A stretch of DNA of 46,229 bases from positions 1-46,229 of the IMG/VR virus record IMGVR_UViG_3300050821_005112, one strand, 5' to 3'. This document shows, piece after piece, positions 1 to 46,229 of the stretch. A program made the translations under genes and the position numbers. Source of the DNA: a virus. Every line of letters starts with the position of its first letter. Positions within the stretch are counted from its first letter, which is position 1. The notes beneath the pieces were generated by a model. That model did not search any database, had not been told where the DNA came from, and worked only from the letters and a program-made list of their open reading frames with translations.

Positions 1-188
1 CGCGCCTCCTTCAAGCATCGATCCAGCCACGCATCGCGCGCGCTGGTCTGCGGCGCATCACGGAAACACGCCTCGATCCGGGCCTGCCGCTGCGCCGGAC
101 CGTCGTTGAACGGGTCCACGTTGTATTTGCCGTTCTGGGCCGACGCCGGGCCCGCGATTAGCACGAGCGCGATGAGAGTGGATTTCAT
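1..188 (-). CDS. Secreted small protein, cut by the window edge
   Basis: The frame opens with ATG at 188 and stays open for 62 codons to the left edge, so the C-terminus is missing. Residues 1 to about 18 (MKSTLIALVLIAGPASAQ) form a clear Sec signal peptide with a basic N-region, hydrophobic core and ASA-Q cleavage site. The rest is short, polar and has two cysteines. It lies downstream of the endolysin and two small membrane proteins in the late operon, so a role in lysis is possible, but I recognise no family. If the molecule is circular, the frame would continue on the minus strand at the right edge, where it becomes arginine-rich and shadow-like (see findings). Confidence 0.6.
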   Translation of the reverse strand, partial: MKSTLIALVLIAGPASAQNGKYNVDPFNDGPAQRQARIEACFRDAPQTSARDAWLDRCLKEA

Positions 189-200
189 GCGTGCGTCCTT

Positions 201-398
201 TCAGATTGCCTTGAAGCCCGCGACCAGGAAGATGCCGAGGCCGCCTGCGATGCAGACCACCCCGGCGACGATCCCGATCACCACGCCGATGAACGACCCG
301 CTCTCGAAATCGGCCGTCTTGTCCGCCCGGTAGGAGGCGAACAGCAGCGTGCAACCGACGGCGATCAGGGCCAGCGCCAGCCATTTGTCCTCGAACAT
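201..398 (-). CDS. Small two-helix membrane protein (holin candidate)
   Basis: This 65-residue protein has two hydrophobic segments, about residues 6-21 and 37-60, separated by a charged stretch (RADKTADFESG). The second is glycine- and valine-rich. Size and two-helix topology fit a class II holin, and it lies just 3 bp after the 127-residue gene that follows the endolysin. Holin identity is inferred from topology and position only. An alternative is a membrane accessory of the lysis cassette. It starts with ATG at 398 and ends 12 bp before the next start. Confidence 0.65.
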   Translation of the reverse strand: MFEDKWLALALIAVGCTLLFASYRADKTADFESGSFIGVVIGIVAGVVCIAGGLGIFLVAGFKAI

Positions 399-401
399 GG
401 C

Positions 402-785
402 TTAAGCACTGCCCTGCGCCGAGGTGCTGGACGACGGCGTCGCCTGCTTTTGCGCCAGCGCGGATGCCGCGGTGCCGATCGCGCTGAGGATCGGAGAGTT
501 CGGCTTGCCTGCGCTGATGTGGCTGACAAACTGCGACAGCACCGAGAAGATATCCCCATAGGTGCCCTGAGAGATATCGTTCAAGGCCTTCTCGATGTCG
601 GGCAGAATCAACGGCAGGATCGTTTCCATCGGCACAGTGATGGCCGCCGCGCCCGGGACGAACAGGGAAACGCCGGTCAGAATCGGTCCCGAGACGCTGC
701 CGATCACCTCGACGACCTTTTCGGCGGTGGCGGCGGCGGTCGAGATACCGGACGTGGCAGAAGTGGTGACAGTGGTGTCGGTCAT
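402..785 (-). CDS. Hypothetical lysis-cassette protein with one hydrophobic segment
   Basis: This 127-residue protein has a Thr/Ser/Ala-rich N-terminus, a hydrophobic stretch around residues 32-60 (valine, glycine, proline, isoleucine-rich) and a polar Ser/Ala tail. It starts with ATG at 785, 11 bp after the endolysin stop. The composition allows a membrane-associated or holin-like role, but I recognise no family. Position between the endolysin and a two-helix membrane protein is the only functional clue. Confidence 0.65.
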   Translation of the reverse strand: MTDTTVTTSATSGISTAAATAEKVVEVIGSVSGPILTGVSLFVPGAAAITVPMETILPLILPDIEKALNDISQGTYGDIFSVLSQFVSHISAGKPNSPILSAIGTAASALAQKQATPSSSTSAQGSA

Positions 786-796
786 GGTGATGACTT

Positions 797-1636
797 TCAG
801 TTTAGCGCTGGGGTTTTGGCTAAAGGGGCCGCGCTAGCTGCCTCCCCGGCCATCTTCAACGCTGCCGCATGGCAGTCATTGGTACGCTTGGTCCAATCAC
901 GCCCGAAGCGATCGAACTGCTTTAGCGATTGGTAGAAGCTCAGGCGCTCCTCGGTGAATGTCCGGATAATGTCCGCCGCCGCCCTGGCATGAGCGGCGGC
1001 GATCGTCGCTGGTCCGATCACGCCATCGGTCGCCGTGCCGACATCGCGCTGCAGAAGCTTGGCCGCCTCATGGATGCCAGCATTGATACCGAGGTCAAAC
1101 ACGCAAAGATCGACGCCGCGGGGGAGCTCGTCGCAGTGCATCGCATTCCAATAAAAGGGGCGATAGATGCGCGCGGCGGCGATCGGCTTGGTCAGCGCCT
1201 TGACATCATCGACGGTCGCCGGCATCCCAGCCTGCGCCAGATCTGGAATGGTCACGCCCAGGTTGGTCGGGCCGCCATGGTCCTGCGGATCGTTGGAAAA
1301 CCCGCCTTCCTCGGGCCAGACGAAGGCCATGCAGGCGTTGAAATTGTCGGAGGCGGCCGGAGCGGCTGGCGGCGGCTTGGGCGGCTCAGATGGCTTGGCT
1401 GAAGCCGGGACCGACGGTTGAACAGCCGCTGGCTTTGGCGGCACCACGGGGCTAGGCAGCGGCTTGTCGGGCACCTGCTGACCGACGATCAATTTGGCCA
1501 GCATCTGGGTTAGCGAGACATTTTCGCTGTTCGAACTCTGCAGCGCGCTAAGAGACCGCCACAGCAGCAGCGCCATCCCCATGAAAACAATCAGGAGATC
1601 GGCTTTCGACAGGAGATTTTGCAGGATATCCGCCAT
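797..1636 (-). CDS. Endolysin, GH108-type muramidase with N-terminal membrane anchor
   Basis: This 279-residue protein should cleave the glycan backbone of host peptidoglycan at lysis. Residues 13-27 are hydrophobic, a membrane anchor or signal-anchor segment. Residues 56-95 are a proline/alanine linker. From residue 98 the sequence fits glycoside hydrolase family 108: WPEEGGFSNDP with the catalytic glutamate at 109/110, then GGPTNLGVT. The part after about residue 185 (LLQRDVGTATDGVIGPAT) fits the peptidoglycan-binding domain usual at the C-terminus of this family. The frame is open upstream to 1909, but that extension overlaps the tailspike gene in another frame and is arginine/tryptophan-rich, so I chose ATG at 1636. 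A 13-bp element lies 32 bp ahead of this start. The anchor suggests a signal-arrest-release or membrane-tethered endolysin; this is inference. Confidence 0.88.
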   Translation of the reverse strand: MADILQNLLSKADLLIVFMGMALLLWRSLSALQSSNSENVSLTQMLAKLIVGQQVPDKPLPSPVVPPKPAAVQPSVPASAKPSEPPKPPPAAPAASDNFNACMAFVWPEEGGFSNDPQDHGGPTNLGVTIPDLAQAGMPATVDDVKALTKPIAAARIYRPFYWNAMHCDELPRGVDLCVFDLGINAGIHEAAKLLQRDVGTATDGVIGPATIAAAHARAAADIIRTFTEERLSFYQSLKQFDRFGRDWTKRTNDCHAAALKMAGEAASAAPLAKTPALN

Positions 1637-1668
1637 GTGATGGGAACCATGGCATGGTGTGGCATCGC

Positions 1669-1681
1669 CGCAACGCACCGT
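1669..1681 (-). promoter_or_regulatory. 13-bp late element, copy 1 (before endolysin)
   Basis: Minus-strand ACGGTGCGTTGCG, identical to five other sites in the window. It lies in the gap between the tailspike stop and the endolysin start, 32 bp ahead of the ATG. Directional placement suggests a promoter or activator/antitermination site. No conventional -35/-10 pair is visible around it. Confidence 0.6.
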
Positions 1682-1692
1682 GCGGACTTGAT

Positions 1693-3615
1693 TTATTGAA
1701 CGTAGGCCCGATTCCCGGCGACATCGGTGACCGTGCCGGCGCCAACCGAGCAGGCTCCGGTTCCTGGAAGAGCGGCTAGCCCACCATTGGTGTACAGCGA
1801 CGCGCCAGCCGAGAAGGCGCAGCGGTTCCCGGTGGCCCCAGTGCCGTTGAAACTGAGCGTGAGCGCTGCCGTCCCATTCCATGCGCCAAACACAAACCCG
1901 TTGGTCCATGCCGGAGTGTTCGACGTGTTGACGGTCACCGGTCCGCCGTTCTCCATATAGCCGCCGTTGGTCACCGACAGCGCCGCACCGATGTTGGCGG
2001 TGTAGAACAACGTCGCATTGAGATAGATATGGCCGCCCGAATTTGCGCCGATGCCGATGCCGGCCGGGTATCCGCCGGTGGGTGTCGATGAGATCGCGTC
2101 GACCTGCATCGGGCAGAAAATATTCACCTGAGAATTGCCCGAGACATACATGCCGTAGTTGGCATTGGTCCCGCCGGCGAGTTCAAAGCCGCCGATCAAA
2201 ATCGGGCTAACGCTGCCGCCCGCGCCGAAGGTAACCTGAATATCAGCATTGACGGCGGTTGACGGACTGAACTTTACGTTCGTCGGTGTGCCGCAATTGC
2301 CGATGTACTCCGGCGCGCCACCGATGAACGAAAGCCCAATGATGTTGAGCATCTGCGCCGCAGCAGTGATCGTGCACGGCGGCGTGCCGCAGGTATGATT
2401 GACAATCGCCAGCCCGCCGAACGGCTGGTTGATGTCGACCTGATCGGCGATCACCGAGAATCCGTGGTTAGGCGTCAACCACGCGCGCGCGGAGGAATTG
2501 GCGAGGCCGTCGTTGCTGTCGGAGCCGTCCGGACGCACGTAGAAATTGACCGTGGTCTGCAGCTGCCAGCGATACGGATTGATCAGGATATTCCAGGCGC
2601 CATTGATGATGCCGACGGTGACGGATTGCGTCGGCCAAAGAATGCCCGAAGAGTTGAGGCCTCCGGGGAAGCCGGATAGAAAGACACCGGCGAGCGCATT
2701 GCCGTTGGCGATCGTGACGACGCAGTTGGTCTGGAATCCAGAGACGGACGGCAGGGTGGCCGTCAGGCCGATGCCCACCATGTTGACGGTTTTGCTGCAA
2801 TCGGTGTTTGCGATCGGATAGCTGACGGTCTGGCCGTTCAGCAGATTGAGGCCCGCGCCGGGCAGGATGGTGGCGATCTGGGACTGCGTGCAGTCTTGCG
2901 CGTTGGCCGAGCCCGACGTCGGGTTGCACTTGATGGTGTCGGCGGCCATCGCCGCCAGCATGGCGTTCGTGATCGTGTTCGCGCCGATGCTGCCCGATGG
3001 GACGGAGGGCAAGCAAACCGGATTCAGGCCGGTCGAGTCGAACGCCATGTAGGCGCTGACGCAGGCGGCCGGCAGCGGCAATAATCCAAGCGTGTTGCCG
3101 GGCTGCGAGAAGATGCCGCGGCCAGTGAAATCGTTGGTCTTGTCCCACAGCTCGCGCTGCATCGCGATGACGTCGGTGAAGGTCTGGTTCAACGCGCGGG
3201 CCGGAACGCCCTGGCTTTCGTTGAACTGTGAGACGCGGCGCGGGCGGCGGGCGCCGACGATCTGAATCGTTCCGGTGACCGGCAGATTGAAGGTCAGGAT
3301 GGCGTCGGTGATCGGGCGCGGGATAACGGAGAGCGAGCCGGTCGGCGAGGTGATGGCCCAGCCGACGACCGGGTCGTTGTATGGCGCCAGCTTGCCGTTG
3401 ATGAAGACTTCGAGCCAATTCTGATAGTCGGTCGCGTCGCCCAGCAGCGCCATATTGACGCTGCAGGCGCAGGTCGAGGCCACGATCGAATAGGACTGCC
3501 GGCGCTCGGTGTCGGGCAGCGCTGGCACCGGCGGCGGGGCCTGGGCAAAAGAAACGGCCGGGACCAGCCCGGCCAGGAGGGCGAAAGCGAGGAGGAAACG
3601 GCGGGTCAGGCTCAT
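1693..3615 (-). CDS. Tailspike / tail fibre with Sec signal peptide and beta-helix-type body
   Basis: This 640-residue protein probably binds or degrades the host surface polysaccharide. Residues 1-25 (MSLTRRFLLAFALLAGLVPA...SFAQ) look like a Sec signal peptide, which is unexpected in a tail protein. Residues about 35-165 resemble the virion-binding N-terminal domain of T7-like tail fibres: a YSI...W-LEVFINGKL stretch, then the ARALNQTFTDVIAMQREL helix usual at the end of that domain. From about residue 355 (FYVRPDGSDSNDGL) the pattern fits the opening of a right-handed beta-helix, followed by Gly/Asn/Thr-rich repeats. I count fourteen cysteines after the signal peptide. It lies between internal virion genes and the endolysin, with a 13-bp element 30 bp ahead of its ATG. 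Receptor and enzyme activity cannot be told from sequence. Confidence 0.82.
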   Translation of the reverse strand: MSLTRRFLLAFALLAGLVPAVSFAQAPPPVPALPDTERRQSYSIVASTCACSVNMALLGDATDYQNWLEVFINGKLAPYNDPVVGWAITSPTGSLSVIPRPITDAILTFNLPVTGTIQIVGARRPRRVSQFNESQGVPARALNQTFTDVIAMQRELWDKTNDFTGRGIFSQPGNTLGLLPLPAACVSAYMAFDSTGLNPVCLPSVPSGSIGANTITNAMLAAMAADTIKCNPTSGSANAQDCTQSQIATILPGAGLNLLNGQTVSYPIANTDCSKTVNMVGIGLTATLPSVSGFQTNCVVTIANGNALAGVFLSGFPGGLNSSGILWPTQSVTVGIINGAWNILINPYRWQLQTTVNFYVRPDGSDSNDGLANSSARAWLTPNHGFSVIADQVDINQPFGGLAIVNHTCGTPPCTITAAAQMLNIIGLSFIGGAPEYIGNCGTPTNVKFSPSTAVNADIQVTFGAGGSVSPILIGGFELAGGTNANYGMYVSGNSQVNIFCPMQVDAISSTPTGGYPAGIGIGANSGGHIYLNATLFYTANIGAALSVTNGGYMENGGPVTVNTSNTPAWTNGFVFGAWNGTAALTLSFNGTGATGNRCAFSAGASLYTNGGLAALPGTGACSVGAGTVTDVAGNRAYVQ

Positions 3616-3645
3616 GGGCGGCAGGATGGCGATCAGGCCATCTGC

Positions 3646-3658
3646 CGCAACGCACCGT
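3646..3658 (-). promoter_or_regulatory. 13-bp late element, copy 2 (before tailspike)
   Basis: The same 13 bases as copy 1, starting 1 bp after the stop codon of the 831-residue internal virion gene and 30 bp ahead of the tailspike ATG. Identity with copy 3 extends over about 25 bp and includes the terminal His codon and TAG stop of the upstream gene. Confidence 0.6.
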
Positions 3659-3659
3659 G

Positions 3660-6155
3660 CTAGTGCGCCGTGATTGTCGACATGTCCGGCGCGCGCTGAG
3701 GCGTCGAATTACCCGGTGCCCACCAGAAGCCGGAACCGGTGGATTTCTGCACGTTGCGTTGGGCGCGATCCCAGCTCTTGCGGTAATCGGGATCGACCAG
3801 GGTCTGTAGCTTGTCCCAGAGCAGGCGGTCGACGGCGAGCCGGGTATACCAGGTGTTCGGCGTCGAGCGCTTCGCAATGTTGATCGCCGTCCGCCCTATC
3901 GTGCTCTGCCGATACTTCTGATCGTCGCTGAACTGCTCGCGCACCGGCGAGGTCGCCAGCCGCGCCACATCCGCCAGGACGCCGACGGCCGGGCCCGCCA
4001 TGCCCTGCAGCACGTCCGCGCTGGATTGCTGCCCCCGCATCGCGGCATCAATCAGTTCGCCGTAATAACCGGCTGCCCCGCCCTTGAGCATTGCGCGTGC
4101 CCAGAACGATGGCTTCTCCATGCTCTCCGGGTCCTTGCCGTTGATCAGGGATAGCGCTTCGATCGATGCTGCGCCCGCCGCCGTAGATAGCGTGACGAAC
4201 GCCAACCCGCGCGCGACCCGGTTCTCGATCGGTCCGTCGGTTAGCACCCGCATCATCTGGGTCGACATGCGGCTGAGCGCAAACGTCTTGAACTGGAACA
4301 GCGAGCGCCATGCCTCGGCACCGATACCCGGCCCGATATTGAACGCCGCGCCGCTCTCGATCGAGCGCAACCGGAAGTCCGGCTGATGCATCGCGAACGC
4401 GCCCTGCTCCTGGATCGCGTTCATCACTCGCTCGTAGAGCGGACGGTCGGCGGTCTGCAGCGTGTTCGGGTTGAGATATTTTGCGCCGCGCAGGTCCAGC
4501 TGGTGCTGCGGATCGCGCAGCTTGTTCCAGTCCTGCTCGGTGAAGCCGTAGCTATCGAGGAAGCCCTTGAACTTCGGATCGAGATCGGAGAAGGCCTTAT
4601 CGCTTTGCTGCGCGAACAGGTTGAGCATGTCGCCCGACCATGTCCGCTTTCCAACCTGCCCCCACGCGTCCAGCCCGGTCGCCTTCACCGTGCCCGACGC
4701 GAACTTTCCGGTGCTCTGCAGCAGCGAGACATGATCGTCATAATCCCTGATCCCGTTGACATAGTCCATCATCGAATGCGCCTGGATATTCAGATGCGCC
4801 GCATCATCCTTGGACACCCCGCCGCCGAACGTCCGCGCCATGTGGCCTATACCATCCATGCCAAGATGATTGGCCGCCAGCAGCTGCGTCACGCTGTCGG
4901 TCGGCAGCACCGAGAACACGGCCTGCCGCAGCGATGAGGCGACGTTCATGTTGCGCAGCGCGCCCAGCATCGAGGTCATGAAGGTGTCGTGGGTCGGATG
5001 CACCTGCCCTGTCGCGACCTTCCATGCGCCCTCGACCGCGCCTTTGCTCTCCAGCATCGCCGCTACCATCCGCGCCGGATTGCCCTTACCGACCGTGGCC
5101 GCAGGGATTTCCGGACTCGCCTTGGCCTCCTTGAACAGCGCGCGGAAGTTCGCCTCATAGCTCGGCCCGAACGTTTCGGTGAGCGCGATGTCGTGCGCCA
5201 TGCGGTCGAGGTGACCGACCATCATCTGCATGACGTTGGTGCCGGGGCCATACTTCTTTTGCAGGCTGAGATAGGCATCGGAGCCAGCTTGGCCACCGGC
5301 GAAGTTGAAGGTGCGCTGATTGGTCGAGAACGGCGCCGAGCCGCCGCCGGTGTTGGTGATGTCCTGATAAGCCACATTCATGATGGCATCGCGCTCAGCC
5401 ACAGTGGCCGGGCGGCTCTCGGCCTTGTTCCAGATCACCATCGCGCCCTTGTCGGCGGCTTCGTAGATGTCGCGAGTGAACTCGGCCTTGCCGATCGAGG
5501 CAACCCGCGTCCCACGCCAGAACTGCGGCACCCGCCAATCCTCAAGCTGATCGAACATCTTGCCGGACTGCTTGGCACGATCGGACGCATAGGTCGCCGC
5601 ATCGGTCCAGCCCTTCGCGGCCGACTTGGACAACGCATCGCCGGTATCGACCCCGAAAATCTCCCGGATCATGTTGTCGACGCCGGTCAATTGCTGCTGG
5701 GTCGCCCCCCGGAATCCCGGCTTGTAAGCCTCCATCCCCGCCGCAAACTTTTGGAACAGCGTCGCCACCGTAGCCTTGTACTTGCCCTCGACGTTCGGGC
5801 CCTGCTTGACCAGCGATTCCGCCGGCAGATCGCCGAACGCCTTGGCATCGCGCCAGAGGTCGCGGGTGATCATACCCGCCAGCGCCGCCATCCGGCCCAT
5901 GGGATGATCGGTCAGCCGCTGCTCGCCGTTCTTGAAGGCGGAGACCTGGGCCGAGATGTTGCGGATTTTCTCGGCGGAGGAGGTGCGCAAGGCCTTGGCG
6001 GCGGCGAGAGCGGCGGCGGCATCTGCAGAAGCCGGCGGCATTTCGTTGGTGAATTCGCGCTTCATCCTGGAGTGCATTTCGAGCGCACTATCAGCCGTAG
6101 CCTGTGGGATGGCTCTCGTGGCCACGAGTTTTGCGAGGCAATCTGCAACCGACAT
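3660..6155 (-). CDS. Large internal virion / ejection protein (831 aa)
   Basis: I do not recognise a domain with certainty. Length, position (last of three large genes between the tail tube genes and the tailspike) and an Ala-rich, helical, polar sequence fit the internal virion proteins that podoviruses eject into the host to bridge the periplasm. The middle contains alternating amphipathic stretches (for example around residues 390-440, LGALRNMNVASSLRQAVFSV) that could insert into membrane. The C-terminal 150 residues contain a hydrophobic Gly/Ala segment (FVTLSTAAGAASIEAL) and end in a basic region. ATG at 6155 lies 3 bp after the stop of the preceding gene. Confidence 0.7.
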   Translation of the reverse strand: MSVADCLAKLVATRAIPQATADSALEMHSRMKREFTNEMPPASADAAAALAAAKALRTSSAEKIRNISAQVSAFKNGEQRLTDHPMGRMAALAGMITRDLWRDAKAFGDLPAESLVKQGPNVEGKYKATVATLFQKFAAGMEAYKPGFRGATQQQLTGVDNMIREIFGVDTGDALSKSAAKGWTDAATYASDRAKQSGKMFDQLEDWRVPQFWRGTRVASIGKAEFTRDIYEAADKGAMVIWNKAESRPATVAERDAIMNVAYQDITNTGGGSAPFSTNQRTFNFAGGQAGSDAYLSLQKKYGPGTNVMQMMVGHLDRMAHDIALTETFGPSYEANFRALFKEAKASPEIPAATVGKGNPARMVAAMLESKGAVEGAWKVATGQVHPTHDTFMTSMLGALRNMNVASSLRQAVFSVLPTDSVTQLLAANHLGMDGIGHMARTFGGGVSKDDAAHLNIQAHSMMDYVNGIRDYDDHVSLLQSTGKFASGTVKATGLDAWGQVGKRTWSGDMLNLFAQQSDKAFSDLDPKFKGFLDSYGFTEQDWNKLRDPQHQLDLRGAKYLNPNTLQTADRPLYERVMNAIQEQGAFAMHQPDFRLRSIESGAAFNIGPGIGAEAWRSLFQFKTFALSRMSTQMMRVLTDGPIENRVARGLAFVTLSTAAGAASIEALSLINGKDPESMEKPSFWARAMLKGGAAGYYGELIDAAMRGQQSSADVLQGMAGPAVGVLADVARLATSPVREQFSDDQKYRQSTIGRTAINIAKRSTPNTWYTRLAVDRLLWDKLQTLVDPDYRKSWDRAQRNVQKSTGSGFWWAPGNSTPQRAPDMSTITAH

Positions 6156-6158
6156 GGC

Positions 6159-7913
6159 CTATTCCTTTTGTGCCGCTCGGAGCTGCTTCTCAAAGATGTT
6201 TGCAGCTTCTTCATTGCCCATGTCTTCTGGAATTAACGATTCGTGTTCTTCAATTGGCTCACTGAGTTTTCGAGTAAAATCAGCGGCCTCTTTCTGCATG
6301 ATAAGATCGTCGGTATCGAGAGTTGGGAGTTTCTCGGAAGTCAGCGGGCGTCCGCTGCGACCTCTTGATGTTACATCCCGTTTCAATGGCTGTGCCTCTT
6401 CTTCTGCCGGCGGGTTGATGCAGCTTTCCAACTGCTCAGCCGCATCACGATCGTTGTGCGCGTCAGCCAGCGCTTCGTCGAGCAGCCGATAGGTCGGATC
6501 GCCCTTCTCGTCCACGCCCATCGGGATCATGCCGCCCTGGCCGGTATCGCGCATCCGTTCTAGATCGGTGCTCATGGCGGTGACGTGGTTCTGGTCGGCG
6601 AGGATGGCAGCGTGGTCGACGGGCGCGGCGGGAATTTCGGTCGTGGGGATCGCGCGCTCGGCCGTAGTGATTGCAGAGACGCTGGGCAATGTGTCGGGCA
6701 ACGTGCGGGGGCGCAGCATGAACTCATCAAGCGCAGCCGTCGCCTGATCTGTGGATAGCCTTGAGACTTTTTCCGCTAGCGCGCGCGCTTCATCCGGTGC
6801 GATGTCGGCGCCGACTGACTTGGCCAAATCCTCCAAATGCCCGCCAAGTTTTGCGACCGCCGCCGTCTCCTGACCTTCTGCGATAGAGCCGGCGAATGGA
6901 AGCTCCGGCGCCACTTGCGCTTCCTGCGCGGCGCGCTCCATCTGCACTGCGTTGCGCGCGGCCTTGACTTCGGACAGGGCATCAAGAGCCGGGTCCAGCC
7001 TTCGATTGTACGAGGCAAGCACGCTACCTTGGAGACTATCTCCGGTATCGACTGGCTTGCCCGACACGATTTGATCGATGCTGTCCTGCAGGGCGGTCCG
7101 ATGCGCCGCCTCGCCCTCGACGCCCGGCAGCACGTTGCTCTGCTGGATATTGGCTTCGCTCTCGACGATGTTGCCGGCGTCGCGGACCGAGCGCGGCCAT
7201 TCGCCGGTCTTCATCCGGGTCCATGTGTTGCCGAGCCCCTTGAACAGGCCGCCAAGCACCGCGCCGCCAACCGCGCCCTCGACCACGTTCATGCCGGGCT
7301 GGTCCGACGCCGTATAGCCCGGCTCGACCTGATTGCGAAAGCCGGCGCTCATCACCTCGTTAACGGCCTGCGAGGCCGCGCCGTAACCACCCCATGCCGC
7401 CGCAGTGCCGAGCACGCCAAGCTCTGCCTCCGGCGCCACGGCCAGCCCTACCAGATTGACCGGGTCCACCGTGCCAGATGCCAGCCCGCCAAGCACGCCA
7501 CCGATCTTGCCGCCGAGGGTCTTCTCGCGGCCGGCCATGTCGGTTGCGGCCTGGTGCGCCTCGGATGACGCCGCCACCGCGCGCCGGTTCAGCTCGTCAT
7601 CGGTCAGGTCGGGAACCTGGAGATCGGGCTGCGTCTTTCTGATCTTGGCAACCGCCTCGTTGGCGGCGTTCATCATGTCGAGCCGGCCATAGACATCCCG
7701 CCTGATGTCCTGCCCGCTGGCCTTGTTGACGTCGTCGATATAGCTGTCGAGCCCGGCCATCTGCGCATTGCCGCGCGCGATCGATCCGGAGAAAAGCTGG
7801 CCCTCGTGCCACGCTGCATCGAAGGTGTCGCCGAAGGTGGCGGGCAGATCAGTGCCTTCGGCAGGCCCGATCTTGGCCGAGACGCCCTCGTTGTTTTGCC
7901 AGAGGTCGAGCAT
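6159..7913 (-). CDS. Internal virion protein candidate (584 aa)
   Basis: A polar, Ala/Glu-rich protein with a central Gly/Ala-rich stretch around residues 130-215 (GGKIGGVLGGLASG, GAVGGAVLGGLFKGLG) of the sort seen in ejection proteins that cross membranes. The C-terminal third is acidic and probably coiled-coil. Its start codon overlaps the stop of the 971-residue gene (ATGA), so the two are translationally coupled. I infer a structural/ejection role from synteny with the gp14-gp15-gp16 region of T7-like phages. No enzymatic motif is seen. Confidence 0.65.
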   Translation of the reverse strand: MLDLWQNNEGVSAKIGPAEGTDLPATFGDTFDAAWHEGQLFSGSIARGNAQMAGLDSYIDDVNKASGQDIRRDVYGRLDMMNAANEAVAKIRKTQPDLQVPDLTDDELNRRAVAASSEAHQAATDMAGREKTLGGKIGGVLGGLASGTVDPVNLVGLAVAPEAELGVLGTAAAWGGYGAASQAVNEVMSAGFRNQVEPGYTASDQPGMNVVEGAVGGAVLGGLFKGLGNTWTRMKTGEWPRSVRDAGNIVESEANIQQSNVLPGVEGEAAHRTALQDSIDQIVSGKPVDTGDSLQGSVLASYNRRLDPALDALSEVKAARNAVQMERAAQEAQVAPELPFAGSIAEGQETAAVAKLGGHLEDLAKSVGADIAPDEARALAEKVSRLSTDQATAALDEFMLRPRTLPDTLPSVSAITTAERAIPTTEIPAAPVDHAAILADQNHVTAMSTDLERMRDTGQGGMIPMGVDEKGDPTYRLLDEALADAHNDRDAAEQLESCINPPAEEEAQPLKRDVTSRGRSGRPLTSEKLPTLDTDDLIMQKEAADFTRKLSEPIEEHESLIPEDMGNEEAANIFEKQLRAAQKE

Positions 7914-10828
7914 CAGAGCGGGTTATCCGGTGCGGCAAAGCCGGGGGTCGGCGCACCGGCCCGGCCGCGCAGGTCGAGCACGAACTTGGACGGCAATTCG
8001 CCGTTGGCGCCTTGGTAGGCATAGACCGGCTTGGCCGGGTCGTTGCCGAGCTTCACGAAATAGCGGCCGTCGCCGACGCTCTCGATCTGGGCATTGTCGC
8101 GGAGATAGGCCGCGGTGACCGGCGATCCGGACAGGGTGGTGACGCCGGCGAGGTCGCGATCGCCGATGCCGCGGATCGTACTGTCAAACTGGCTTTGCGA
8201 CATCCCGCGAGCCGGGGCGATCAATGTTCCGCCATTATGGCTCAAAATGCCGCCGGTGACGTCGGTGACGGCCTGCTGCAGCCGGCCGCTCGAATAGTTG
8301 GTGTCGCCGGCTTGCGCCGAGAGATCGGCATACCGAGCCTTTACCATCGTGCCCATGGTGGCATAGGCGCCGGCCGGGTCGGTGCGGTCCTGCAGCGTGA
8401 AGGTGGCGGCCGGCAGCGCCTTGTCGAGGTCGGCGGAATAGGTCCGCTTGCCCTCGATCTCGGCGGTCGGGTCATAGCGCTTGTCGGCCTTCATGGCAGC
8501 CTGGCCGCGGAAGATCGAGGAGGCGATCTGCGGGGCGGTTGACATCATGGAACCGGCGGCTGCTTGTGCCATGCCCTCCGGTTCGTTGCCGCCGATCGCG
8601 CGCAGCGTGGCACCGCGGACATCCTCCGGCAGGGTGGCGATAGCGCCGTAGATGCCGGCCTTGACGGCGGGATCCGGGTTGCTGAGCGCGGCCTTGGCGG
8701 CGGTGACCTCCTGGCTGTCCAGGGCCGAAAGGGGACCGGTCTGCCAATTGGCGGCCCCGGTCTGCGCGATCTGGCCGCGCATCTTCAGGCCCGCGATCAG
8801 CGCCTGAGGGTTGGTGAAATCGAGCGGCGCCGGGGTCTTCAGCTTGCCCGGGAAGTTGGCAACCGTGGTCGCAACCGGGTCGCTCTCCAGCCCCTTCTGG
8901 ATCGCCTGGGTGCGGGCCATCAGCTGCTTCTCGATCAGCTCCGAGCCGGGCGTCGCGGAGCCCTCGGCCAGCCGCCGCCGCAGTTCCAGTTCGACTGCGT
9001 TCTGCTGGGCGACCGGCAACTGGCTGATGCGCTGAACCTTGTCGATCACGTCCATGTCGCGGGCGATCTTGGCCTGCAGGTCGACGTTCCCGGTGGCGCG
9101 CGCGGCATCGAGGATCTCGCCGACCTTGTCGTTCGACGGTCCGCCCCCCTTGCCGGCCGACCAATCGTCCATCACCTGCTTCCAGCCGCGGGTGGCCGTA
9201 TCGTCCACCGTTGCCGCCCGGTTGGCGATCAGCCACGACGCCACGCCGGGACCGCCCGAGCCGTCCGCGGCCGAGCCCTGATAGACGCTCCGCGCCAAGG
9301 TCTGCCGGCTCTGATAGCCAGCCCCGCCGGCCGGGTTTTGCGGCGTATAGCCCGCCGGGCGCTCGTAATTGATGAAGGCCTGCGCCGCCTCCTCCGGCGT
9401 CCGCGCTCCTTGCAATTTGGCAAAGGTCGCCGCCTCCGGCCCATGCAATTCCTTGTCGATGAACTCGAGCTGGGTCTGGAAATCCGTGGCCGGCTTGCCG
9501 ACCGAGGCGGCATAGGATTGTAGGGCCGCGGCGCGCTCGTTGTGGAATTGGGCCAGCCCGACTGACGTGCCGGAATCGCCCACGGCGCTCGGATTCAGCC
9601 CGCTTTCGTGCGCGAGATTGCCGACAATGCCTGAGGCCTGTTCCGGGGTGTAGCCGCGGCCGGTGAAGAACTGATAGGCGGTTTTGGCGGCCGCAGCACC
9701 CCGGATCGTGTTCAGCTCCTGGGTTTGGCTGGAGAGCGGCATCCGGCCGAAATCGTCGTGCAGATCCTTGTGCGAGAAGGCGGCATCCACCGCGGCGATG
9801 CCGGCCGGGTAATTGGCTGCCTTGAACGCCGATCGCACGCTCTCGACCTCGTCGGGCGAGATGCGCTGGCCGAGCTGCGAGGCTGTGGACAACTCGCGGA
9901 ATGCGGTGCGGGCCTCGCCGATGTCCTGATGCCGGATTGCCTCGTTGGCCCGGATTTCCCCCATGGCGTGGCTGTAGAAGCCCTGGCGCTGGGCCTCGGT
10001 CAGCTTGTAGTCGGGGTTCGTCAGGACGTCCTTGGCGGCCTCGACCGCGGGCTGGTAGCCCTGATCCTTGTAGACCTGATCGACGTGGTAGAGGTTGCGG
10101 GCGCCGGCGAGCTGGCCCTGGAACTGCTGGATGTCGAGATCGTGCTGCTCCTGGGTGTAGGCCAGTCTGGGGTTCTTCAGCTTCTCGTCGAGCAGGCCGG
10201 TATACTTGTCGAGCGCCGCCTGGAAGTCCGGCGAGGTCGTCGGCGCACCGCCGCGCGCCAGCGCAATGGCGTCGTCGCTGGCCGAGTTGACGCCGGCGGT
10301 GATCGCGCCATCGGCGCGCTGCAGATCGAGCCGCTCCTTCTCGTTGAGCAGTCCGCGGTAGGTTTGGGTCGTGGTCCGGTCGATCACCCGGCCGAGCGCT
10401 GTGCCCACCTCGGGGCCCGCCGCATCGGTCATCTTCTGGATTTGGCCCTGCTTGAAACTATCGGCCGCCGTCTTGTAGCCCTCGGGATCGTCGCGGTATT
10501 TATCCCGCATCGCAATATCTTCGCGCTGCGCCACACCGTCAGCCTCCGCCAGCGCGCCTACCTTGACGGCCCGGGTATAGGCCTGCCCGGCCAATCCAAA
10601 GATCGGCATCTTCTCGACCTGGATATTGCCCTGCGCGTCGCGGGTGACCGCCTCGGCGCCGGCGCGCTCGGCCAGCGGCACCGCAACGGCCTCGGTCCCC
10701 TGCCCCAGCGCATCCAGGCCGCGCGCCAGGCTCTCATAGGGCTGCGCGATATCAGCGCCGGACAGCCTGGATTGCGGCGCCTCCGAGGTGACGACACGCT
10801 GGGTGAAGAGGGGAATCGGATCGGCCAT
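7913..10828 (-). CDS. Internal virion protein with phage lysozyme-like domain (971 aa)
   Basis: This probably opens the peptidoglycan during DNA ejection. Around residues 380-500 it carries a tail-lysozyme type domain: AYQFFTGRGYTPEQASGIVG, NLAHESGLNPSAVGDSG (glutamate in the HESG motif is the likely catalytic acid), SVGLAQFH, then helices containing QLEFIDKEL. The flanking regions are long, helical and rich in Ala, Gln and Asp, as in ejected proteins. It follows a gp14-like gene (32 bp gap) and is coupled to the 584-residue gene. The family assignment of the lysozyme domain is fairly secure; the role in ejection is inferred from context. Confidence 0.78.
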   Translation of the reverse strand: MADPIPLFTQRVVTSEAPQSRLSGADIAQPYESLARGLDALGQGTEAVAVPLAERAGAEAVTRDAQGNIQVEKMPIFGLAGQAYTRAVKVGALAEADGVAQREDIAMRDKYRDDPEGYKTAADSFKQGQIQKMTDAAGPEVGTALGRVIDRTTTQTYRGLLNEKERLDLQRADGAITAGVNSASDDAIALARGGAPTTSPDFQAALDKYTGLLDEKLKNPRLAYTQEQHDLDIQQFQGQLAGARNLYHVDQVYKDQGYQPAVEAAKDVLTNPDYKLTEAQRQGFYSHAMGEIRANEAIRHQDIGEARTAFRELSTASQLGQRISPDEVESVRSAFKAANYPAGIAAVDAAFSHKDLHDDFGRMPLSSQTQELNTIRGAAAAKTAYQFFTGRGYTPEQASGIVGNLAHESGLNPSAVGDSGTSVGLAQFHNERAAALQSYAASVGKPATDFQTQLEFIDKELHGPEAATFAKLQGARTPEEAAQAFINYERPAGYTPQNPAGGAGYQSRQTLARSVYQGSAADGSGGPGVASWLIANRAATVDDTATRGWKQVMDDWSAGKGGGPSNDKVGEILDAARATGNVDLQAKIARDMDVIDKVQRISQLPVAQQNAVELELRRRLAEGSATPGSELIEKQLMARTQAIQKGLESDPVATTVANFPGKLKTPAPLDFTNPQALIAGLKMRGQIAQTGAANWQTGPLSALDSQEVTAAKAALSNPDPAVKAGIYGAIATLPEDVRGATLRAIGGNEPEGMAQAAAGSMMSTAPQIASSIFRGQAAMKADKRYDPTAEIEGKRTYSADLDKALPAATFTLQDRTDPAGAYATMGTMVKARYADLSAQAGDTNYSSGRLQQAVTDVTGGILSHNGGTLIAPARGMSQSQFDSTIRGIGDRDLAGVTTLSGSPVTAAYLRDNAQIESVGDGRYFVKLGNDPAKPVYAYQGANGELPSKFVLDLRGRAGAPTPGFAAPDNPL

Positions 10829-10860
10829 CAGCCTACGCTCCTGCTTCGGCTCGACATGTG

Positions 10861-11394
10861 CTATTGCCCGCTTACGCCGGCGATCGGGTTGAAGCCGGGG
10901 ACGGTGATGCCGTTGCCGCCGCCGATCTTGCCAATCGAGCCGACGGCCCCGCTCGCCCCCTTCAGCAGCGTCCCGGCAATCGAGAGGTCGCCGCCCAGCA
11001 GCGCCGTACTGGCCGCCTGCCCCATGTAGGCGGCGCTGGCCTCGTCGGTCCTCGCCTGCTCATCGATATTGGCAACCGTGATATCCTTCTGCTCCGTTCC
11101 GGTGGTCTCGACATAATCCCGCACCGCCGCGCTCGTCGGCGAGGTCGGATCGGTGCGCTGCGCCGCGCGCACGGCATCGATGTTGCCGAGCGTCATGGTC
11201 AGGTTTTGCGTCAGCTTGGCGTTGGTCTGCTGTGCCTTCAGCTCGCCGTAGGTCGCCGCTTGGTCGAGCTGCTGGGCCTTGAACTCGTCGGCCGTTGCGG
11301 TGCCCTGCGCCGCCACGCCCTGACTGGCTGCGGACAGGCCCACCGAGGCGAGAGACATGGCGGCGGTAACGCCGAGGGTGACTGGATCGCCCAT
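10861..11394 (-). CDS. gp14-like small internal virion protein
   Basis: This 177-residue protein opens with an Ala/Ser-rich amphipathic stretch (MGDPVTLGVTAAMSLASVGL), continues with a Gln/Ala/Lys helical region and ends in a Gly-rich tail. T7 gp14-type internal virion proteins share this build and sit right after the tail tubular B gene, as here (its ATG at 11394 directly adjoins the upstream stop). The call rests on composition and position. Confidence 0.62.
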   Translation of the reverse strand: MGDPVTLGVTAAMSLASVGLSAASQGVAAQGTATADEFKAQQLDQAATYGELKAQQTNAKLTQNLTMTLGNIDAVRAAQRTDPTSPTSAAVRDYVETTGTEQKDITVANIDEQARTDEASAAYMGQAASTALLGGDLSIAGTLLKGASGAVGSIGKIGGGNGITVPGFNPIAGVSGQ

Positions 11395-13761
11395 CTAGAT
11401 GCTTACCTCGATGCCGATTTCGCTGAGCTGAAACTGGCCTGGCGTATCCTTGATGATCGCGACCCTGGCGTCCGGCGATCGGCCGAGCGGTCGCGCGCGC
11501 TCGAATCCCTCGCGTAAGGGCGGCGGCAGCAGCGGGTTGTCGCCCTGATTCCAGGCTGGGATGCGGCGGTTGTTCATGATGGTGCCGAGCGGCGGAGAGA
11601 TTGGCGTCAGCGGTCCGGAGAACAGCCGCGCCATCACGAAGCCGGTGGAGTTGACGAAGTAGGCAACCCATCGTGACACCCGGCGCTTGAACATGCGCTG
11701 ATGCACGCTCTGGCCCGGCGAGGCGTCAGGGGTGAACGGCTCGATCGTCATGGTCCAAGCCTGCCCGGCGACCAGCGAGCTCGATGCGAGGTTCTCGCCA
11801 CCTTGGCCCTGCGGAATGATGAAGCCGTTGGCGTCGATCTTGTACGTCCCCATCATGCGCGTGCCCTGATCCATCAAGGTCACGCTCTGGCCGGGTATAA
11901 AATACAGCGGCCCCTTGCCGCCAGGAGGCGTGAACGCAGCGGGCGGGCTGTTCACCAGAAACGCGCCATCGAGATATTGCGTGTCGTCAACGACCTCGAC
12001 CATGTTGAAGCCGCTGAAATAAGTCGTGGTAAAGATCACATCGGCATTGTTGGCCGATACCCATTTGTAGCCCGTATTCGGACCCGACCACGGGCTCCAG
12101 CCAATATCATCCCCAATCGATCCGTCATGAATGTTGTACTTGCCGACCGTCATCGAGCCATTGGCGTTGAGCACATAGAGATAGCGTTCCTGAAACGTCG
12201 AATCGGCATTCGGTGCGGCCAGCGCCACGATGTTATTGAACAGATGGGTTGCGAACTCGCTGATGTTCTTGGTGTTGAACGGCCGATAGTATGCGCCCGG
12301 CGCCACCACCGCCATCACGCTATTGCCGCCGGCCCTGACATAGAAGATCACGTCCTGCGCGACCCGCGGCTGCACCGCGGCGGCGCCGTCGCCGGAGAGT
12401 GTCTGGAAGCTGACATTGCCGGGGATCAGCGGCGTCTGCGCATCGATCTTGATGTAATAGATTTTGTGATCGCAGAATACGAATTCCGAACTCTCCGGCC
12501 CCGCCACCACATAGCGGATGCGCACCTTGTCCGGCGCGATTTCGAAGATCGCGTTGCTGGGCGAGGAAGCATCATTGGCATAGATGTCCGTCTGCGCATT
12601 GATCGCCGACCACAGGATGCCGCCGGGGATCGCCGGGAAATCGCAGAAGCCGAGACGGAACTGGTCAGTGAAGCACGATGCCGGGAAACCCCGCAACGCG
12701 TTCATGACCTCATCATCCCATATCGTGACCGCCTGCGGAGCGCCAGTCGCTCCGCTGACAACAAGTCCAGTCGGGCCAAGCGCACCGCCGGGGCCTGCGA
12801 CGGTATCGGTGCCGAGAAAGGCAAACACGGTCGGTGCCAGCGTTTGCGCGCCGCCGGTTCGGTCAAAGGCGCCGGGATTGGCAGCGGTCTGTGTGAACAG
12901 GACCGACGTGACGACCGAGAGCAATTGCACGTTGATGTTCTTGCCGGCGGCATTGATGCTGGTCACGATGCCCTTCGACCCGGATACTGATCCGATCACC
13001 TCATCGCCGAGGTTATAGTAGGGCGTCGGATCGACGGCGAAGGTCAGTGTCTGACTGCTGGGCAGCGTCTCCTCGACCGTCGCGGTGACGTGCTGCGTAT
13101 CGGTGAAGGCGGTAATTAGAAGCTGGCGGCCGATATAGCGGATACGGGTTCCGACGCTTGCCGAGGTGAACACCGGAGCGGAAGCCGTCACCGTTACCGA
13201 GCCGGTCGTGGCGGAGGGCTGCAGCGTTATGCCCTGCGGCGAGATGCGATAGAATGGCGTGCGCTTCTGGTTGGTGTAGAGCACCTCGTTATAGTCGGCG
13301 ATCGTCCACGACGAGACGCCATCCCACGATACGACCTGCGGGCGCATACCGGTGAAGGTGATGTAGATCGATAAGCCGATGATGCAGAAGACAATGCTGT
13401 CGATATCTGGATTGCCCCATGGCAAGGCGCCGCCGCTACCGGTCGCAACGAAATTTGCTACGAGAACACCGGCCGAATTGATGATCTGTATGCGTCCAGG
13501 CACCGCGGAAAACTGGATATCGAACACGTTGCCGGGGGACATCGTGATACGATCGGTGCGCGGCGCGTTATTGATGTTATCAGGATAGAGCGCGCGGCGG
13601 CCGGGCCGGTTCTGCGGCTTCTTCGAATTGAGCAGCCGCGCATTGCTCATCTGGCGCAGGCCCGCCTTGAACGCCGGATGCTCGTCGGAGCGCTTCAGCT
13701 CGACGTCGACCTCGCCATAGGAGAAGTCACGTTGGGCGCCGGTGATTTTTGGAATTGCCAA
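11395..13761 (-). CDS. Tail tubular protein B-like nozzle protein (788 aa)
   Basis: This forms the distal tail tube or nozzle in T7-like and related podoviruses. The N-terminus is typical of that family: MAIPKITGAQRDFSYGEV, then HPAFKAGLRQMSNARLL and the RPGRRALY motif, followed by a long beta-rich body with repeated aromatic/Gly-Asp patterns. It lies between the tail tubular A-like gene (upstream, 11 bp gap) and the gp14-like gene, the standard order. Length agrees with the family. No truncation is visible. Confidence 0.85.
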   Translation of the reverse strand: MAIPKITGAQRDFSYGEVDVELKRSDEHPAFKAGLRQMSNARLLNSKKPQNRPGRRALYPDNINNAPRTDRITMSPGNVFDIQFSAVPGRIQIINSAGVLVANFVATGSGGALPWGNPDIDSIVFCIIGLSIYITFTGMRPQVVSWDGVSSWTIADYNEVLYTNQKRTPFYRISPQGITLQPSATTGSVTVTASAPVFTSASVGTRIRYIGRQLLITAFTDTQHVTATVEETLPSSQTLTFAVDPTPYYNLGDEVIGSVSGSKGIVTSINAAGKNINVQLLSVVTSVLFTQTAANPGAFDRTGGAQTLAPTVFAFLGTDTVAGPGGALGPTGLVVSGATGAPQAVTIWDDEVMNALRGFPASCFTDQFRLGFCDFPAIPGGILWSAINAQTDIYANDASSPSNAIFEIAPDKVRIRYVVAGPESSEFVFCDHKIYYIKIDAQTPLIPGNVSFQTLSGDGAAAVQPRVAQDVIFYVRAGGNSVMAVVAPGAYYRPFNTKNISEFATHLFNNIVALAAPNADSTFQERYLYVLNANGSMTVGKYNIHDGSIGDDIGWSPWSGPNTGYKWVSANNADVIFTTTYFSGFNMVEVVDDTQYLDGAFLVNSPPAAFTPPGGKGPLYFIPGQSVTLMDQGTRMMGTYKIDANGFIIPQGQGGENLASSSLVAGQAWTMTIEPFTPDASPGQSVHQRMFKRRVSRWVAYFVNSTGFVMARLFSGPLTPISPPLGTIMNNRRIPAWNQGDNPLLPPPLREGFERARPLGRSPDARVAIIKDTPGQFQLSEIGIEVSI

Positions 13762-13772
13762 TCAGGCCTCCC

Positions 13773-14516
13773 TTAACCGGGCGTGCCCGATCCGGAGCCG
13801 CTTCCCCATTGGCCGGTGCCCTGCTGCGGCCACGGCCGGCGGACGCGACGCGATGCGCCCATGCGCGAGTTGAAGAAAGAGCGCTTCGGCTTCTGCTGGT
13901 CGTAGCGGGTGCGGGCTTCCTGCAGCAGCGCGCGCGCTGCCTGCTCCTCGACCCTGGCTTCCGCGACATCCTCATGCAGGCCCCGATAGTTTCCGGCCAT
14001 CACGAAGCGCTGCAGAGCGGCAACCAGGGTCGGCGTTCCGCTGGTCGAATCGCACAGCGCGCCGGCGTTCGAGATGTACTGGATGAACACCGCGCAGGGG
14101 GTCTGCGGCGGGCTCGGCGGCGGCGGGCCGCCTTGCGCGTTGATCAGCAGCAGCGGGCCGTTTGGACCGGCCTGGATGTCGTATAGCGTGAGTTGGTTGG
14201 TGTCGAACGGCAGCGGCGTCGAGGAGTTCTGGTTGATCTTGGCCCACAGCAGGAACACCAGATCCGATGGCAGCGGATAGGCGGTGTCCCAATCGGTGTC
14301 GGCCGGCGCCGTCGGGCTCGGCTGCAGGGTCACGACCTTCTTGGCAAAACCCCAGGAATGGCTCTCGCTGATATAGCCGATCGCGGTCTCATAGGCCTCG
14401 GAAGCGACGTTCCACTCGTCGGAGCCGTCATCCGCGACAGCCACGATGTTGTCCCCGGTGAGCAGCAGCGCCGAGTTGCAGACCGATAGCTTGTCTCTTG
14501 GAAACTCGAAGGCCAT
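13773..14516 (-). CDS. Tail tubular protein A-like adaptor (247 aa)
   Basis: This connects the portal to the tail nozzle. Family signs are CNSALLLTGDNIVAVADDGSD near the N-terminus, the EAYETAIGYISESHSWGFAKK motif (residues about 41-62) and the LPSDLVFLLW core. The C-terminus is Gly/Ser/Arg-rich. A 13-bp element lies 29 bp ahead of its ATG, so adaptor, nozzle and internal virion genes may form a separate transcription unit. Confidence 0.83.
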   Translation of the reverse strand: MAFEFPRDKLSVCNSALLLTGDNIVAVADDGSDEWNVASEAYETAIGYISESHSWGFAKKVVTLQPSPTAPADTDWDTAYPLPSDLVFLLWAKINQNSSTPLPFDTNQLTLYDIQAGPNGPLLLINAQGGPPPPSPPQTPCAVFIQYISNAGALCDSTSGTPTLVAALQRFVMAGNYRGLHEDVAEARVEEQAARALLQEARTRYDQQKPKRSFFNSRMGASRRVRRPWPQQGTGQWGSGSGSGTPG

Positions 14517-14545
14517 GCCCGACCATGCGGCGGGCTATGGGGTGC

Positions 14546-14558
14546 CGCAACGCACCGT
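14546..14558 (-). promoter_or_regulatory. 13-bp late element, copy 3 (before tail adaptor)
   Basis: Same 13 bases, starting 1 bp after the stop of the 60-residue secreted protein and 29 bp ahead of the tail adaptor ATG. With copy 2 it shares a longer block that includes CACTAGC on the minus strand. Confidence 0.6.
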
Positions 14559-14559
14559 G

Positions 14560-14742
14560 CTAGTGCGGGATGGCTTCCATCAGGCTGTGGTGTCCGGTAC
14601 CGGTGTCGACGCACTGCACGACGTTGATCGGGTGGTCGGTCAGGCAGGAGGCTATGGCACTATCCTGATTTGCGGGCGGATAGGCAACGGTGAGAGCGGC
14701 GACGGCGGCGAACAGCACGGCCGCGACGGCAATCTGGCGCAT
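14560..14742 (-). CDS. Small secreted protein (60 aa)
   Basis: A hydrophobic N-terminus (MRQIAVAAVLFAAVAALTVA) fits a Sec signal peptide or single membrane anchor. Two cysteines follow. I chose ATG at 14742; a GTG at 14760 would add six residues. Unknown function. It sits between the signal-peptide proteins of the head/tail region and the tail adaptor. Confidence 0.55.
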   Translation of the reverse strand: MRQIAVAAVLFAAVAALTVAYPPANQDSAIASCLTDHPINVVQCVDTGTGHHSLMEAIPH

Positions 14743-14796
14743 GGTCGGTTTTGGCTCCACGCGAGCGTCTTAACGGCTAAAACCGGAAGTGGCAAC

Positions 14797-15297
14797 CTAG
14801 AATTCCGTCAGGACGCAGGTGATGTTGGCGAGCTGAGAGGCTCCGCCGGTGATCGCGGCGGCCTGCAGGTCGAACCATAGCGCGGCTCCCAGCGCTTGCC
14901 CGATGATGGTGCCGCCAACGAAGAAGGGGTAGGCGGCGTTCGCGGTGGGGCTGAAAGCCGAGACGGTGGTGCCGATCGTGGTTCCGGAAGCCGCCGCACC
15001 GTTGACCGGTGCCACGCCGGTGCCAAAGGCGGCCTTGACCTGCGAACCGTCCGAGATCGTGGTGTTCTGTTGATTGCCGTAGAACGCAACGTTGATCCGG
15101 CCAGTCGTCTTTGGCGTGAGAACGCAGGTCGTTCCCAGCCCCATCATCACCAGAGCGGTGCTGGCGGTCGAGGCTGGATTTCCCGGCAGTAGCGTGGCCT
15201 GGGCGCCGCTGGTTGCGGCGTTGGGGTTTTGGATGCCGTCGGCCAGAGCCGCCGATGTCAGGAGGAGCGCGAGCAGAATGCCGAGCGCGCGTTTCAT
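14797..15297 (-). CDS. Signal-peptide beta-rich protein 3 of the virion module
   Basis: This 166-residue protein has a clear Sec signal peptide (MKRALGILLALLLTSAALAD, cleavage near residue 19). The mature part is Gly/Thr/Ala-rich, beta-type, with two cysteines (TTCVLT, ITCVLTEF). Its ATG overlaps the stop of the 126-residue gene (ATGA). It is third in a run of three signal-peptide genes. I do not recognise the family. It could be an exported decoration or fibre-like protein, or a periplasmic factor. Confidence 0.68.
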   Translation of the reverse strand: MKRALGILLALLLTSAALADGIQNPNAATSGAQATLLPGNPASTASTALVMMGLGTTCVLTPKTTGRINVAFYGNQQNTTISDGSQVKAAFGTGVAPVNGAAASGTTIGTTVSAFSPTANAAYPFFVGGTIIGQALGAALWFDLQAAAITGGASQLANITCVLTEF

Positions 15298-15674
15298 TGG
15301 GTGTCCAAATACAAAGTATCCGCCGTCGTCGTGCAGGTCGCCGCTATATTGTCCGACGGAACGTAAGGATAATACCGGGTGTAGCTTCCGCCGGGCAGCA
15401 GCAGGATCGACAACGCCTTGGTGGCAGATGCCGTCGCACCGATGTAAATCCAACAGCTATCGCTATTGGTGTTGTTGTTGGCGATGGTCAGCGAACGGCG
15501 CTGCGCCGGAGGGGCGCCTAGCGCGGCCAGCGCCTGCTGGAAGGTGTTGCCGGTCGTGATCGAGATTGAGGCGTTGGTGGTCGCGGCATCGACGATGGTC
15601 TGCGCAAGACAAGAAGAAGCCGCCGCGATGAGAGTTGCGGCGGCCAGAAGTCCTGGGAGGAAGCGGCGAAGCAT
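15294..15674 (-). CDS. Signal-peptide beta-rich protein 2 of the virion module
   Basis: A 126-residue protein whose first 24 residues (MLRRFLPGLLAAATLIAAAS, then SCLAQ) form a signal peptide. The SSCLA sequence could also be read as a lipobox, so lipidation is possible. The mature part has RRSLTIANNNTNSDSCWIYIG and further beta-type sequence with paired cysteines, reminiscent of small capsid or fibre-associated domains. Coupled to its downstream neighbour by ATGA. Function unknown. Confidence 0.65.
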   Translation of the reverse strand: MLRRFLPGLLAAATLIAAASSCLAQTIVDAATTNASISITTGNTFQQALAALGAPPAQRRSLTIANNNTNSDSCWIYIGATASATKALSILLLPGGSYTRYYPYVPSDNIAATCTTTADTLYLDTQ

Positions 15675-15680
15675 CAGGGC

Positions 15681-16298
15681 TCAGAAGTACGTGTAGGCGA
15701 TGGTGATGGTGACCGTGGTCGGCGTGTTCCACGAGGTGATCGCGTTGGCGTGGATCGCCTGCCCTACGGTCGTGGAGAACAGGCGCTTCAGCGTCAGGGC
15801 ATCGGTCACGAACTGCACGCTGGAAGTAGGGGACAGGAAATTGGCGCCGGCTACGATATCGGCGCCGCCGGAGGTGGTGCCGAGGTTGATGCCGCCGGTG
15901 ACCGCATGCGAGGCATCGGTGTTGGAATTGTAAATACCGGTGATGACTGCGTTCGGCGGAAGCGTTCCCACAATATAATCGGTAGTTCCGGTCGCGGCAA
16001 CGGGGACCACGAACTGCAGAACCGGCAGGCCCTGCGCGATCGTGTATCCTTGGCTCAGGAAATAACCGACATCCTGCGCCTTGATGGCGGCGCAGCCGGC
16101 GCCGTTGAGGGTGTAGAGCGTGCCTGAGGGAACGGCGGAGTTGGTGCCGCCGATGGTGCGCGAGCCGGTCGCGGCGCCGGAGACGTCGCCTTGGCAGAGC
16201 TGCTGGACGTTGGCCTTGGCAGGAGCGAGCGGCAGCAACGCCAGTGCGAGAATGGCGGCGCCGGCGACGAGGCCGGCAATCTTCTTGCGGAAGTTCAT
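15681..16298 (-). CDS. Signal-peptide beta-rich protein 1 of the virion module
   Basis: A 205-residue protein with a strong Sec signal peptide (MNFRKKIAGLVAGAAILALA to about residue 29, AKA-N cleavage). The mature part is Thr/Gly/Ala-rich with VVPVAATGTTDYIVGTLPPN and a C-terminal beta segment ending in TITIAYTYF. Such sequences occur in decoration-type proteins, but the export signal is unusual for a virion part. Its ATG overlaps the stop of the preceding gene. Function inferred only as virion-module associated. Confidence 0.68.
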   Translation of the reverse strand: MNFRKKIAGLVAGAAILALALLPLAPAKANVQQLCQGDVSGAATGSRTIGGTNSAVPSGTLYTLNGAGCAAIKAQDVGYFLSQGYTIAQGLPVLQFVVPVAATGTTDYIVGTLPPNAVITGIYNSNTDASHAVTGGINLGTTSGGADIVAGANFLSPTSSVQFVTDALTLKRLFSTTVGQAIHANAITSWNTPTTVTITIAYTYF

Positions 16299-16858
16299 GG
16301 ACGAATCTCCTGTTGTCCAAAGACGGGATCGGCGCGGCGGGCGGCGACCAGATCGGCGTCGCCCTCGCGGGCGCGGCGTTCCTGTTCAGCCTGCGCCTTG
16401 CCTGGTTTCTTGCCCTCGGGAAGGCCTAGATTTGGCAGATTGCCATGCCCTCGCGTGCGTGAGGAAATGTAATAGCGGAGTGAGGCCTGGCGACCTTCGG
16501 CAAACGCCTTGGCGTCATTTGCCAATGCGTCGGCGGCATCGCAGGACCAGAACGGAAGCTCTACCGCGCCCCTGTCGCCCCACGCGGCATATTCGATCTT
16601 TTCCTGTTTCCAGCGCTTCAGCGCCTCGGAATATTCCTCGAGCTGGTCGGTCATCTCGATCTTGGCCAGATCGTATTCGGGGTCGCCCTCCTTGCTCTCC
16701 TTGAGCACCTTGGGCACCGGCGGCCGCTTCGGCGCCACCGGCTTCGGCGGCCCGACGTCCCACAGGATCACCTGCTGGATGTCGAACGAGTTCGGCGGCA
16801 GATCGGTGTTGCCGCTCGTCGACATCTTCACGCCGGGATAGAGTTGGGCTTCGCTCAC
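16295..16858 (-). CDS. Hypothetical head-region protein with LWDVGP motif (187 aa)
   Basis: The N-terminus has QQVILWDVGPPKP, followed by a charged, helical Lys/Glu region and a basic, Arg-rich C-terminus. The motif is shared with the upstream neighbour (VVLWDHGP), suggesting distant paralogy. ATG overlaps the upstream stop. No known domain recognised; a head-tail or capsid assembly role is possible from position only. Confidence 0.6.
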   Translation of the reverse strand: MSEAQLYPGVKMSTSGNTDLPPNSFDIQQVILWDVGPPKPVAPKRPPVPKVLKESKEGDPEYDLAKIEMTDQLEEYSEALKRWKQEKIEYAAWGDRGAVELPFWSCDAADALANDAKAFAEGRQASLRYYISSRTRGHGNLPNLGLPEGKKPGKAQAEQERRAREGDADLVAARRADPVFGQQEIRP

Positions 16859-17430
16859 GAATGGGTCTCCGGTTCAGCGGGGGGCTGGGTCTGGAATAGC
16901 GGCGCGGGCCCGCTATCAACCGGGACCGTCACAACCGGCGCGGGCTCCTGCACCGGAAGCGGCTTGACTTCCGGCCCCGCCTCCACGGCAGCGGCGGTCG
17001 TGGCGGCCCGGCGGTCGCTCATGATGGATTCGATCGCAGCCTTGCGGTCTAGCGCGATCTGCGGCGCATCGATCGCGGCCTGGCGCTTGGCCCTGATCTC
17101 CTCCATGCGCTTCTCGATCTCGCCCTCGTCCAGCTCGGATGGCTCCATGCTATAGCGGTCAGGCTCGACCGACATCGCGTGCGAGGCGTCGGCCTGATGC
17201 ATCCGCTGCGGCACCGGCGCATCGCCGTGCGCAGCCTTCCACTCCGCCGCCGCACGATCGTGCTGCTCTTTCTTGGCCGCGCTCTGTTCCTCGGTGTCGC
17301 CGGGGACGGCCACGTATTCCTGCGGCCCATGATCCCACAGCACAACCCCGCCTTGGGCATCAACATCTGAGGGCAGGATGTTCCGGCGCGGCTCGCTGGT
17401 TCGCTCTTGCGATACCTTTTGGTCGGTCAT
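16855..17430 (-). CDS. Hypothetical head-region protein with LWDHGP motif (191 aa)
   Basis: Polar and acidic, with GGVVLWDHGPQEYVAV near residues 27-42, a predicted helical, Glu-rich middle (residues 80-125) and a Pro/Val-rich C-terminus. It lies 1 bp after the stop of the capsid-cement candidate and is coupled to the 187-residue relative. No enzyme motif. Function unknown. Confidence 0.6.
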   Translation of the reverse strand: MTDQKVSQERTSEPRRNILPSDVDAQGGVVLWDHGPQEYVAVPGDTEEQSAAKKEQHDRAAAEWKAAHGDAPVPQRMHQADASHAMSVEPDRYSMEPSELDEGEIEKRMEEIRAKRQAAIDAPQIALDRKAAIESIMSDRRAATTAAAVEAGPEVKPLPVQEPAPVVTVPVDSGPAPLFQTQPPAEPETHS

Positions 17431-17431
17431 G

Positions 17432-18076
17432 CTATGGCTCCGGCAACACTGCGATGAAGGCCCGATAGGTGAACGAGCCCGAGTTGGCGATCACGTTGTA
17501 GATCTTGACGTACTCGTACTTGACGTTGTTCTGCTCGGACGTGAACGGGATTTCGTAGCGCGAGCCGCCGACCGCGTTGGGCGCGGCGGTGACGAAGCCG
17601 TTGGGCATGTCCTGCGAGGCGATGGCGCCGAACTCCATCATGCCGGCCATGATGACGTTGCCGGCGCCGAACGATGGATCGTTGGATAGCACCACGATCA
17701 GCTTCTCGGATGCGGTACCGGTGGTGGTCACGGCCGTCATGTCGATGACGACAACCGCGTCGATGCGGGCCTGCTGTGGGGTGATCGTGGTGGAGTCCGC
17801 GATCGAGGGCAGCGTTATCGTGACGTTCTGGTTGCCGCCCAGATCGACGATGCCGTCGGCGCCGTTGTATTGCGCGTAGCCCGAGGCGGCATAGGCAGAT
17901 GCGCCGTCGCTCAACCCCATATTGGCGTCGAACGAATAGGTGCGGTCGCCCTGCAGATGGCCGACCTGATCGGTGTCGGTCATGCCGCGGATGAGCGCCC
18001 GGCGGCTGATCCCATCCGGGAATTTCATGCCCCGGCGATAGATCGGAAGCGGCGCGGGGCGGATGATCTGGTTCAT
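17432..18076 (-). CDS. Capsid cement/decoration protein candidate (Bbp16-like)
   Basis: A 214-residue protein that may stabilise the capsid shell. The pattern of a VDLGG stretch, a beta-strand core (VVVIDMTAVTTTG, EKLIVVLSNDPSFGAG), then GGSRYEIPF and a final YVKIYNVIANSGSFTYRAFI strand pair resembles capsid cement proteins of the Bbp16 type from Bordetella phage BPP-1. Position one small gene after the capsid gene agrees. The match is by architecture, so confidence is moderate. Confidence 0.6.
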   Translation of the reverse strand: MNQIIRPAPLPIYRRGMKFPDGISRRALIRGMTDTDQVGHLQGDRTYSFDANMGLSDGASAYAASGYAQYNGADGIVDLGGNQNVTITLPSIADSTTITPQQARIDAVVVIDMTAVTTTGTASEKLIVVLSNDPSFGAGNVIMAGMMEFGAIASQDMPNGFVTAAPNAVGGSRYEIPFTSEQNNVKYEYVKIYNVIANSGSFTYRAFIAVLPEP

Positions 18077-18088
18077 GTCGTCGTTTCC

Positions 18089-18310
18089 TTACGGGTTCGT
18101 AGCTTGCGCCGTGTAGGTCCAGGAGCCCTGCGCGGTCGGGCTGTTCAGGCTGATATCGTAAGTCAGGATGGTGCCAGAGGTGACGGTGCCCTGGCCGCGG
18201 CCGATCTCCTTCTCCACGGTATCGAGCATGCGCGCGATGTACGCGATCTCCGCCGACTTCTTGTCGAACGCGGTCGGCGGGTTGTTGATCGTGATCGTGA
18301 GCAGCGCCAT
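18089..18310 (-). CDS. Small hypothetical head protein (73 aa)
   Basis: A short protein with a beta-type N-terminus (MALLTITINNPP), a helix (KKSAEIAYIARMLDTVEKEI) and a beta/polar C-terminus. It lies directly after the capsid gene in the late operon. Could be an auxiliary head protein; no family recognised. Confidence 0.55.
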   Translation of the reverse strand: MALLTITINNPPTAFDKKSAEIAYIARMLDTVEKEIGRGQGTVTSGTILTYDISLNSPTAQGSWTYTAQATNP

Positions 18311-18319
18311 TTCAGGGTC

Positions 18320-19273
18320 CTATGCGACGATCGGAGCGTTGGTCCAGGAATCCATGCGGGCCAGGCAATACTTGTGTTCGTCGACCATGCCGATGTCCCA
18401 TGCGATGTGGGTGCGGAAGGTCTTGCGGTCCTGCAGCAGGCCGACATCTTCGGGGGTCAGCGGGCGGACCTGGATGCCGCGCAGCATGCCTTCGCCCAGC
18501 GTCAGCCAGTACAGCGACGCGGTCACCGCGGAGCCGCCGCCGTTGGCGACCTCGCTGAACTGCAGCACCGGCACCTGATCATCCTTCGGATAGCCGAACA
18601 GGATGCGATTGCCGGCATAGCTCATCTTGGGCATGCCGACCTGGTCCCAGGTCTGCATCACGAAGCCGGTCAGCGAGGAGGTGCGGGCGGCCTGGATCCA
18701 GAGCGGAATCGAGATGAAGGGGACGAACAGGTAGGTGGTGCCCGACTTGCGCGAGACGTTGTTGTAGACCTGGTCGAGGTTGGCCAGCGACAGTGCGGCG
18801 CCGCCGGATAAGGTCGAGTTGTGGTAGAGCCGGCCGAACTTGCGGGCGCGGACGTTGAGGCCGTTGAAGACGCGCGGATTGGTGGACTGGTCGCCCTTGA
18901 CGAAGGTGTCGACCCAGAGCCGGGCGAACGCGGTAATCCCCATGCGCTCTTCGTAGTTGCGGCGCTCCGGGCCATGACGGTCCTGGATCGCGCGGTCGAC
19001 GTCGATATCGTGGTCGACGATGTAGGTCGCCTCGTCGAACGGCGAGATCGTGCCGTGCCCGCTGGAGGAGGCTTCGTTGATGGCGCGGAATACCGGGGTC
19101 GGCAGCGCGGCCTCGCGGTAGCCGGTGTACTTGGAGCCGCGCAGGGATTCGAACGGCATCACCTCGAAGATGTCGGAATACTGCGTGAACATCTCGATCA
19201 CGGTGCGGCGGATGTCCTCCAGGGCAAAACCCTTGGCGTATTCCGGCAGCGTGATCAGGTTGGAGATAGCCAT
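18320..19273 (-). CDS. Major capsid protein
   Basis: This 317-residue protein should form the icosahedral shell. Its position directly after the scaffold gene and before the decoration candidate is canonical. The N-terminus (LITLPEYAKGFALEDIRR...VIEMFTQYSDIFEVMPFESL) and the YTGYREAALPTPVFRAINE segment fit the HK97-fold capsid proteins of BPP-1-like podoviruses. The middle carries a typical LFVPFISIPLWIQAAR segment and the C-terminus VRPLTPEDVGLLQDRKTFRTHIAWDIG, close to the P-domain strand end. Start ATG at 19273, 12 bp after the scaffold stop. Confidence 0.85.
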   Translation of the reverse strand: MAISNLITLPEYAKGFALEDIRRTVIEMFTQYSDIFEVMPFESLRGSKYTGYREAALPTPVFRAINEASSSGHGTISPFDEATYIVDHDIDVDRAIQDRHGPERRNYEERMGITAFARLWVDTFVKGDQSTNPRVFNGLNVRARKFGRLYHNSTLSGGAALSLANLDQVYNNVSRKSGTTYLFVPFISIPLWIQAARTSSLTGFVMQTWDQVGMPKMSYAGNRILFGYPKDDQVPVLQFSEVANGGGSAVTASLYWLTLGEGMLRGIQVRPLTPEDVGLLQDRKTFRTHIAWDIGMVDEHKYCLARMDSWTNAPIVA

Positions 19274-19285
19274 CGCTTAAAGCTC

Positions 19286-20143
19286 CTATTGCCGGCCGCC
19301 GGTGACGGTCTGGAATTGCTTCTGATCGTGCGAGCGCGAGTAGTCCCACTTCTGGGACGGGGTCATGGTGGCCCACTGGGCTTCCGTGACCTTGCCGGGC
19401 TGTTCCGGCGGCTCGCTTCCGTTGCGGCGGAAACTGCCGCCGCCTTGGCCCGTGATCTTACCGACAAGCTTTTCCATGATCTGGACATCGCTCGCGGTGA
19501 AGGCGCGAGACATCAGCTGCTTGCCCTCGGCCTCGCTGAGGTACGCCTTGAAGAAGGTCTCGCAGGCATCGACACGCGCCGGACCGGCTGGGCCAAGTTT
19601 GGCGACCTCGGCGTTATGAGCCGCGGTGACCTGTTGCTGGGTGCCGATTCGGTCGCCGGCGATCAGCGCGATGCCCTTGGCGAAGGCTTCCTGGGAAAGG
19701 CCGTTCTCGTGCGCCCAGGCGCGGGCCTGCGCCCACAGCGGATTGGCGGCGTCGATCTTGAACTCGGTGCCCTGCGGCGCGGCGAAGTCGGTGGGGAGCT
19801 CGACCTTGTAGGCATCGGGATTGGCCGGCAGCGATAGCTGCTTGGATTGGGCGGCGGCGTCGCGCGCGAAAATCTGGTTGAAGTGTGCGGCGAGCTGCGC
19901 GTCGTCCTTGACCTTGTTGGCGGTCGCATCCCAGTGCGATTCGGGGATGTATTCAGGACGCTGTTGGGCCTGGGTTTGGGTCTGACCCGCCTGGGTTTGC
20001 TGCGTTCCCTGTCCCGCCGTAGACTGGGTCGTCCCAGCCTGCGACTCTTGTGTTTGAGTTGATCCGGCGCCCTGCCCCGCGGCTTGCTGGCTGCTGCCGC
20101 TCTGGGTCGACTGTGCGGTTGAGGACGATTGCGTATCGGTCAC
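19286..20143 (-). CDS. Capsid scaffold / assembly protein
   Basis: A 285-residue protein expected to guide procapsid assembly. Residues 1-60 are a low-complexity Gln/Ser/Thr/Gly stretch, followed by RPEYIPESHWDAT, which resembles the conserved YIPEKFWD-type start of podovirus scaffolds, then a helical region and a C-terminal segment ending in Gly/Arg and Gln-rich helices. The start is GTG at 20143 with AAGGGA 10 bases upstream; it lies inside the 3' half of the 130-residue ORF in another frame. Confidence 0.78.
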   Translation of the reverse strand: MTDTQSSSTAQSTQSGSSQQAAGQGAGSTQTQESQAGTTQSTAGQGTQQTQAGQTQTQAQQRPEYIPESHWDATANKVKDDAQLAAHFNQIFARDAAAQSKQLSLPANPDAYKVELPTDFAAPQGTEFKIDAANPLWAQARAWAHENGLSQEAFAKGIALIAGDRIGTQQQVTAAHNAEVAKLGPAGPARVDACETFFKAYLSEAEGKQLMSRAFTASDVQIMEKLVGKITGQGGGSFRRNGSEPPEQPGKVTEAQWATMTPSQKWDYSRSHDQKQFQTVTGGRQ

Positions 20144-20345
20144 TGTCGGCGATTCCCTTGGCCATGAGGCCCATCAATTCGGACGCGAACATGCGGCGGC
20201 CCTCCAGCTGCCGCAACGCACCGTCACCGATCTCGGGCGTCGCCACGTTGAGGAGAATCTTCTGCAGGTGATGGAACAGCATCTGACCGTCCGCGGTGCG
20301 CGCGAGGCGGTCGATGGCTTCGAGGATGTCCTTTTGCTCGATCAT
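19953..20345 (-). CDS. Small conserved-type gene upstream of scaffold, overlapping it
   Basis: The first 70 residues (for example MLFHHLQKILLNVATPEIGD and ALRQLEGRRMFASELM) look like a genuine small podovirus protein found between portal and scaffold. The frame stays open for another 60 residues inside the scaffold gene, giving an unusually long 191-bp overlap in which the C-terminal residues are Gly/Asn/Pro-rich. The ATG at 20345 has GGAG upstream. A 13-bp element copy falls inside the coding sequence at GDGALRQ. Function unknown. Confidence 0.6.
   Translation of the reverse strand: MIEQKDILEAIDRLARTADGQMLFHHLQKILLNVATPEIGDGALRQLEGRRMFASELMGLMAKGIADSDRYAIVLNRTVDPERQQPASRGAGRRINSNTRVAGWDDPVYGGTGNAANPGGSDPNPGPTAS
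20212..20224 (-). promoter_or_regulatory. 13-bp late element, copy 4 (inside small gene, before scaffold)
   Basis: Identical 13 bases, here translated as part of GDGALRQ in the 130-residue ORF. It lies 69 bp ahead of the scaffold GTG. Because it is coding, chance identity cannot be fully excluded, but orientation agrees with the other copies and a signal here would serve scaffold and capsid genes. Confidence 0.45.
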
Positions 20346-20375
20346 CCTACGCGCTCCGCGCTACGGCTCGACAAG

Positions 20376-21980
20376 TCATGCCGCCGGCCCCGGAATCGTG
20401 CCGCCGCCCTGCTGGCTCGGCACCGGCCGATCGCCGACCATCTGCGACATCTGCTTGACCATCGCCGCGACCTCCTCCGGCTTGCGGAACTTGAACAGCG
20501 TGATCCGCGCCTTCTCGATGATCGACTGCATCGTAGCCTTGCCGTCGACCACCATCTTCCACTCCTCCGGGAAGGTCTGCGCGAAATACGTCGCCATCTG
20601 CATCGCCTTCACCACTTCCTGCTGCTCGGCCGCGGCCTGCGCCGGATTGCGCGGCATCGTCGCAACCGCGCGGCCGTCGACCTGAAGCGGCGGCAGCACG
20701 CCGGCCGCCTCGAGCAGGTGCTTGAACCGCAGGAATATCTGGGCCGGCCCCTCTCGCCAGAACGACAGGCCCGGCGTGCCGATGCGCCGCTGCGCCCGCG
20801 CCAGCTCATCCATCCATTGCGTTGCGGTCGGCGGGGTGTCGCCGGTCTGCTCGGGATGATCGACGAAATGCAGCTTGCGCAGGTTGGCGATCTTCTCCTG
20901 GTACTGGTAGTTGGCGGCTTCCGGCGCTGGTGGGGTGTAGATCGGCTTGACGTCCCCCGCCGTACCGGGGCGCACCGGATAGGCCATCCCCTCCTCGACG
21001 CCCTGCTCGACGTTGACGAAGGAGTCGTCGGGATAGGTGATCGGCGGGCGCATCGCCAGCGAGGAATGGTCGATCCGCATCATGTCCAACTCGTCGACCT
21101 GGCGGAAGGTCGGCAGGCCCTGCAGCAGCGGCCCCTGGCCGTGCGGCCAGTCCGCGGTCGGGTTGAACCGCATCGGCAGCAGCGGGCAACTGCCCTCGCC
21201 CTTGATCACGGCGTCATGGATAAGGGTCTTGCCGTCGAGCAGCACGACATGCTGCCAGACCTCATCGCTCCAGTCGGTCCAATCGCGCCAATATCCCCAG
21301 GCGATCTGGGTGCGGTCGCTGGCCTTGTCCTTGCACTTCTTCTTCAGCTCCGCATCCATCTTGCCCCAGATTTCCTGGCCCACCAGGGTCTCGACGTAGC
21401 AGTTGCGGGTGTAGCGGATGGCGAAGCGGTCATCGATCTCGCCGTAGGGACCGAGGTTGATCTCGAGCTCGCGCAGCGGGATGGCGGACACCGTGATCGG
21501 GCGCGACGGGTGCGGGCGATCGATCCACAGCGCGGCGGTGCCAATCGCCAGATCGGGATAGAAGGCTTTCGGCAATTCCGGATAGAGGTTGGAGGCCTTC
21601 ATCGCATCGAAGATCAGGGCATCGCCTTCCTTGACCTTGTCGGCAATACCCTTCCAGATCTCGCCCTCCTTGCCGCCGGGCAGGAACATGCCGGGCCCGC
21701 GCTCGCACCACAGTTCGGCCTCGGGCAGGAAGGCGTTGACGATGGTCGTGATGAAGTCGGCGACGATGATGAACGCCTGGTCGGTGTTCAATTCCGGCGC
21801 GTCGAGCATGCGCTGGGTGGCGGGCTGGACCTGGGAGTTGATCTGGCGCTGCCGGTTCGGCGCGGCGAAGAAATAGCATTCCTTGAAATCGAGCTCGTTG
21901 TAACTTTTCCAGGTCCGGCACGCCGCGAGCTTGCCGATCGCATCGCGCTCCAGCGGGTTCTCGGTCTTCTCGTCGGCCAT
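20376..21980 (-). CDS. Portal protein (head-to-tail connecting protein)
   Basis: A 534-residue protein forming the dodecameric portal for DNA packaging and tail joining. It fits the podovirus head-to-tail connector family: N-terminal NELDFKECYFFAAPNRQRQINS, a central wing region with FNPTADWPHGQGPLLQGLP and QVDELDMM, and the C-terminal crown helix region (PPLQVDGRAVATMPRNPAQA, QQEVVKAMQMATYF). Length matches the family. Position between the terminase and scaffold genes agrees. The C-terminal tail is Gly/Pro-rich and likely disordered. Confidence 0.88.
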   Translation of the reverse strand: MADEKTENPLERDAIGKLAACRTWKSYNELDFKECYFFAAPNRQRQINSQVQPATQRMLDAPELNTDQAFIIVADFITTIVNAFLPEAELWCERGPGMFLPGGKEGEIWKGIADKVKEGDALIFDAMKASNLYPELPKAFYPDLAIGTAALWIDRPHPSRPITVSAIPLRELEINLGPYGEIDDRFAIRYTRNCYVETLVGQEIWGKMDAELKKKCKDKASDRTQIAWGYWRDWTDWSDEVWQHVVLLDGKTLIHDAVIKGEGSCPLLPMRFNPTADWPHGQGPLLQGLPTFRQVDELDMMRIDHSSLAMRPPITYPDDSFVNVEQGVEEGMAYPVRPGTAGDVKPIYTPPAPEAANYQYQEKIANLRKLHFVDHPEQTGDTPPTATQWMDELARAQRRIGTPGLSFWREGPAQIFLRFKHLLEAAGVLPPLQVDGRAVATMPRNPAQAAAEQQEVVKAMQMATYFAQTFPEEWKMVVDGKATMQSIIEKARITLFKFRKPEEVAAMVKQMSQMVGDRPVPSQQGGGTIPGPAA

Positions 21981-21983
21981 GCC

Positions 21984-22220
21984 CTACAGCCCCCGTTGCG
22001 TGGGGACGACGGCGGCCGGTGGCGGAGCGGCGAGCGGGGAGCCGGATGCGGCGCCGGACATCGCCAATTGCGTGCCGTAACGCGCCATCAGGCTCGCGGT
22101 GTCGGACTGCGATTCCTGCTGCAGCGAGGAGACCAGATCACTTTGCGCCTGCGCCTGCTCCTGCGCGAGCATCGGATCGACCGGAAGCGGCGGCGGTGGC
22201 GGCGGGCTGTCGGTGTTCAC
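21984..22220 (-). CDS. Small proline- and glutamine-rich protein (78 aa)
   Basis: The N-terminus has a run of prolines (SPPPPPPLPVDP), followed by a Gln/Ser/Ala helix and a Pro/Ala C-terminus. It starts with GTG at 22220, overlapping the 3' end of the 160-residue gene by 83 bp in another frame, and ends 3 bp before the portal start. Possibly a small structural or assembly factor; unrecognised. Confidence 0.5.
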   Translation of the reverse strand: MNTDSPPPPPPLPVDPMLAQEQAQAQSDLVSSLQQESQSDTASLMARYGTQLAMSGAASGSPLAAPPPAAVVPTQRGL

Positions 22221-22620
22221 TGATCACGGTTCCACCATTGCGGTGGATATGGCGGTAGAGCGCTGCGGGGGTTATCGCAACGCACCGTAGCCCGATCAGA
22301 TGCTTGACCGCGTTGACGCAGGTGAAGCCGATGCGCGATGACCATCCCATGCGCTGACCGACGCGCGCGATGCGGACCACGGCGCATCCCGAGGTCCATC
22401 GCATGATCGCCGCCTTGTCGAACAACATGACGCGGGTCGCCGACCACTGCACGTCATAGAGCAGCCACACCTTGACGCCGGGGCAATAGCCGAACGCGGA
22501 GACGTGCTTGAAGCGGCCGGGCGTCAGCAGGCCGATCCAGCGGTTGGCGGATTTCACGTGAAACACCACGAACCATTCGCTCGGCTCGATCGCGGTTGCC
22601 ACGTCGACCACCGCGTCCAT
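22138..22620 (-). CDS. Hypothetical protein next to terminase (160 aa)
   Basis: The first 110 residues look genuine and compact: EWFVVFHVKSANRWIGLL, FKHVSAFGYCPGVKVWLLYD and a mixed alpha/beta pattern rich in Trp and aromatic residues. Such a gene beside the large terminase is common in this podovirus type. ATG at 22620 is 1 bp after the terminase stop. The C-terminal third becomes Arg/Ala-rich where it overlaps the next small gene. Function unknown. Confidence 0.62.
   Translation of the reverse strand: MDAVVDVATAIEPSEWFVVFHVKSANRWIGLLTPGRFKHVSAFGYCPGVKVWLLYDVQWSATRVMLFDKAAIMRWTSGCAVVRIARVGQRMGWSSRIGFTCVNAVKHLIGLRCVAITPAALYRHIHRNGGTVISEHRQPAATAAASGRSDARAGAGAGAK
22276..22288 (-). promoter_or_regulatory. 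13-bp late element, copy 5 (before portal unit)
   Basis: Identical 13 bases inside the 3' part of the 160-residue ORF (coding LRCVAI), 56 bp ahead of the GTG of the small proline-rich gene and upstream of the portal. Same orientation as the genes. Confidence 0.48.
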
Positions 22621-22621
22621 C

Positions 22622-24178
22622 TCAAGCCACCACCCGCCGCAGTGTCCGCCGCGGCCGCGCCACGCGCACCGGCTTCTGTTCACCGACCGGCTGCAGCCCG
22701 ACCATGGCCCGCCCTTCCCCGATCGACACCGCCAGATACTGCAGGCAATCCGCCAGATCGGAATAGCGATCCTTCTTCGGCTCGGTCTTGGTCTCGATGT
22801 CGCCGGCGCGCTTCTTCTCGAAGCAGTAGCGACCCTCCATCGCAATGATCAGGGTGCGGCAGCGCGGATCGATCAACAGCCTCGGCTTGCCGTCATACAT
22901 CGTCGAGCCCAGATGATCGACCGCCTCGATCCGAGTCTGGATCAGGTTCTGCTTCACCGGCGCGGCCTGCATCGGCATGCCGTTCGCCGCCCACACCTCA
23001 TAGGCGGTGCGGTCGTCGTTCTGGGTCTTGTCAGCACCCTTCGGATCGCCTCTAAAAATGACGTTGAATCCGGAGTATCGTTGTTCGAGATGCCGCTTGA
23101 CCTTCGGCGCGAACGTCACCGCACCCTGGTTGAAACCCTGCATCTCCTCGAGCACGCAGACCCGGTGGTTGATCTCCTGCGCGAACAGCACCGCCGGGCG
23201 CCGCCCGAAATCCGCTATCACATACAGGTCATGCCCCTTGACCGCCTCCAACGCCTGCCGGGCCACATAGACCTCGCGGCGGAACCACGGCCACACCGGA
23301 TCGCCGTCGATCACCAGCGCGATCTTGTTCAGCACCCGCGACTTGATCCAGGCCCGGGACTTGCCCTTGATCTGCTCGCGGTAGTAGCCGGACGGCAGCC
23401 ACTTGACGTTCTCCGCATCGGGATTGTCGCGATACCCCTCGATGGTCTTGCCGTCGGCGCCGTAGATCTCCAGCATGCCCGGCGGCTGCATCATGTAATC
23501 CCAGTCGTGCGGCCACGACAGCGCCAGCCGTTCGTCGAGCGGCATGTGCTCCGGCCATTCCACCTCGCCTGTCATCATCGGAACGAAATGGTCCTCGTCG
23601 GGCGCGTTCATGTCGGCGATGACGCCGCGCCAGGTCGGCCCGCCGTCCTTCATCGCCGGATAGCGGCCGGCCCGCGACGTCATCTCGTCGAACAGCACCT
23701 TCGGCACATACTGCAGCTCGTTGACATAGAACCCGGTATATTCCAGCGACCGCAGCTTCGAGACATCCTCCTCCTTGTCGAGCGCCAGGAAGTCGATCTC
23801 CATCTCGATGTCGCCGGCCCGCAGTCGCTGAAATGCCGGTTTCGACATGATGATCCGCCCATACACCTCCTCCGGAAAGGTGTCGCGCCAGGTCCGCATC
23901 GTGGTGGTGATCAGCTCGGGATAGGTGTTGCGGATCACGCCCCAGCGCGTCCTGCGGATGCCGGAGCGGTCGGGCGCCTGCTGGCTCGCGATGGCGTAGA
24001 GCTTGACGTTGCAGATCTTGGATTTGCCCGATCCGACCGGGCCGCGGATCACCTGCACGAAGGCCTGCGATTGCATGAACCGTGCCAGCACGGGGTAGTC
24101 GATTTCGTAGATCGGCCGGCCGTATTCGTCGAAGCGCTGGACCGGGGTGTCAGCCAAGATGCCTTCCCATCCGATCAT
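22622..24178 (-). CDS. terL: Terminase large subunit
   Basis: This 518-residue ATPase-nuclease packages DNA into the procapsid. Walker A is GPVGSGKS at residues 46-53; a Walker B-like FYVNELQY follows near residue 150. The C-terminal RNase H-type nuclease is marked by YVIADFG, the FRGDPKGADK segment and the SDLADCLQY aspartates. Length is normal. It is followed by the 160-residue gene and the portal. ATG at 24178 lies within the 3' end of a tiny membrane-protein ORF. Confidence 0.9.
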   Translation of the reverse strand: MIGWEGILADTPVQRFDEYGRPIYEIDYPVLARFMQSQAFVQVIRGPVGSGKSKICNVKLYAIASQQAPDRSGIRRTRWGVIRNTYPELITTTMRTWRDTFPEEVYGRIIMSKPAFQRLRAGDIEMEIDFLALDKEEDVSKLRSLEYTGFYVNELQYVPKVLFDEMTSRAGRYPAMKDGGPTWRGVIADMNAPDEDHFVPMMTGEVEWPEHMPLDERLALSWPHDWDYMMQPPGMLEIYGADGKTIEGYRDNPDAENVKWLPSGYYREQIKGKSRAWIKSRVLNKIALVIDGDPVWPWFRREVYVARQALEAVKGHDLYVIADFGRRPAVLFAQEINHRVCVLEEMQGFNQGAVTFAPKVKRHLEQRYSGFNVIFRGDPKGADKTQNDDRTAYEVWAANGMPMQAAPVKQNLIQTRIEAVDHLGSTMYDGKPRLLIDPRCRTLIIAMEGRYCFEKKRAGDIETKTEPKKDRYSDLADCLQYLAVSIGEGRAMVGLQPVGEQKPVRVARPRRTLRRVVA

Positions 24179-24248
24179 CGCCTGACGTTAGCCGCCAAAG
24201 ATAACCAGCCGCAAACCCGCAACCAAACACAATCAGGAATATCGTCAT
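24150..24248 (-). CDS. Tiny membrane protein (32 aa)
   Basis: MTIFLIVFGCGFAAGYLW forms one membrane segment, then a short polar tail. Its ATG overlaps the stop of the Cys-rich 61-residue gene (ATGA), and it runs 29 bp into the terminase gene. The coupling and hydrophobic pattern support a real gene; function unknown. Confidence 0.45.
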   Translation of the reverse strand: MTIFLIVFGCGFAAGYLWRLTSGDDRMGRHLG

Positions 24249-24430
24249 CGCTTCGCCTCCCAGAGATCGCAGACATCATCCGGCTCGATGATGCCCTTGA
24301 CGCGCCTGCAGCGGCGGCTACCTGTCGGGCCGTAGCTGTAGCGGCAGGTCTTGCAGCGCTGCTCGCCGGTGGCGTCGCGGTAGTTCACGCTGGTCTTGTC
24401 TTTTTTGCCGGCGTCCTCGTCGTCGGTCAT
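24245..24430 (-). CDS. Small four-cysteine protein (61 aa)
   Basis: After a charged N-terminus the sequence has CKTCRYSYGPTGSRRC and IIEPDDVCDLWEAKR. This spacing resembles small phage proteins with a zinc- or iron-sulfur-type knuckle (CxxC...C...C). Start chosen as ATG at 24430, which overlaps the upstream stop; the frame is open ten codons further. Metal binding is inferred. Confidence 0.6.
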   Translation of the reverse strand: MTDDEDAGKKDKTSVNYRDATGEQRCKTCRYSYGPTGSRRCRRVKGIIEPDDVCDLWEAKR

Positions 24431-24630
24431 TGCCGCTTCAGCTCCGGATGTCGCCGCCATGCCTCAGGCGCGGTTTCCATCGCCTTTTTGGTGGTTGCAT
24501 CGTCGGTACCTAATCGATCGGTGACATGGTCCGCCCATGCCTGTAGGCTTGGCCAGCCACGTTCCTTGGCGTCGGCTTCGGTAAGCGGTCGATCGACATC
24601 CCAAATTCCGTTTTCCGAACACATCGCCAT
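24427..24630 (-). CDS. Hypothetical protein (67 aa)
   Basis: A small acidic helical protein (for example DVDRPLTEADAKERGWPSLQ). It begins with ATG at 24630 overlapping the stop of the 252-residue gene and ends overlapping the next start. The upstream extension of this frame is a shadow of the 252-residue gene. Function unknown. Confidence 0.55.
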   Translation of the reverse strand: MAMCSENGIWDVDRPLTEADAKERGWPSLQAWADHVTDRLGTDDATTKKAMETAPEAWRRHPELKRQ

Positions 24631-25388
24631 CACGCGCTCCCGATCGTCGGCATGAACGGCATACCCGGCCGCTCCGGCTCGACCAGCACCATTCCGGGCG
24701 GGATGCCCGCGCCTTGCAGCTTCTCGCAGTGCTTGAAGATGCGGCGCTGCTGCTCCTCGTCGGCGGCCGAGACCACGATCTCGAACTCGTCGCCGCGCAC
24801 CCGCTCGATCCGGCATTTCAGTTCGACCTGGATCAGCACTGCGCCAAGCTCCGGGTCTGGCGACAGGTCGGACTGGTTACCCTCGCGCAGGATGATGTGC
24901 TTCTTGGTCCCGATCTTCTTCAGGTTATGCGCCCAGGCACGCAGCTCGTCCTGATAGCGAAGCTGGAAATATTCCGGCACGGTGCCATCAAACACCCAGC
25001 GCGCCACCTTCGGCCGGCCATGGCTCTTGGCCTTGGCCGCGGCCTCGTGCGCAGCAAAGATGCCCGGCAGCGCCTCACAGTGCTGCGCGATCCTGCGCTC
25101 GTCTTCCTCGGTCTGCGGATGAATCACAAACCGCATCTTCTTTGTCACCGGGTCGCCGTATGCGTCGCACTGCAACGTGGCGCGGCCTTGCCAGTTCGAC
25201 GAGATCACGGTCACATCGGGAGGGTTCAGCAGATCGATGGTGCACAGATTGCCCTGCGTCAGCGTCTTGGCCCAGCCGAACAGTTCGTTCTGGTAGGTCC
25301 GCAGGAACCTCTCCGGAATTTTCTCAAATGAGGCATCGAACGGATGGTTGTCGTTCGAGGCTCGCAGATGCCCTGCAATCATGCTCAC
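24630..25388 (-). CDS. Hypothetical protein with internal tandem duplication (252 aa)
   Basis: Two similar halves are visible. Residues about 25-107 start with IPERFLRTYQNELFGWA and end with EEDERRIAQHCEALPG; residues about 138-225 start with VPEYFQLRYQDELRAWA and end with EEQQRRIFKHCEKLQG. So the protein is a two-repeat fold with a conserved His-Cys-Glu end in each unit. The N-terminus carries ASNDN, common in alphaproteobacterial proteins. Start is GTG at 25388, overlapping the phosphatase stop (GTGA); an ATG two codons later is possible. I do not recognise the family. Confidence 0.65.
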   Translation of the reverse strand: MSMIAGHLRASNDNHPFDASFEKIPERFLRTYQNELFGWAKTLTQGNLCTIDLLNPPDVTVISSNWQGRATLQCDAYGDPVTKKMRFVIHPQTEEDERRIAQHCEALPGIFAAHEAAAKAKSHGRPKVARWVFDGTVPEYFQLRYQDELRAWAHNLKKIGTKKHIILREGNQSDLSPDPELGAVLIQVELKCRIERVRGDEFEIVVSAADEEQQRRIFKHCEKLQGAGIPPGMVLVEPERPGMPFMPTIGSA

Positions 25389-26176
25389 GACGCAATCCCT
25401 CCGCTCTCCACCGCCATCTCGTTCGCCGGCCGCACCTTCGCGCCGCCCGCGATCATGGTCCCGATCGACGGCTGCCCGGTCGGAATGACCTGTCCGACCC
25501 AGCCCAGCCCATCCATCTTGTACCTGATCCCACCGCCGGGCGGAACGGTGTCCGGCTCCTCAGCCAGCCATTCGGCGAAGTCGCGGTGCATGCACTCCTC
25601 GTCGCACCCCGCCGCCACCCAGAAATCGATCACCTGCACCGAGCGGCCATGCGCCACGATCGCCGCCGTAAGCCCGTCGCTCGCCGCCTGCTCAAACACC
25701 TTGCCGGCATAACCAAGCAGCCGCGACGCAAAGCTGCGGAAGCTCTCACCCCCCGGCGGCACGGTGGTATCCTCCCGCACCCAGGCCCTGATCTGCTCGA
25801 CCACCTCGGGCGTGGTCACCTTGCCCTCCATCGACGCCCCCATGTCCCAGGAGCGCAGATCTGCCACCGCCACGATCGGGGGATAGCCCACGTTCTCATC
25901 CGACAGGATTTCCGCGGTTTTGGTCGCCCGCTGCAGGTCGGAACTGTGGATAACCGCGATCTTCTCCCCCGCGATTCCCCACGCCACCACCTGCACCTCG
26001 CGCTCGCCGGCCTCCGTCATCGGGATGTCCGAGTGCCCGCGTACCTGATCCATCCCCACCCCGCCGCGGTTGCGGTCGGTCGAGCCATGCCGCAGCACGA
26101 ACACCGTGCCCCGCGCCGGCGCCAACGCCGCGATCTGCCGCATCAGCGGGTTCTGGGTGCGGCGCGTGATCGCCAT
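25385..26176 (-). CDS. Histidine phosphatase superfamily protein
   Basis: A 263-residue protein of the phosphoglycerate-mutase-like superfamily, which uses a phosphohistidine intermediate. All catalytic elements are seen: LRHGSTDRN (His30 with Arg29), SSDLQRATKTAEIL (Arg83), MEGK (Glu117), PGGESFRSF (Glu144) and VAHGRSV (His176). About 80 residues follow the core, including CDEECMHRDFAEWL. It sits between small genes of the packaging module, an unexpected place for a metabolic-type phosphatase. ATG at 26176 chosen; an in-frame TTG precedes it. Substrate unknown: nucleotide, sugar phosphate or protein are all possible. Confidence 0.82.
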   Translation of the reverse strand: MAITRRTQNPLMRQIAALAPARGTVFVLRHGSTDRNRGGVGMDQVRGHSDIPMTEAGEREVQVVAWGIAGEKIAVIHSSDLQRATKTAEILSDENVGYPPIVAVADLRSWDMGASMEGKVTTPEVVEQIRAWVREDTTVPPGGESFRSFASRLLGYAGKVFEQAASDGLTAAIVAHGRSVQVIDFWVAAGCDEECMHRDFAEWLAEEPDTVPPGGGIRYKMDGLGWVGQVIPTGQPSIGTMIAGGAKVRPANEMAVESGGIAS

Positions 26177-26224
26177 CAATAATCTCCAAATTTGTAACTG
26201 TCGCTGATCAGGCGACGAGCCTTC

Positions 26225-26590
26225 TCACGACTTCCCTGAACCGTTTGGGAGGTTGGACAAAGCCCGAACCGTCGCCTCCATGTCCGCCAGGTCAACCTCA
26301 CGCTCCACAATCGCCGCATCCCCCGCCGCAAACGCCTCAGGCTCCCGCGCATCGATCGCATCCAATCTCTTCAGCCACTCGTCACCCTTCGCATCATGCG
26401 CCAGCTTCTTCCGCTTGATCCGGTCCGCAGCCTCCGAAAGCTTGTTCACCCGCCGCCCTTCCTCAATCCCCGAAGCCAACACCGCATCCAGCTTCCTCGA
26501 CGCCTCCACAGCCCGCCCCGTCCGAGCCGCCGCATTCCGCAGATCCGCCTCGCGCTCGATCGGATGACGGGTGTCACGCCATAGGGCCAT
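26225..26590 (-). CDS. Hypothetical coiled-coil protein (121 aa)
   Basis: A highly charged helical protein (Arg/Glu/Ala/Lys-rich; for example NKLSEAADRIKRKKLAHDAK), likely coiled-coil through most of its length. Starts with ATG at 26590 overlapping the stop of the 58-residue gene. Codon use is unusually C-rich at third positions. Unknown function; perhaps packaging related from position. Confidence 0.6.
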   Translation of the reverse strand: MALWRDTRHPIEREADLRNAAARTGRAVEASRKLDAVLASGIEEGRRVNKLSEAADRIKRKKLAHDAKGDEWLKRLDAIDAREPEAFAAGDAAIVEREVDLADMEATVRALSNLPNGSGKS

Positions 26591-26766
26591 CAGCCAGTTG
26601 CGTCCGCAGCATCAAGCGAGTGACCAATGCGCCGCTCGACAATCACTTTCCACAGCCGATCGTGCTCCTCGTCGTCAGCCGCATCGCGGCCAAACTGCTG
26701 CTTGATCTCGAATGCCTGCATCTCTCGAATGCAGCGCTCATCCATCGCCGAGTAAAATACCGTCAT
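26590..26766 (-). CDS. Small hypothetical protein (58 aa)
   Basis: Reads MTVFYSAMDERCIREMQAFE then polar helical sequence to HSLDAADATG. It is coupled on both sides by ATGA overlaps. The continuous frame, coupling and sensible composition support a gene. Function unknown. Confidence 0.55.
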   Translation of the reverse strand: MTVFYSAMDERCIREMQAFEIKQQFGRDAADDEEHDRLWKVIVERRIGHSLDAADATG

Positions 26767-27035
26767 CGAAAATCTCCGGGAAAAAATCTGAACGGAACCC
26801 CAAACGATTTCAGGGAAAGCTGTGTGTCAGCGATACGAGCCCGCGCGCGAACTTCCATTTTTCCCCCCGGCCTCGCCTCACAGCCGATCGACGGATGGTT
26901 GAGCGCGATCGGGAGAGCCTGGTGCGTCATCGGCAGCGCCTGAACTCTCGGCAGCGGCAGCGTTTGTGGCGCATTAACGCAACTGTCCTTGCCAAGGAAT
27001 ATGCTGATGCTCGCATCACGTTGATCCATCTGCAT
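26763..27035 (-). CDS. Doubtful small gene between packaging genes (90 aa)
   Basis: An open frame exactly fills the gap between the small-terminase candidate and the 58-residue gene, overlapping both by a few bases. Composition is mixed (Pro, Arg and Phe), with no recognisable motif, so it may be a gene or a chance frame in a non-coding spacer. Confidence 0.33.
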   Translation of the reverse strand: MQMDQRDASISIFLGKDSCVNAPQTLPLPRVQALPMTHQALPIALNHPSIGCEARPGGKMEVRARARIADTQLSLKSFGVPFRFFPGDFR

Positions 27036-27495
27036 TATCGATGATCGTTGCAGTCGGCTGTGTCAGTCGTGTGCCAGAACCGACGTTGATCTGCACGACC
27101 AAGCCAGGCAATGACTGCGCTTGAGCACCTTGTCGCGTATCTTCAGCCGATCCTGCAAGCTCTTTCGCTGCGTTGAATGCGACCATCTTGTTGTCGTCCT
27201 GGTCTCGCAGCTCCGTCATTCTGAAAACGCTGCGAGCACGCTCCGACAAGCGAAGCACCTCCAACTGCCGCAGGTAATACGCTTTCACATGAGGCTTGGT
27301 GAGCGCGACGTAGAGCGCGTGATCCTTCAATCCAGCCTTCTCGGCTGCGTCGGAGCGCTTGAGGCCGTCCCACACCATTGAGTCGATGGCGAGCTTGTTT
27401 CGGCCGCTGATTCGGAGTGTTTCGGTTGGTTTTGCAGCCTTGTTGAAGGCTAGAGCCGGATCGACAGGCGGGATGGTGGTCAGACATTCACCCAT
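27016..27495 (-). CDS. Terminase small subunit candidate
   Basis: A 159-residue first gene of the late operon. The segment from about residue 34 (LAIDSMVWDGLKRSDAAEKAGLKDHALYVAL) looks like a helix-turn-helix as found in small terminases, which bind the packaging site. A helical oligomerisation region follows, then a polar C-terminus with VVQINVG, usual in such proteins. Position at the head of the packaging/head operon agrees. The large subunit lies 2.8 kb downstream. Confidence 0.65.
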   Translation of the reverse strand: MGECLTTIPPVDPALAFNKAAKPTETLRISGRNKLAIDSMVWDGLKRSDAAEKAGLKDHALYVALTKPHVKAYYLRQLEVLRLSERARSVFRMTELRDQDDNKMVAFNAAKELAGSAEDTRQGAQAQSLPGLVVQINVGSGTRLTQPTATIIDNADGST

Positions 27496-27616
27496 GCGGC
27501 TGGTCGTTCCTCGGCGTTGCCTTCGTCACTGTGCTTCCGCTCGGCAAGCTCGCTACAGAAGGAACGCGGGCGCGATGCGGGACGCGCGAGGTGGATACGC
27601 TGGGTGGGGATGGGCT

Positions 27617-27629
27617 CGCAACGCACCGT
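27617..27629 (-). promoter_or_regulatory. 13-bp late element, copy 6 (head of late operon)
   Basis: Identical 13 bases on the minus strand, 121 bp ahead of the small-terminase candidate. It lies in the 240-bp divergent gap, 61 bp from an opposite-strand near-copy. The leader between it and the first gene has no clear open frame. Confidence 0.6.
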
Positions 27630-27690
27630 GGTGAAGATGGTGCGGTTGTTGGGGTTTTGTGCGATTGCGGGTGGTGACGTCGTGAGGCTT

Positions 27691-27701
27691 GGTGCGTTGC
27701 G
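27691..27701 (+). promoter_or_regulatory. Opposite-strand copy of the late element (copy 7)
   Basis: GGTGCGTTGCG on the plus strand matches the core of the minus-strand element; the two bases before it (TT) differ from AC. It stands 34 bp ahead of the ATG of the helix-turn-helix gene at 27736, the same spacing as copies 1-3, supporting a role in divergent transcription. Confidence 0.5.
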
Positions 27702-27735
27702 GGGCAAAACCGATAGTTTACATCCTGTTGCAACA

Positions 27736-28050
27736 ATGGCTCCGCCTCGTCATCCGCTGCGATCGTATGTGATTGCCCTGTTCCGTCACGGCGATCTGGT
27801 AAGCGTGCGCGAGGCGGTCCAGGTCTGTGGGGCATCCAGGCAGGCGGTGTCGAAATGGATCAAGTCGGAAGGGATCAACATCGGGGCAAGGCGCATGAGC
27901 CGAATTGCGGCGTATGCGACGAACGCGCAGCGGCATCTGGACGGTCTGCCGCCGGTAAGACCGCCAACCAAGCGTCAGATGCGCAAATCGCTCCAGGAGG
28001 CCATGAGACGGTTCAATGAGGCAAACTCGAGGAAATCGATACTATCCTAG
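27736..28050 (+). CDS. Helix-turn-helix DNA-binding protein
   Basis: A 104-residue protein. Residues about 20-42 (VSVREAVQVCGASRQAVSKWI) form a good helix-turn-helix. The C-terminus is basic (KRQMRKSLQEAMRRF). The open frame continues upstream to 27517, but that part covers the regulatory gap and looks non-coding, so ATG at 27736 is chosen. It is divergent from the late operon and has its own 13-bp element copy, making it a candidate late-gene regulator. That role is inference. Confidence 0.72.
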   Translation: MAPPRHPLRSYVIALFRHGDLVSVREAVQVCGASRQAVSKWIKSEGINIGARRMSRIAAYATNAQRHLDGLPPVRPPTKRQMRKSLQEAMRRFNEANSRKSILS

Positions 28051-28222
28051 CGAGCAGGAGCAGCGTGCCGCCAATCACCGCAAATGGCACGAGGTTCGGC
28101 CGTGGTTCCTGACGTGCCCGAGTTGCGAGCACGAGGGGGTTGTCGAGACCACCTTGACCAGGCTCAAGACATCGAATCTCAAGTGCTCGGCTTGTGATGC
28201 CTATCTGTGGAAAGCTGCATGA
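28016..28222 (+). CDS. Small zinc-ribbon-like protein (68 aa)
   Basis: Two Cys pairs, FLTCPSCEHEG and LKCSACDAYLW, spaced as in a zinc ribbon. N-terminus is polar and basic. It begins 35 bp inside the end of the helix-turn-helix gene and ends with an ATGA overlap. Probably nucleic-acid or protein binding; unproven. Confidence 0.62.
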   Translation: MRQTRGNRYYPSEQEQRAANHRKWHEVRPWFLTCPSCEHEGVVETTLTRLKTSNLKCSACDAYLWKAA

Positions 28223-28416
28223 TCACCGACAATATGATCCGCGCCGCAGCGCAACTATTGCATGTGCGGCTCTCTGATCGCATTCCGGAGCCACGGCGCA
28301 AACGATGGGACCAGCTGCGGCCGTCGACCCGCAAAGTCTATCTCGACATCGCCCACGACACGCTCGCGGCGGCCGGGAAGGCAGCTAAACGGCGGGAGGT
28401 AGCCAGAACCACATGA
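28219..28416 (+). CDS. Small hypothetical protein (65 aa)
   Basis: A helical, Arg-rich protein (AAAQLLHVRLSDRI, then RKVYLDIAHDTLAAAGKAAK). Coupled upstream and downstream by ATGA overlaps. Similar short helical proteins occur in many alphaproteobacterial phages; function unknown. Confidence 0.6.
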   Translation: MITDNMIRAAAQLLHVRLSDRIPEPRRKRWDQLRPSTRKVYLDIAHDTLAAAGKAAKRREVARTT

Positions 28417-28574
28417 CCGACCGTATCATCATGATCCTTCTCGGAGCCGTGGTCGCCTGCCAAATCGTAATGTGCTGGCAGCTCGCGTCCATCAGAGACC
28501 TAATCGCGCACCAAGATGTGCCATGCGGCGATAACCATCACCCTTGCATGGTGATAGTCGTTCCAAATCGCTAA
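28413..28574 (+). CDS. Small membrane protein (53 aa)
   Basis: MTDRIIMILLGAVVACQIVM gives one membrane segment, followed by a short Cys/His-containing tail. Coupled by ATGA to its upstream neighbour. It ends 5 bp from the stop of the convergent operon. Function unknown. Confidence 0.52.
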   Translation: MTDRIIMILLGAVVACQIVMCWQLASIRDLIAHQDVPCGDNHHPCMVIVVPNR

Positions 28575-28579
28575 CACAC

Positions 28580-29092
28580 TCATGCCTTCCTCGCCTTGTG
28601 GCTGGCCTTGCGCTGCTTCGCCCGACGTGCCTGCTCTTTCGCCCTGCTCTTCACGTTGCTCCACCTGATTTTGCTGAGTTTCCTGGCCAATGCCGATCTC
28701 TGTTTTGCCGTGAGCTTGGCCCACCTGGTTTTGCCGCCCTTGGTGCCTATTTTACGAAGAAATCCGCGATTTAGCCTGAGATCGATAGCGCCGCCTTGGA
28801 CAGACGCCAAATGTGCCGCGTCGCGCGCCAGAAATCTGCTCTCCACCCTCGCCAGCGCCTCCGGATCGCTGACGAATATTGCCTTGATCCCGAGCCCGCC
28901 CAGCGCCCATCCCAGCGACTGCAATCCGATGCGCTTCACCCGACGCGGCCCCAACAGCTTCGCAAAGTAGCCGGCAGGAGCGCCGGTGAGCGCGTCCATG
29001 GCCTCGAAGGAAAGGTCGCGGTGATCCCGGACCGCGTTCAGGGCCCGCCGTAGGCCCTCGTAATCGGCCCACTCGGCTAGCGGCGCGTTCAT
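28580..29092 (-). CDS. DNA-binding candidate with very basic C-terminal tail (170 aa)
   Basis: Residues about 25-85 (LSFEAMDALTGAPAGYFAKL, then LGPRRVKRIGLQSLGWALGG) look like a helix-turn-helix-type domain of the sort found in phage regulators. From residue 110 on it is strongly basic (KIGTKGGKTRWAKL, ending KQRKASHKARKA), histone-tail-like. It is the last gene of the early leftward operon, where late activators such as antiterminators often sit. A role in late transcription is a hypothesis. ATG at 29092. Confidence 0.66.
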   Translation of the reverse strand: MNAPLAEWADYEGLRRALNAVRDHRDLSFEAMDALTGAPAGYFAKLLGPRRVKRIGLQSLGWALGGLGIKAIFVSDPEALARVESRFLARDAAHLASVQGGAIDLRLNRGFLRKIGTKGGKTRWAKLTAKQRSALARKLSKIRWSNVKSRAKEQARRAKQRKASHKARKA

Positions 29093-29173
29093 CCAACGAT
29101 CTCCTCTGCTGTCTCCAAATCCGATACGCGATGATGTGCAGCCATAGCCGCTCGATCGCGAGCGTCGAGACGG

Positions 29174-29353
29174 TCATGGGCGCGGCTGTAACCATGGTTC
29201 TAAAATTATAGCTCGCCGATCATCCGGATTTGCTGGACGCCAAACGTCCCATTCTTCTCTCGTCAGCCAAACAGCGTGGACAAGCCGACCGTCTCTCTCG
29301 GGCCTTTCCGCATCCGATATTTTTGCCCGCGCCGATTCCAGAGGATCGCTCAT
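29174..29353 (-). CDS. Small hypothetical protein (59 aa)
   Basis: Reads MSDPLESARAKISDAERPER then VHAVWLTREEWDVWRPANPD. Start ATG at 29353 overlaps the upstream stop. A continuing upstream frame is a shadow of the previous gene. The 81 bp downstream holds no convincing gene. Function unknown. Confidence 0.55.
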   Translation of the reverse strand: MSDPLESARAKISDAERPERDGRLVHAVWLTREEWDVWRPANPDDRRAIILEPWLQPRP

Positions 29354-29661
29354 CCCGCCCTCCTGATGAACTCCGGCACCGGATCGATCTCGAACCCGGC
29401 CGTCAGCTCGCGCAATTCCCGCTCCAGCGTGCTGACATGCGGGCACCACTGATCGCACGGCTCGCGATAGCCGCAGTTGTAGCAGCACGGGTAGCCGGCG
29501 GGCTGAGAAGCTTCATGCGGGATGGGCGCTGCCCCACCATCCGTTTCCGGCCGCTTTGTTTCTCGCGCATCACTGGTGTCGGCCAGCGACTGATGAGCAC
29601 CTTGAGCGCCGCATGAACTGTGAATTTGCATGAACGGGTTGACCAGCGCGGGGTGGATCAT
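29350..29661 (-). CDS. Hypothetical Cys-containing protein (103 aa)
   Basis: The middle carries GYPCCYNCGYREPCDQWCPH, five cysteines and a histidine in 20 residues, suggesting metal binding. The N-terminus is polar and low in structure, the C-terminus helical. ATG at 29661 overlaps the previous stop. Family not recognised. Confidence 0.58.
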   Translation of the reverse strand: MIHPALVNPFMQIHSSCGAQGAHQSLADTSDARETKRPETDGGAAPIPHEASQPAGYPCCYNCGYREPCDQWCPHVSTLERELRELTAGFEIDPVPEFIRRAG

Positions 29662-29837
29662 TGCGGCTCCCTGTTGAGATGAAACGGCATGCTCCCGGTC
29701 CAGTCGCGAAGGTCGGTTTTCGTGCGAACGTCGTCCCCATTCAGCCAAGCGACGACCCGCAGATAGTGATCACCTTCGGTTTCGTCCGTTCTGCGGGCCA
29801 AAACTTTCATAGCAATGCGCTGGCTCATCTCGCTCAT
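29658..29837 (-). CDS. Small hypothetical protein (59 aa)
   Basis: Reads MSEMSQRIAMKVLARRTDET then a beta-type stretch with HYLRVVAWLNGDDV. It is coupled to the next gene by ATGA. Sensible composition with no stop over 59 codons. Function unknown. Confidence 0.55.
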   Translation of the reverse strand: MSEMSQRIAMKVLARRTDETEGDHYLRVVAWLNGDDVRTKTDLRDWTGSMPFHLNREPQ

Positions 29838-29839
29838 GT

Positions 29840-30490
29840 TTACGCTGCCTCCTCGGTGGGGTGGGTCGGCACTTCTCCGTTACGCTCGGCGTCAACGTCG
29901 CGCATGACCTTTCGCGCAGCTTCGCTGAGCATGAGAGATTTCGGCTCGGGAAAAGTCTGGCCACGCGGCGCAACGGTCGCGCGCTGCTCCCATATGCCGT
30001 ACGCCACCCATATTCCGTCGCGGCCATCGCTCGATTTGCCGAACTTCCACAAGCGATCCTCGGCCGTTTTTGCCCATGTGACGAGCGACGGATATCTCGT
30101 ATTGGCAGCCGGTACGAAGATGGTCGCCAGATCTCCAGGCTGGGGCGGAGGTGCATCGAGGCGGGGAAACCGCGTGATCGGTTTGGCATTGCGAACCTTG
30201 GTAAGATAATCGCGATGCTCTTCGCAGGCTTCAATCACCTCGTTGATTGTCGGCGGCCATTTCAGCCGGCGTTGCAACCCGGTCCGAGGGCTCGTGACGT
30301 AGACCACAACCTCGTCCGAGAAGTCGCTCAGCACCACTCCGAGCTGCGCCACGAAGCCCTCCGGATCGGCAAAATCATCGCGCCGGTAAGCGGAGAAGAG
30401 CATCTGAATTCCGTTCGCGATCGTCAGCCTCGAACTGCTCGGCGAGCCGTTTTGCCGCTGCGACGACGCCTGCTGGCTTGAGCGTTCCAT
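29840..30490 (-). CDS. Hypothetical replication-module protein (216 aa)
   Basis: Follows the DUF1376-type gene, the place usually held by a helicase loader. Visible parts: a Ser/Gln-rich N-terminus, then QMLFSAYRRDDFADPEGF, a beta segment EVVVYVTSPR, WPPTINEVIEACEEHRDYL, and a C-terminal helical, basic part. Start ATG at 30490 has AGGGG eight bases upstream, giving a 116-bp overlap with the previous gene; an internal ATG at 30403 would shorten this. No Walker motif is seen, so it is not a typical DnaC-like ATPase. Confidence 0.58.
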   Translation of the reverse strand: MERSSQQASSQRQNGSPSSSRLTIANGIQMLFSAYRRDDFADPEGFVAQLGVVLSDFSDEVVVYVTSPRTGLQRRLKWPPTINEVIEACEEHRDYLTKVRNAKPITRFPRLDAPPPQPGDLATIFVPAANTRYPSLVTWAKTAEDRLWKFGKSSDGRDGIWVAYGIWEQRATVAPRGQTFPEPKSLMLSEAARKVMRDVDAERNGEVPTHPTEEAA

Positions 30491-31136
30491 TGAAATTCCC
30501 CTGTGGTTTGAGCCGAGCGGCAATCCACGCCGACGGATCAACAGCTTGGTTACGTTCAGCTTCTTCGATTAGACCGAGCACCGTAACCGCGTCGTCAGAA
30601 GCGGCTTTCAGGCATTTACCGACGAAAGATCGGCATGCGTCGGGGCCCTTGCCGGTCAGCTTTGCCAGCTTCGGCAAGCCTTCGTCGAATAGCCGTTTGC
30701 GGTAATCGATCGGCGCCTCAGCGCCAGAGCCTCTTGGCTCTGAATCTTTCTTTGGTATTTGGTCTAAGGTTAAAGGTTGCTCTGGCCCGGCTGTAGCATT
30801 GCTATAGCTTTTCTTGGCCTCTGCTTTAGCTTTGCCACCCTTCTCGCCTGCCTTTGCTCTCTTCTCATAACTCTCTTTCGCGCTCGCCAAGTCTTCCTCG
30901 ACACGCCCATGTTTCCACCCCGGCTGAAAGAACCTCTCAAGGATCGGACGCGTGCGCTTCCACTCTCCGCGCGTCATGCACGCTATCGCCGCAAGCTGGT
31001 CGTCATCGTCGGGGAGTGAACCGGTCGACCAGTGGTGAAAGAGCAGCATGAGATAGGCGCCATGTCTGGCAGCGCGGAGATGCCCTGTATCCCGCTTGTA
31101 ATCGCCGATATGGATGGGCATCTTCGGAGGGTTCAT
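30375..31136 (-). CDS. DUF1376-type replication protein
   Basis: A 253-residue protein. Residues 4-90 (PKMPIHIGDYKRDTGHL, ARHGAYLMLLFHHW, GEWKRTRPILERFF) fit the DUF1376 (YdaU-like) domain, common in lambda-like phages at the place of the replication initiator. A basic, Lys/Glu-rich linker follows, then a C-terminal helical domain with FVGKCLKAASDDAVTVLG. Start ATG at 31136 overlaps the nuclease stop. The domain assignment is secure; initiator function is inferred. Confidence 0.78.
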   Translation of the reverse strand: MNPPKMPIHIGDYKRDTGHLRAARHGAYLMLLFHHWSTGSLPDDDDQLAAIACMTRGEWKRTRPILERFFQPGWKHGRVEEDLASAKESYEKRAKAGEKGGKAKAEAKKSYSNATAGPEQPLTLDQIPKKDSEPRGSGAEAPIDYRKRLFDEGLPKLAKLTGKGPDACRSFVGKCLKAASDDAVTVLGLIEEAERNQAVDPSAWIAARLKPQGNFNGTLKPAGVVAAAKRLAEQFEADDRERNSDALLRLPAR

Positions 31137-31585
31137 CAAAATTCCTCCACATCCCACCCGCCGCCGTTCTTCTGCGCGCGAGGCTTGAGTGCTAGGAATC
31201 GGAACGGGAAGAGCGCAGCGGCAACCTTGATCTTCACGCGCGCGTCGTCCTCCCAAAACCCCTTGACCTCATGCATCTCCATGGCGCCATCGAGCAGCAT
31301 CACAGCGAAGTCGGGCGAGTAGAACGTGTTGTCGGCTAGACGCAGTTTGATCGCCTCAAATTTGTACCATGAGATCACCGTGCCCTTAATGCGCTCGAGG
31401 TGCTCGGCATACCGCGCCTCGGTCTTGTTCATCTCGCCAAGCTTGAGCCGACCCAGCGCCAACCGTCCGCCCCTCGGTTTATCCGGCAGAGCGAACGGCG
31501 GCGCGCTGGTGTCAACATGCGTCATGGCCGCAGGGACACCGCGGCGCTTGAGATAGTCGGCGAACTGGTCCTCGGTCCAATTCAT
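31136..31585 (-). CDS. DUF1064 PD-(D/E)XK-type nuclease
   Basis: A 149-residue protein that fits the phage DUF1064 family of small endonuclease-fold proteins. Core residues visible: NKTEARYAEHL (Glu56), FYSPDFAVM (Asp92), MHEVKGF (Glu106-Val-Lys108). Likely a Holliday-junction or flap type nuclease used in replication or recombination. Coupled to the DUF1376 gene and to the upstream gene by overlapping stops and starts. Confidence 0.78.
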   Translation of the reverse strand: MNWTEDQFADYLKRRGVPAAMTHVDTSAPPFALPDKPRGGRLALGRLKLGEMNKTEARYAEHLERIKGTVISWYKFEAIKLRLADNTFYSPDFAVMLLDGAMEMHEVKGFWEDDARVKIKVAAALFPFRFLALKPRAQKNGGGWDVEEF

Positions 31586-32130
31586 CAGGCAGTGGCCTCG
31601 TGGAGATCCTTGCGCTCGCTGAGGTCGATCTGGCCATCCGCAGCAGGCTTAGCCGGGGCGCGCTTCTTCCCAAACGCAGATGCGAGGATTGTCTGTTCCT
31701 CGTGCCACCCGCCAATCCAGATTTGCGCGTGATCGTGCGCGAGCCTGGTCGGAGGTTCGCACTTGTCGCCCGACATGCCAGCGGTCTTGCCGTCTTCGAA
31801 TGGGTCGGAGACGCGCTCAAACAGCGAGGATTGTGTGCCAACCGGGATGCCGGCCCATCGCGCCAGCCGCATCGTGCGCTCGAGCAGCGCTTTCATCTTC
31901 TTGTCGCTATCGGCGATGATCATGTCCTTGATGTCTGCGAGCGCGCCCTTGCCCAGATCGGCCTTGGCGAGATCGGCAACCGCAGTGCGATCGGCCTTCG
32001 CCTTCTCGACCAAGGAATCAGCGGCCTCATACGCGCGCTTGTGGTGCAGCGTCATCGCGCGCTTTTCGTCGTCGGTCAGCGTGGAGTTGTGGCCCACGCC
32101 GATGCCGTTAGCCTGGCTCTTTCTTCCCAT
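31585..32130 (-). CDS. Protein with ribosome-modulation-factor-like C-terminal domain
   Basis: Of 181 residues, about 20-95 form a charged helical region. Residues 109-147 (DPFEDGKTAGMSGDKCEPP and QIWIGGWHEEQ) match the RMF/CrpP pattern, in which a G-x-x-A-G-x-x-G helix and a Q-x-W-x-x-GW helix pack together. RMF dimerises and hibernates ribosomes; CrpP-like relatives are known on mobile elements. The domain resemblance is by motif, and its role here is unknown. The C-terminal tail is Lys/Pro/Ala-rich. Confidence 0.65.
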   Translation of the reverse strand: MGRKSQANGIGVGHNSTLTDDEKRAMTLHHKRAYEAADSLVEKAKADRTAVADLAKADLGKGALADIKDMIIADSDKKMKALLERTMRLARWAGIPVGTQSSLFERVSDPFEDGKTAGMSGDKCEPPTRLAHDHAQIWIGGWHEEQTILASAFGKKRAPAKPAADGQIDLSERKDLHEATA

Positions 32131-32157
32131 TCCGATGCTCCTGGTTGTGAAGTTCGT

Positions 32158-32409
32158 TCATCGCGTATTCGCCGCGGTCTTCTCAGGCCAATAGGAGGCG
32201 CGACGCCAGCCTGTACCCGTCATGTTTTTGTAGCCGTCGGCGGAGGAAATGCGGGCTGCGATCGGATGACGGAGCCGGAACGCCACGCCGGCGACAACGT
32301 TGCGAGAGGTGTTGAGCATTTCCGCAATAACGGCGTAGGAAAGCCGCTTGTCCTTGAGCAGCGTGGCGATCATCGCGTTGCGTATGGGGTTCTGCTCGGT
32401 GGCCGCCAT
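32158..32409 (-). CDS. GcrA-like helix-turn-helix protein (83 aa)
   Basis: LSYAVIAEMLNTSRNVVAGVAFRL resembles the helix-turn-helix of GcrA, the alphaproteobacterial cell-cycle regulator with its SRN-V-x-G-x-x-x-R-L core. The C-terminus is short and basic. Start ATG at 32409 has a G-rich ribosome site; the frame is open farther upstream but then covers the 47-residue ORF. Third gene of the early operon, about where lambda has cII. Regulatory role inferred. Confidence 0.62.
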   Translation of the reverse strand: MAATEQNPIRNAMIATLLKDKRLSYAVIAEMLNTSRNVVAGVAFRLRHPIAARISSADGYKNMTGTGWRRASYWPEKTAANTR

Positions 32410-32552
32410 TACGCACCCCCAAACGTCAGGAGCGCTGCCCAAAGATTCCCATTGTGTCGGCGCGATGACAGGACTAGGGAAAACACGGTACGGTTGTGTC
32501 GGGTAGGGTACATAAGATGGCGAAGATTCTGCGCTTCCCGCGGCGGCGTCAT
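32409..32552 (-). CDS. Small hypothetical protein (47 aa)
   Basis: An open frame starting with ATG at 32552, overlapping the Cro-like stop (ATGA), and ending with TAATG overlapping the next start. Basic N-terminus, hydrophobic C-terminus (NLWAALLTFGGA). Coupling supports it; composition is not decisive. Confidence 0.4.
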   Translation of the reverse strand: MTPPREAQNLRHLMYPTRHNRTVFSLVLSSRRHNGNLWAALLTFGGA

Positions 32553-32764
32553 GCGCGCTCTCCCTCGGTCTCGTCGGCCAAACGCAGGAAGTCATTGGCC
32601 GTAACCTCGCCGTCAGTGGCGGCCGAAATATTCTCGGCGACACCGCGCGACGGCCAGCCACTTTCATCGCAGAGCTGCGTGACACGGCCGGCGGAGACGC
32701 CGATCGCCCTGGCAAAATCACCGCGCCTGATGCCCTTGGACTTGAGATATTCGGATAGCTTCAT
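32549..32764 (-). CDS. Cro / YdaS-like repressor
   Basis: A 71-residue helix-turn-helix protein: LSEYLKSKGIRRGDFARAIG then VSAGRVTQLCDESGWPSRG, as in Cro/YdaS-like proteins. First gene of the leftward early operon, divergent from the repressor. Start ATG at 32764; the frame is open to 32881 but the extension covers operators. The predicted -10 lies only about 9 bp ahead of the ATG, so the message may be nearly leaderless. Should bind the same operators as the repressor. Confidence 0.78.
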   Translation of the reverse strand: MKLSEYLKSKGIRRGDFARAIGVSAGRVTQLCDESGWPSRGVAENISAATDGEVTANDFLRLADETEGERA

Positions 32765-32772
32765 GGGAGAAG

Positions 32773-32800
32773 CTTTTAGCTTGACTAAAACTTCTCCGCA
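32773..32800 (-). promoter_or_regulatory. Leftward early promoter (PR-like) with operator O1
   Basis: On the minus strand TTGCGG (32800-32795), 17 bp, then TAAAAG (32778-32773). The operator TTTTAG-CTTGA-CTAAAA (32774-32790) covers the -10 and spacer. Outer arms GAGAAG (32767-32772) and CTTCTC (32791-32796) extend the symmetry. Repressor or Cro binding would block this promoter. Confidence 0.6.
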
Positions 32801-32851
32801 AGTGAAAGTTTTAGCCTCGCTGCATGGACAGGAAGAAGATATCCACAGACA

Positions 32852-32868
32852 ATTTAGTATGAGTAAAA
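32852..32868. promoter_or_regulatory. Operator-like site over the repressor start codon
   Basis: ATTTAG-TATGA-GTAAAA has the same 6-5-6 layout as the main operators with two mismatches, and spans the repressor ATG at 32859. It suggests autoregulation by the repressor or Cro. A half-site TTTTAG lies at 32809-32814. Confidence 0.42.
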
Positions 32869-33158
32869 AACCGAGTACCAAGCGGAAGCCGGTCGCGCCA
32901 GTTGCGGAACCTCTTCAACGGACCTTTATAAGGGAATGGCGCGAACACCGCGGCATGTCCCAAACCGAGCTTGGCGAGGCCATTGGCCTGTCTACGGCCA
33001 CTATATCGCAGATCGAGAACGCCAAGACCGGCTATTCGCAGGCCCACCTGCATGCCATAGCCAATGCGTTGGAGGCTCACCCCATCGATCTCCTGGTGTG
33101 CGACCCCAAGTGCCACCCAAAGGGTATATGGCCGACGGTGAAAGCAATTTTAGCCTAA
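32859..33158 (+). CDS. Lysogeny repressor, XRE/CI-like
   Basis: A 99-residue protein. After a basic, disordered N-terminus, residues about 27-80 form an XRE helix-turn-helix (REHRGMSQTELGEAIGLSTA then TISQIENAKTGYSQAHLHAI). It lacks the long C-terminal peptidase domain of lambda CI, so induction by RecA self-cleavage is not expected. Start ATG at 32859 lies in an operator-like site. Flanked by matching operators controlling both early operons. Confidence 0.8.
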   Translation: MSKKPSTKRKPVAPVAEPLQRTFIREWREHRGMSQTELGEAIGLSTATISQIENAKTGYSQAHLHAIANALEAHPIDLLVCDPKCHPKGIWPTVKAILA

Positions 33159-33165
33159 ATGAAGA

Positions 33166-33200
33166 TTTTAGTTGACCTGAAACTTTAGCTGGGCTAAAAG
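33166..33200 (+). promoter_or_regulatory. Rightward early promoter (PL-like) with tandem operators O2 and O3
   Basis: TTGACC (33172-33177), 17 bp, TAAAAG (33195-33200): a good sigma-70-type promoter. Two abutting 17-bp operators cover it: TTTTAG-TTGAC-CTGAAA (33166-33182) and CTTTAG-CTGGG-CTAAAA (33183-33199). The leader to the ATG at 33227 contains GGAG at the right spacing. Confidence 0.66.
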
Positions 33201-33226
33201 CGTCTCCAGAACAACTGGAGCCGCCC

Positions 33227-33445
33227 ATGTCCAAGTCCGTCACCCTCACCCTCTCATATTTCGAAAATCTCGTCGGCGGCGCCGTCCGCGTGAAGCAGCC
33301 GGCCGACGTGCGGCTCATCGCAATGATCTGCTTCGAGGCGCACCAGCGCGGTGAACAGGTCGCCGCGTGGCACGCGTCCGCGCAGTTCTACGGATATCAG
33401 CATCGCTGCAATTGTGCGCCCTGCACCAAGCTGAGGGCCACGTGA
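33227..33445 (+). CDS. First gene of the rightward early operon (72 aa)
   Basis: A small protein with Leu/Val-rich N-terminus (TLTLSYFENLVGGAV) and a C-terminus with HRCNCAPCTK, three cysteines that may bind metal. Directly behind the operator-controlled promoter, so expressed very early. Function unknown. Confidence 0.62.
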   Translation: MSKSVTLTLSYFENLVGGAVRVKQPADVRLIAMICFEAHQRGEQVAAWHASAQFYGYQHRCNCAPCTKLRAT

Positions 33446-33558
33446 TGTCCGACCGCCGCTTCACCGTCCTCTGCGCCATATTCTGGGCCATCGCGCTGCC
33501 GCCCTGCATCGTGCTCGGGCTCATCTGCTTCAACCCGTTCGCGTCGGCGGTGCTGTGA
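33445..33558 (+). CDS. Tiny membrane protein (37 aa)
   Basis: MSDRRFTVLCAIFWAIALPP plus CIVLGLICFNPF forms one or two membrane segments. Start overlaps the previous stop (TGATG) and its end overlaps the next start. Function unknown. Confidence 0.5.
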   Translation: MSDRRFTVLCAIFWAIALPPCIVLGLICFNPFASAVL

Positions 33559-33827
33559 TGGCCGGTACTCCCGAACTCAAGATTTTCAATCCGTCCGGCG
33601 AATACATCGGCTGCATGAAGCATGGCGAGGACGCCGCATGCATCTGCGCCAGTTACGGCACTGGCGCTTCGATCCGCTACGGGCACGATAAGCGTAGCAC
33701 CGTGTGGAATGAGGGTGCCGAAGAATTCTCGGCGGGCGAGAGCTACGACCGAGTTGCCAAGATCATCGACGAGCGTATCGCCGCTATCTGGTCCAAGGCC
33801 GGCGGCAAACGGGCGGTTGCGTCATGA
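33558..33827 (+). CDS. Hypothetical protein (89 aa)
   Basis: Compact sequence with IFNPSGEYIGCMKHGEDAAC and VWNEGAEEFSAGESYDRVAK. ATG at 33558 preferred, with an in-frame GTG one codon earlier. Coupled by ATGA to the next gene. No family recognised. Confidence 0.6.
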   Translation: MAGTPELKIFNPSGEYIGCMKHGEDAACICASYGTGASIRYGHDKRSTVWNEGAEEFSAGESYDRVAKIIDERIAAIWSKAGGKRAVAS

Positions 33828-34141
33828 GTTGTCATTGCAGCCGCACCCGCGAGCCCCTCTACCTCGTCGAACATGCCGGCCGCCGCGAAGGCCCATATTT
33901 CCCCGGCCTCGACCGCGACAGCAACTCGCGCGCCTCGATCATCGAGCAAATCCGCAGCCGCGAACTGGACCCGCTCGTGATCTACGCACTCGACGAAACC
34001 GAAATGACGATAATCGACGTCACCGAGGAGCTTGTCGGCGAGGCGATGGACGGGCCGAGCGTTATGCCGCTGTCGCCGTCCGAGCGGCTGGCTGCGCTGC
34101 ATGACCACAACCGCGACATTCGCAAGCACGGAGGAATTTGA
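33824..34141 (+). CDS. Hypothetical protein (105 aa)
   Basis: N-terminus MSCHCSRTREPLYLVEHAGR, then a helical, acidic region with VIYALDETEMTIIDVTEEL. Cys-His-Cys near the start may bind metal. Part of the coupled early operon. Function unknown. Confidence 0.58.
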   Translation: MSCHCSRTREPLYLVEHAGRREGPYFPGLDRDSNSRASIIEQIRSRELDPLVIYALDETEMTIIDVTEELVGEAMDGPSVMPLSPSERLAALHDHNRDIRKHGGI

Positions 34142-34143
34142 AG

Positions 34144-34455
34144 ATGTTGTTCAATACGAAATGGGAAAAGCCGGCCGATGTGTTCTCGCTGGAGAGCCTG
34201 ATCGCATGGCTAGAGAAGCAGCCGGCAAAAAAGACGTATTGCTACACGGACAACGGCGCATGCCTGTTGAGCCAGTATTTTCGAGCCAGCGGCTACGAGA
34301 AGGCGGAGATTGGAGGATACAACGCTTGGCTGGAAGGATATGGACAGGGCCAAACTCTTCTGCCTGAGGCGTTCTCCGATCTGGTTTATGAACATCCGAG
34401 GACCTTCGGCGCCGCCCTCAAGCGCGCCCGCGAGTTTGCGGAGAGGCTGTCGTGA
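34144..34455 (+). CDS. Hypothetical protein (103 aa)
   Basis: Sequence contains SLESLIAWLEKQPAKKTYCY and ALKRAREFAERL. A GGAGG lies nine bases before ATG at 34144, so I prefer it over an upstream TTG. It overlaps the next gene's GTG start. Family not recognised. Confidence 0.6.
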   Translation: MLFNTKWEKPADVFSLESLIAWLEKQPAKKTYCYTDNGACLLSQYFRASGYEKAEIGGYNAWLEGYGQGQTLLPEAFSDLVYEHPRTFGAALKRAREFAERLS

Positions 34456-34622
34456 AACTTCAAGATGAAGCCGCGCTCGCCGTCTGGCAACAAAACCGGC
34501 ATCTGACGCCACGCGAGAGGATGGTGAAGCTGCTCGACGACTGCTTCACCCGGCCGCCGGTCAGCGAGACCGAGTATGACGCCGTGCTGCGCGATGTGGG
34601 CGAGGAGATGGCGCATGCTTGA
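34452..34622 (+). CDS. Small hypothetical protein (56 aa)
   Basis: Starts with GTG at 34452 overlapping the previous stop. Reads KLQDEAALAVWQQNRHLTPR then a helical acidic region (SETEYDAVLRDVGEEM). It overlaps the Rieske-motif gene by 8 bp. Function unknown. Confidence 0.55.
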   Translation: MKLQDEAALAVWQQNRHLTPRERMVKLLDDCFTRPPVSETEYDAVLRDVGEEMAHA

Positions 34623-35118
34623 GCGCGTAGACCGATTGAAAGAGCCGCCAATCGTCGGGCAGTTATATCTCGTGCCGACGGTGTTCGGCCAATGGCATCA
34701 TTGGCTTAGGGACTGGCCCGTGATGGGTCTCAAGCACGATGATGTCGAATATCTGAATTTCAAGATCGTGCATTATCACCTCGATATTCGCTTTCTTCGG
34801 GTCAACAAAAACTTTCTGCCATCCGCGCCCTATCAGCCTCTCCATGAACGCGCCAATGTCCCGCTTGGACCGCTAAAATTTGCGCGGCGTATCTGCATTC
34901 GGCCGCCTGCGGATTTCAGGGCGCCATCGAAAATCCGAATTGAATTACAATCCGCCTTCGCGGGACGGCAGTGCGGCAAAGGGAAACGTGGCTGGGTCTG
35001 TCCACACAAGTATTTCCCGCTCGGGACAATCGAACCTGTCGACGGCGTATTACAATGCCCGCTTCACGGTCTACGCATCGACGCTGCAACCGGAAAATGT
35101 CTCGGAGCCGCCGCATGA
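34615..35118 (+). CDS. Rieske [2Fe-2S]-motif protein
   Basis: A 167-residue protein. Residues 129-151 carry CPHKYFPLG, then 10 residues, then QCPLHG: Cys129-x-His131, 16 residues, Cys148-x2-His151. This is the full Rieske iron-sulfur ligand pattern, and the following LRIDAATGKCL matches the usual Rieske end (W-x-F-D-x-x-T-G-x-x). Residues 1-110 are an unrelated alpha/beta region rich in aromatic and His residues (FKIVHYHLDIRFLRV). Starts at ATG 34615 inside the previous gene. Rieske centres carry electrons in oxygenases and respiratory complexes; none of those partners is encoded nearby, so the role is open. The motif is plain; a cluster has not been shown. Confidence 0.72.
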   Translation: MLERVDRLKEPPIVGQLYLVPTVFGQWHHWLRDWPVMGLKHDDVEYLNFKIVHYHLDIRFLRVNKNFLPSAPYQPLHERANVPLGPLKFARRICIRPPADFRAPSKIRIELQSAFAGRQCGKGKRGWVCPHKYFPLGTIEPVDGVLQCPLHGLRIDAATGKCLGAAA

Positions 35119-35321
35119 TCCACCACCTCAACTACGTCGCTGCCACCATCACCGTGCTCGGCACGTGGGCAATCCTAGCGCTGCTCGGAATTTTCCCCTG
35201 CTTCATCGCGAGACGAAGCGACAATGAGCGCAAGCGGAGGCCGCGATCGAGCATTTCTTGGGCGCCGGATCGCATCTGTATGCGTGGGAGAACTTCAAGA
35301 AAACCGGATATCGAACTGTGA
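35115..35321 (+). CDS. Small membrane protein, possibly frameshifted (68 aa)
   Basis: MIHHLNYVAATITVLGTWAI continues a hydrophobic segment to about residue 35, then basic residues. After about residue 40 the sequence turns Arg/Ser-rich and shadow-like, whereas the overlapping frame from 35228 reads like genuine protein. A one-base shift near 35230 would join the two. Start overlaps the Rieske-motif stop. Confidence 0.5.
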   Translation: MIHHLNYVAATITVLGTWAILALLGIFPCFIARRSDNERKRRPRSSISWAPDRICMRGRTSRKPDIEL

Positions 35322-35356
35322 TGGCGCGCGTCCAGATCATCCGGAGGACGTCTTGA
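35228..35356 (+). pseudogene. Orphan reading frame without start, likely 3' part of the 35115 gene
   Basis: After TGA at 35225-35227 this frame gives 42 residues: AQAEAAIEHFLGAGSHLYAW, then KTGYRTVMARVQIIRR. It has no ATG at its beginning and ends overlapping the TTG of the next gene. Composition looks protein-like, so it may be the true C-terminus of the membrane protein after a -1 shift (mutation, sequencing error or real frameshifting). Confidence 0.4.
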
Positions 35357-35580
35357 ATATCGGCACCCCAACCACGCGCAAGCTCACCGCGGCCCGGCGC
35401 AGGGCGATCATTCAGGCGACGCTCGGGCCGCTGCGCCCGTTCAGGCGGGGGTATGCCCGGGTCCGGACCGGGCCGTACTTCGATCTCCGCACGATCGATA
35501 TCCTCATCAGCACCGGAGCACTGCGCCCGGTCGACAAGTTCAATCCGCTGCGGCTGCTGACGGCGTTGGAAGAAATTTAA
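35353..35580 (+). CDS. Hypothetical basic protein (75 aa)
   Basis: Starts with TTG at 35353, with GGAGG five bases before it. Contains TTRKLTAARRRAIIQATLG and FDLRTIDILISTGALRPVD, a likely winged-helix-type layout (helical, then a helix plus strand). No family recognised; DNA binding is possible from charge. Confidence 0.55.
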   Translation: MNIGTPTTRKLTAARRRAIIQATLGPLRPFRRGYARVRTGPYFDLRTIDILISTGALRPVDKFNPLRLLTALEEI

Positions 35581-35599
35581 ACCAGAGAGGTACTGCCAG

Positions 35600-36043
35600 A
35601 TGAACTATTCGACTGCGATTTTCCTGATCAACCCGAAGGTCCGCGCCATCCAGGCGGTTTACGAGCCTGACACGGACTCGCGGAAGTCGCCGCGAGCGAC
35701 GTTCAAGACGTTCGATCCCGCGATCAGCGTAGGCGACTATATCCTCGTGCCCACCGAGACGCGGCACAAGATGACCGTCAACAAGGTTGTCGAGGTAGAT
35801 GTCGAGCCCGATCTGGAAAGCCCGGCCTGCATCCACTGGATCATCGGCGCCGTCGATCGCTCGGCATATGAGGAAGTGCTCGGCCAGGAGGCGCGAGCGA
35901 TCGAGTTGATGAAGGCCGCCGAGAAGACGCACGCCCGCGAGGAACTGCGCAAGAAGATGATGGCGCATGTCGACGAGACGAAGCTGGCGGCGCTGCAGAT
36001 CACGAACATGTCGGGCGACGTGCCCGAGCCGCCGAAGACGTAA
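35600..36043 (+). CDS. Hypothetical phage protein (147 aa)
   Basis: A 147-residue protein: a beta-rich N-terminal half (AIFLINPKVRAIQAVYEPD, then VGDYILVPTETRHKMTVNKV) and a helical C-terminal half (KAAEKTHAREELRKKMMAHV). AGAGAGG precedes the ATG. The first half resembles a small binding domain found in several phages, with unknown function. It is the last gene before the hairpin region. Confidence 0.65.
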   Translation: MNYSTAIFLINPKVRAIQAVYEPDTDSRKSPRATFKTFDPAISVGDYILVPTETRHKMTVNKVVEVDVEPDLESPACIHWIIGAVDRSAYEEVLGQEARAIELMKAAEKTHAREELRKKMMAHVDETKLAALQITNMSGDVPEPPKT

Positions 36044-36049
36044 TTCGAA

Positions 36050-36194
36050 TATTGCCGTGACCTGGTGCCCTTAGCCTCACAGGAGCGGCAATACCATGAG
36101 AAGGCATGCGCCTTCTCATTCTCTCTCCCTACGGTCGAGAGAAAGGCTGACGGGGGACGGTCCATGAGGCACTTGGGTGAAGGATCGTCCCCTG
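36050..36194. ncRNA. Four-hairpin structured intergenic region
   Basis: The 215-bp gap before the exonuclease gene holds four back-to-back inverted repeats: TATTGCCG (36050-36057) with CGGCAATA (36086-36093), plus inner CCTG/CAGG; ATGAGAAGGC (36096-36105), ATGC loop, GCCTTCTCAT (36110-36119); TTCTCTC (36119-36125) with GAGAGAA (36137-36143); GGGGACGGTCC (36153-36163) with GGATCGTCCCC (36182-36192), extended by two further pairs. No U-run follows, so a simple terminator is not the obvious reading. It may be a small RNA, a processing site, or a leader controlling the recombination genes. Either strand could be used. Confidence 0.5.
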
Positions 36195-36258
36195 AAAGTC
36201 TGGATTAGATAATGCTCTGCCCGAGACATATGAGAAAGATGCGCAAGCGGCGCGATGG

Positions 36259-37302
36259 ATGGAAAAGATGTCCCGTATGCCCAAACGCCGTGATGAGCCT
36301 GTCTTTGCGACTATCGACGTTGGCCAGCCCTTCCCCTTCACCAATTCAGTGCGAATCGGCGCCCTCTGTGCCAACGCTGCGGCGGCTGCCCGTCGTCTGG
36401 AAAAGCAAAGACTGAAGCCAGGGATCTATCGCGGCGTCTCGGAAGAGCACTACCGAGCCGACCCTTGTCCGATTCCGAGCCTCACGCAATCGCTCGCCAA
36501 GCTGATCATCGAGCGCGCTCCAAAACTGGCGTGGACCAACTGCCCGAGCCTCAACCCGCATTACGAGGCCAACAACGATACCAAGTTCGACGTCGGCAAT
36601 GCCGCGCATCGGCTGATCCTGGGGCGCGGCAAGGATTTTGAAATTCTCGATTACGCCGATTGGCGCACGACCGCAGCGCAGGACGCGCGCAAGGAATCCG
36701 CCGATGTCGGCAAGATTGCAATCTTGCTGCCGCAGTTTGAACAGGCCTCCGATATGGCAAGCGCTGCGTTCAGGCAGATCAGGCAGCACGAGGACAGCGA
36801 CGCCTTCACGAATGGCTCGGCCGAGGTGATGATCTGCTGGCAAGAGGATGGTGTTTGGTTTCGGTCTCTGATCGACTGGCTGCACGACGATTTGCGGACG
36901 ATCGACGATTACAAGTCCACCGGAATGTCAGTGGCGCCGCATGTGCTCGGCTACCGCGCCGAGGCCGCCGGCTGGCACGTGCAGGCTGCATTCATCGAGC
37001 GTGGGCTCGACATCCTCGATCCGAGCAACGCCGGCCGTCGCCGCTTCCGCTTCATTGCCCAAGAGACCGACAAGCCGCACCTGCTCAACGTCATGCACAT
37101 GGATGAGCACTGGATGACGATGGGCCGAAAGAAAGTACAGACCGCGGTGGATATCTGGAAGCACTGCATAAAGACCGGCAAGTGGCCCGGCTACACCCCC
37201 AAGGGCCTGACGCCGGAATATCCGAAGTACAAGGAATCTCAGTGGTTGGAACGCGAACTCGGCGGTGAGTTTGAACAGCTTGAATCTATGATGGGTGGTT
37301 AG
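36259..37302 (+). CDS. RecE-type / DUF3799 exonuclease
   Basis: A 347-residue protein likely to resect double-stranded DNA for annealing. Landmarks of the PD-(D/E)XK exonuclease: DVGNAAHRLILG (His117), WFRSLIDWLHDD (Asp206) and RTIDDYKST (Asp217-Tyr-Lys219), in the right order and spacing for exonuclease VIII-like DUF3799 proteins. C-terminus helical with WLERELG. Paired with the Sak4-like ATPase 1 bp downstream, a usual phage recombination pair. Start ATG at 36259. Confidence 0.8.
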   Translation: MEKMSRMPKRRDEPVFATIDVGQPFPFTNSVRIGALCANAAAAARRLEKQRLKPGIYRGVSEEHYRADPCPIPSLTQSLAKLIIERAPKLAWTNCPSLNPHYEANNDTKFDVGNAAHRLILGRGKDFEILDYADWRTTAAQDARKESADVGKIAILLPQFEQASDMASAAFRQIRQHEDSDAFTNGSAEVMICWQEDGVWFRSLIDWLHDDLRTIDDYKSTGMSVAPHVLGYRAEAAGWHVQAAFIERGLDILDPSNAGRRRFRFIAQETDKPHLLNVMHMDEHWMTMGRKKVQTAVDIWKHCIKTGKWPGYTPKGLTPEYPKYKESQWLERELGGEFEQLESMMGG

Positions 37303-37303
37303 C

Positions 37304-38395
37304 ATGAACCAAGTCGCACGCGCGTTCGAAGCAAAAGAAGCCATTCGCGAGCAGGTTCCGTTGCTGATGGGGATCATGTCGCCATCAGGCGGCGGCAAGA
37401 CCTATAGTGCCCTTCGGCTCGCGACCGGCATGCAAGCCGTCATGGGTGGCGACATCTACGGCATCGATACCGAGAACGGCCGCATGAAGCACTACGCGGA
37501 TGAGTTCAAGTTTCAGCACGTTCCGTTCTCGCCGCCGTTCGGTTCGCTCGATTATCTCGAAGCGCTGCGGTACTGCAATCGCAAAGGCGCGCGCATCACG
37601 ATCGTGGATTCGATGAGCCACGAACATATCGGCGAAGGCGGTTATCTGGAGACCGCGGAAGCTGTCGTCGACCGCATCGCCGGTAACGACTTCAAGAAAC
37701 GCGAGGCCGTCAAGATGCTCGGCTGGGCCAAGGCCGGACCTCTCCGTCAGAAGATGATCGAAGGCATCAAGCAACTCGACGGGTGCTTCATCTTCTGCTT
37801 CCGCGCCAAGGAAAAGACCAAGCCGGTCAAAAAAGATAATAAGACCGAGATCATAGACATGGGCTTCATGCCGATAGCCGGTGAGGAGTGGGTGTACGAA
37901 ATGGCCGTGAACTGCATGCTGGAGCCGCGCTCCGATGGCGTGCCGACATGGCGATCCGATCACATCGGTGAGCGGCTGATGATGAAGCTACCCGCTCAAT
38001 TCAAAGGCATTTTCGCCGAGCAGAAGCCTCTCGACGAATCGATCGGCCGCGCGCTCGCGACATGGGCAGGCGGTGGCAATCCAGTTTCGGCGCAGGTTGG
38101 AACCCGTGCGCCGGAAACGTCGGCCGCCCCAGCCCCTTCCAGCCCCCAGGCCGGGGCGGCCGATTACGTTTACGATCCCACCGCCGCCGAGTACATCCAC
38201 GGATGGCTTGCAATAATCGCAGCTTCTTGCACTCCGGAGCACGGTAAAAAAATGGCCAAGGATTGGAACGACGAGAAGGCCATCCGCGAGAAGATCGAGT
38301 GGCCGTCTGGATCGTTCGTAGATCTCCAGCGCAAGGTGAAGGCCGCTATTGCCGCGCTGAAGCTGCCCGAGGCGGACGCGAGGATTCCGACATGA
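37304..38395 (+). CDS. Sak4-like RecA-fold ATPase, single-strand annealing
   Basis: A 363-residue protein. Walker A SPSGGGKT at residues 26-33 and Walker B RITIVDS ending near 103 mark a RecA-fold AAA_24-type ATPase, the Sak4-like family that helps strand annealing together with phage exonucleases. The segment WVYEMAVNCMLEPRSDG and IGERLMMKLPAQFKG fit that family. A Pro/Ala linker and a C-terminal helical domain (residues about 285-355) follow. ATG at 37304 preferred over GTG at 37295. Confidence 0.8.
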   Translation: MNQVARAFEAKEAIREQVPLLMGIMSPSGGGKTYSALRLATGMQAVMGGDIYGIDTENGRMKHYADEFKFQHVPFSPPFGSLDYLEALRYCNRKGARITIVDSMSHEHIGEGGYLETAEAVVDRIAGNDFKKREAVKMLGWAKAGPLRQKMIEGIKQLDGCFIFCFRAKEKTKPVKKDNKTEIIDMGFMPIAGEEWVYEMAVNCMLEPRSDGVPTWRSDHIGERLMMKLPAQFKGIFAEQKPLDESIGRALATWAGGGNPVSAQVGTRAPETSAAPAPSSPQAGAADYVYDPTAAEYIHGWLAIIAASCTPEHGKKMAKDWNDEKAIREKIEWPSGSFVDLQRKVKAAIAALKLPEADARIPT

Positions 38396-38514
38396 CCCGC
38401 ACCCTCATCCTCATCGCCGCCATCGGCGCGCTGTTCTGGTGGGCTGGCTCTAATCCTGATCCGCAGCAGAGGGCATCTTGGTGTGGCGCGTCGGGATATT
38501 TTTCGAAATGTTGA
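38392..38514 (+). CDS. Tiny secreted or membrane protein (40 aa)
   Basis: MTRTLILIAAIGALFWWAGS is one hydrophobic segment, then a short polar tail with two cysteines. ATG overlaps the ATPase stop. Function unknown. Confidence 0.48.
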   Translation: MTRTLILIAAIGALFWWAGSNPDPQQRASWCGASGYFSKC

Positions 38515-38525
38515 AGGATAAAGCT

Positions 38526-38726
38526 ATGACCAGCGTTCCCGCGACCGAGTGCTTCATAGGCGTTACCGCCGCGCTCGTGATGCTGGCGCTCATCTATGCC
38601 GTCGTCGGGCTGATCGTCGGAGTGGCCATTCCCTTGGGCGAGATTTACTACGAAATTAATATAGAGCAGCATCCGCAGATGTGCGGAGTGCCGGGCGACT
38701 ATCGGATATGCGAGGCGCGACGATGA
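38526..38726 (+). CDS. Small membrane protein (66 aa)
   Basis: Residues about 10-40 form a long hydrophobic segment (FIGVTAALVMLALIYAVVGL). The C-terminus is polar with two cysteines. AAGGAT precedes the ATG. Ends overlapping the next start. Function unknown. Confidence 0.55.
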   Translation: MTSVPATECFIGVTAALVMLALIYAVVGLIVGVAIPLGEIYYEINIEQHPQMCGVPGDYRICEARR

Positions 38727-39214
38727 GCGATGATATCACCCACAATCTCACCGTCGTCCGTGAGGCGCTGGAAGCGGAAGGACTGAGCGTGCATGTCAAG
38801 CTGATCGATGCGGCGATAGAGGATAGCGCGGGGCTGCTGGCACAGATTGCAGCGTGCAATACATTGCTTGACCGTCAGGCGCAAATGCTTAAGCACGCCC
38901 CGGCGGCTGCGGTCATCGAGCGCATCGCTGCGGCGAATAGCGCTGAGCCGGAAACCGACGACCTGACCGTGCCGCTAGCCATTCAGCTATCGCAGACCGA
39001 GCACCAGCTTACGAGCGCGAGGAAGGCGCTGACTGAGATTGCCGCTCTATCTCATCGCTGGAAATGGGAATTTGATCTGAGCGAAGACTACAAGCCAACT
39101 GCTGCTGCGGCTCGTGGCTTGATAACGAAGAGCTTCGATGCGCTGCATAGGCTTGGCGATCAGGCTCTCAAGTCCCGAGATTCCTTAACTGGCGAGAACA
39201 GAGATTCCAAATGA
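38723..39214 (+). CDS. Hypothetical helical protein (163 aa)
   Basis: Long Ala/Leu/Glu helices (for example NLTVVREALEAEGLSVHVKL and IAACNTLLDRQAQMLKHA) suggest a coiled-coil protein, with a more aromatic stretch LSHRWKWEFDLSEDYKP. Coupled to neighbours by ATGA. Function unknown. Confidence 0.6.
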   Translation: MSDDITHNLTVVREALEAEGLSVHVKLIDAAIEDSAGLLAQIAACNTLLDRQAQMLKHAPAAAVIERIAAANSAEPETDDLTVPLAIQLSQTEHQLTSARKALTEIAALSHRWKWEFDLSEDYKPTAAAARGLITKSFDALHRLGDQALKSRDSLTGENRDSK

Positions 39215-39882
39215 AGGGTGACGGCAACCGAGGCCAGAGCACGACGCCGGACAATCCAGGCGATAGCATCATCATGCGATGGATCGCGGAACATCTCAAT
39301 TATCCGCATGACGATCATTGCTTGATCTGGCCATTTGGCAGGGTGCGCGGCTATGGATCGTTCGGCAGAAACGGAAAGTCTATCAAAGCACATCGCTACA
39401 TCTGCGAGTTGAAAAACGGACCTCCGCCGACGCCAGAGTATCACGCTGCGCATTCGTGCAATCGCGGGCACGATGCGTGCGTTAACCACCATCACCTGAG
39501 TTGGAAGACGCCTTCCGAGAACTTCAAGGAGGCTGAGCCTCATCGCAAACTGAAGCTGCTTCCAGAGCAAGCTAAGGAAATCCGCGATCTCAAGGGATTG
39601 GAGCCGGCGATAGAGACGGCTGAACGATTTGGCATTGCCGAGGTGACCGTTAGAAATATCCAGGCGGGACGCATTTGGCGCGAAGGTGCTCATCGTGGAC
39701 GCGCCTTCCGTGACGGCGAAGTCCAGCGCATCAGAAGCTTGCAAGGCGAAATTTCCGGACCCGATTTAGCCAAACAATATGGTGTCAGTTCCAATGTCAT
39801 CTATCGGATTTGGAATAGAACTACTTGGGCATTCGTGCCTGAGTGCGCAAAGACCGAGACCGCACAGGGAGAACAGAAGTGA
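39211..39882 (+). CDS. HNH endonuclease with two C-terminal helix-turn-helix repeats
   Basis: Residues about 60-107 carry an HNH_3-type core: AHRYICELKNGPPPTPEY, HAAHSCNRGHDACVNHHHLS, WKTPSENFKEA. The C-terminal part has two similar helix-turn-helix units: IRDLKGLEPAIETAERFGIA then TVRNI, and IRSLQGEISGPDLAKQYGVS then VIYRI. Such free-standing HNH proteins spread as homing-like elements in phages; a transfer origin is plausible, and base composition is lower in GC than neighbours. ATG overlaps the previous stop. Confidence 0.75.
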   Translation: MKGDGNRGQSTTPDNPGDSIIMRWIAEHLNYPHDDHCLIWPFGRVRGYGSFGRNGKSIKAHRYICELKNGPPPTPEYHAAHSCNRGHDACVNHHHLSWKTPSENFKEAEPHRKLKLLPEQAKEIRDLKGLEPAIETAERFGIAEVTVRNIQAGRIWREGAHRGRAFRDGEVQRIRSLQGEISGPDLAKQYGVSSNVIYRIWNRTTWAFVPECAKTETAQGEQK

Positions 39883-40124
39883 GCGACGCTGAAAAACTTA
39901 AGCTGGCCGATCTTGTCGCAAGGTTCTCCCATGCGCTTCTCATAAAGCTATGCGAAGCGCAAGATAAAGGTCGCTCCGGATGGGAGCGTGACGACTGGGA
40001 ATGGGAATGTCAGCAAGGTCTGCTTCGTCATATCGAAAAGGGCGACCCCCGCGATGTTGCCGCCTATTGTGCCTTCATGTGGCACCACGGTTGGAAGCCT
40101 GTGCCTGACAACACAGGGCGCTGA
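39879..40124 (+). CDS. Protein like the N-terminal domain of phage dATP/dGTP diphosphohydrolases
   Basis: An 81-residue protein with GRSGWERDDWEWECQQGLLR and IEKGDPRDVAAYCAFMWHHG, the KGDP-x-DV motif found in a short domain often attached to phage dATP/dGTP diphosphohydrolases. Here it stands alone. Starts with GTG at 39879 overlapping the HNH stop. No catalytic domain is present. Confidence 0.6.
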   Translation: MSDAEKLKLADLVARFSHALLIKLCEAQDKGRSGWERDDWEWECQQGLLRHIEKGDPRDVAAYCAFMWHHGWKPVPDNTGR

Positions 40125-40174
40125 GTCACGACTAGCTTTGTATACACCACATAGCGAAACTTAGGAAAAGCAAC

Positions 40175-40492
40175 ATGTATTGTCTCACTATCGTTTACGT
40201 GTACGGAGCTTCGCAGACGTTTTTATACGGCGACAGCAAAGAGGAAGCTGAAACGGCGTATAAAAAGCTCGAAACTGCCATGCAGGAGTGGCGTAGGTTC
40301 AAGAACGACACGTCGGAGACGGTCACAGTTTTCGACTCCAAGGGGCCGGCCGTATTTCGTCTTGAGCATCTGGCTTCGGTGAGTCTTTCCGACATGGGCG
40401 CTGGCGAGCCCGATCAGATCGCGTGGGCTGAGTACAATGGTCGTCTGATGGCAGCGAACGAAAAAGCAAAGCTTGCCATAACGAGTTGTTAA
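40175..40492 (+). CDS. Hypothetical protein (105 aa)
   Basis: Reads as a small alpha/beta protein: MYCLTIVYVYGASQTFLYGD, then EAETAYKKLETAMQEW and a beta C-terminus. A 50-bp gap with no gene precedes it. The stop TAA lies within the inverted repeat TAACGAGTTGTTA. Function unknown. Confidence 0.6.
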   Translation: MYCLTIVYVYGASQTFLYGDSKEEAETAYKKLETAMQEWRRFKNDTSETVTVFDSKGPAVFRLEHLASVSLSDMGAGEPDQIAWAEYNGRLMAANEKAKLAITSC

Positions 40493-40503
40493 AGGAAGCA
40501 TAC

Positions 40504-40677
40504 ATGACCGAGTGGAAGCCAATTGAGACAGCGCCGAAAGATACGCTGATCCTGATGTTCGCCCCGCCGGAAAAACTAAGCCACAAACCGGAACAAGAGT
40601 TCGAAATGAAGGTGTCAACAACGCGCAATTGGTGCTGGGCAACCCACTGGATGCCGCTGCCGGAGCCACCGCGATGA
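40504..40677 (+). CDS. DUF551-like small protein (57 aa)
   Basis: WKPIETAPKDTLILMFAPPE at the start and THWMPLPEPP at the end match the frame of DUF551-type phage proteins (W-x-x-I-x-x-A-P ... THW-x-P-L-P). Its ribosome site is AAGGAAGC. Function of the family is unknown. Confidence 0.66.
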   Translation: MTEWKPIETAPKDTLILMFAPPEKLSHKPEQEFEMKVSTTRNWCWATHWMPLPEPPR

Positions 40678-41450
40678 CCTTGCCAGTGCGTGCCCTGATT
40701 TGGTGGTCAACGGGAGCTGCCAGCGCCGTGACGGCTAGGCTTATGCTGCGAGAGCGCCCGGACGCCATTATCGTGCGGTGCGAGACTGCCAACGAGGACC
40801 CGGACAATTATCGCTTTGAGGCGGATGTGATGCGGTTGCTTGATCGGCCTGTCACCCTTCTAAAGTCCGAGAAGTTTGAGAGCGTTCCTGATGTGTGGAA
40901 AAAAGAACGATATATGGCCGGCATCAACGGTGCCTCCTGCACTCGGGCAATGAAGATTGTGCCGCGCATCGCGTTCCAATTGCCGACCGACATCCATGTT
41001 TTTGGCTATACTGCCGACGCTAGAGACGTGACGCGGTACGCGAGCCTCAAGAGCAATTATCCCGAATTGATGGTGCGGGCACCCCTGATTGAGCAGGGCG
41101 TTAGCAAGGCTGGATGCTTGGCGCTTGTGGAGCGCTGGGGCCTCAGATTGCCGCGCTCCTATGCGATGGGCTTCCCCAACGCAAACTGCCTTGGAACGGG
41201 GTGTGTCAAAGCACAGGGGCCGAACTATTGGTCTCTATACCGCCATCACTTTCCCGAAGAGTTCGCGCGGACGGCAGCCCAAGCGCGAGAGATCGGTGCG
41301 CGACTGGTTCGCATCAAGGGAAAGCGCATCTTCATTGATGAGATCCCCTCGGACTGGCCGATGACCGACCCTATCGTCCCGACATGTGATTTTCTGTGCC
41401 ACCAGGCAGAGACAGAGCCAGTTACTTTAACCATCGGACAAGGCAAATGA
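40674..41450 (+). CDS. PAPS reductase-like (PP-loop) protein
   Basis: A 258-residue protein of the phosphoadenosine phosphosulfate reductase-like family often seen in phages. The PP-loop is WWSTGAASAV (residues 10-19), a variant of SGG-x-x-S typical of the phage branch. Downstream are HVFGYTADARD, a Cys-containing GFPNANCLGTGCVKAQGPNY and basic helices. The Cys residues may bind a metal or cluster. Activity on sulfate is doubtful; DNA or nucleotide modification is a possible alternative. ATG overlaps the DUF551-like stop. Confidence 0.75.
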   Translation: MTLPVRALIWWSTGAASAVTARLMLRERPDAIIVRCETANEDPDNYRFEADVMRLLDRPVTLLKSEKFESVPDVWKKERYMAGINGASCTRAMKIVPRIAFQLPTDIHVFGYTADARDVTRYASLKSNYPELMVRAPLIEQGVSKAGCLALVERWGLRLPRSYAMGFPNANCLGTGCVKAQGPNYWSLYRHHFPEEFARTAAQAREIGARLVRIKGKRIFIDEIPSDWPMTDPIVPTCDFLCHQAETEPVTLTIGQGK

Positions 41451-41605
41451 CGAGATGGCAGCAAGCTGGTCGACAGTGGAATCTTTTCTTGTCGACGCTT
41501 TTCTTGAAGTGGTCCCTGGAATTGATACCGGAGAGCGATTTGTCGGTCGACATTGCGACTCTCTACGAAAGTCTATGTCTTGAATTTGCGAAGATAAAAG
41601 ACTGA
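41447..41605 (+). CDS. Small hypothetical protein (52 aa)
   Basis: A Leu/Trp-rich protein (WNLFLSTLFLKWSLELIPES), amphipathic. Coupled on both sides by overlapping stop and start codons. Function unknown. Confidence 0.5.
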   Translation: MTRWQQAGRQWNLFLSTLFLKWSLELIPESDLSVDIATLYESLCLEFAKIKD

Positions 41606-41856
41606 TGACCGACACGCTTGACCATGACACCCGCGATACGCTCTACGTCACCGACGCGGAGCTGATCCGGCGCATGGGCGTGCCGGAGAAGATTGCGCGC
41701 GCGGCAATCGCAGCGCTCGATCGGGACCGGGGATCTGGCTTCCCGCAGAAGAAGAAATTATGGGGGGATCGCAGGTACTGGCCAGCCGTGAAGGCTTACC
41801 TAGACCGCACGAACGGGCTTAGAATGGGCGCACCGACCGGGAGGGATCAACCATGA
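41605..41856 (+). CDS. Excisionase-like winged-helix protein (83 aa)
   Basis: TLYVTDAELIRRMGVPEKIA and ALDRDRGSGFPQKKKLWGDR then YWPAVKAYLDR fit a MerR/Xis-type DNA-binding wing, as in phage excisionases. Its position directly before the integrase, overlapping by 4 bp, agrees. Should direct excision by the integrase; inferred from context. Confidence 0.65.
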   Translation: MTDTLDHDTRDTLYVTDAELIRRMGVPEKIARAAIAALDRDRGSGFPQKKKLWGDRRYWPAVKAYLDRTNGLRMGAPTGRDQP

Positions 41857-43079
41857 ACACGCCCGTCAGGGTGCGCAACGCGCCAGGTCTTGTATGGAAA
41901 AAACGCCGCAGCGGCCATGAGGCGCGCTGGCAATGCCGGACAGACCTGATCGCGAAGGGCTTCAAGATCAAGAGCGTGAAGCTGTGGAGCGGCGCCGGCG
42001 AGCCGACTAAAGAGGAATGGGACCGCATCGCCGATCGCTGCAACGAGCTCCAACAGGAAATGTTGGTGTTCTCGCGCGGCGGCTTGCCCGAGATCGGACC
42101 GTTCGACGGCACGATCAGCGGTCTGATGCGCGCGTACAAGAGCGACCCGGATTCGCCGTACCGTACCATCCGATATCACAGCCGCGTTCATTACGACGCG
42201 CTCATGGAGCTGATCAAGCGCGAACACGGGGACAAGTCGCTCGGCGAGCTGAGGCCCAGAACGCTACTCACTTGGCACAAGGAATGGATCAAGGACGGCA
42301 AGATCGCCGTCGCGCACGCCAAAATGGGGATGTTGCGCACACTGTTCTCGTTCGGCGTCACGTTGCTGGAGGATGATCACTGCGCCAAGTTCTCCGCGGC
42401 GCTGAGCAAGATGCGCTTCGCCATGCCCAAGCCTCGGATCGAGCGCCTGACGGCCGCCCAGGCCATCGCCATCCGCGCCAAGGCGCACGAAATGGGCCGC
42501 CCGTCGATCGCGCTCGCCCAGGCGTTCCAGTTTGAGTTGATGCTGCGGCAAAAGGACGTGATCGGGGAGTGGGTGCCGATAGCCGAGCCCGGCATATCCG
42601 CGGTCCAAGCTGACGGCATGAAGTGGCTGCGCGGCATCCGCTGGGAAGAGATCAGCGGAGATCTGGTCCTGCGGCACGTTACCAGCAAGCGGCAGAAGGA
42701 GATCGAAGTCAGCCTGCGGAACGCGCCTATGGTCATGGAGGAACTGGCGCTGCTCGGCGGCGAGATACCGGCAAGCGGCCCCGTGATCGTCTCCGAGTGG
42801 GACCGCCTGCCGTGGACGTCGCCCGAGTTCCGCCGATGGTGGCGCATCGTGGCCGACGCCTGTGGCATTCCCAAGGCCGTCCGGAACATGGACAGCCGCG
42901 CCGGCGCGATCACGGAAGCGACTGCCGCCGGCGCCGACCTCGAGCACGTCCGTCACGCCGCGACGCACTCCAACATTTCGATGACTCAACGGTATAGCCG
43001 CGATGCCGCCGGCAAGACCGAGGTGGTCCAGCTTGCGCGCGTCGAGCACCGCAACAAAGGCCCGAAAAACGCATCATGA
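41853..43079 (+). CDS. int: Tyrosine recombinase integrase
   Basis: A 408-residue phage integrase. Catalytic residues read from the sequence: Arg232 (LMLRQKDV), Lys279 (TSKRQKEIEV), Arg349 in NMDSRAGA (an Asp at 347 replaces the more usual His of HxxR), His372 (ATHSNISM) and Tyr381 (TQRYSRD). The N-terminal arm- and core-binding regions precede (residues 1-190). It points to a temperate life. The host attachment site cannot be fixed: no tRNA-like sequence is seen nearby. Start ATG overlaps the excisionase-like gene. Confidence 0.88.
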   Translation: MNTPVRVRNAPGLVWKKRRSGHEARWQCRTDLIAKGFKIKSVKLWSGAGEPTKEEWDRIADRCNELQQEMLVFSRGGLPEIGPFDGTISGLMRAYKSDPDSPYRTIRYHSRVHYDALMELIKREHGDKSLGELRPRTLLTWHKEWIKDGKIAVAHAKMGMLRTLFSFGVTLLEDDHCAKFSAALSKMRFAMPKPRIERLTAAQAIAIRAKAHEMGRPSIALAQAFQFELMLRQKDVIGEWVPIAEPGISAVQADGMKWLRGIRWEEISGDLVLRHVTSKRQKEIEVSLRNAPMVMEELALLGGEIPASGPVIVSEWDRLPWTSPEFRRWWRIVADACGIPKAVRNMDSRAGAITEATAAGADLEHVRHAATHSNISMTQRYSRDAAGKTEVVQLARVEHRNKGPKNAS

Positions 43080-43138
43080 ACCGTATGACTGACGCGACAG
43101 ACGCGGATATTGAAATTGCTACGGAAAATGCTCGTTAA
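43076..43138 (+). CDS. Possible 20-residue ORF behind the integrase
   Basis: ATG overlaps the integrase stop (ATGA) and the frame reads MNRMTDATDADIEIATENAR to TAA at 43136-43138, inside a palindrome. Coupling hints at translation, but the ORF is too short to judge. Confidence 0.25.
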   Translation: MNRMTDATDADIEIATENAR

Positions 43139-43149
43139 TCTTAACGAGC
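43130..43149. repeat. Perfect inverted repeat after the integrase
   Basis: GCTCGTTAA-TC-TTAACGAGC, nine-base arms with a two-base centre. It lies 51 bp after the integrase stop in an otherwise gene-poor stretch. May be a terminator stem, an operator or part of the attachment site. No T-run follows. Confidence 0.6.
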
Positions 43150-43235
43150 TGCCACGAACAAGATCAACGATTTCAAGGCCCTCGTCAGTTATCGGTTGGG
43201 CAGCAAGACGCAATATGCGGTGAGGAGAGATGGGA

Positions 43236-43691
43236 ATGGCTGACGAGATTATCTTGATCCGCGGGACGCGATATGTCGTCTGGGAATGTCGAACGTGTGG
43301 CTGTGTTTCGACGGTGCCTGAGATCATGAATGGACAGGCGCGGGCTGAGGGCGGATACCGACATTGCCCGAGCGGCCACGCGTGGGGATGGTCGAAAGAA
43401 ACGAGTGAGCGCGAGCAATTGCGGCGCGAACGCGATCGTCTGAAACAGGACGCTGCGCGGTTGGAGCAGGAACGGGCCGACGCATGGGCAACCGCAACTG
43501 CCCTGCACGCCAGGGCCGCCAAGGCTGAGGCCGATACCAAACGCTTGAAGAAACGGGCTAGTGCCGGAAGCTGCCCATGCTGCCGGCGCACTTTCTCGAA
43601 CATGGCAACCCATATGAAGCGCCAGCATCCTGACTTTGTGAAGGACGGGGGCACAAACGTCATCAAGCTTAAAGCTCACAAATCCGCGTAG
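43236..43691 (+). CDS. Coiled-coil protein with zinc-finger ends (151 aa)
   Basis: N-terminal YVVWECRTCGCVSTVPE has a Cys cluster; residues about 55-110 form a charged coiled coil (EREQLRRERDRLKQDAARLE); the C-terminus has CPCCRRTFSNMATHMKRQHP, a C2H2-type finger. ATG at 43236 has GAGGAGA upstream at a better distance than ATG 43230. Probably binds nucleic acid; no family name. Confidence 0.65.
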   Translation: MADEIILIRGTRYVVWECRTCGCVSTVPEIMNGQARAEGGYRHCPSGHAWGWSKETSEREQLRRERDRLKQDAARLEQERADAWATATALHARAAKAEADTKRLKKRASAGSCPCCRRTFSNMATHMKRQHPDFVKDGGTNVIKLKAHKSA

Positions 43692-43716
43692 GGCTTCAGA
43701 TGTCAGGAGATGGTGA

Positions 43717-43911
43717 ATGAAGAAATCAGATCAGCGCAATCTCAACCCGACAGCACCGGCTCTGCTGGCCATGTGGCGCTGGAGCGAGGAATACGCGGCA
43801 CAGCGCGGCGGGGTTATGGATTTCTGGGATGTTCAACCGGAGCATCGTCAGCGGCTTTGTATCGAGGCCGCCGAACGTGTCGCCGAAGTGTTCAGACCGA
43901 CCGTTCGATAA
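43717..43911 (+). CDS. Small hypothetical protein (64 aa)
   Basis: Reads MKKSDQRNLNPTAPALLAMW then WSEEYAAQRGGVMDFWDVQ. Aromatic-rich helical protein, with AGGAGA before the start. Function unknown. Confidence 0.55.
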   Translation: MKKSDQRNLNPTAPALLAMWRWSEEYAAQRGGVMDFWDVQPEHRQRLCIEAAERVAEVFRPTVR

Positions 43912-43931
43912 CGGCAAGCAAAGGAAAACAG

Positions 43932-44165
43932 ATGAAGCACGCGCGAGACGACTACAATCGAATCCAAGATCCATCTGGATTGATCCCATCGGACGAGCCT
44001 GTGTTCCTCCTGAGGGCTCAGGATCAGCACGCGGCGGCAACGCTTCGCCATTATGCTAGTCTTGTTGCCGCTGCTGGAGGCAGTCCTGGGATAGTCGGCG
44101 CCACCATGACGCAAGCTCTCCTCATGGAGGAATGGCCTAAGCACAAAGCGCCGGACATGCCATAA
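43932..44165 (+). CDS. Small hypothetical protein (77 aa)
   Basis: MKHARDDYNRIQDPSGLIPS, followed by DEPVFLLRAQDQHAAATLRH. Helical, ends in a TAA that belongs to the inverted repeat TAACGCGTCGTTA. Similar short proteins are common in phage accessory regions; function unknown. Confidence 0.6.
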   Translation: MKHARDDYNRIQDPSGLIPSDEPVFLLRAQDQHAAATLRHYASLVAAAGGSPGIVGATMTQALLMEEWPKHKAPDMP

Positions 44166-44186
44166 CGCGTCGTTAGGAGAAGTAGC

Positions 44187-44402
44187 ATGACTTCCGAAGA
44201 AATTGAGCGCGCTTATAAAAGCCCGGCGGTTGATAAAATCCGAGAACTGATCGGAGACATCTACACGCCGGAAGAATTTGGCATGTACTTGGCGCTGCCA
44301 CGGGCTGGCATCAACAAGAGTGAGTTGGAGCTTATTCACGAAGGTCGCGAAGCGGAGGCCATCAGCTTTGCTCAAGAACTCTGTGACATCTCACGCGAAT
44401 AG
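44187..44402 (+). CDS. Small hypothetical protein (71 aa)
   Basis: Acidic helical protein (MTSEEIERAYKSPAVDKIRE then REAEAISFAQELCDISRE). GTTAGGAGAA lies ahead of the ATG, the same leader as the next gene. Function unknown. Confidence 0.58.
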   Translation: MTSEEIERAYKSPAVDKIRELIGDIYTPEEFGMYLALPRAGINKSELELIHEGREAEAISFAQELCDISRE

Positions 44403-44420
44403 GTAGTTAGGAGAAACTCC

Positions 44421-44681
44421 GTGAACGAAAATCACTGGCCCAATCGATGCCCGGAGTGTTGGCGCATCCTCGGCGTCATGTCCGGATCAGGCGCATCGGA
44501 AAAACTTCATTGCCCAGATCACGGCTGGATACCTACCGAAAGGACGAAGTTCGAATGTCCGTTAAACTTATCTTCGCGTGGTACGACTTCTGGATCGGAG
44601 TCTTCTGGGACAGACAAAAGCGCAGGCTCTATATTTTCCCGGTTCCGTGCTTGGGTGTCGTCATTCAGTTTTAGGCATTAA
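44421..44681 (+). CDS. Small Cys/His protein (86 aa)
   Basis: GTG start with GTTAGGAGAA upstream. WPNRCPECWRILGVM and LHCPDHGWIP form a likely zinc-binding knuckle. After residue 46 the sequence becomes Ser-rich, where it overlaps the next gene in another frame by 120 bp, so the true protein may in effect be the first half. Confidence 0.5.
   Translation: MNENHWPNRCPECWRILGVMSGSGASEKLHCPDHGWIPTERTKFECPLNLSSRGTTSGSESSGTDKSAGSIFSRFRAWVSSFSFRH
44555..44674 (+). CDS. Small amphipathic phage protein (39 aa)
   Basis: MSVKLIFAWYDFWIGVFWDR with RRLYIFPVPCLGVVIQF. This aromatic-rich pattern is recurrent in phage small genes. AAGGACGA lies ahead of the ATG. It lies inside the previous ORF in another frame. 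Probably membrane-associated; function unknown. Confidence 0.58.
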   Translation: MSVKLIFAWYDFWIGVFWDRQKRRLYIFPVPCLGVVIQF

Positions 44682-44696
44682 TCAGCAGATAAAGAA

Positions 44697-44939
44697 ATGA
44701 CGGATTGGATCGAAAGCAGAGACAGTTGGTCGGCCGGACTTCGATATACTCGAAGCGATGGTGCCGTGGTGAAATACTCCATGGGTCCGCGTAAACTCGA
44801 CTGGATTGCTTTCGAGCCAAACCCTTCCGAAGACTATCTTGGTCGGAGTAACGAACGAGGGATCATTTGGCCGCGACGCTGGGGATCGGCAAAATCGGCC
44901 ATGCGAGCCGTTGATCGCGAATATCCAATCTCGCCTTAA
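44697..44939 (+). CDS. Hypothetical protein (80 aa)
   Basis: MTDWIESRDSWSAGLRYTRS and KLDWIAFEPNPSEDY, a small Trp-rich beta-type protein, ending in REYPISP. Lower GC than the late genes, like other orphan genes here. Function unknown. Confidence 0.57.
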   Translation: MTDWIESRDSWSAGLRYTRSDGAVVKYSMGPRKLDWIAFEPNPSEDYLGRSNERGIIWPRRWGSAKSAMRAVDREYPISP

Positions 44940-44960
44940 CATCACAACAGAGTAAACGAC

Positions 44961-45083
44961 ATGACCTATATCATCCACGCGCTGGCCGGAGTCGGAGCAA
45001 TCATCGTGTACAGATGGGCCCGCGAACGTTGGCGCACCCGCAAAGACAAGGGCTATGATGCGAGCAAGTACGGCGCGCTCTAA
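44961..45083 (+). CDS. Tiny membrane protein (40 aa)
   Basis: MTYIIHALAGVGAIIVYRWA is a membrane segment, followed by a basic tail (RTRKDKGYDASKY). It is the last plus-strand gene; its TAA overlaps the stop of the convergent minus-strand gene. Function unknown. Confidence 0.52.
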   Translation: MTYIIHALAGVGAIIVYRWARERWRTRKDKGYDASKYGAL

Positions 45084-45178
45084 GCCAGCATCGTCCTGAG
45101 CACGTGCACCAGGATTGCAATCAGAACCAGTAACCCGAAAACGGCGAGTCCGAGATAGCGCTCAGCCCGCCGTCTCAA
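45080..45178 (-). CDS. Tiny membrane protein (32 aa)
   Basis: Starts with TTG at 45178 overlapping the stop of the 95-residue gene (TTGA). Basic N-terminus RRRAERYLG, then a hydrophobic segment (LAVFGLLVLIAILVHVL). Its TAG interlocks with the convergent TAA. Likely a lysis-cassette membrane peptide; function unknown. Confidence 0.45.
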   Translation of the reverse strand: MRRRAERYLGLAVFGLLVLIAILVHVLRTMLA

Positions 45179-45462
45179 TCGATCCTCCCAATTCCGCGGC
45201 GCAGCTCGTCATACCACTTCATGAGCATGGCGATATCGCGCTTTTGAAGCGCAACCTCCTGCAGCACGGCCGCGATGCTCTTCAATTCTGCCTTCATCTC
45301 GCTGAGTTGGCTGGTGAGAGTTTCCAGCGTAAGCTTCACGCTGACCTCTTGGCCGCCTCTCTTATAGAGAAAGACCGCGCCGACGATGAGCGCGCTGGTG
45401 AGCATGCTTGCGGCAGTGAGTACGTCGCCGAACTTGACCGTCCATTCAAAGGTCAGGCCCAT
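45175..45462 (-). CDS. Membrane-anchored coiled-coil protein of the lysis cassette (95 aa)
   Basis: One membrane segment at about residues 13-33 (VLTAASMLTSALIVGAVFLY) is followed by a coiled coil (residues 40-85, TLETLTSQLSEMKAELKSIA). A single-anchor coiled-coil protein near lysis genes could be a spanin-type or holin-associated protein; no lipobox is present. Function inferred from build and place. Confidence 0.6.
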   Translation of the reverse strand: MGLTFEWTVKFGDVLTAASMLTSALIVGAVFLYKRGGQEVSVKLTLETLTSQLSEMKAELKSIAAVLQEVALQKRDIAMLMKWYDELRRGIGRID

Positions 45463-45539
45463 TGCCGCATCTTTCCTGCGGCGCGTTCAAAAAAGAACAG
45501 CGGGCGGTGGTATTCCGTGCTTCTGTGTCGAGCAGCCAT
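45453..45539 (-). CDS. Possible small ORF (28 aa)
   Basis: ATG at 45539 has GGGAG at good distance and the frame reads MAARHRSTEYHRPLFFFERA to a TGA overlapping the next gene. The 185 bp upstream (45540-45724) holds no convincing gene. Confidence 0.38.
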   Translation of the reverse strand: MAARHRSTEYHRPLFFFERAAGKMRQWA

Positions 45540-45724
45540 CGTCAGCTCCCTATCAGCTGTGGTGGTCAGGGCAGTCGCTCTGTGCAACCAGCGCGGCTGT
45601 CCGCCTTTTACTCACTCAACAATTTCGACAGATACTCGGCGGCGCCGGTTCGGCCGGCGGTAGCGAACAATCAATCACGCCGCCAACATAGCGGCAACCC
45701 GCGGGAACGCCCGATCCCGACGCG

Positions 45725-45886
45725 TCAGTGAAACACTCGACCGAGCCCGCCGATCAGTTCGGACGCGATCCAGCATGCGACCGCGAGCGACAGGAAATGA
45801 ATGCGCCCCGCCGTCGGCATGAAGAAGGCCGCGATGACAGCGAACACAAACGCGAATGCCAGAAAAATCAATCCCACGTTCTGCAT
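45725..45886 (-). CDS. Small two-segment membrane protein, holin candidate (53 aa)
   Basis: MQNVGLIFLAFAFVFAVIAA and then HFLSLAVACWIASELIGGLG make two membrane segments joined by a short turn. Two bases separate it from the gene upstream. Build fits a small holin; identity unproven. Confidence 0.55.
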   Translation of the reverse strand: MQNVGLIFLAFAFVFAVIAAFFMPTAGRIHFLSLAVACWIASELIGGLGRVFH

Positions 45887-45887
45887 G

Positions 45888-46037
45888 TCACCTCTCCCTC
45901 AAAAATTTCAGCGCCGCTTTCACCAACGATACGATCTTGACCTTCATCTCCTGCGATGCCGAAAGCGTCAGACCGCCTGCATCCGGAGAAAACTCGAACA
46001 CCACATGGCCGCTGTCGTCGAGAACGTACAGCTTCAT
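45888..46037 (-). CDS. Small hypothetical protein (49 aa)
   Basis: MKLYVLDDSGHVVFEFSPDA then a basic helix (KVKIVSLVKAALKFLRERC-terminus without the cysteine). Lies between the XhlA-like gene and the two-segment membrane protein. Function unknown. Confidence 0.52.
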   Translation of the reverse strand: MKLYVLDDSGHVVFEFSPDAGGLTLSASQEMKVKIVSLVKAALKFLRER

Positions 46038-46038
46038 G

Positions 46039-46229
46039 TCATCCCCCGCGCAGCGCCATCACGGCGCCCAATACCAGGGCCGCGAATGCTATCGACGCGG
46101 AAAGCAACATTAGTCCTTGCCCCTTTTCCGTCGAGCGTTCCTGCTTGCCGGCGTCGACAGTGTTGTCGCGACCGGTCCAGATATTGATTCGCTCCGTCAG
46201 GCGGTCGATCTTCTCGTTGGTCGCGCCAT
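46039..46229 (-). CDS. XhlA-like membrane protein, N-terminus at or beyond the right edge
   Basis: The frame reads ATNEKIDRLTERINIWTGRD, a polar helix, and then a membrane segment (LMLLSASIAFAALVLGAVMA) close to the C-terminus. This matches XhlA/hemolysin-like small lysis proteins. The window's last bases give ATGGCG on the minus strand, but in another frame by two bases; a clean MATNEK start would need a CG dinucleotide removed. The start is therefore unresolved. Confidence 0.6.
   Translation of the reverse strand, partial: GATNEKIDRLTERINIWTGRDNTVDAGKQERSTEKGQGLMLLSASIAFAALVLGAVMALRGG

Follow-up and report, generated by a model that had tools for sequence, protein, structure and literature searches.

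The element repeated through the late region of the viral DNA analysed here (a linear IMG/VR record of 46,229 bases, hereafter the window) probably marks the late promoters of a temperate podophage. With a probability of roughly 0.7, its copies would serve host sigma70 polymerase, start leaderless messages and depend on the protein encoded at 28580-29092 as activator. The box-bearing phages are a large, almost uncultured group of soil bacterium phages with a predicted promoter before each virus-building gene block. A preliminary description of the window had read the element as a promoter or as an activator or antiterminator site. Our analysis favours a promoter together with a phage factor and makes antitermination less likely. 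The promoter part is suggested by the orientation of the copies, a -10-like hexamer at sigma70 spacing, an ATG at the predicted +1 and concerted swaps of the box.

The window is a temperate podophage with matches for integrase, exonuclease VIII, an XRE repressor, terminase, a portal-like head-tail adaptor, major capsid protein and endolysin. The minus strand is the late-gene strand. Its first late gene (27016-27495) is terminase small subunit-like by position and by conservation beside the terminase large subunit, and gave no family match. Megablast of the first 25 kb of the window against deposited phages found no match. The early region holds a phosphoadenosine phosphosulfate reductase-like gene (40629-41450, plus strand). 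A gene for a weakly GcrA-like HTH protein (32158-32721, minus strand; Pfam E 0.013, below cut-off) occupies the cro position and diverges from the XRE repressor gene.

The 13-mer CGCAACGCACCGT is the commonest 13-mer of the window. Its six exact minus-strand copies at 1669, 3646, 14546, 20212, 22276 and 27617, reported in the preliminary description, were all recovered, as was the 11-bp core on the plus strand at 27691-27701. The statement that this is beyond chance holds, with 0.0014 minus-strand copies expected under a second-order Markov model against six found. All six copies are oriented with the late genes and precede the blocks for terminase small subunit, portal, scaffold and capsid, tail, fibre and endolysin; the seventh is opposite, toward an HTH gene. 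The distances to start codons had also been given correctly: 32, 30, 29 and 34 nt separate copies 1, 2, 3 and 7 from the ATGs at 1636, 3615, 14516 and 27736. The long match noted between copies 2 and 3 extends over about 24 bp.

Most copies are followed by a predicted -10 hexamer, identified by sequence and a hexamer model. Copy 1 (box ACGGTGCGTTGCG, 1669-1681, minus strand) stands before the endolysin gene, whose ATG at 1636 lies 33 nt past the core, and its putative hexamer CATGGT (1646-1651, minus strand) 18 nt past it. Copy 2 (3646-3658, minus strand) precedes a tail-fibre-like gene (1693-3615; ATG at 3615, 31 nt past the core) and has the candidate hexamer CATCCT at 3623-3628 on the same strand. 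Before the tail gene 13773-14516 is copy 3 (14546-14558, minus strand), with the ATG at 14516, 30 nt past the core, and a predicted CATGGT at 14522-14527 (minus strand); the homologous position is occupied in six relatives (G006, G008, G015, G018, G026 and G030). Copy 4 (20212-20224, minus strand) lies within gene 19953-20345, which is upstream of those for scaffold and major capsid protein; relatives keep it near +1700 relative to the start of the portal match. Its predicted hexamer is CATGTT (20188-20193, minus strand); copy-4-like sites, which were outside the training set, score 3.0 bits at that spacing. Copy 5 (22276-22288, minus strand) is within a small gene between the terminase and portal genes and has no good -10 match in the window. 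Copy 6 (27617-27629, minus strand), before the terminase small subunit-like gene, has a weak -10 match and a start codon about 120 nt on; its position is also occupied in G008, G015 and G030. The divergent copy 7 (core TTGGTGCGTTGCG, 27689-27701, plus strand), with a putative hexamer CATCCT 20 nt past the core (27721-27726, plus strand, from sequence), probably drives the HTH gene 27736-28050 (plus strand), which encodes a 104-residue protein with a weak HTH_23 match and a homologue in G030. About 35 nt past copy 6 and before the terminase small subunit gene is a conserved block, GCGCGTCCCGCATCGCGCCCG (27560-27585, minus strand, in the window; near 6470 in G008 and near 28430 in G030), which may serve as a cos/pac site or RNA element.

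The element recurs at homologous positions in related phage genomes. An unbiased set of 91 loci (80 viral and 11 genome loci, 1.1 Mb) was collected by portal alignment, which avoids motif bias, although many of its loci are close relatives. A scan of the genome contigs with the window's own terminase found nothing, whereas the portal alignment succeeded there. In these loci the 11-mer has 48 forward copies and one reverse copy. The core conserved across relatives is GTGCGTTGC, which the late strand carries 172 times and the other strand once, in 62 of the 91 loci; it tops the strand bias among all their 9-mers. Measured from the portal match start, conserved sites lie at about -300 and +1700. 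Relatives found by terminase bear copies in two places that they share with the window. In relatives it also precedes genes for terminase small subunit, portal, scaffold or capsid, tail, fibre and lysis. A scan of the collection yielded further contigs with eight, seven and five co-oriented copies, against none in the reversed control. Loci from the pattern scan are motif-selected and were kept out of the enrichment statistics; the site set nevertheless took in named pattern-scan contigs with several copies. In two Bradyrhizobium genomes and one MAG, a dense co-oriented cluster is confined to the prophage. Bradyrhizobium strains Arg816 and 141 are among the carriers of prophages of this kind. 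A host-wide function of the box was rejected, its density outside the prophage being at background level in these three host genomes. Several side observations come from single relatives. In L134 (G008), at 196-310, a box copy lies immediately upstream of a tRNA-Arg gene. The terminase large subunit ORF of L202 (6830-9307) holds a long insert that begins with CFAAGTKV, ends with VSN-C and looks like an intein. Near the contig end of L204, overlapping low-complexity ORFs (662-1440) encode alanine-rich or glycine/proline-rich repeats.

A second conserved part, which the preliminary description had missed, is the hexamer near 18-20 nt downstream. Expectation maximization (EM) found CATtGT at 18-20 nt past the core with a score of 318, compared with at most 203 in 20 shuffles. 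With in-gene sites removed, C, A and T make up 80%, 93% and 73% at hexamer positions 1, 2 and 6. Sites outside the training, those within genes among them, score 3.0, 2.3 and 1.2 bits at the same spacing against a background of about -0.9. The common layout is box GTGCGTTGC, 18-20 nt, hexamer CAynGT, 5-7 nt, ATG. An ATG is enriched 30-33 nt past the core (59 of 201 non-redundant sites); it follows the hexamer by 5-7 nt in 47/55 cases, a spacing that is partly built in since the group was picked by ATG at 30-33 nt. From TTGC plus two bases to the hexamer there are 16-18 bp, the spacing of sigma70 promoters. The two distances thus suggest a sigma70 layout with the start codon near +1, and the sequence supports a sigma70-type promoter. 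Shine-Dalgarno-like motifs precede only 3/55 of such starts in comparison with 37/78 portal starts. Because they are so rare, and with the start codon at the predicted +1, the late messages are probably leaderless.

We infer promoter function, initiation at +1, use of sigma70, and binding and activation by the 28580 protein. The TTGC of the box G-N-N-C-R-TTGC would sit at the -35 place, with the hexamer about 18-20 nt downstream, and host sigma70 RNA polymerase would start from the degenerate -10 hexamer CAynGT. Where the copy is non-coding, the first transcribed base would be the A of the ATG or one next to it, so that the late mRNAs would be leaderless. The box may owe its specificity to its 5' half (GTGCG in the window), most likely read by 28580, which would act as a class-II-like activator.

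Two lines of evidence concern the box as DNA. The copy-5 element before the portal gene is coding and is read as CVA in 26 loci, GAL or SAL in 23 and VRC in six; because it is read in three frames, selection acts on the DNA. An A-L codon test for copy 4 was dropped as circular, its sites having been chosen by sequence. The second line is the exchange of box alleles. Other lineages have GATCATTGC, GGGCATTGC, GGTCATTGC or GTACGTTGC, and in L202 and L204 one of the first two, GATCATTGC or GGGCATTGC, occupies all four homologous sites; GATCATTGC is the box at the predicted promoters of L201 and L202. A single matching allele is present in 61 of the 66 loci having both portal-flanking sites, with GTGCG at both in 44 loci, GATCA in 12 and GGGCA in three; many loci are close relatives, so that these counts are not independent events. 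Flanking bases, too, resemble one another more within genomes than between them, with 0.66 versus 0.41 at -1 and 0.70 versus 0.43 at +9.

The probable cognate factor, judged by gene neighbourhood and box association, is the XRE-fold protein encoded by the last gene before the late region (28580-29092, minus strand). This candidate late activator of 170 residues, with a basic helical C-terminal part, was one of two proteins named in the preliminary description for binding tests. Its family occurs upstream of the terminase small subunit in almost every locus, as no other gene family does, and it is present in 7/7 related near-full-length contigs searched. An apparent absence from lineages with other boxes (27/28 versus 0/7) was rejected as an artefact of truncated loci; the whole-contig search found the family in L201, L204 and, partially, L202. 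Searches of PHROGs, Pfam and NCBIfam with the protein returned no family. The AlphaFold2 model has a mean pLDDT of 90.7. Foldseek top matches had probabilities of 0.92-1.00, yet E values above 0.01. VIA comparison of the N-terminal 70 residues with HipB gave Z 8.8 and rmsd 1.9 over 71 residues, and the modelled N-terminal domain appears to be an XRE-type HTH. This predicted part matches the XRE/Cro-C1 HTH fold of HipB, C.Esp1396I and ClgR; 28580 differs from them by an identity of 10-20%, the extra basic helical C-terminal part and the lack of a sequence-family match. If the family read a single invariant box, its recognition region would be expected to vary less than it does, and an attempt to map box alleles onto family residues gave no mapping.

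The strongest link between factor and box, in sequence terms, is independent of the phage: 15 homologues of the 28580 family in Bradyrhizobium have no portal or terminase nearby. In 10/15 of these stand-alone loci, the strand of the gene also bears GTGCGTTG no more than 800 bp from the gene start, where 0.15 are expected (Poisson tail about 2e-15 if independent); it is missing in the other 5/15. The stand-alone boxes lie in differing frames and have a -10-like hexamer at the same spacing as the phage sites. In L280, L283, L285 and L290 the box is within or just past the stand-alone gene, and the start of a short ORF follows. Gene, box and short ORF are possibly a self-contained two-gene module.

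These loci bear on the best surviving alternative, an unlikely one, in which a different phage factor reads the box, be it an undetected sigma-like protein, the GcrA-like product of 32158-32721 or the HTH protein of 27736, and 28580 is a mere neighbour. The weak GcrA match in the window and sigma70 region 4 matches above cut-off in two related contigs speak for it, but no such family is common to the box-bearing contigs, and the stand-alone homologues tie the 28580 family itself to the box.

Somewhat less probable is that the copies are processive antiterminator sites of the lambda Q/put or nut type, several loading points on one late transcript, with 28580 as the antiterminator. Antitermination sites are usually single and near the promoter, in contrast to the multiple copies found here. 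Moreover, the copy at each gene block is followed at sigma70 spacing by a -10-like hexamer, and start codons stand at the predicted +1, which argues against this reading, even though 28580 lies where lambda Q would, ahead of the late region, and the copies lie between genes of one operon. The window likewise differs from lambda Q in its many sites with -10 elements.

The fixed distance to ATG at many sites could point to an element acting in RNA (translation enhancer, leader or processing site) or to a packaging or replication site on the DNA. Such a role is very improbable: copies 4 and 5 are within genes and have no start codon at that distance, with a shared -10-like hexamer only at the predicted spacing, and neither the restriction to one strand nor the location at gene blocks hints at packaging. 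Promoters of the T7 type, read by a single-subunit phage polymerase, can hardly be credited despite their similar late-gene distribution and within-genome uniformity, since the element is two-part with sigma70 spacing and PF00940 found nothing in the window or in 18 related records, some of them fragments, while detecting the T7 control (E 9.9e-110), in agreement with the earlier remark that the window encodes no such polymerase.

The system predicted here, sigma70-type promoters with 28580 as activator, belongs in kind with the phage promoters that depend on an activator. Among these are the late or middle promoters served by P2 Ogr, Mu C, lambda CII and T4 MotA, at which a small phage protein reads a box near or above -35 and so lets host sigma70 polymerase use a poor promoter. 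Like the window, these phages have several promoters with a common box near -35 or just upstream. The window differs in its box sequence, the single asymmetric G-N-N-C-R-TTGC layout and the probable leaderless starts, and its protein family is without Pfam, PHROG or NCBIfam match. With the T7 group the window's predicted promoters share the repetition of one podophage sequence before gene blocks, uniform per genome and lineage-specific; the window differs in having no detected single-subunit RNA polymerase and a bipartite sigma70-type layout. GafA and GafY-GafZ are phage-derived alphaproteobacterial activators of gene transfer agent structural genes, and the gene transfer agent promoters of C. 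crescentus were reported to be sigma70-dependent (PMC6363796, PMC9638019, PMC11150451). Compared by description, GafA and GafY resemble 28580 in being alphaproteobacterial, phage-derived and tied to structural genes. The GafY protein of C. crescentus acts from a distant upstream site, requires IHF and has the antiterminator GafZ as partner (PMC11150451); by this description it is set apart from the window, in which many predicted promoters each bear a box overlapping -35.

A literature search on the motif and on the late promoters of this kind of phage turned up no description. The chances seem about even that 28580 represents an undescribed class of late activators, with an XRE fold and a basic helical tail, which reads an asymmetric box fused to the -35 of distributed leaderless promoters; the box would be exchanged in concert at all sites as lineages diverge, and host chromosomes would keep stand-alone pairs of protein and box. 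The analysis provides a predicted promoter map and a candidate regulator for a group of alphaproteobacterial temperate podophages that is large and nearly uncultured and whose genes are mostly unannotated. The exchange of box alleles at all homologous sites of a genome offers a natural experiment on the joint change of regulator and promoter specificity. If true, a leaderless late-gene programme would be run by a compact activator family that is also found apart from phages in Bradyrhizobium chromosomes.

The closest deposited phage is Microcystis phage Mwe-JY08 (portal 41%). It has six copies of GTGCGTTGA and one of GTGCGTTGC, all forward and with the same geometry, and encodes at 11123-11641 a protein that resembles 28580, as judged by eye.
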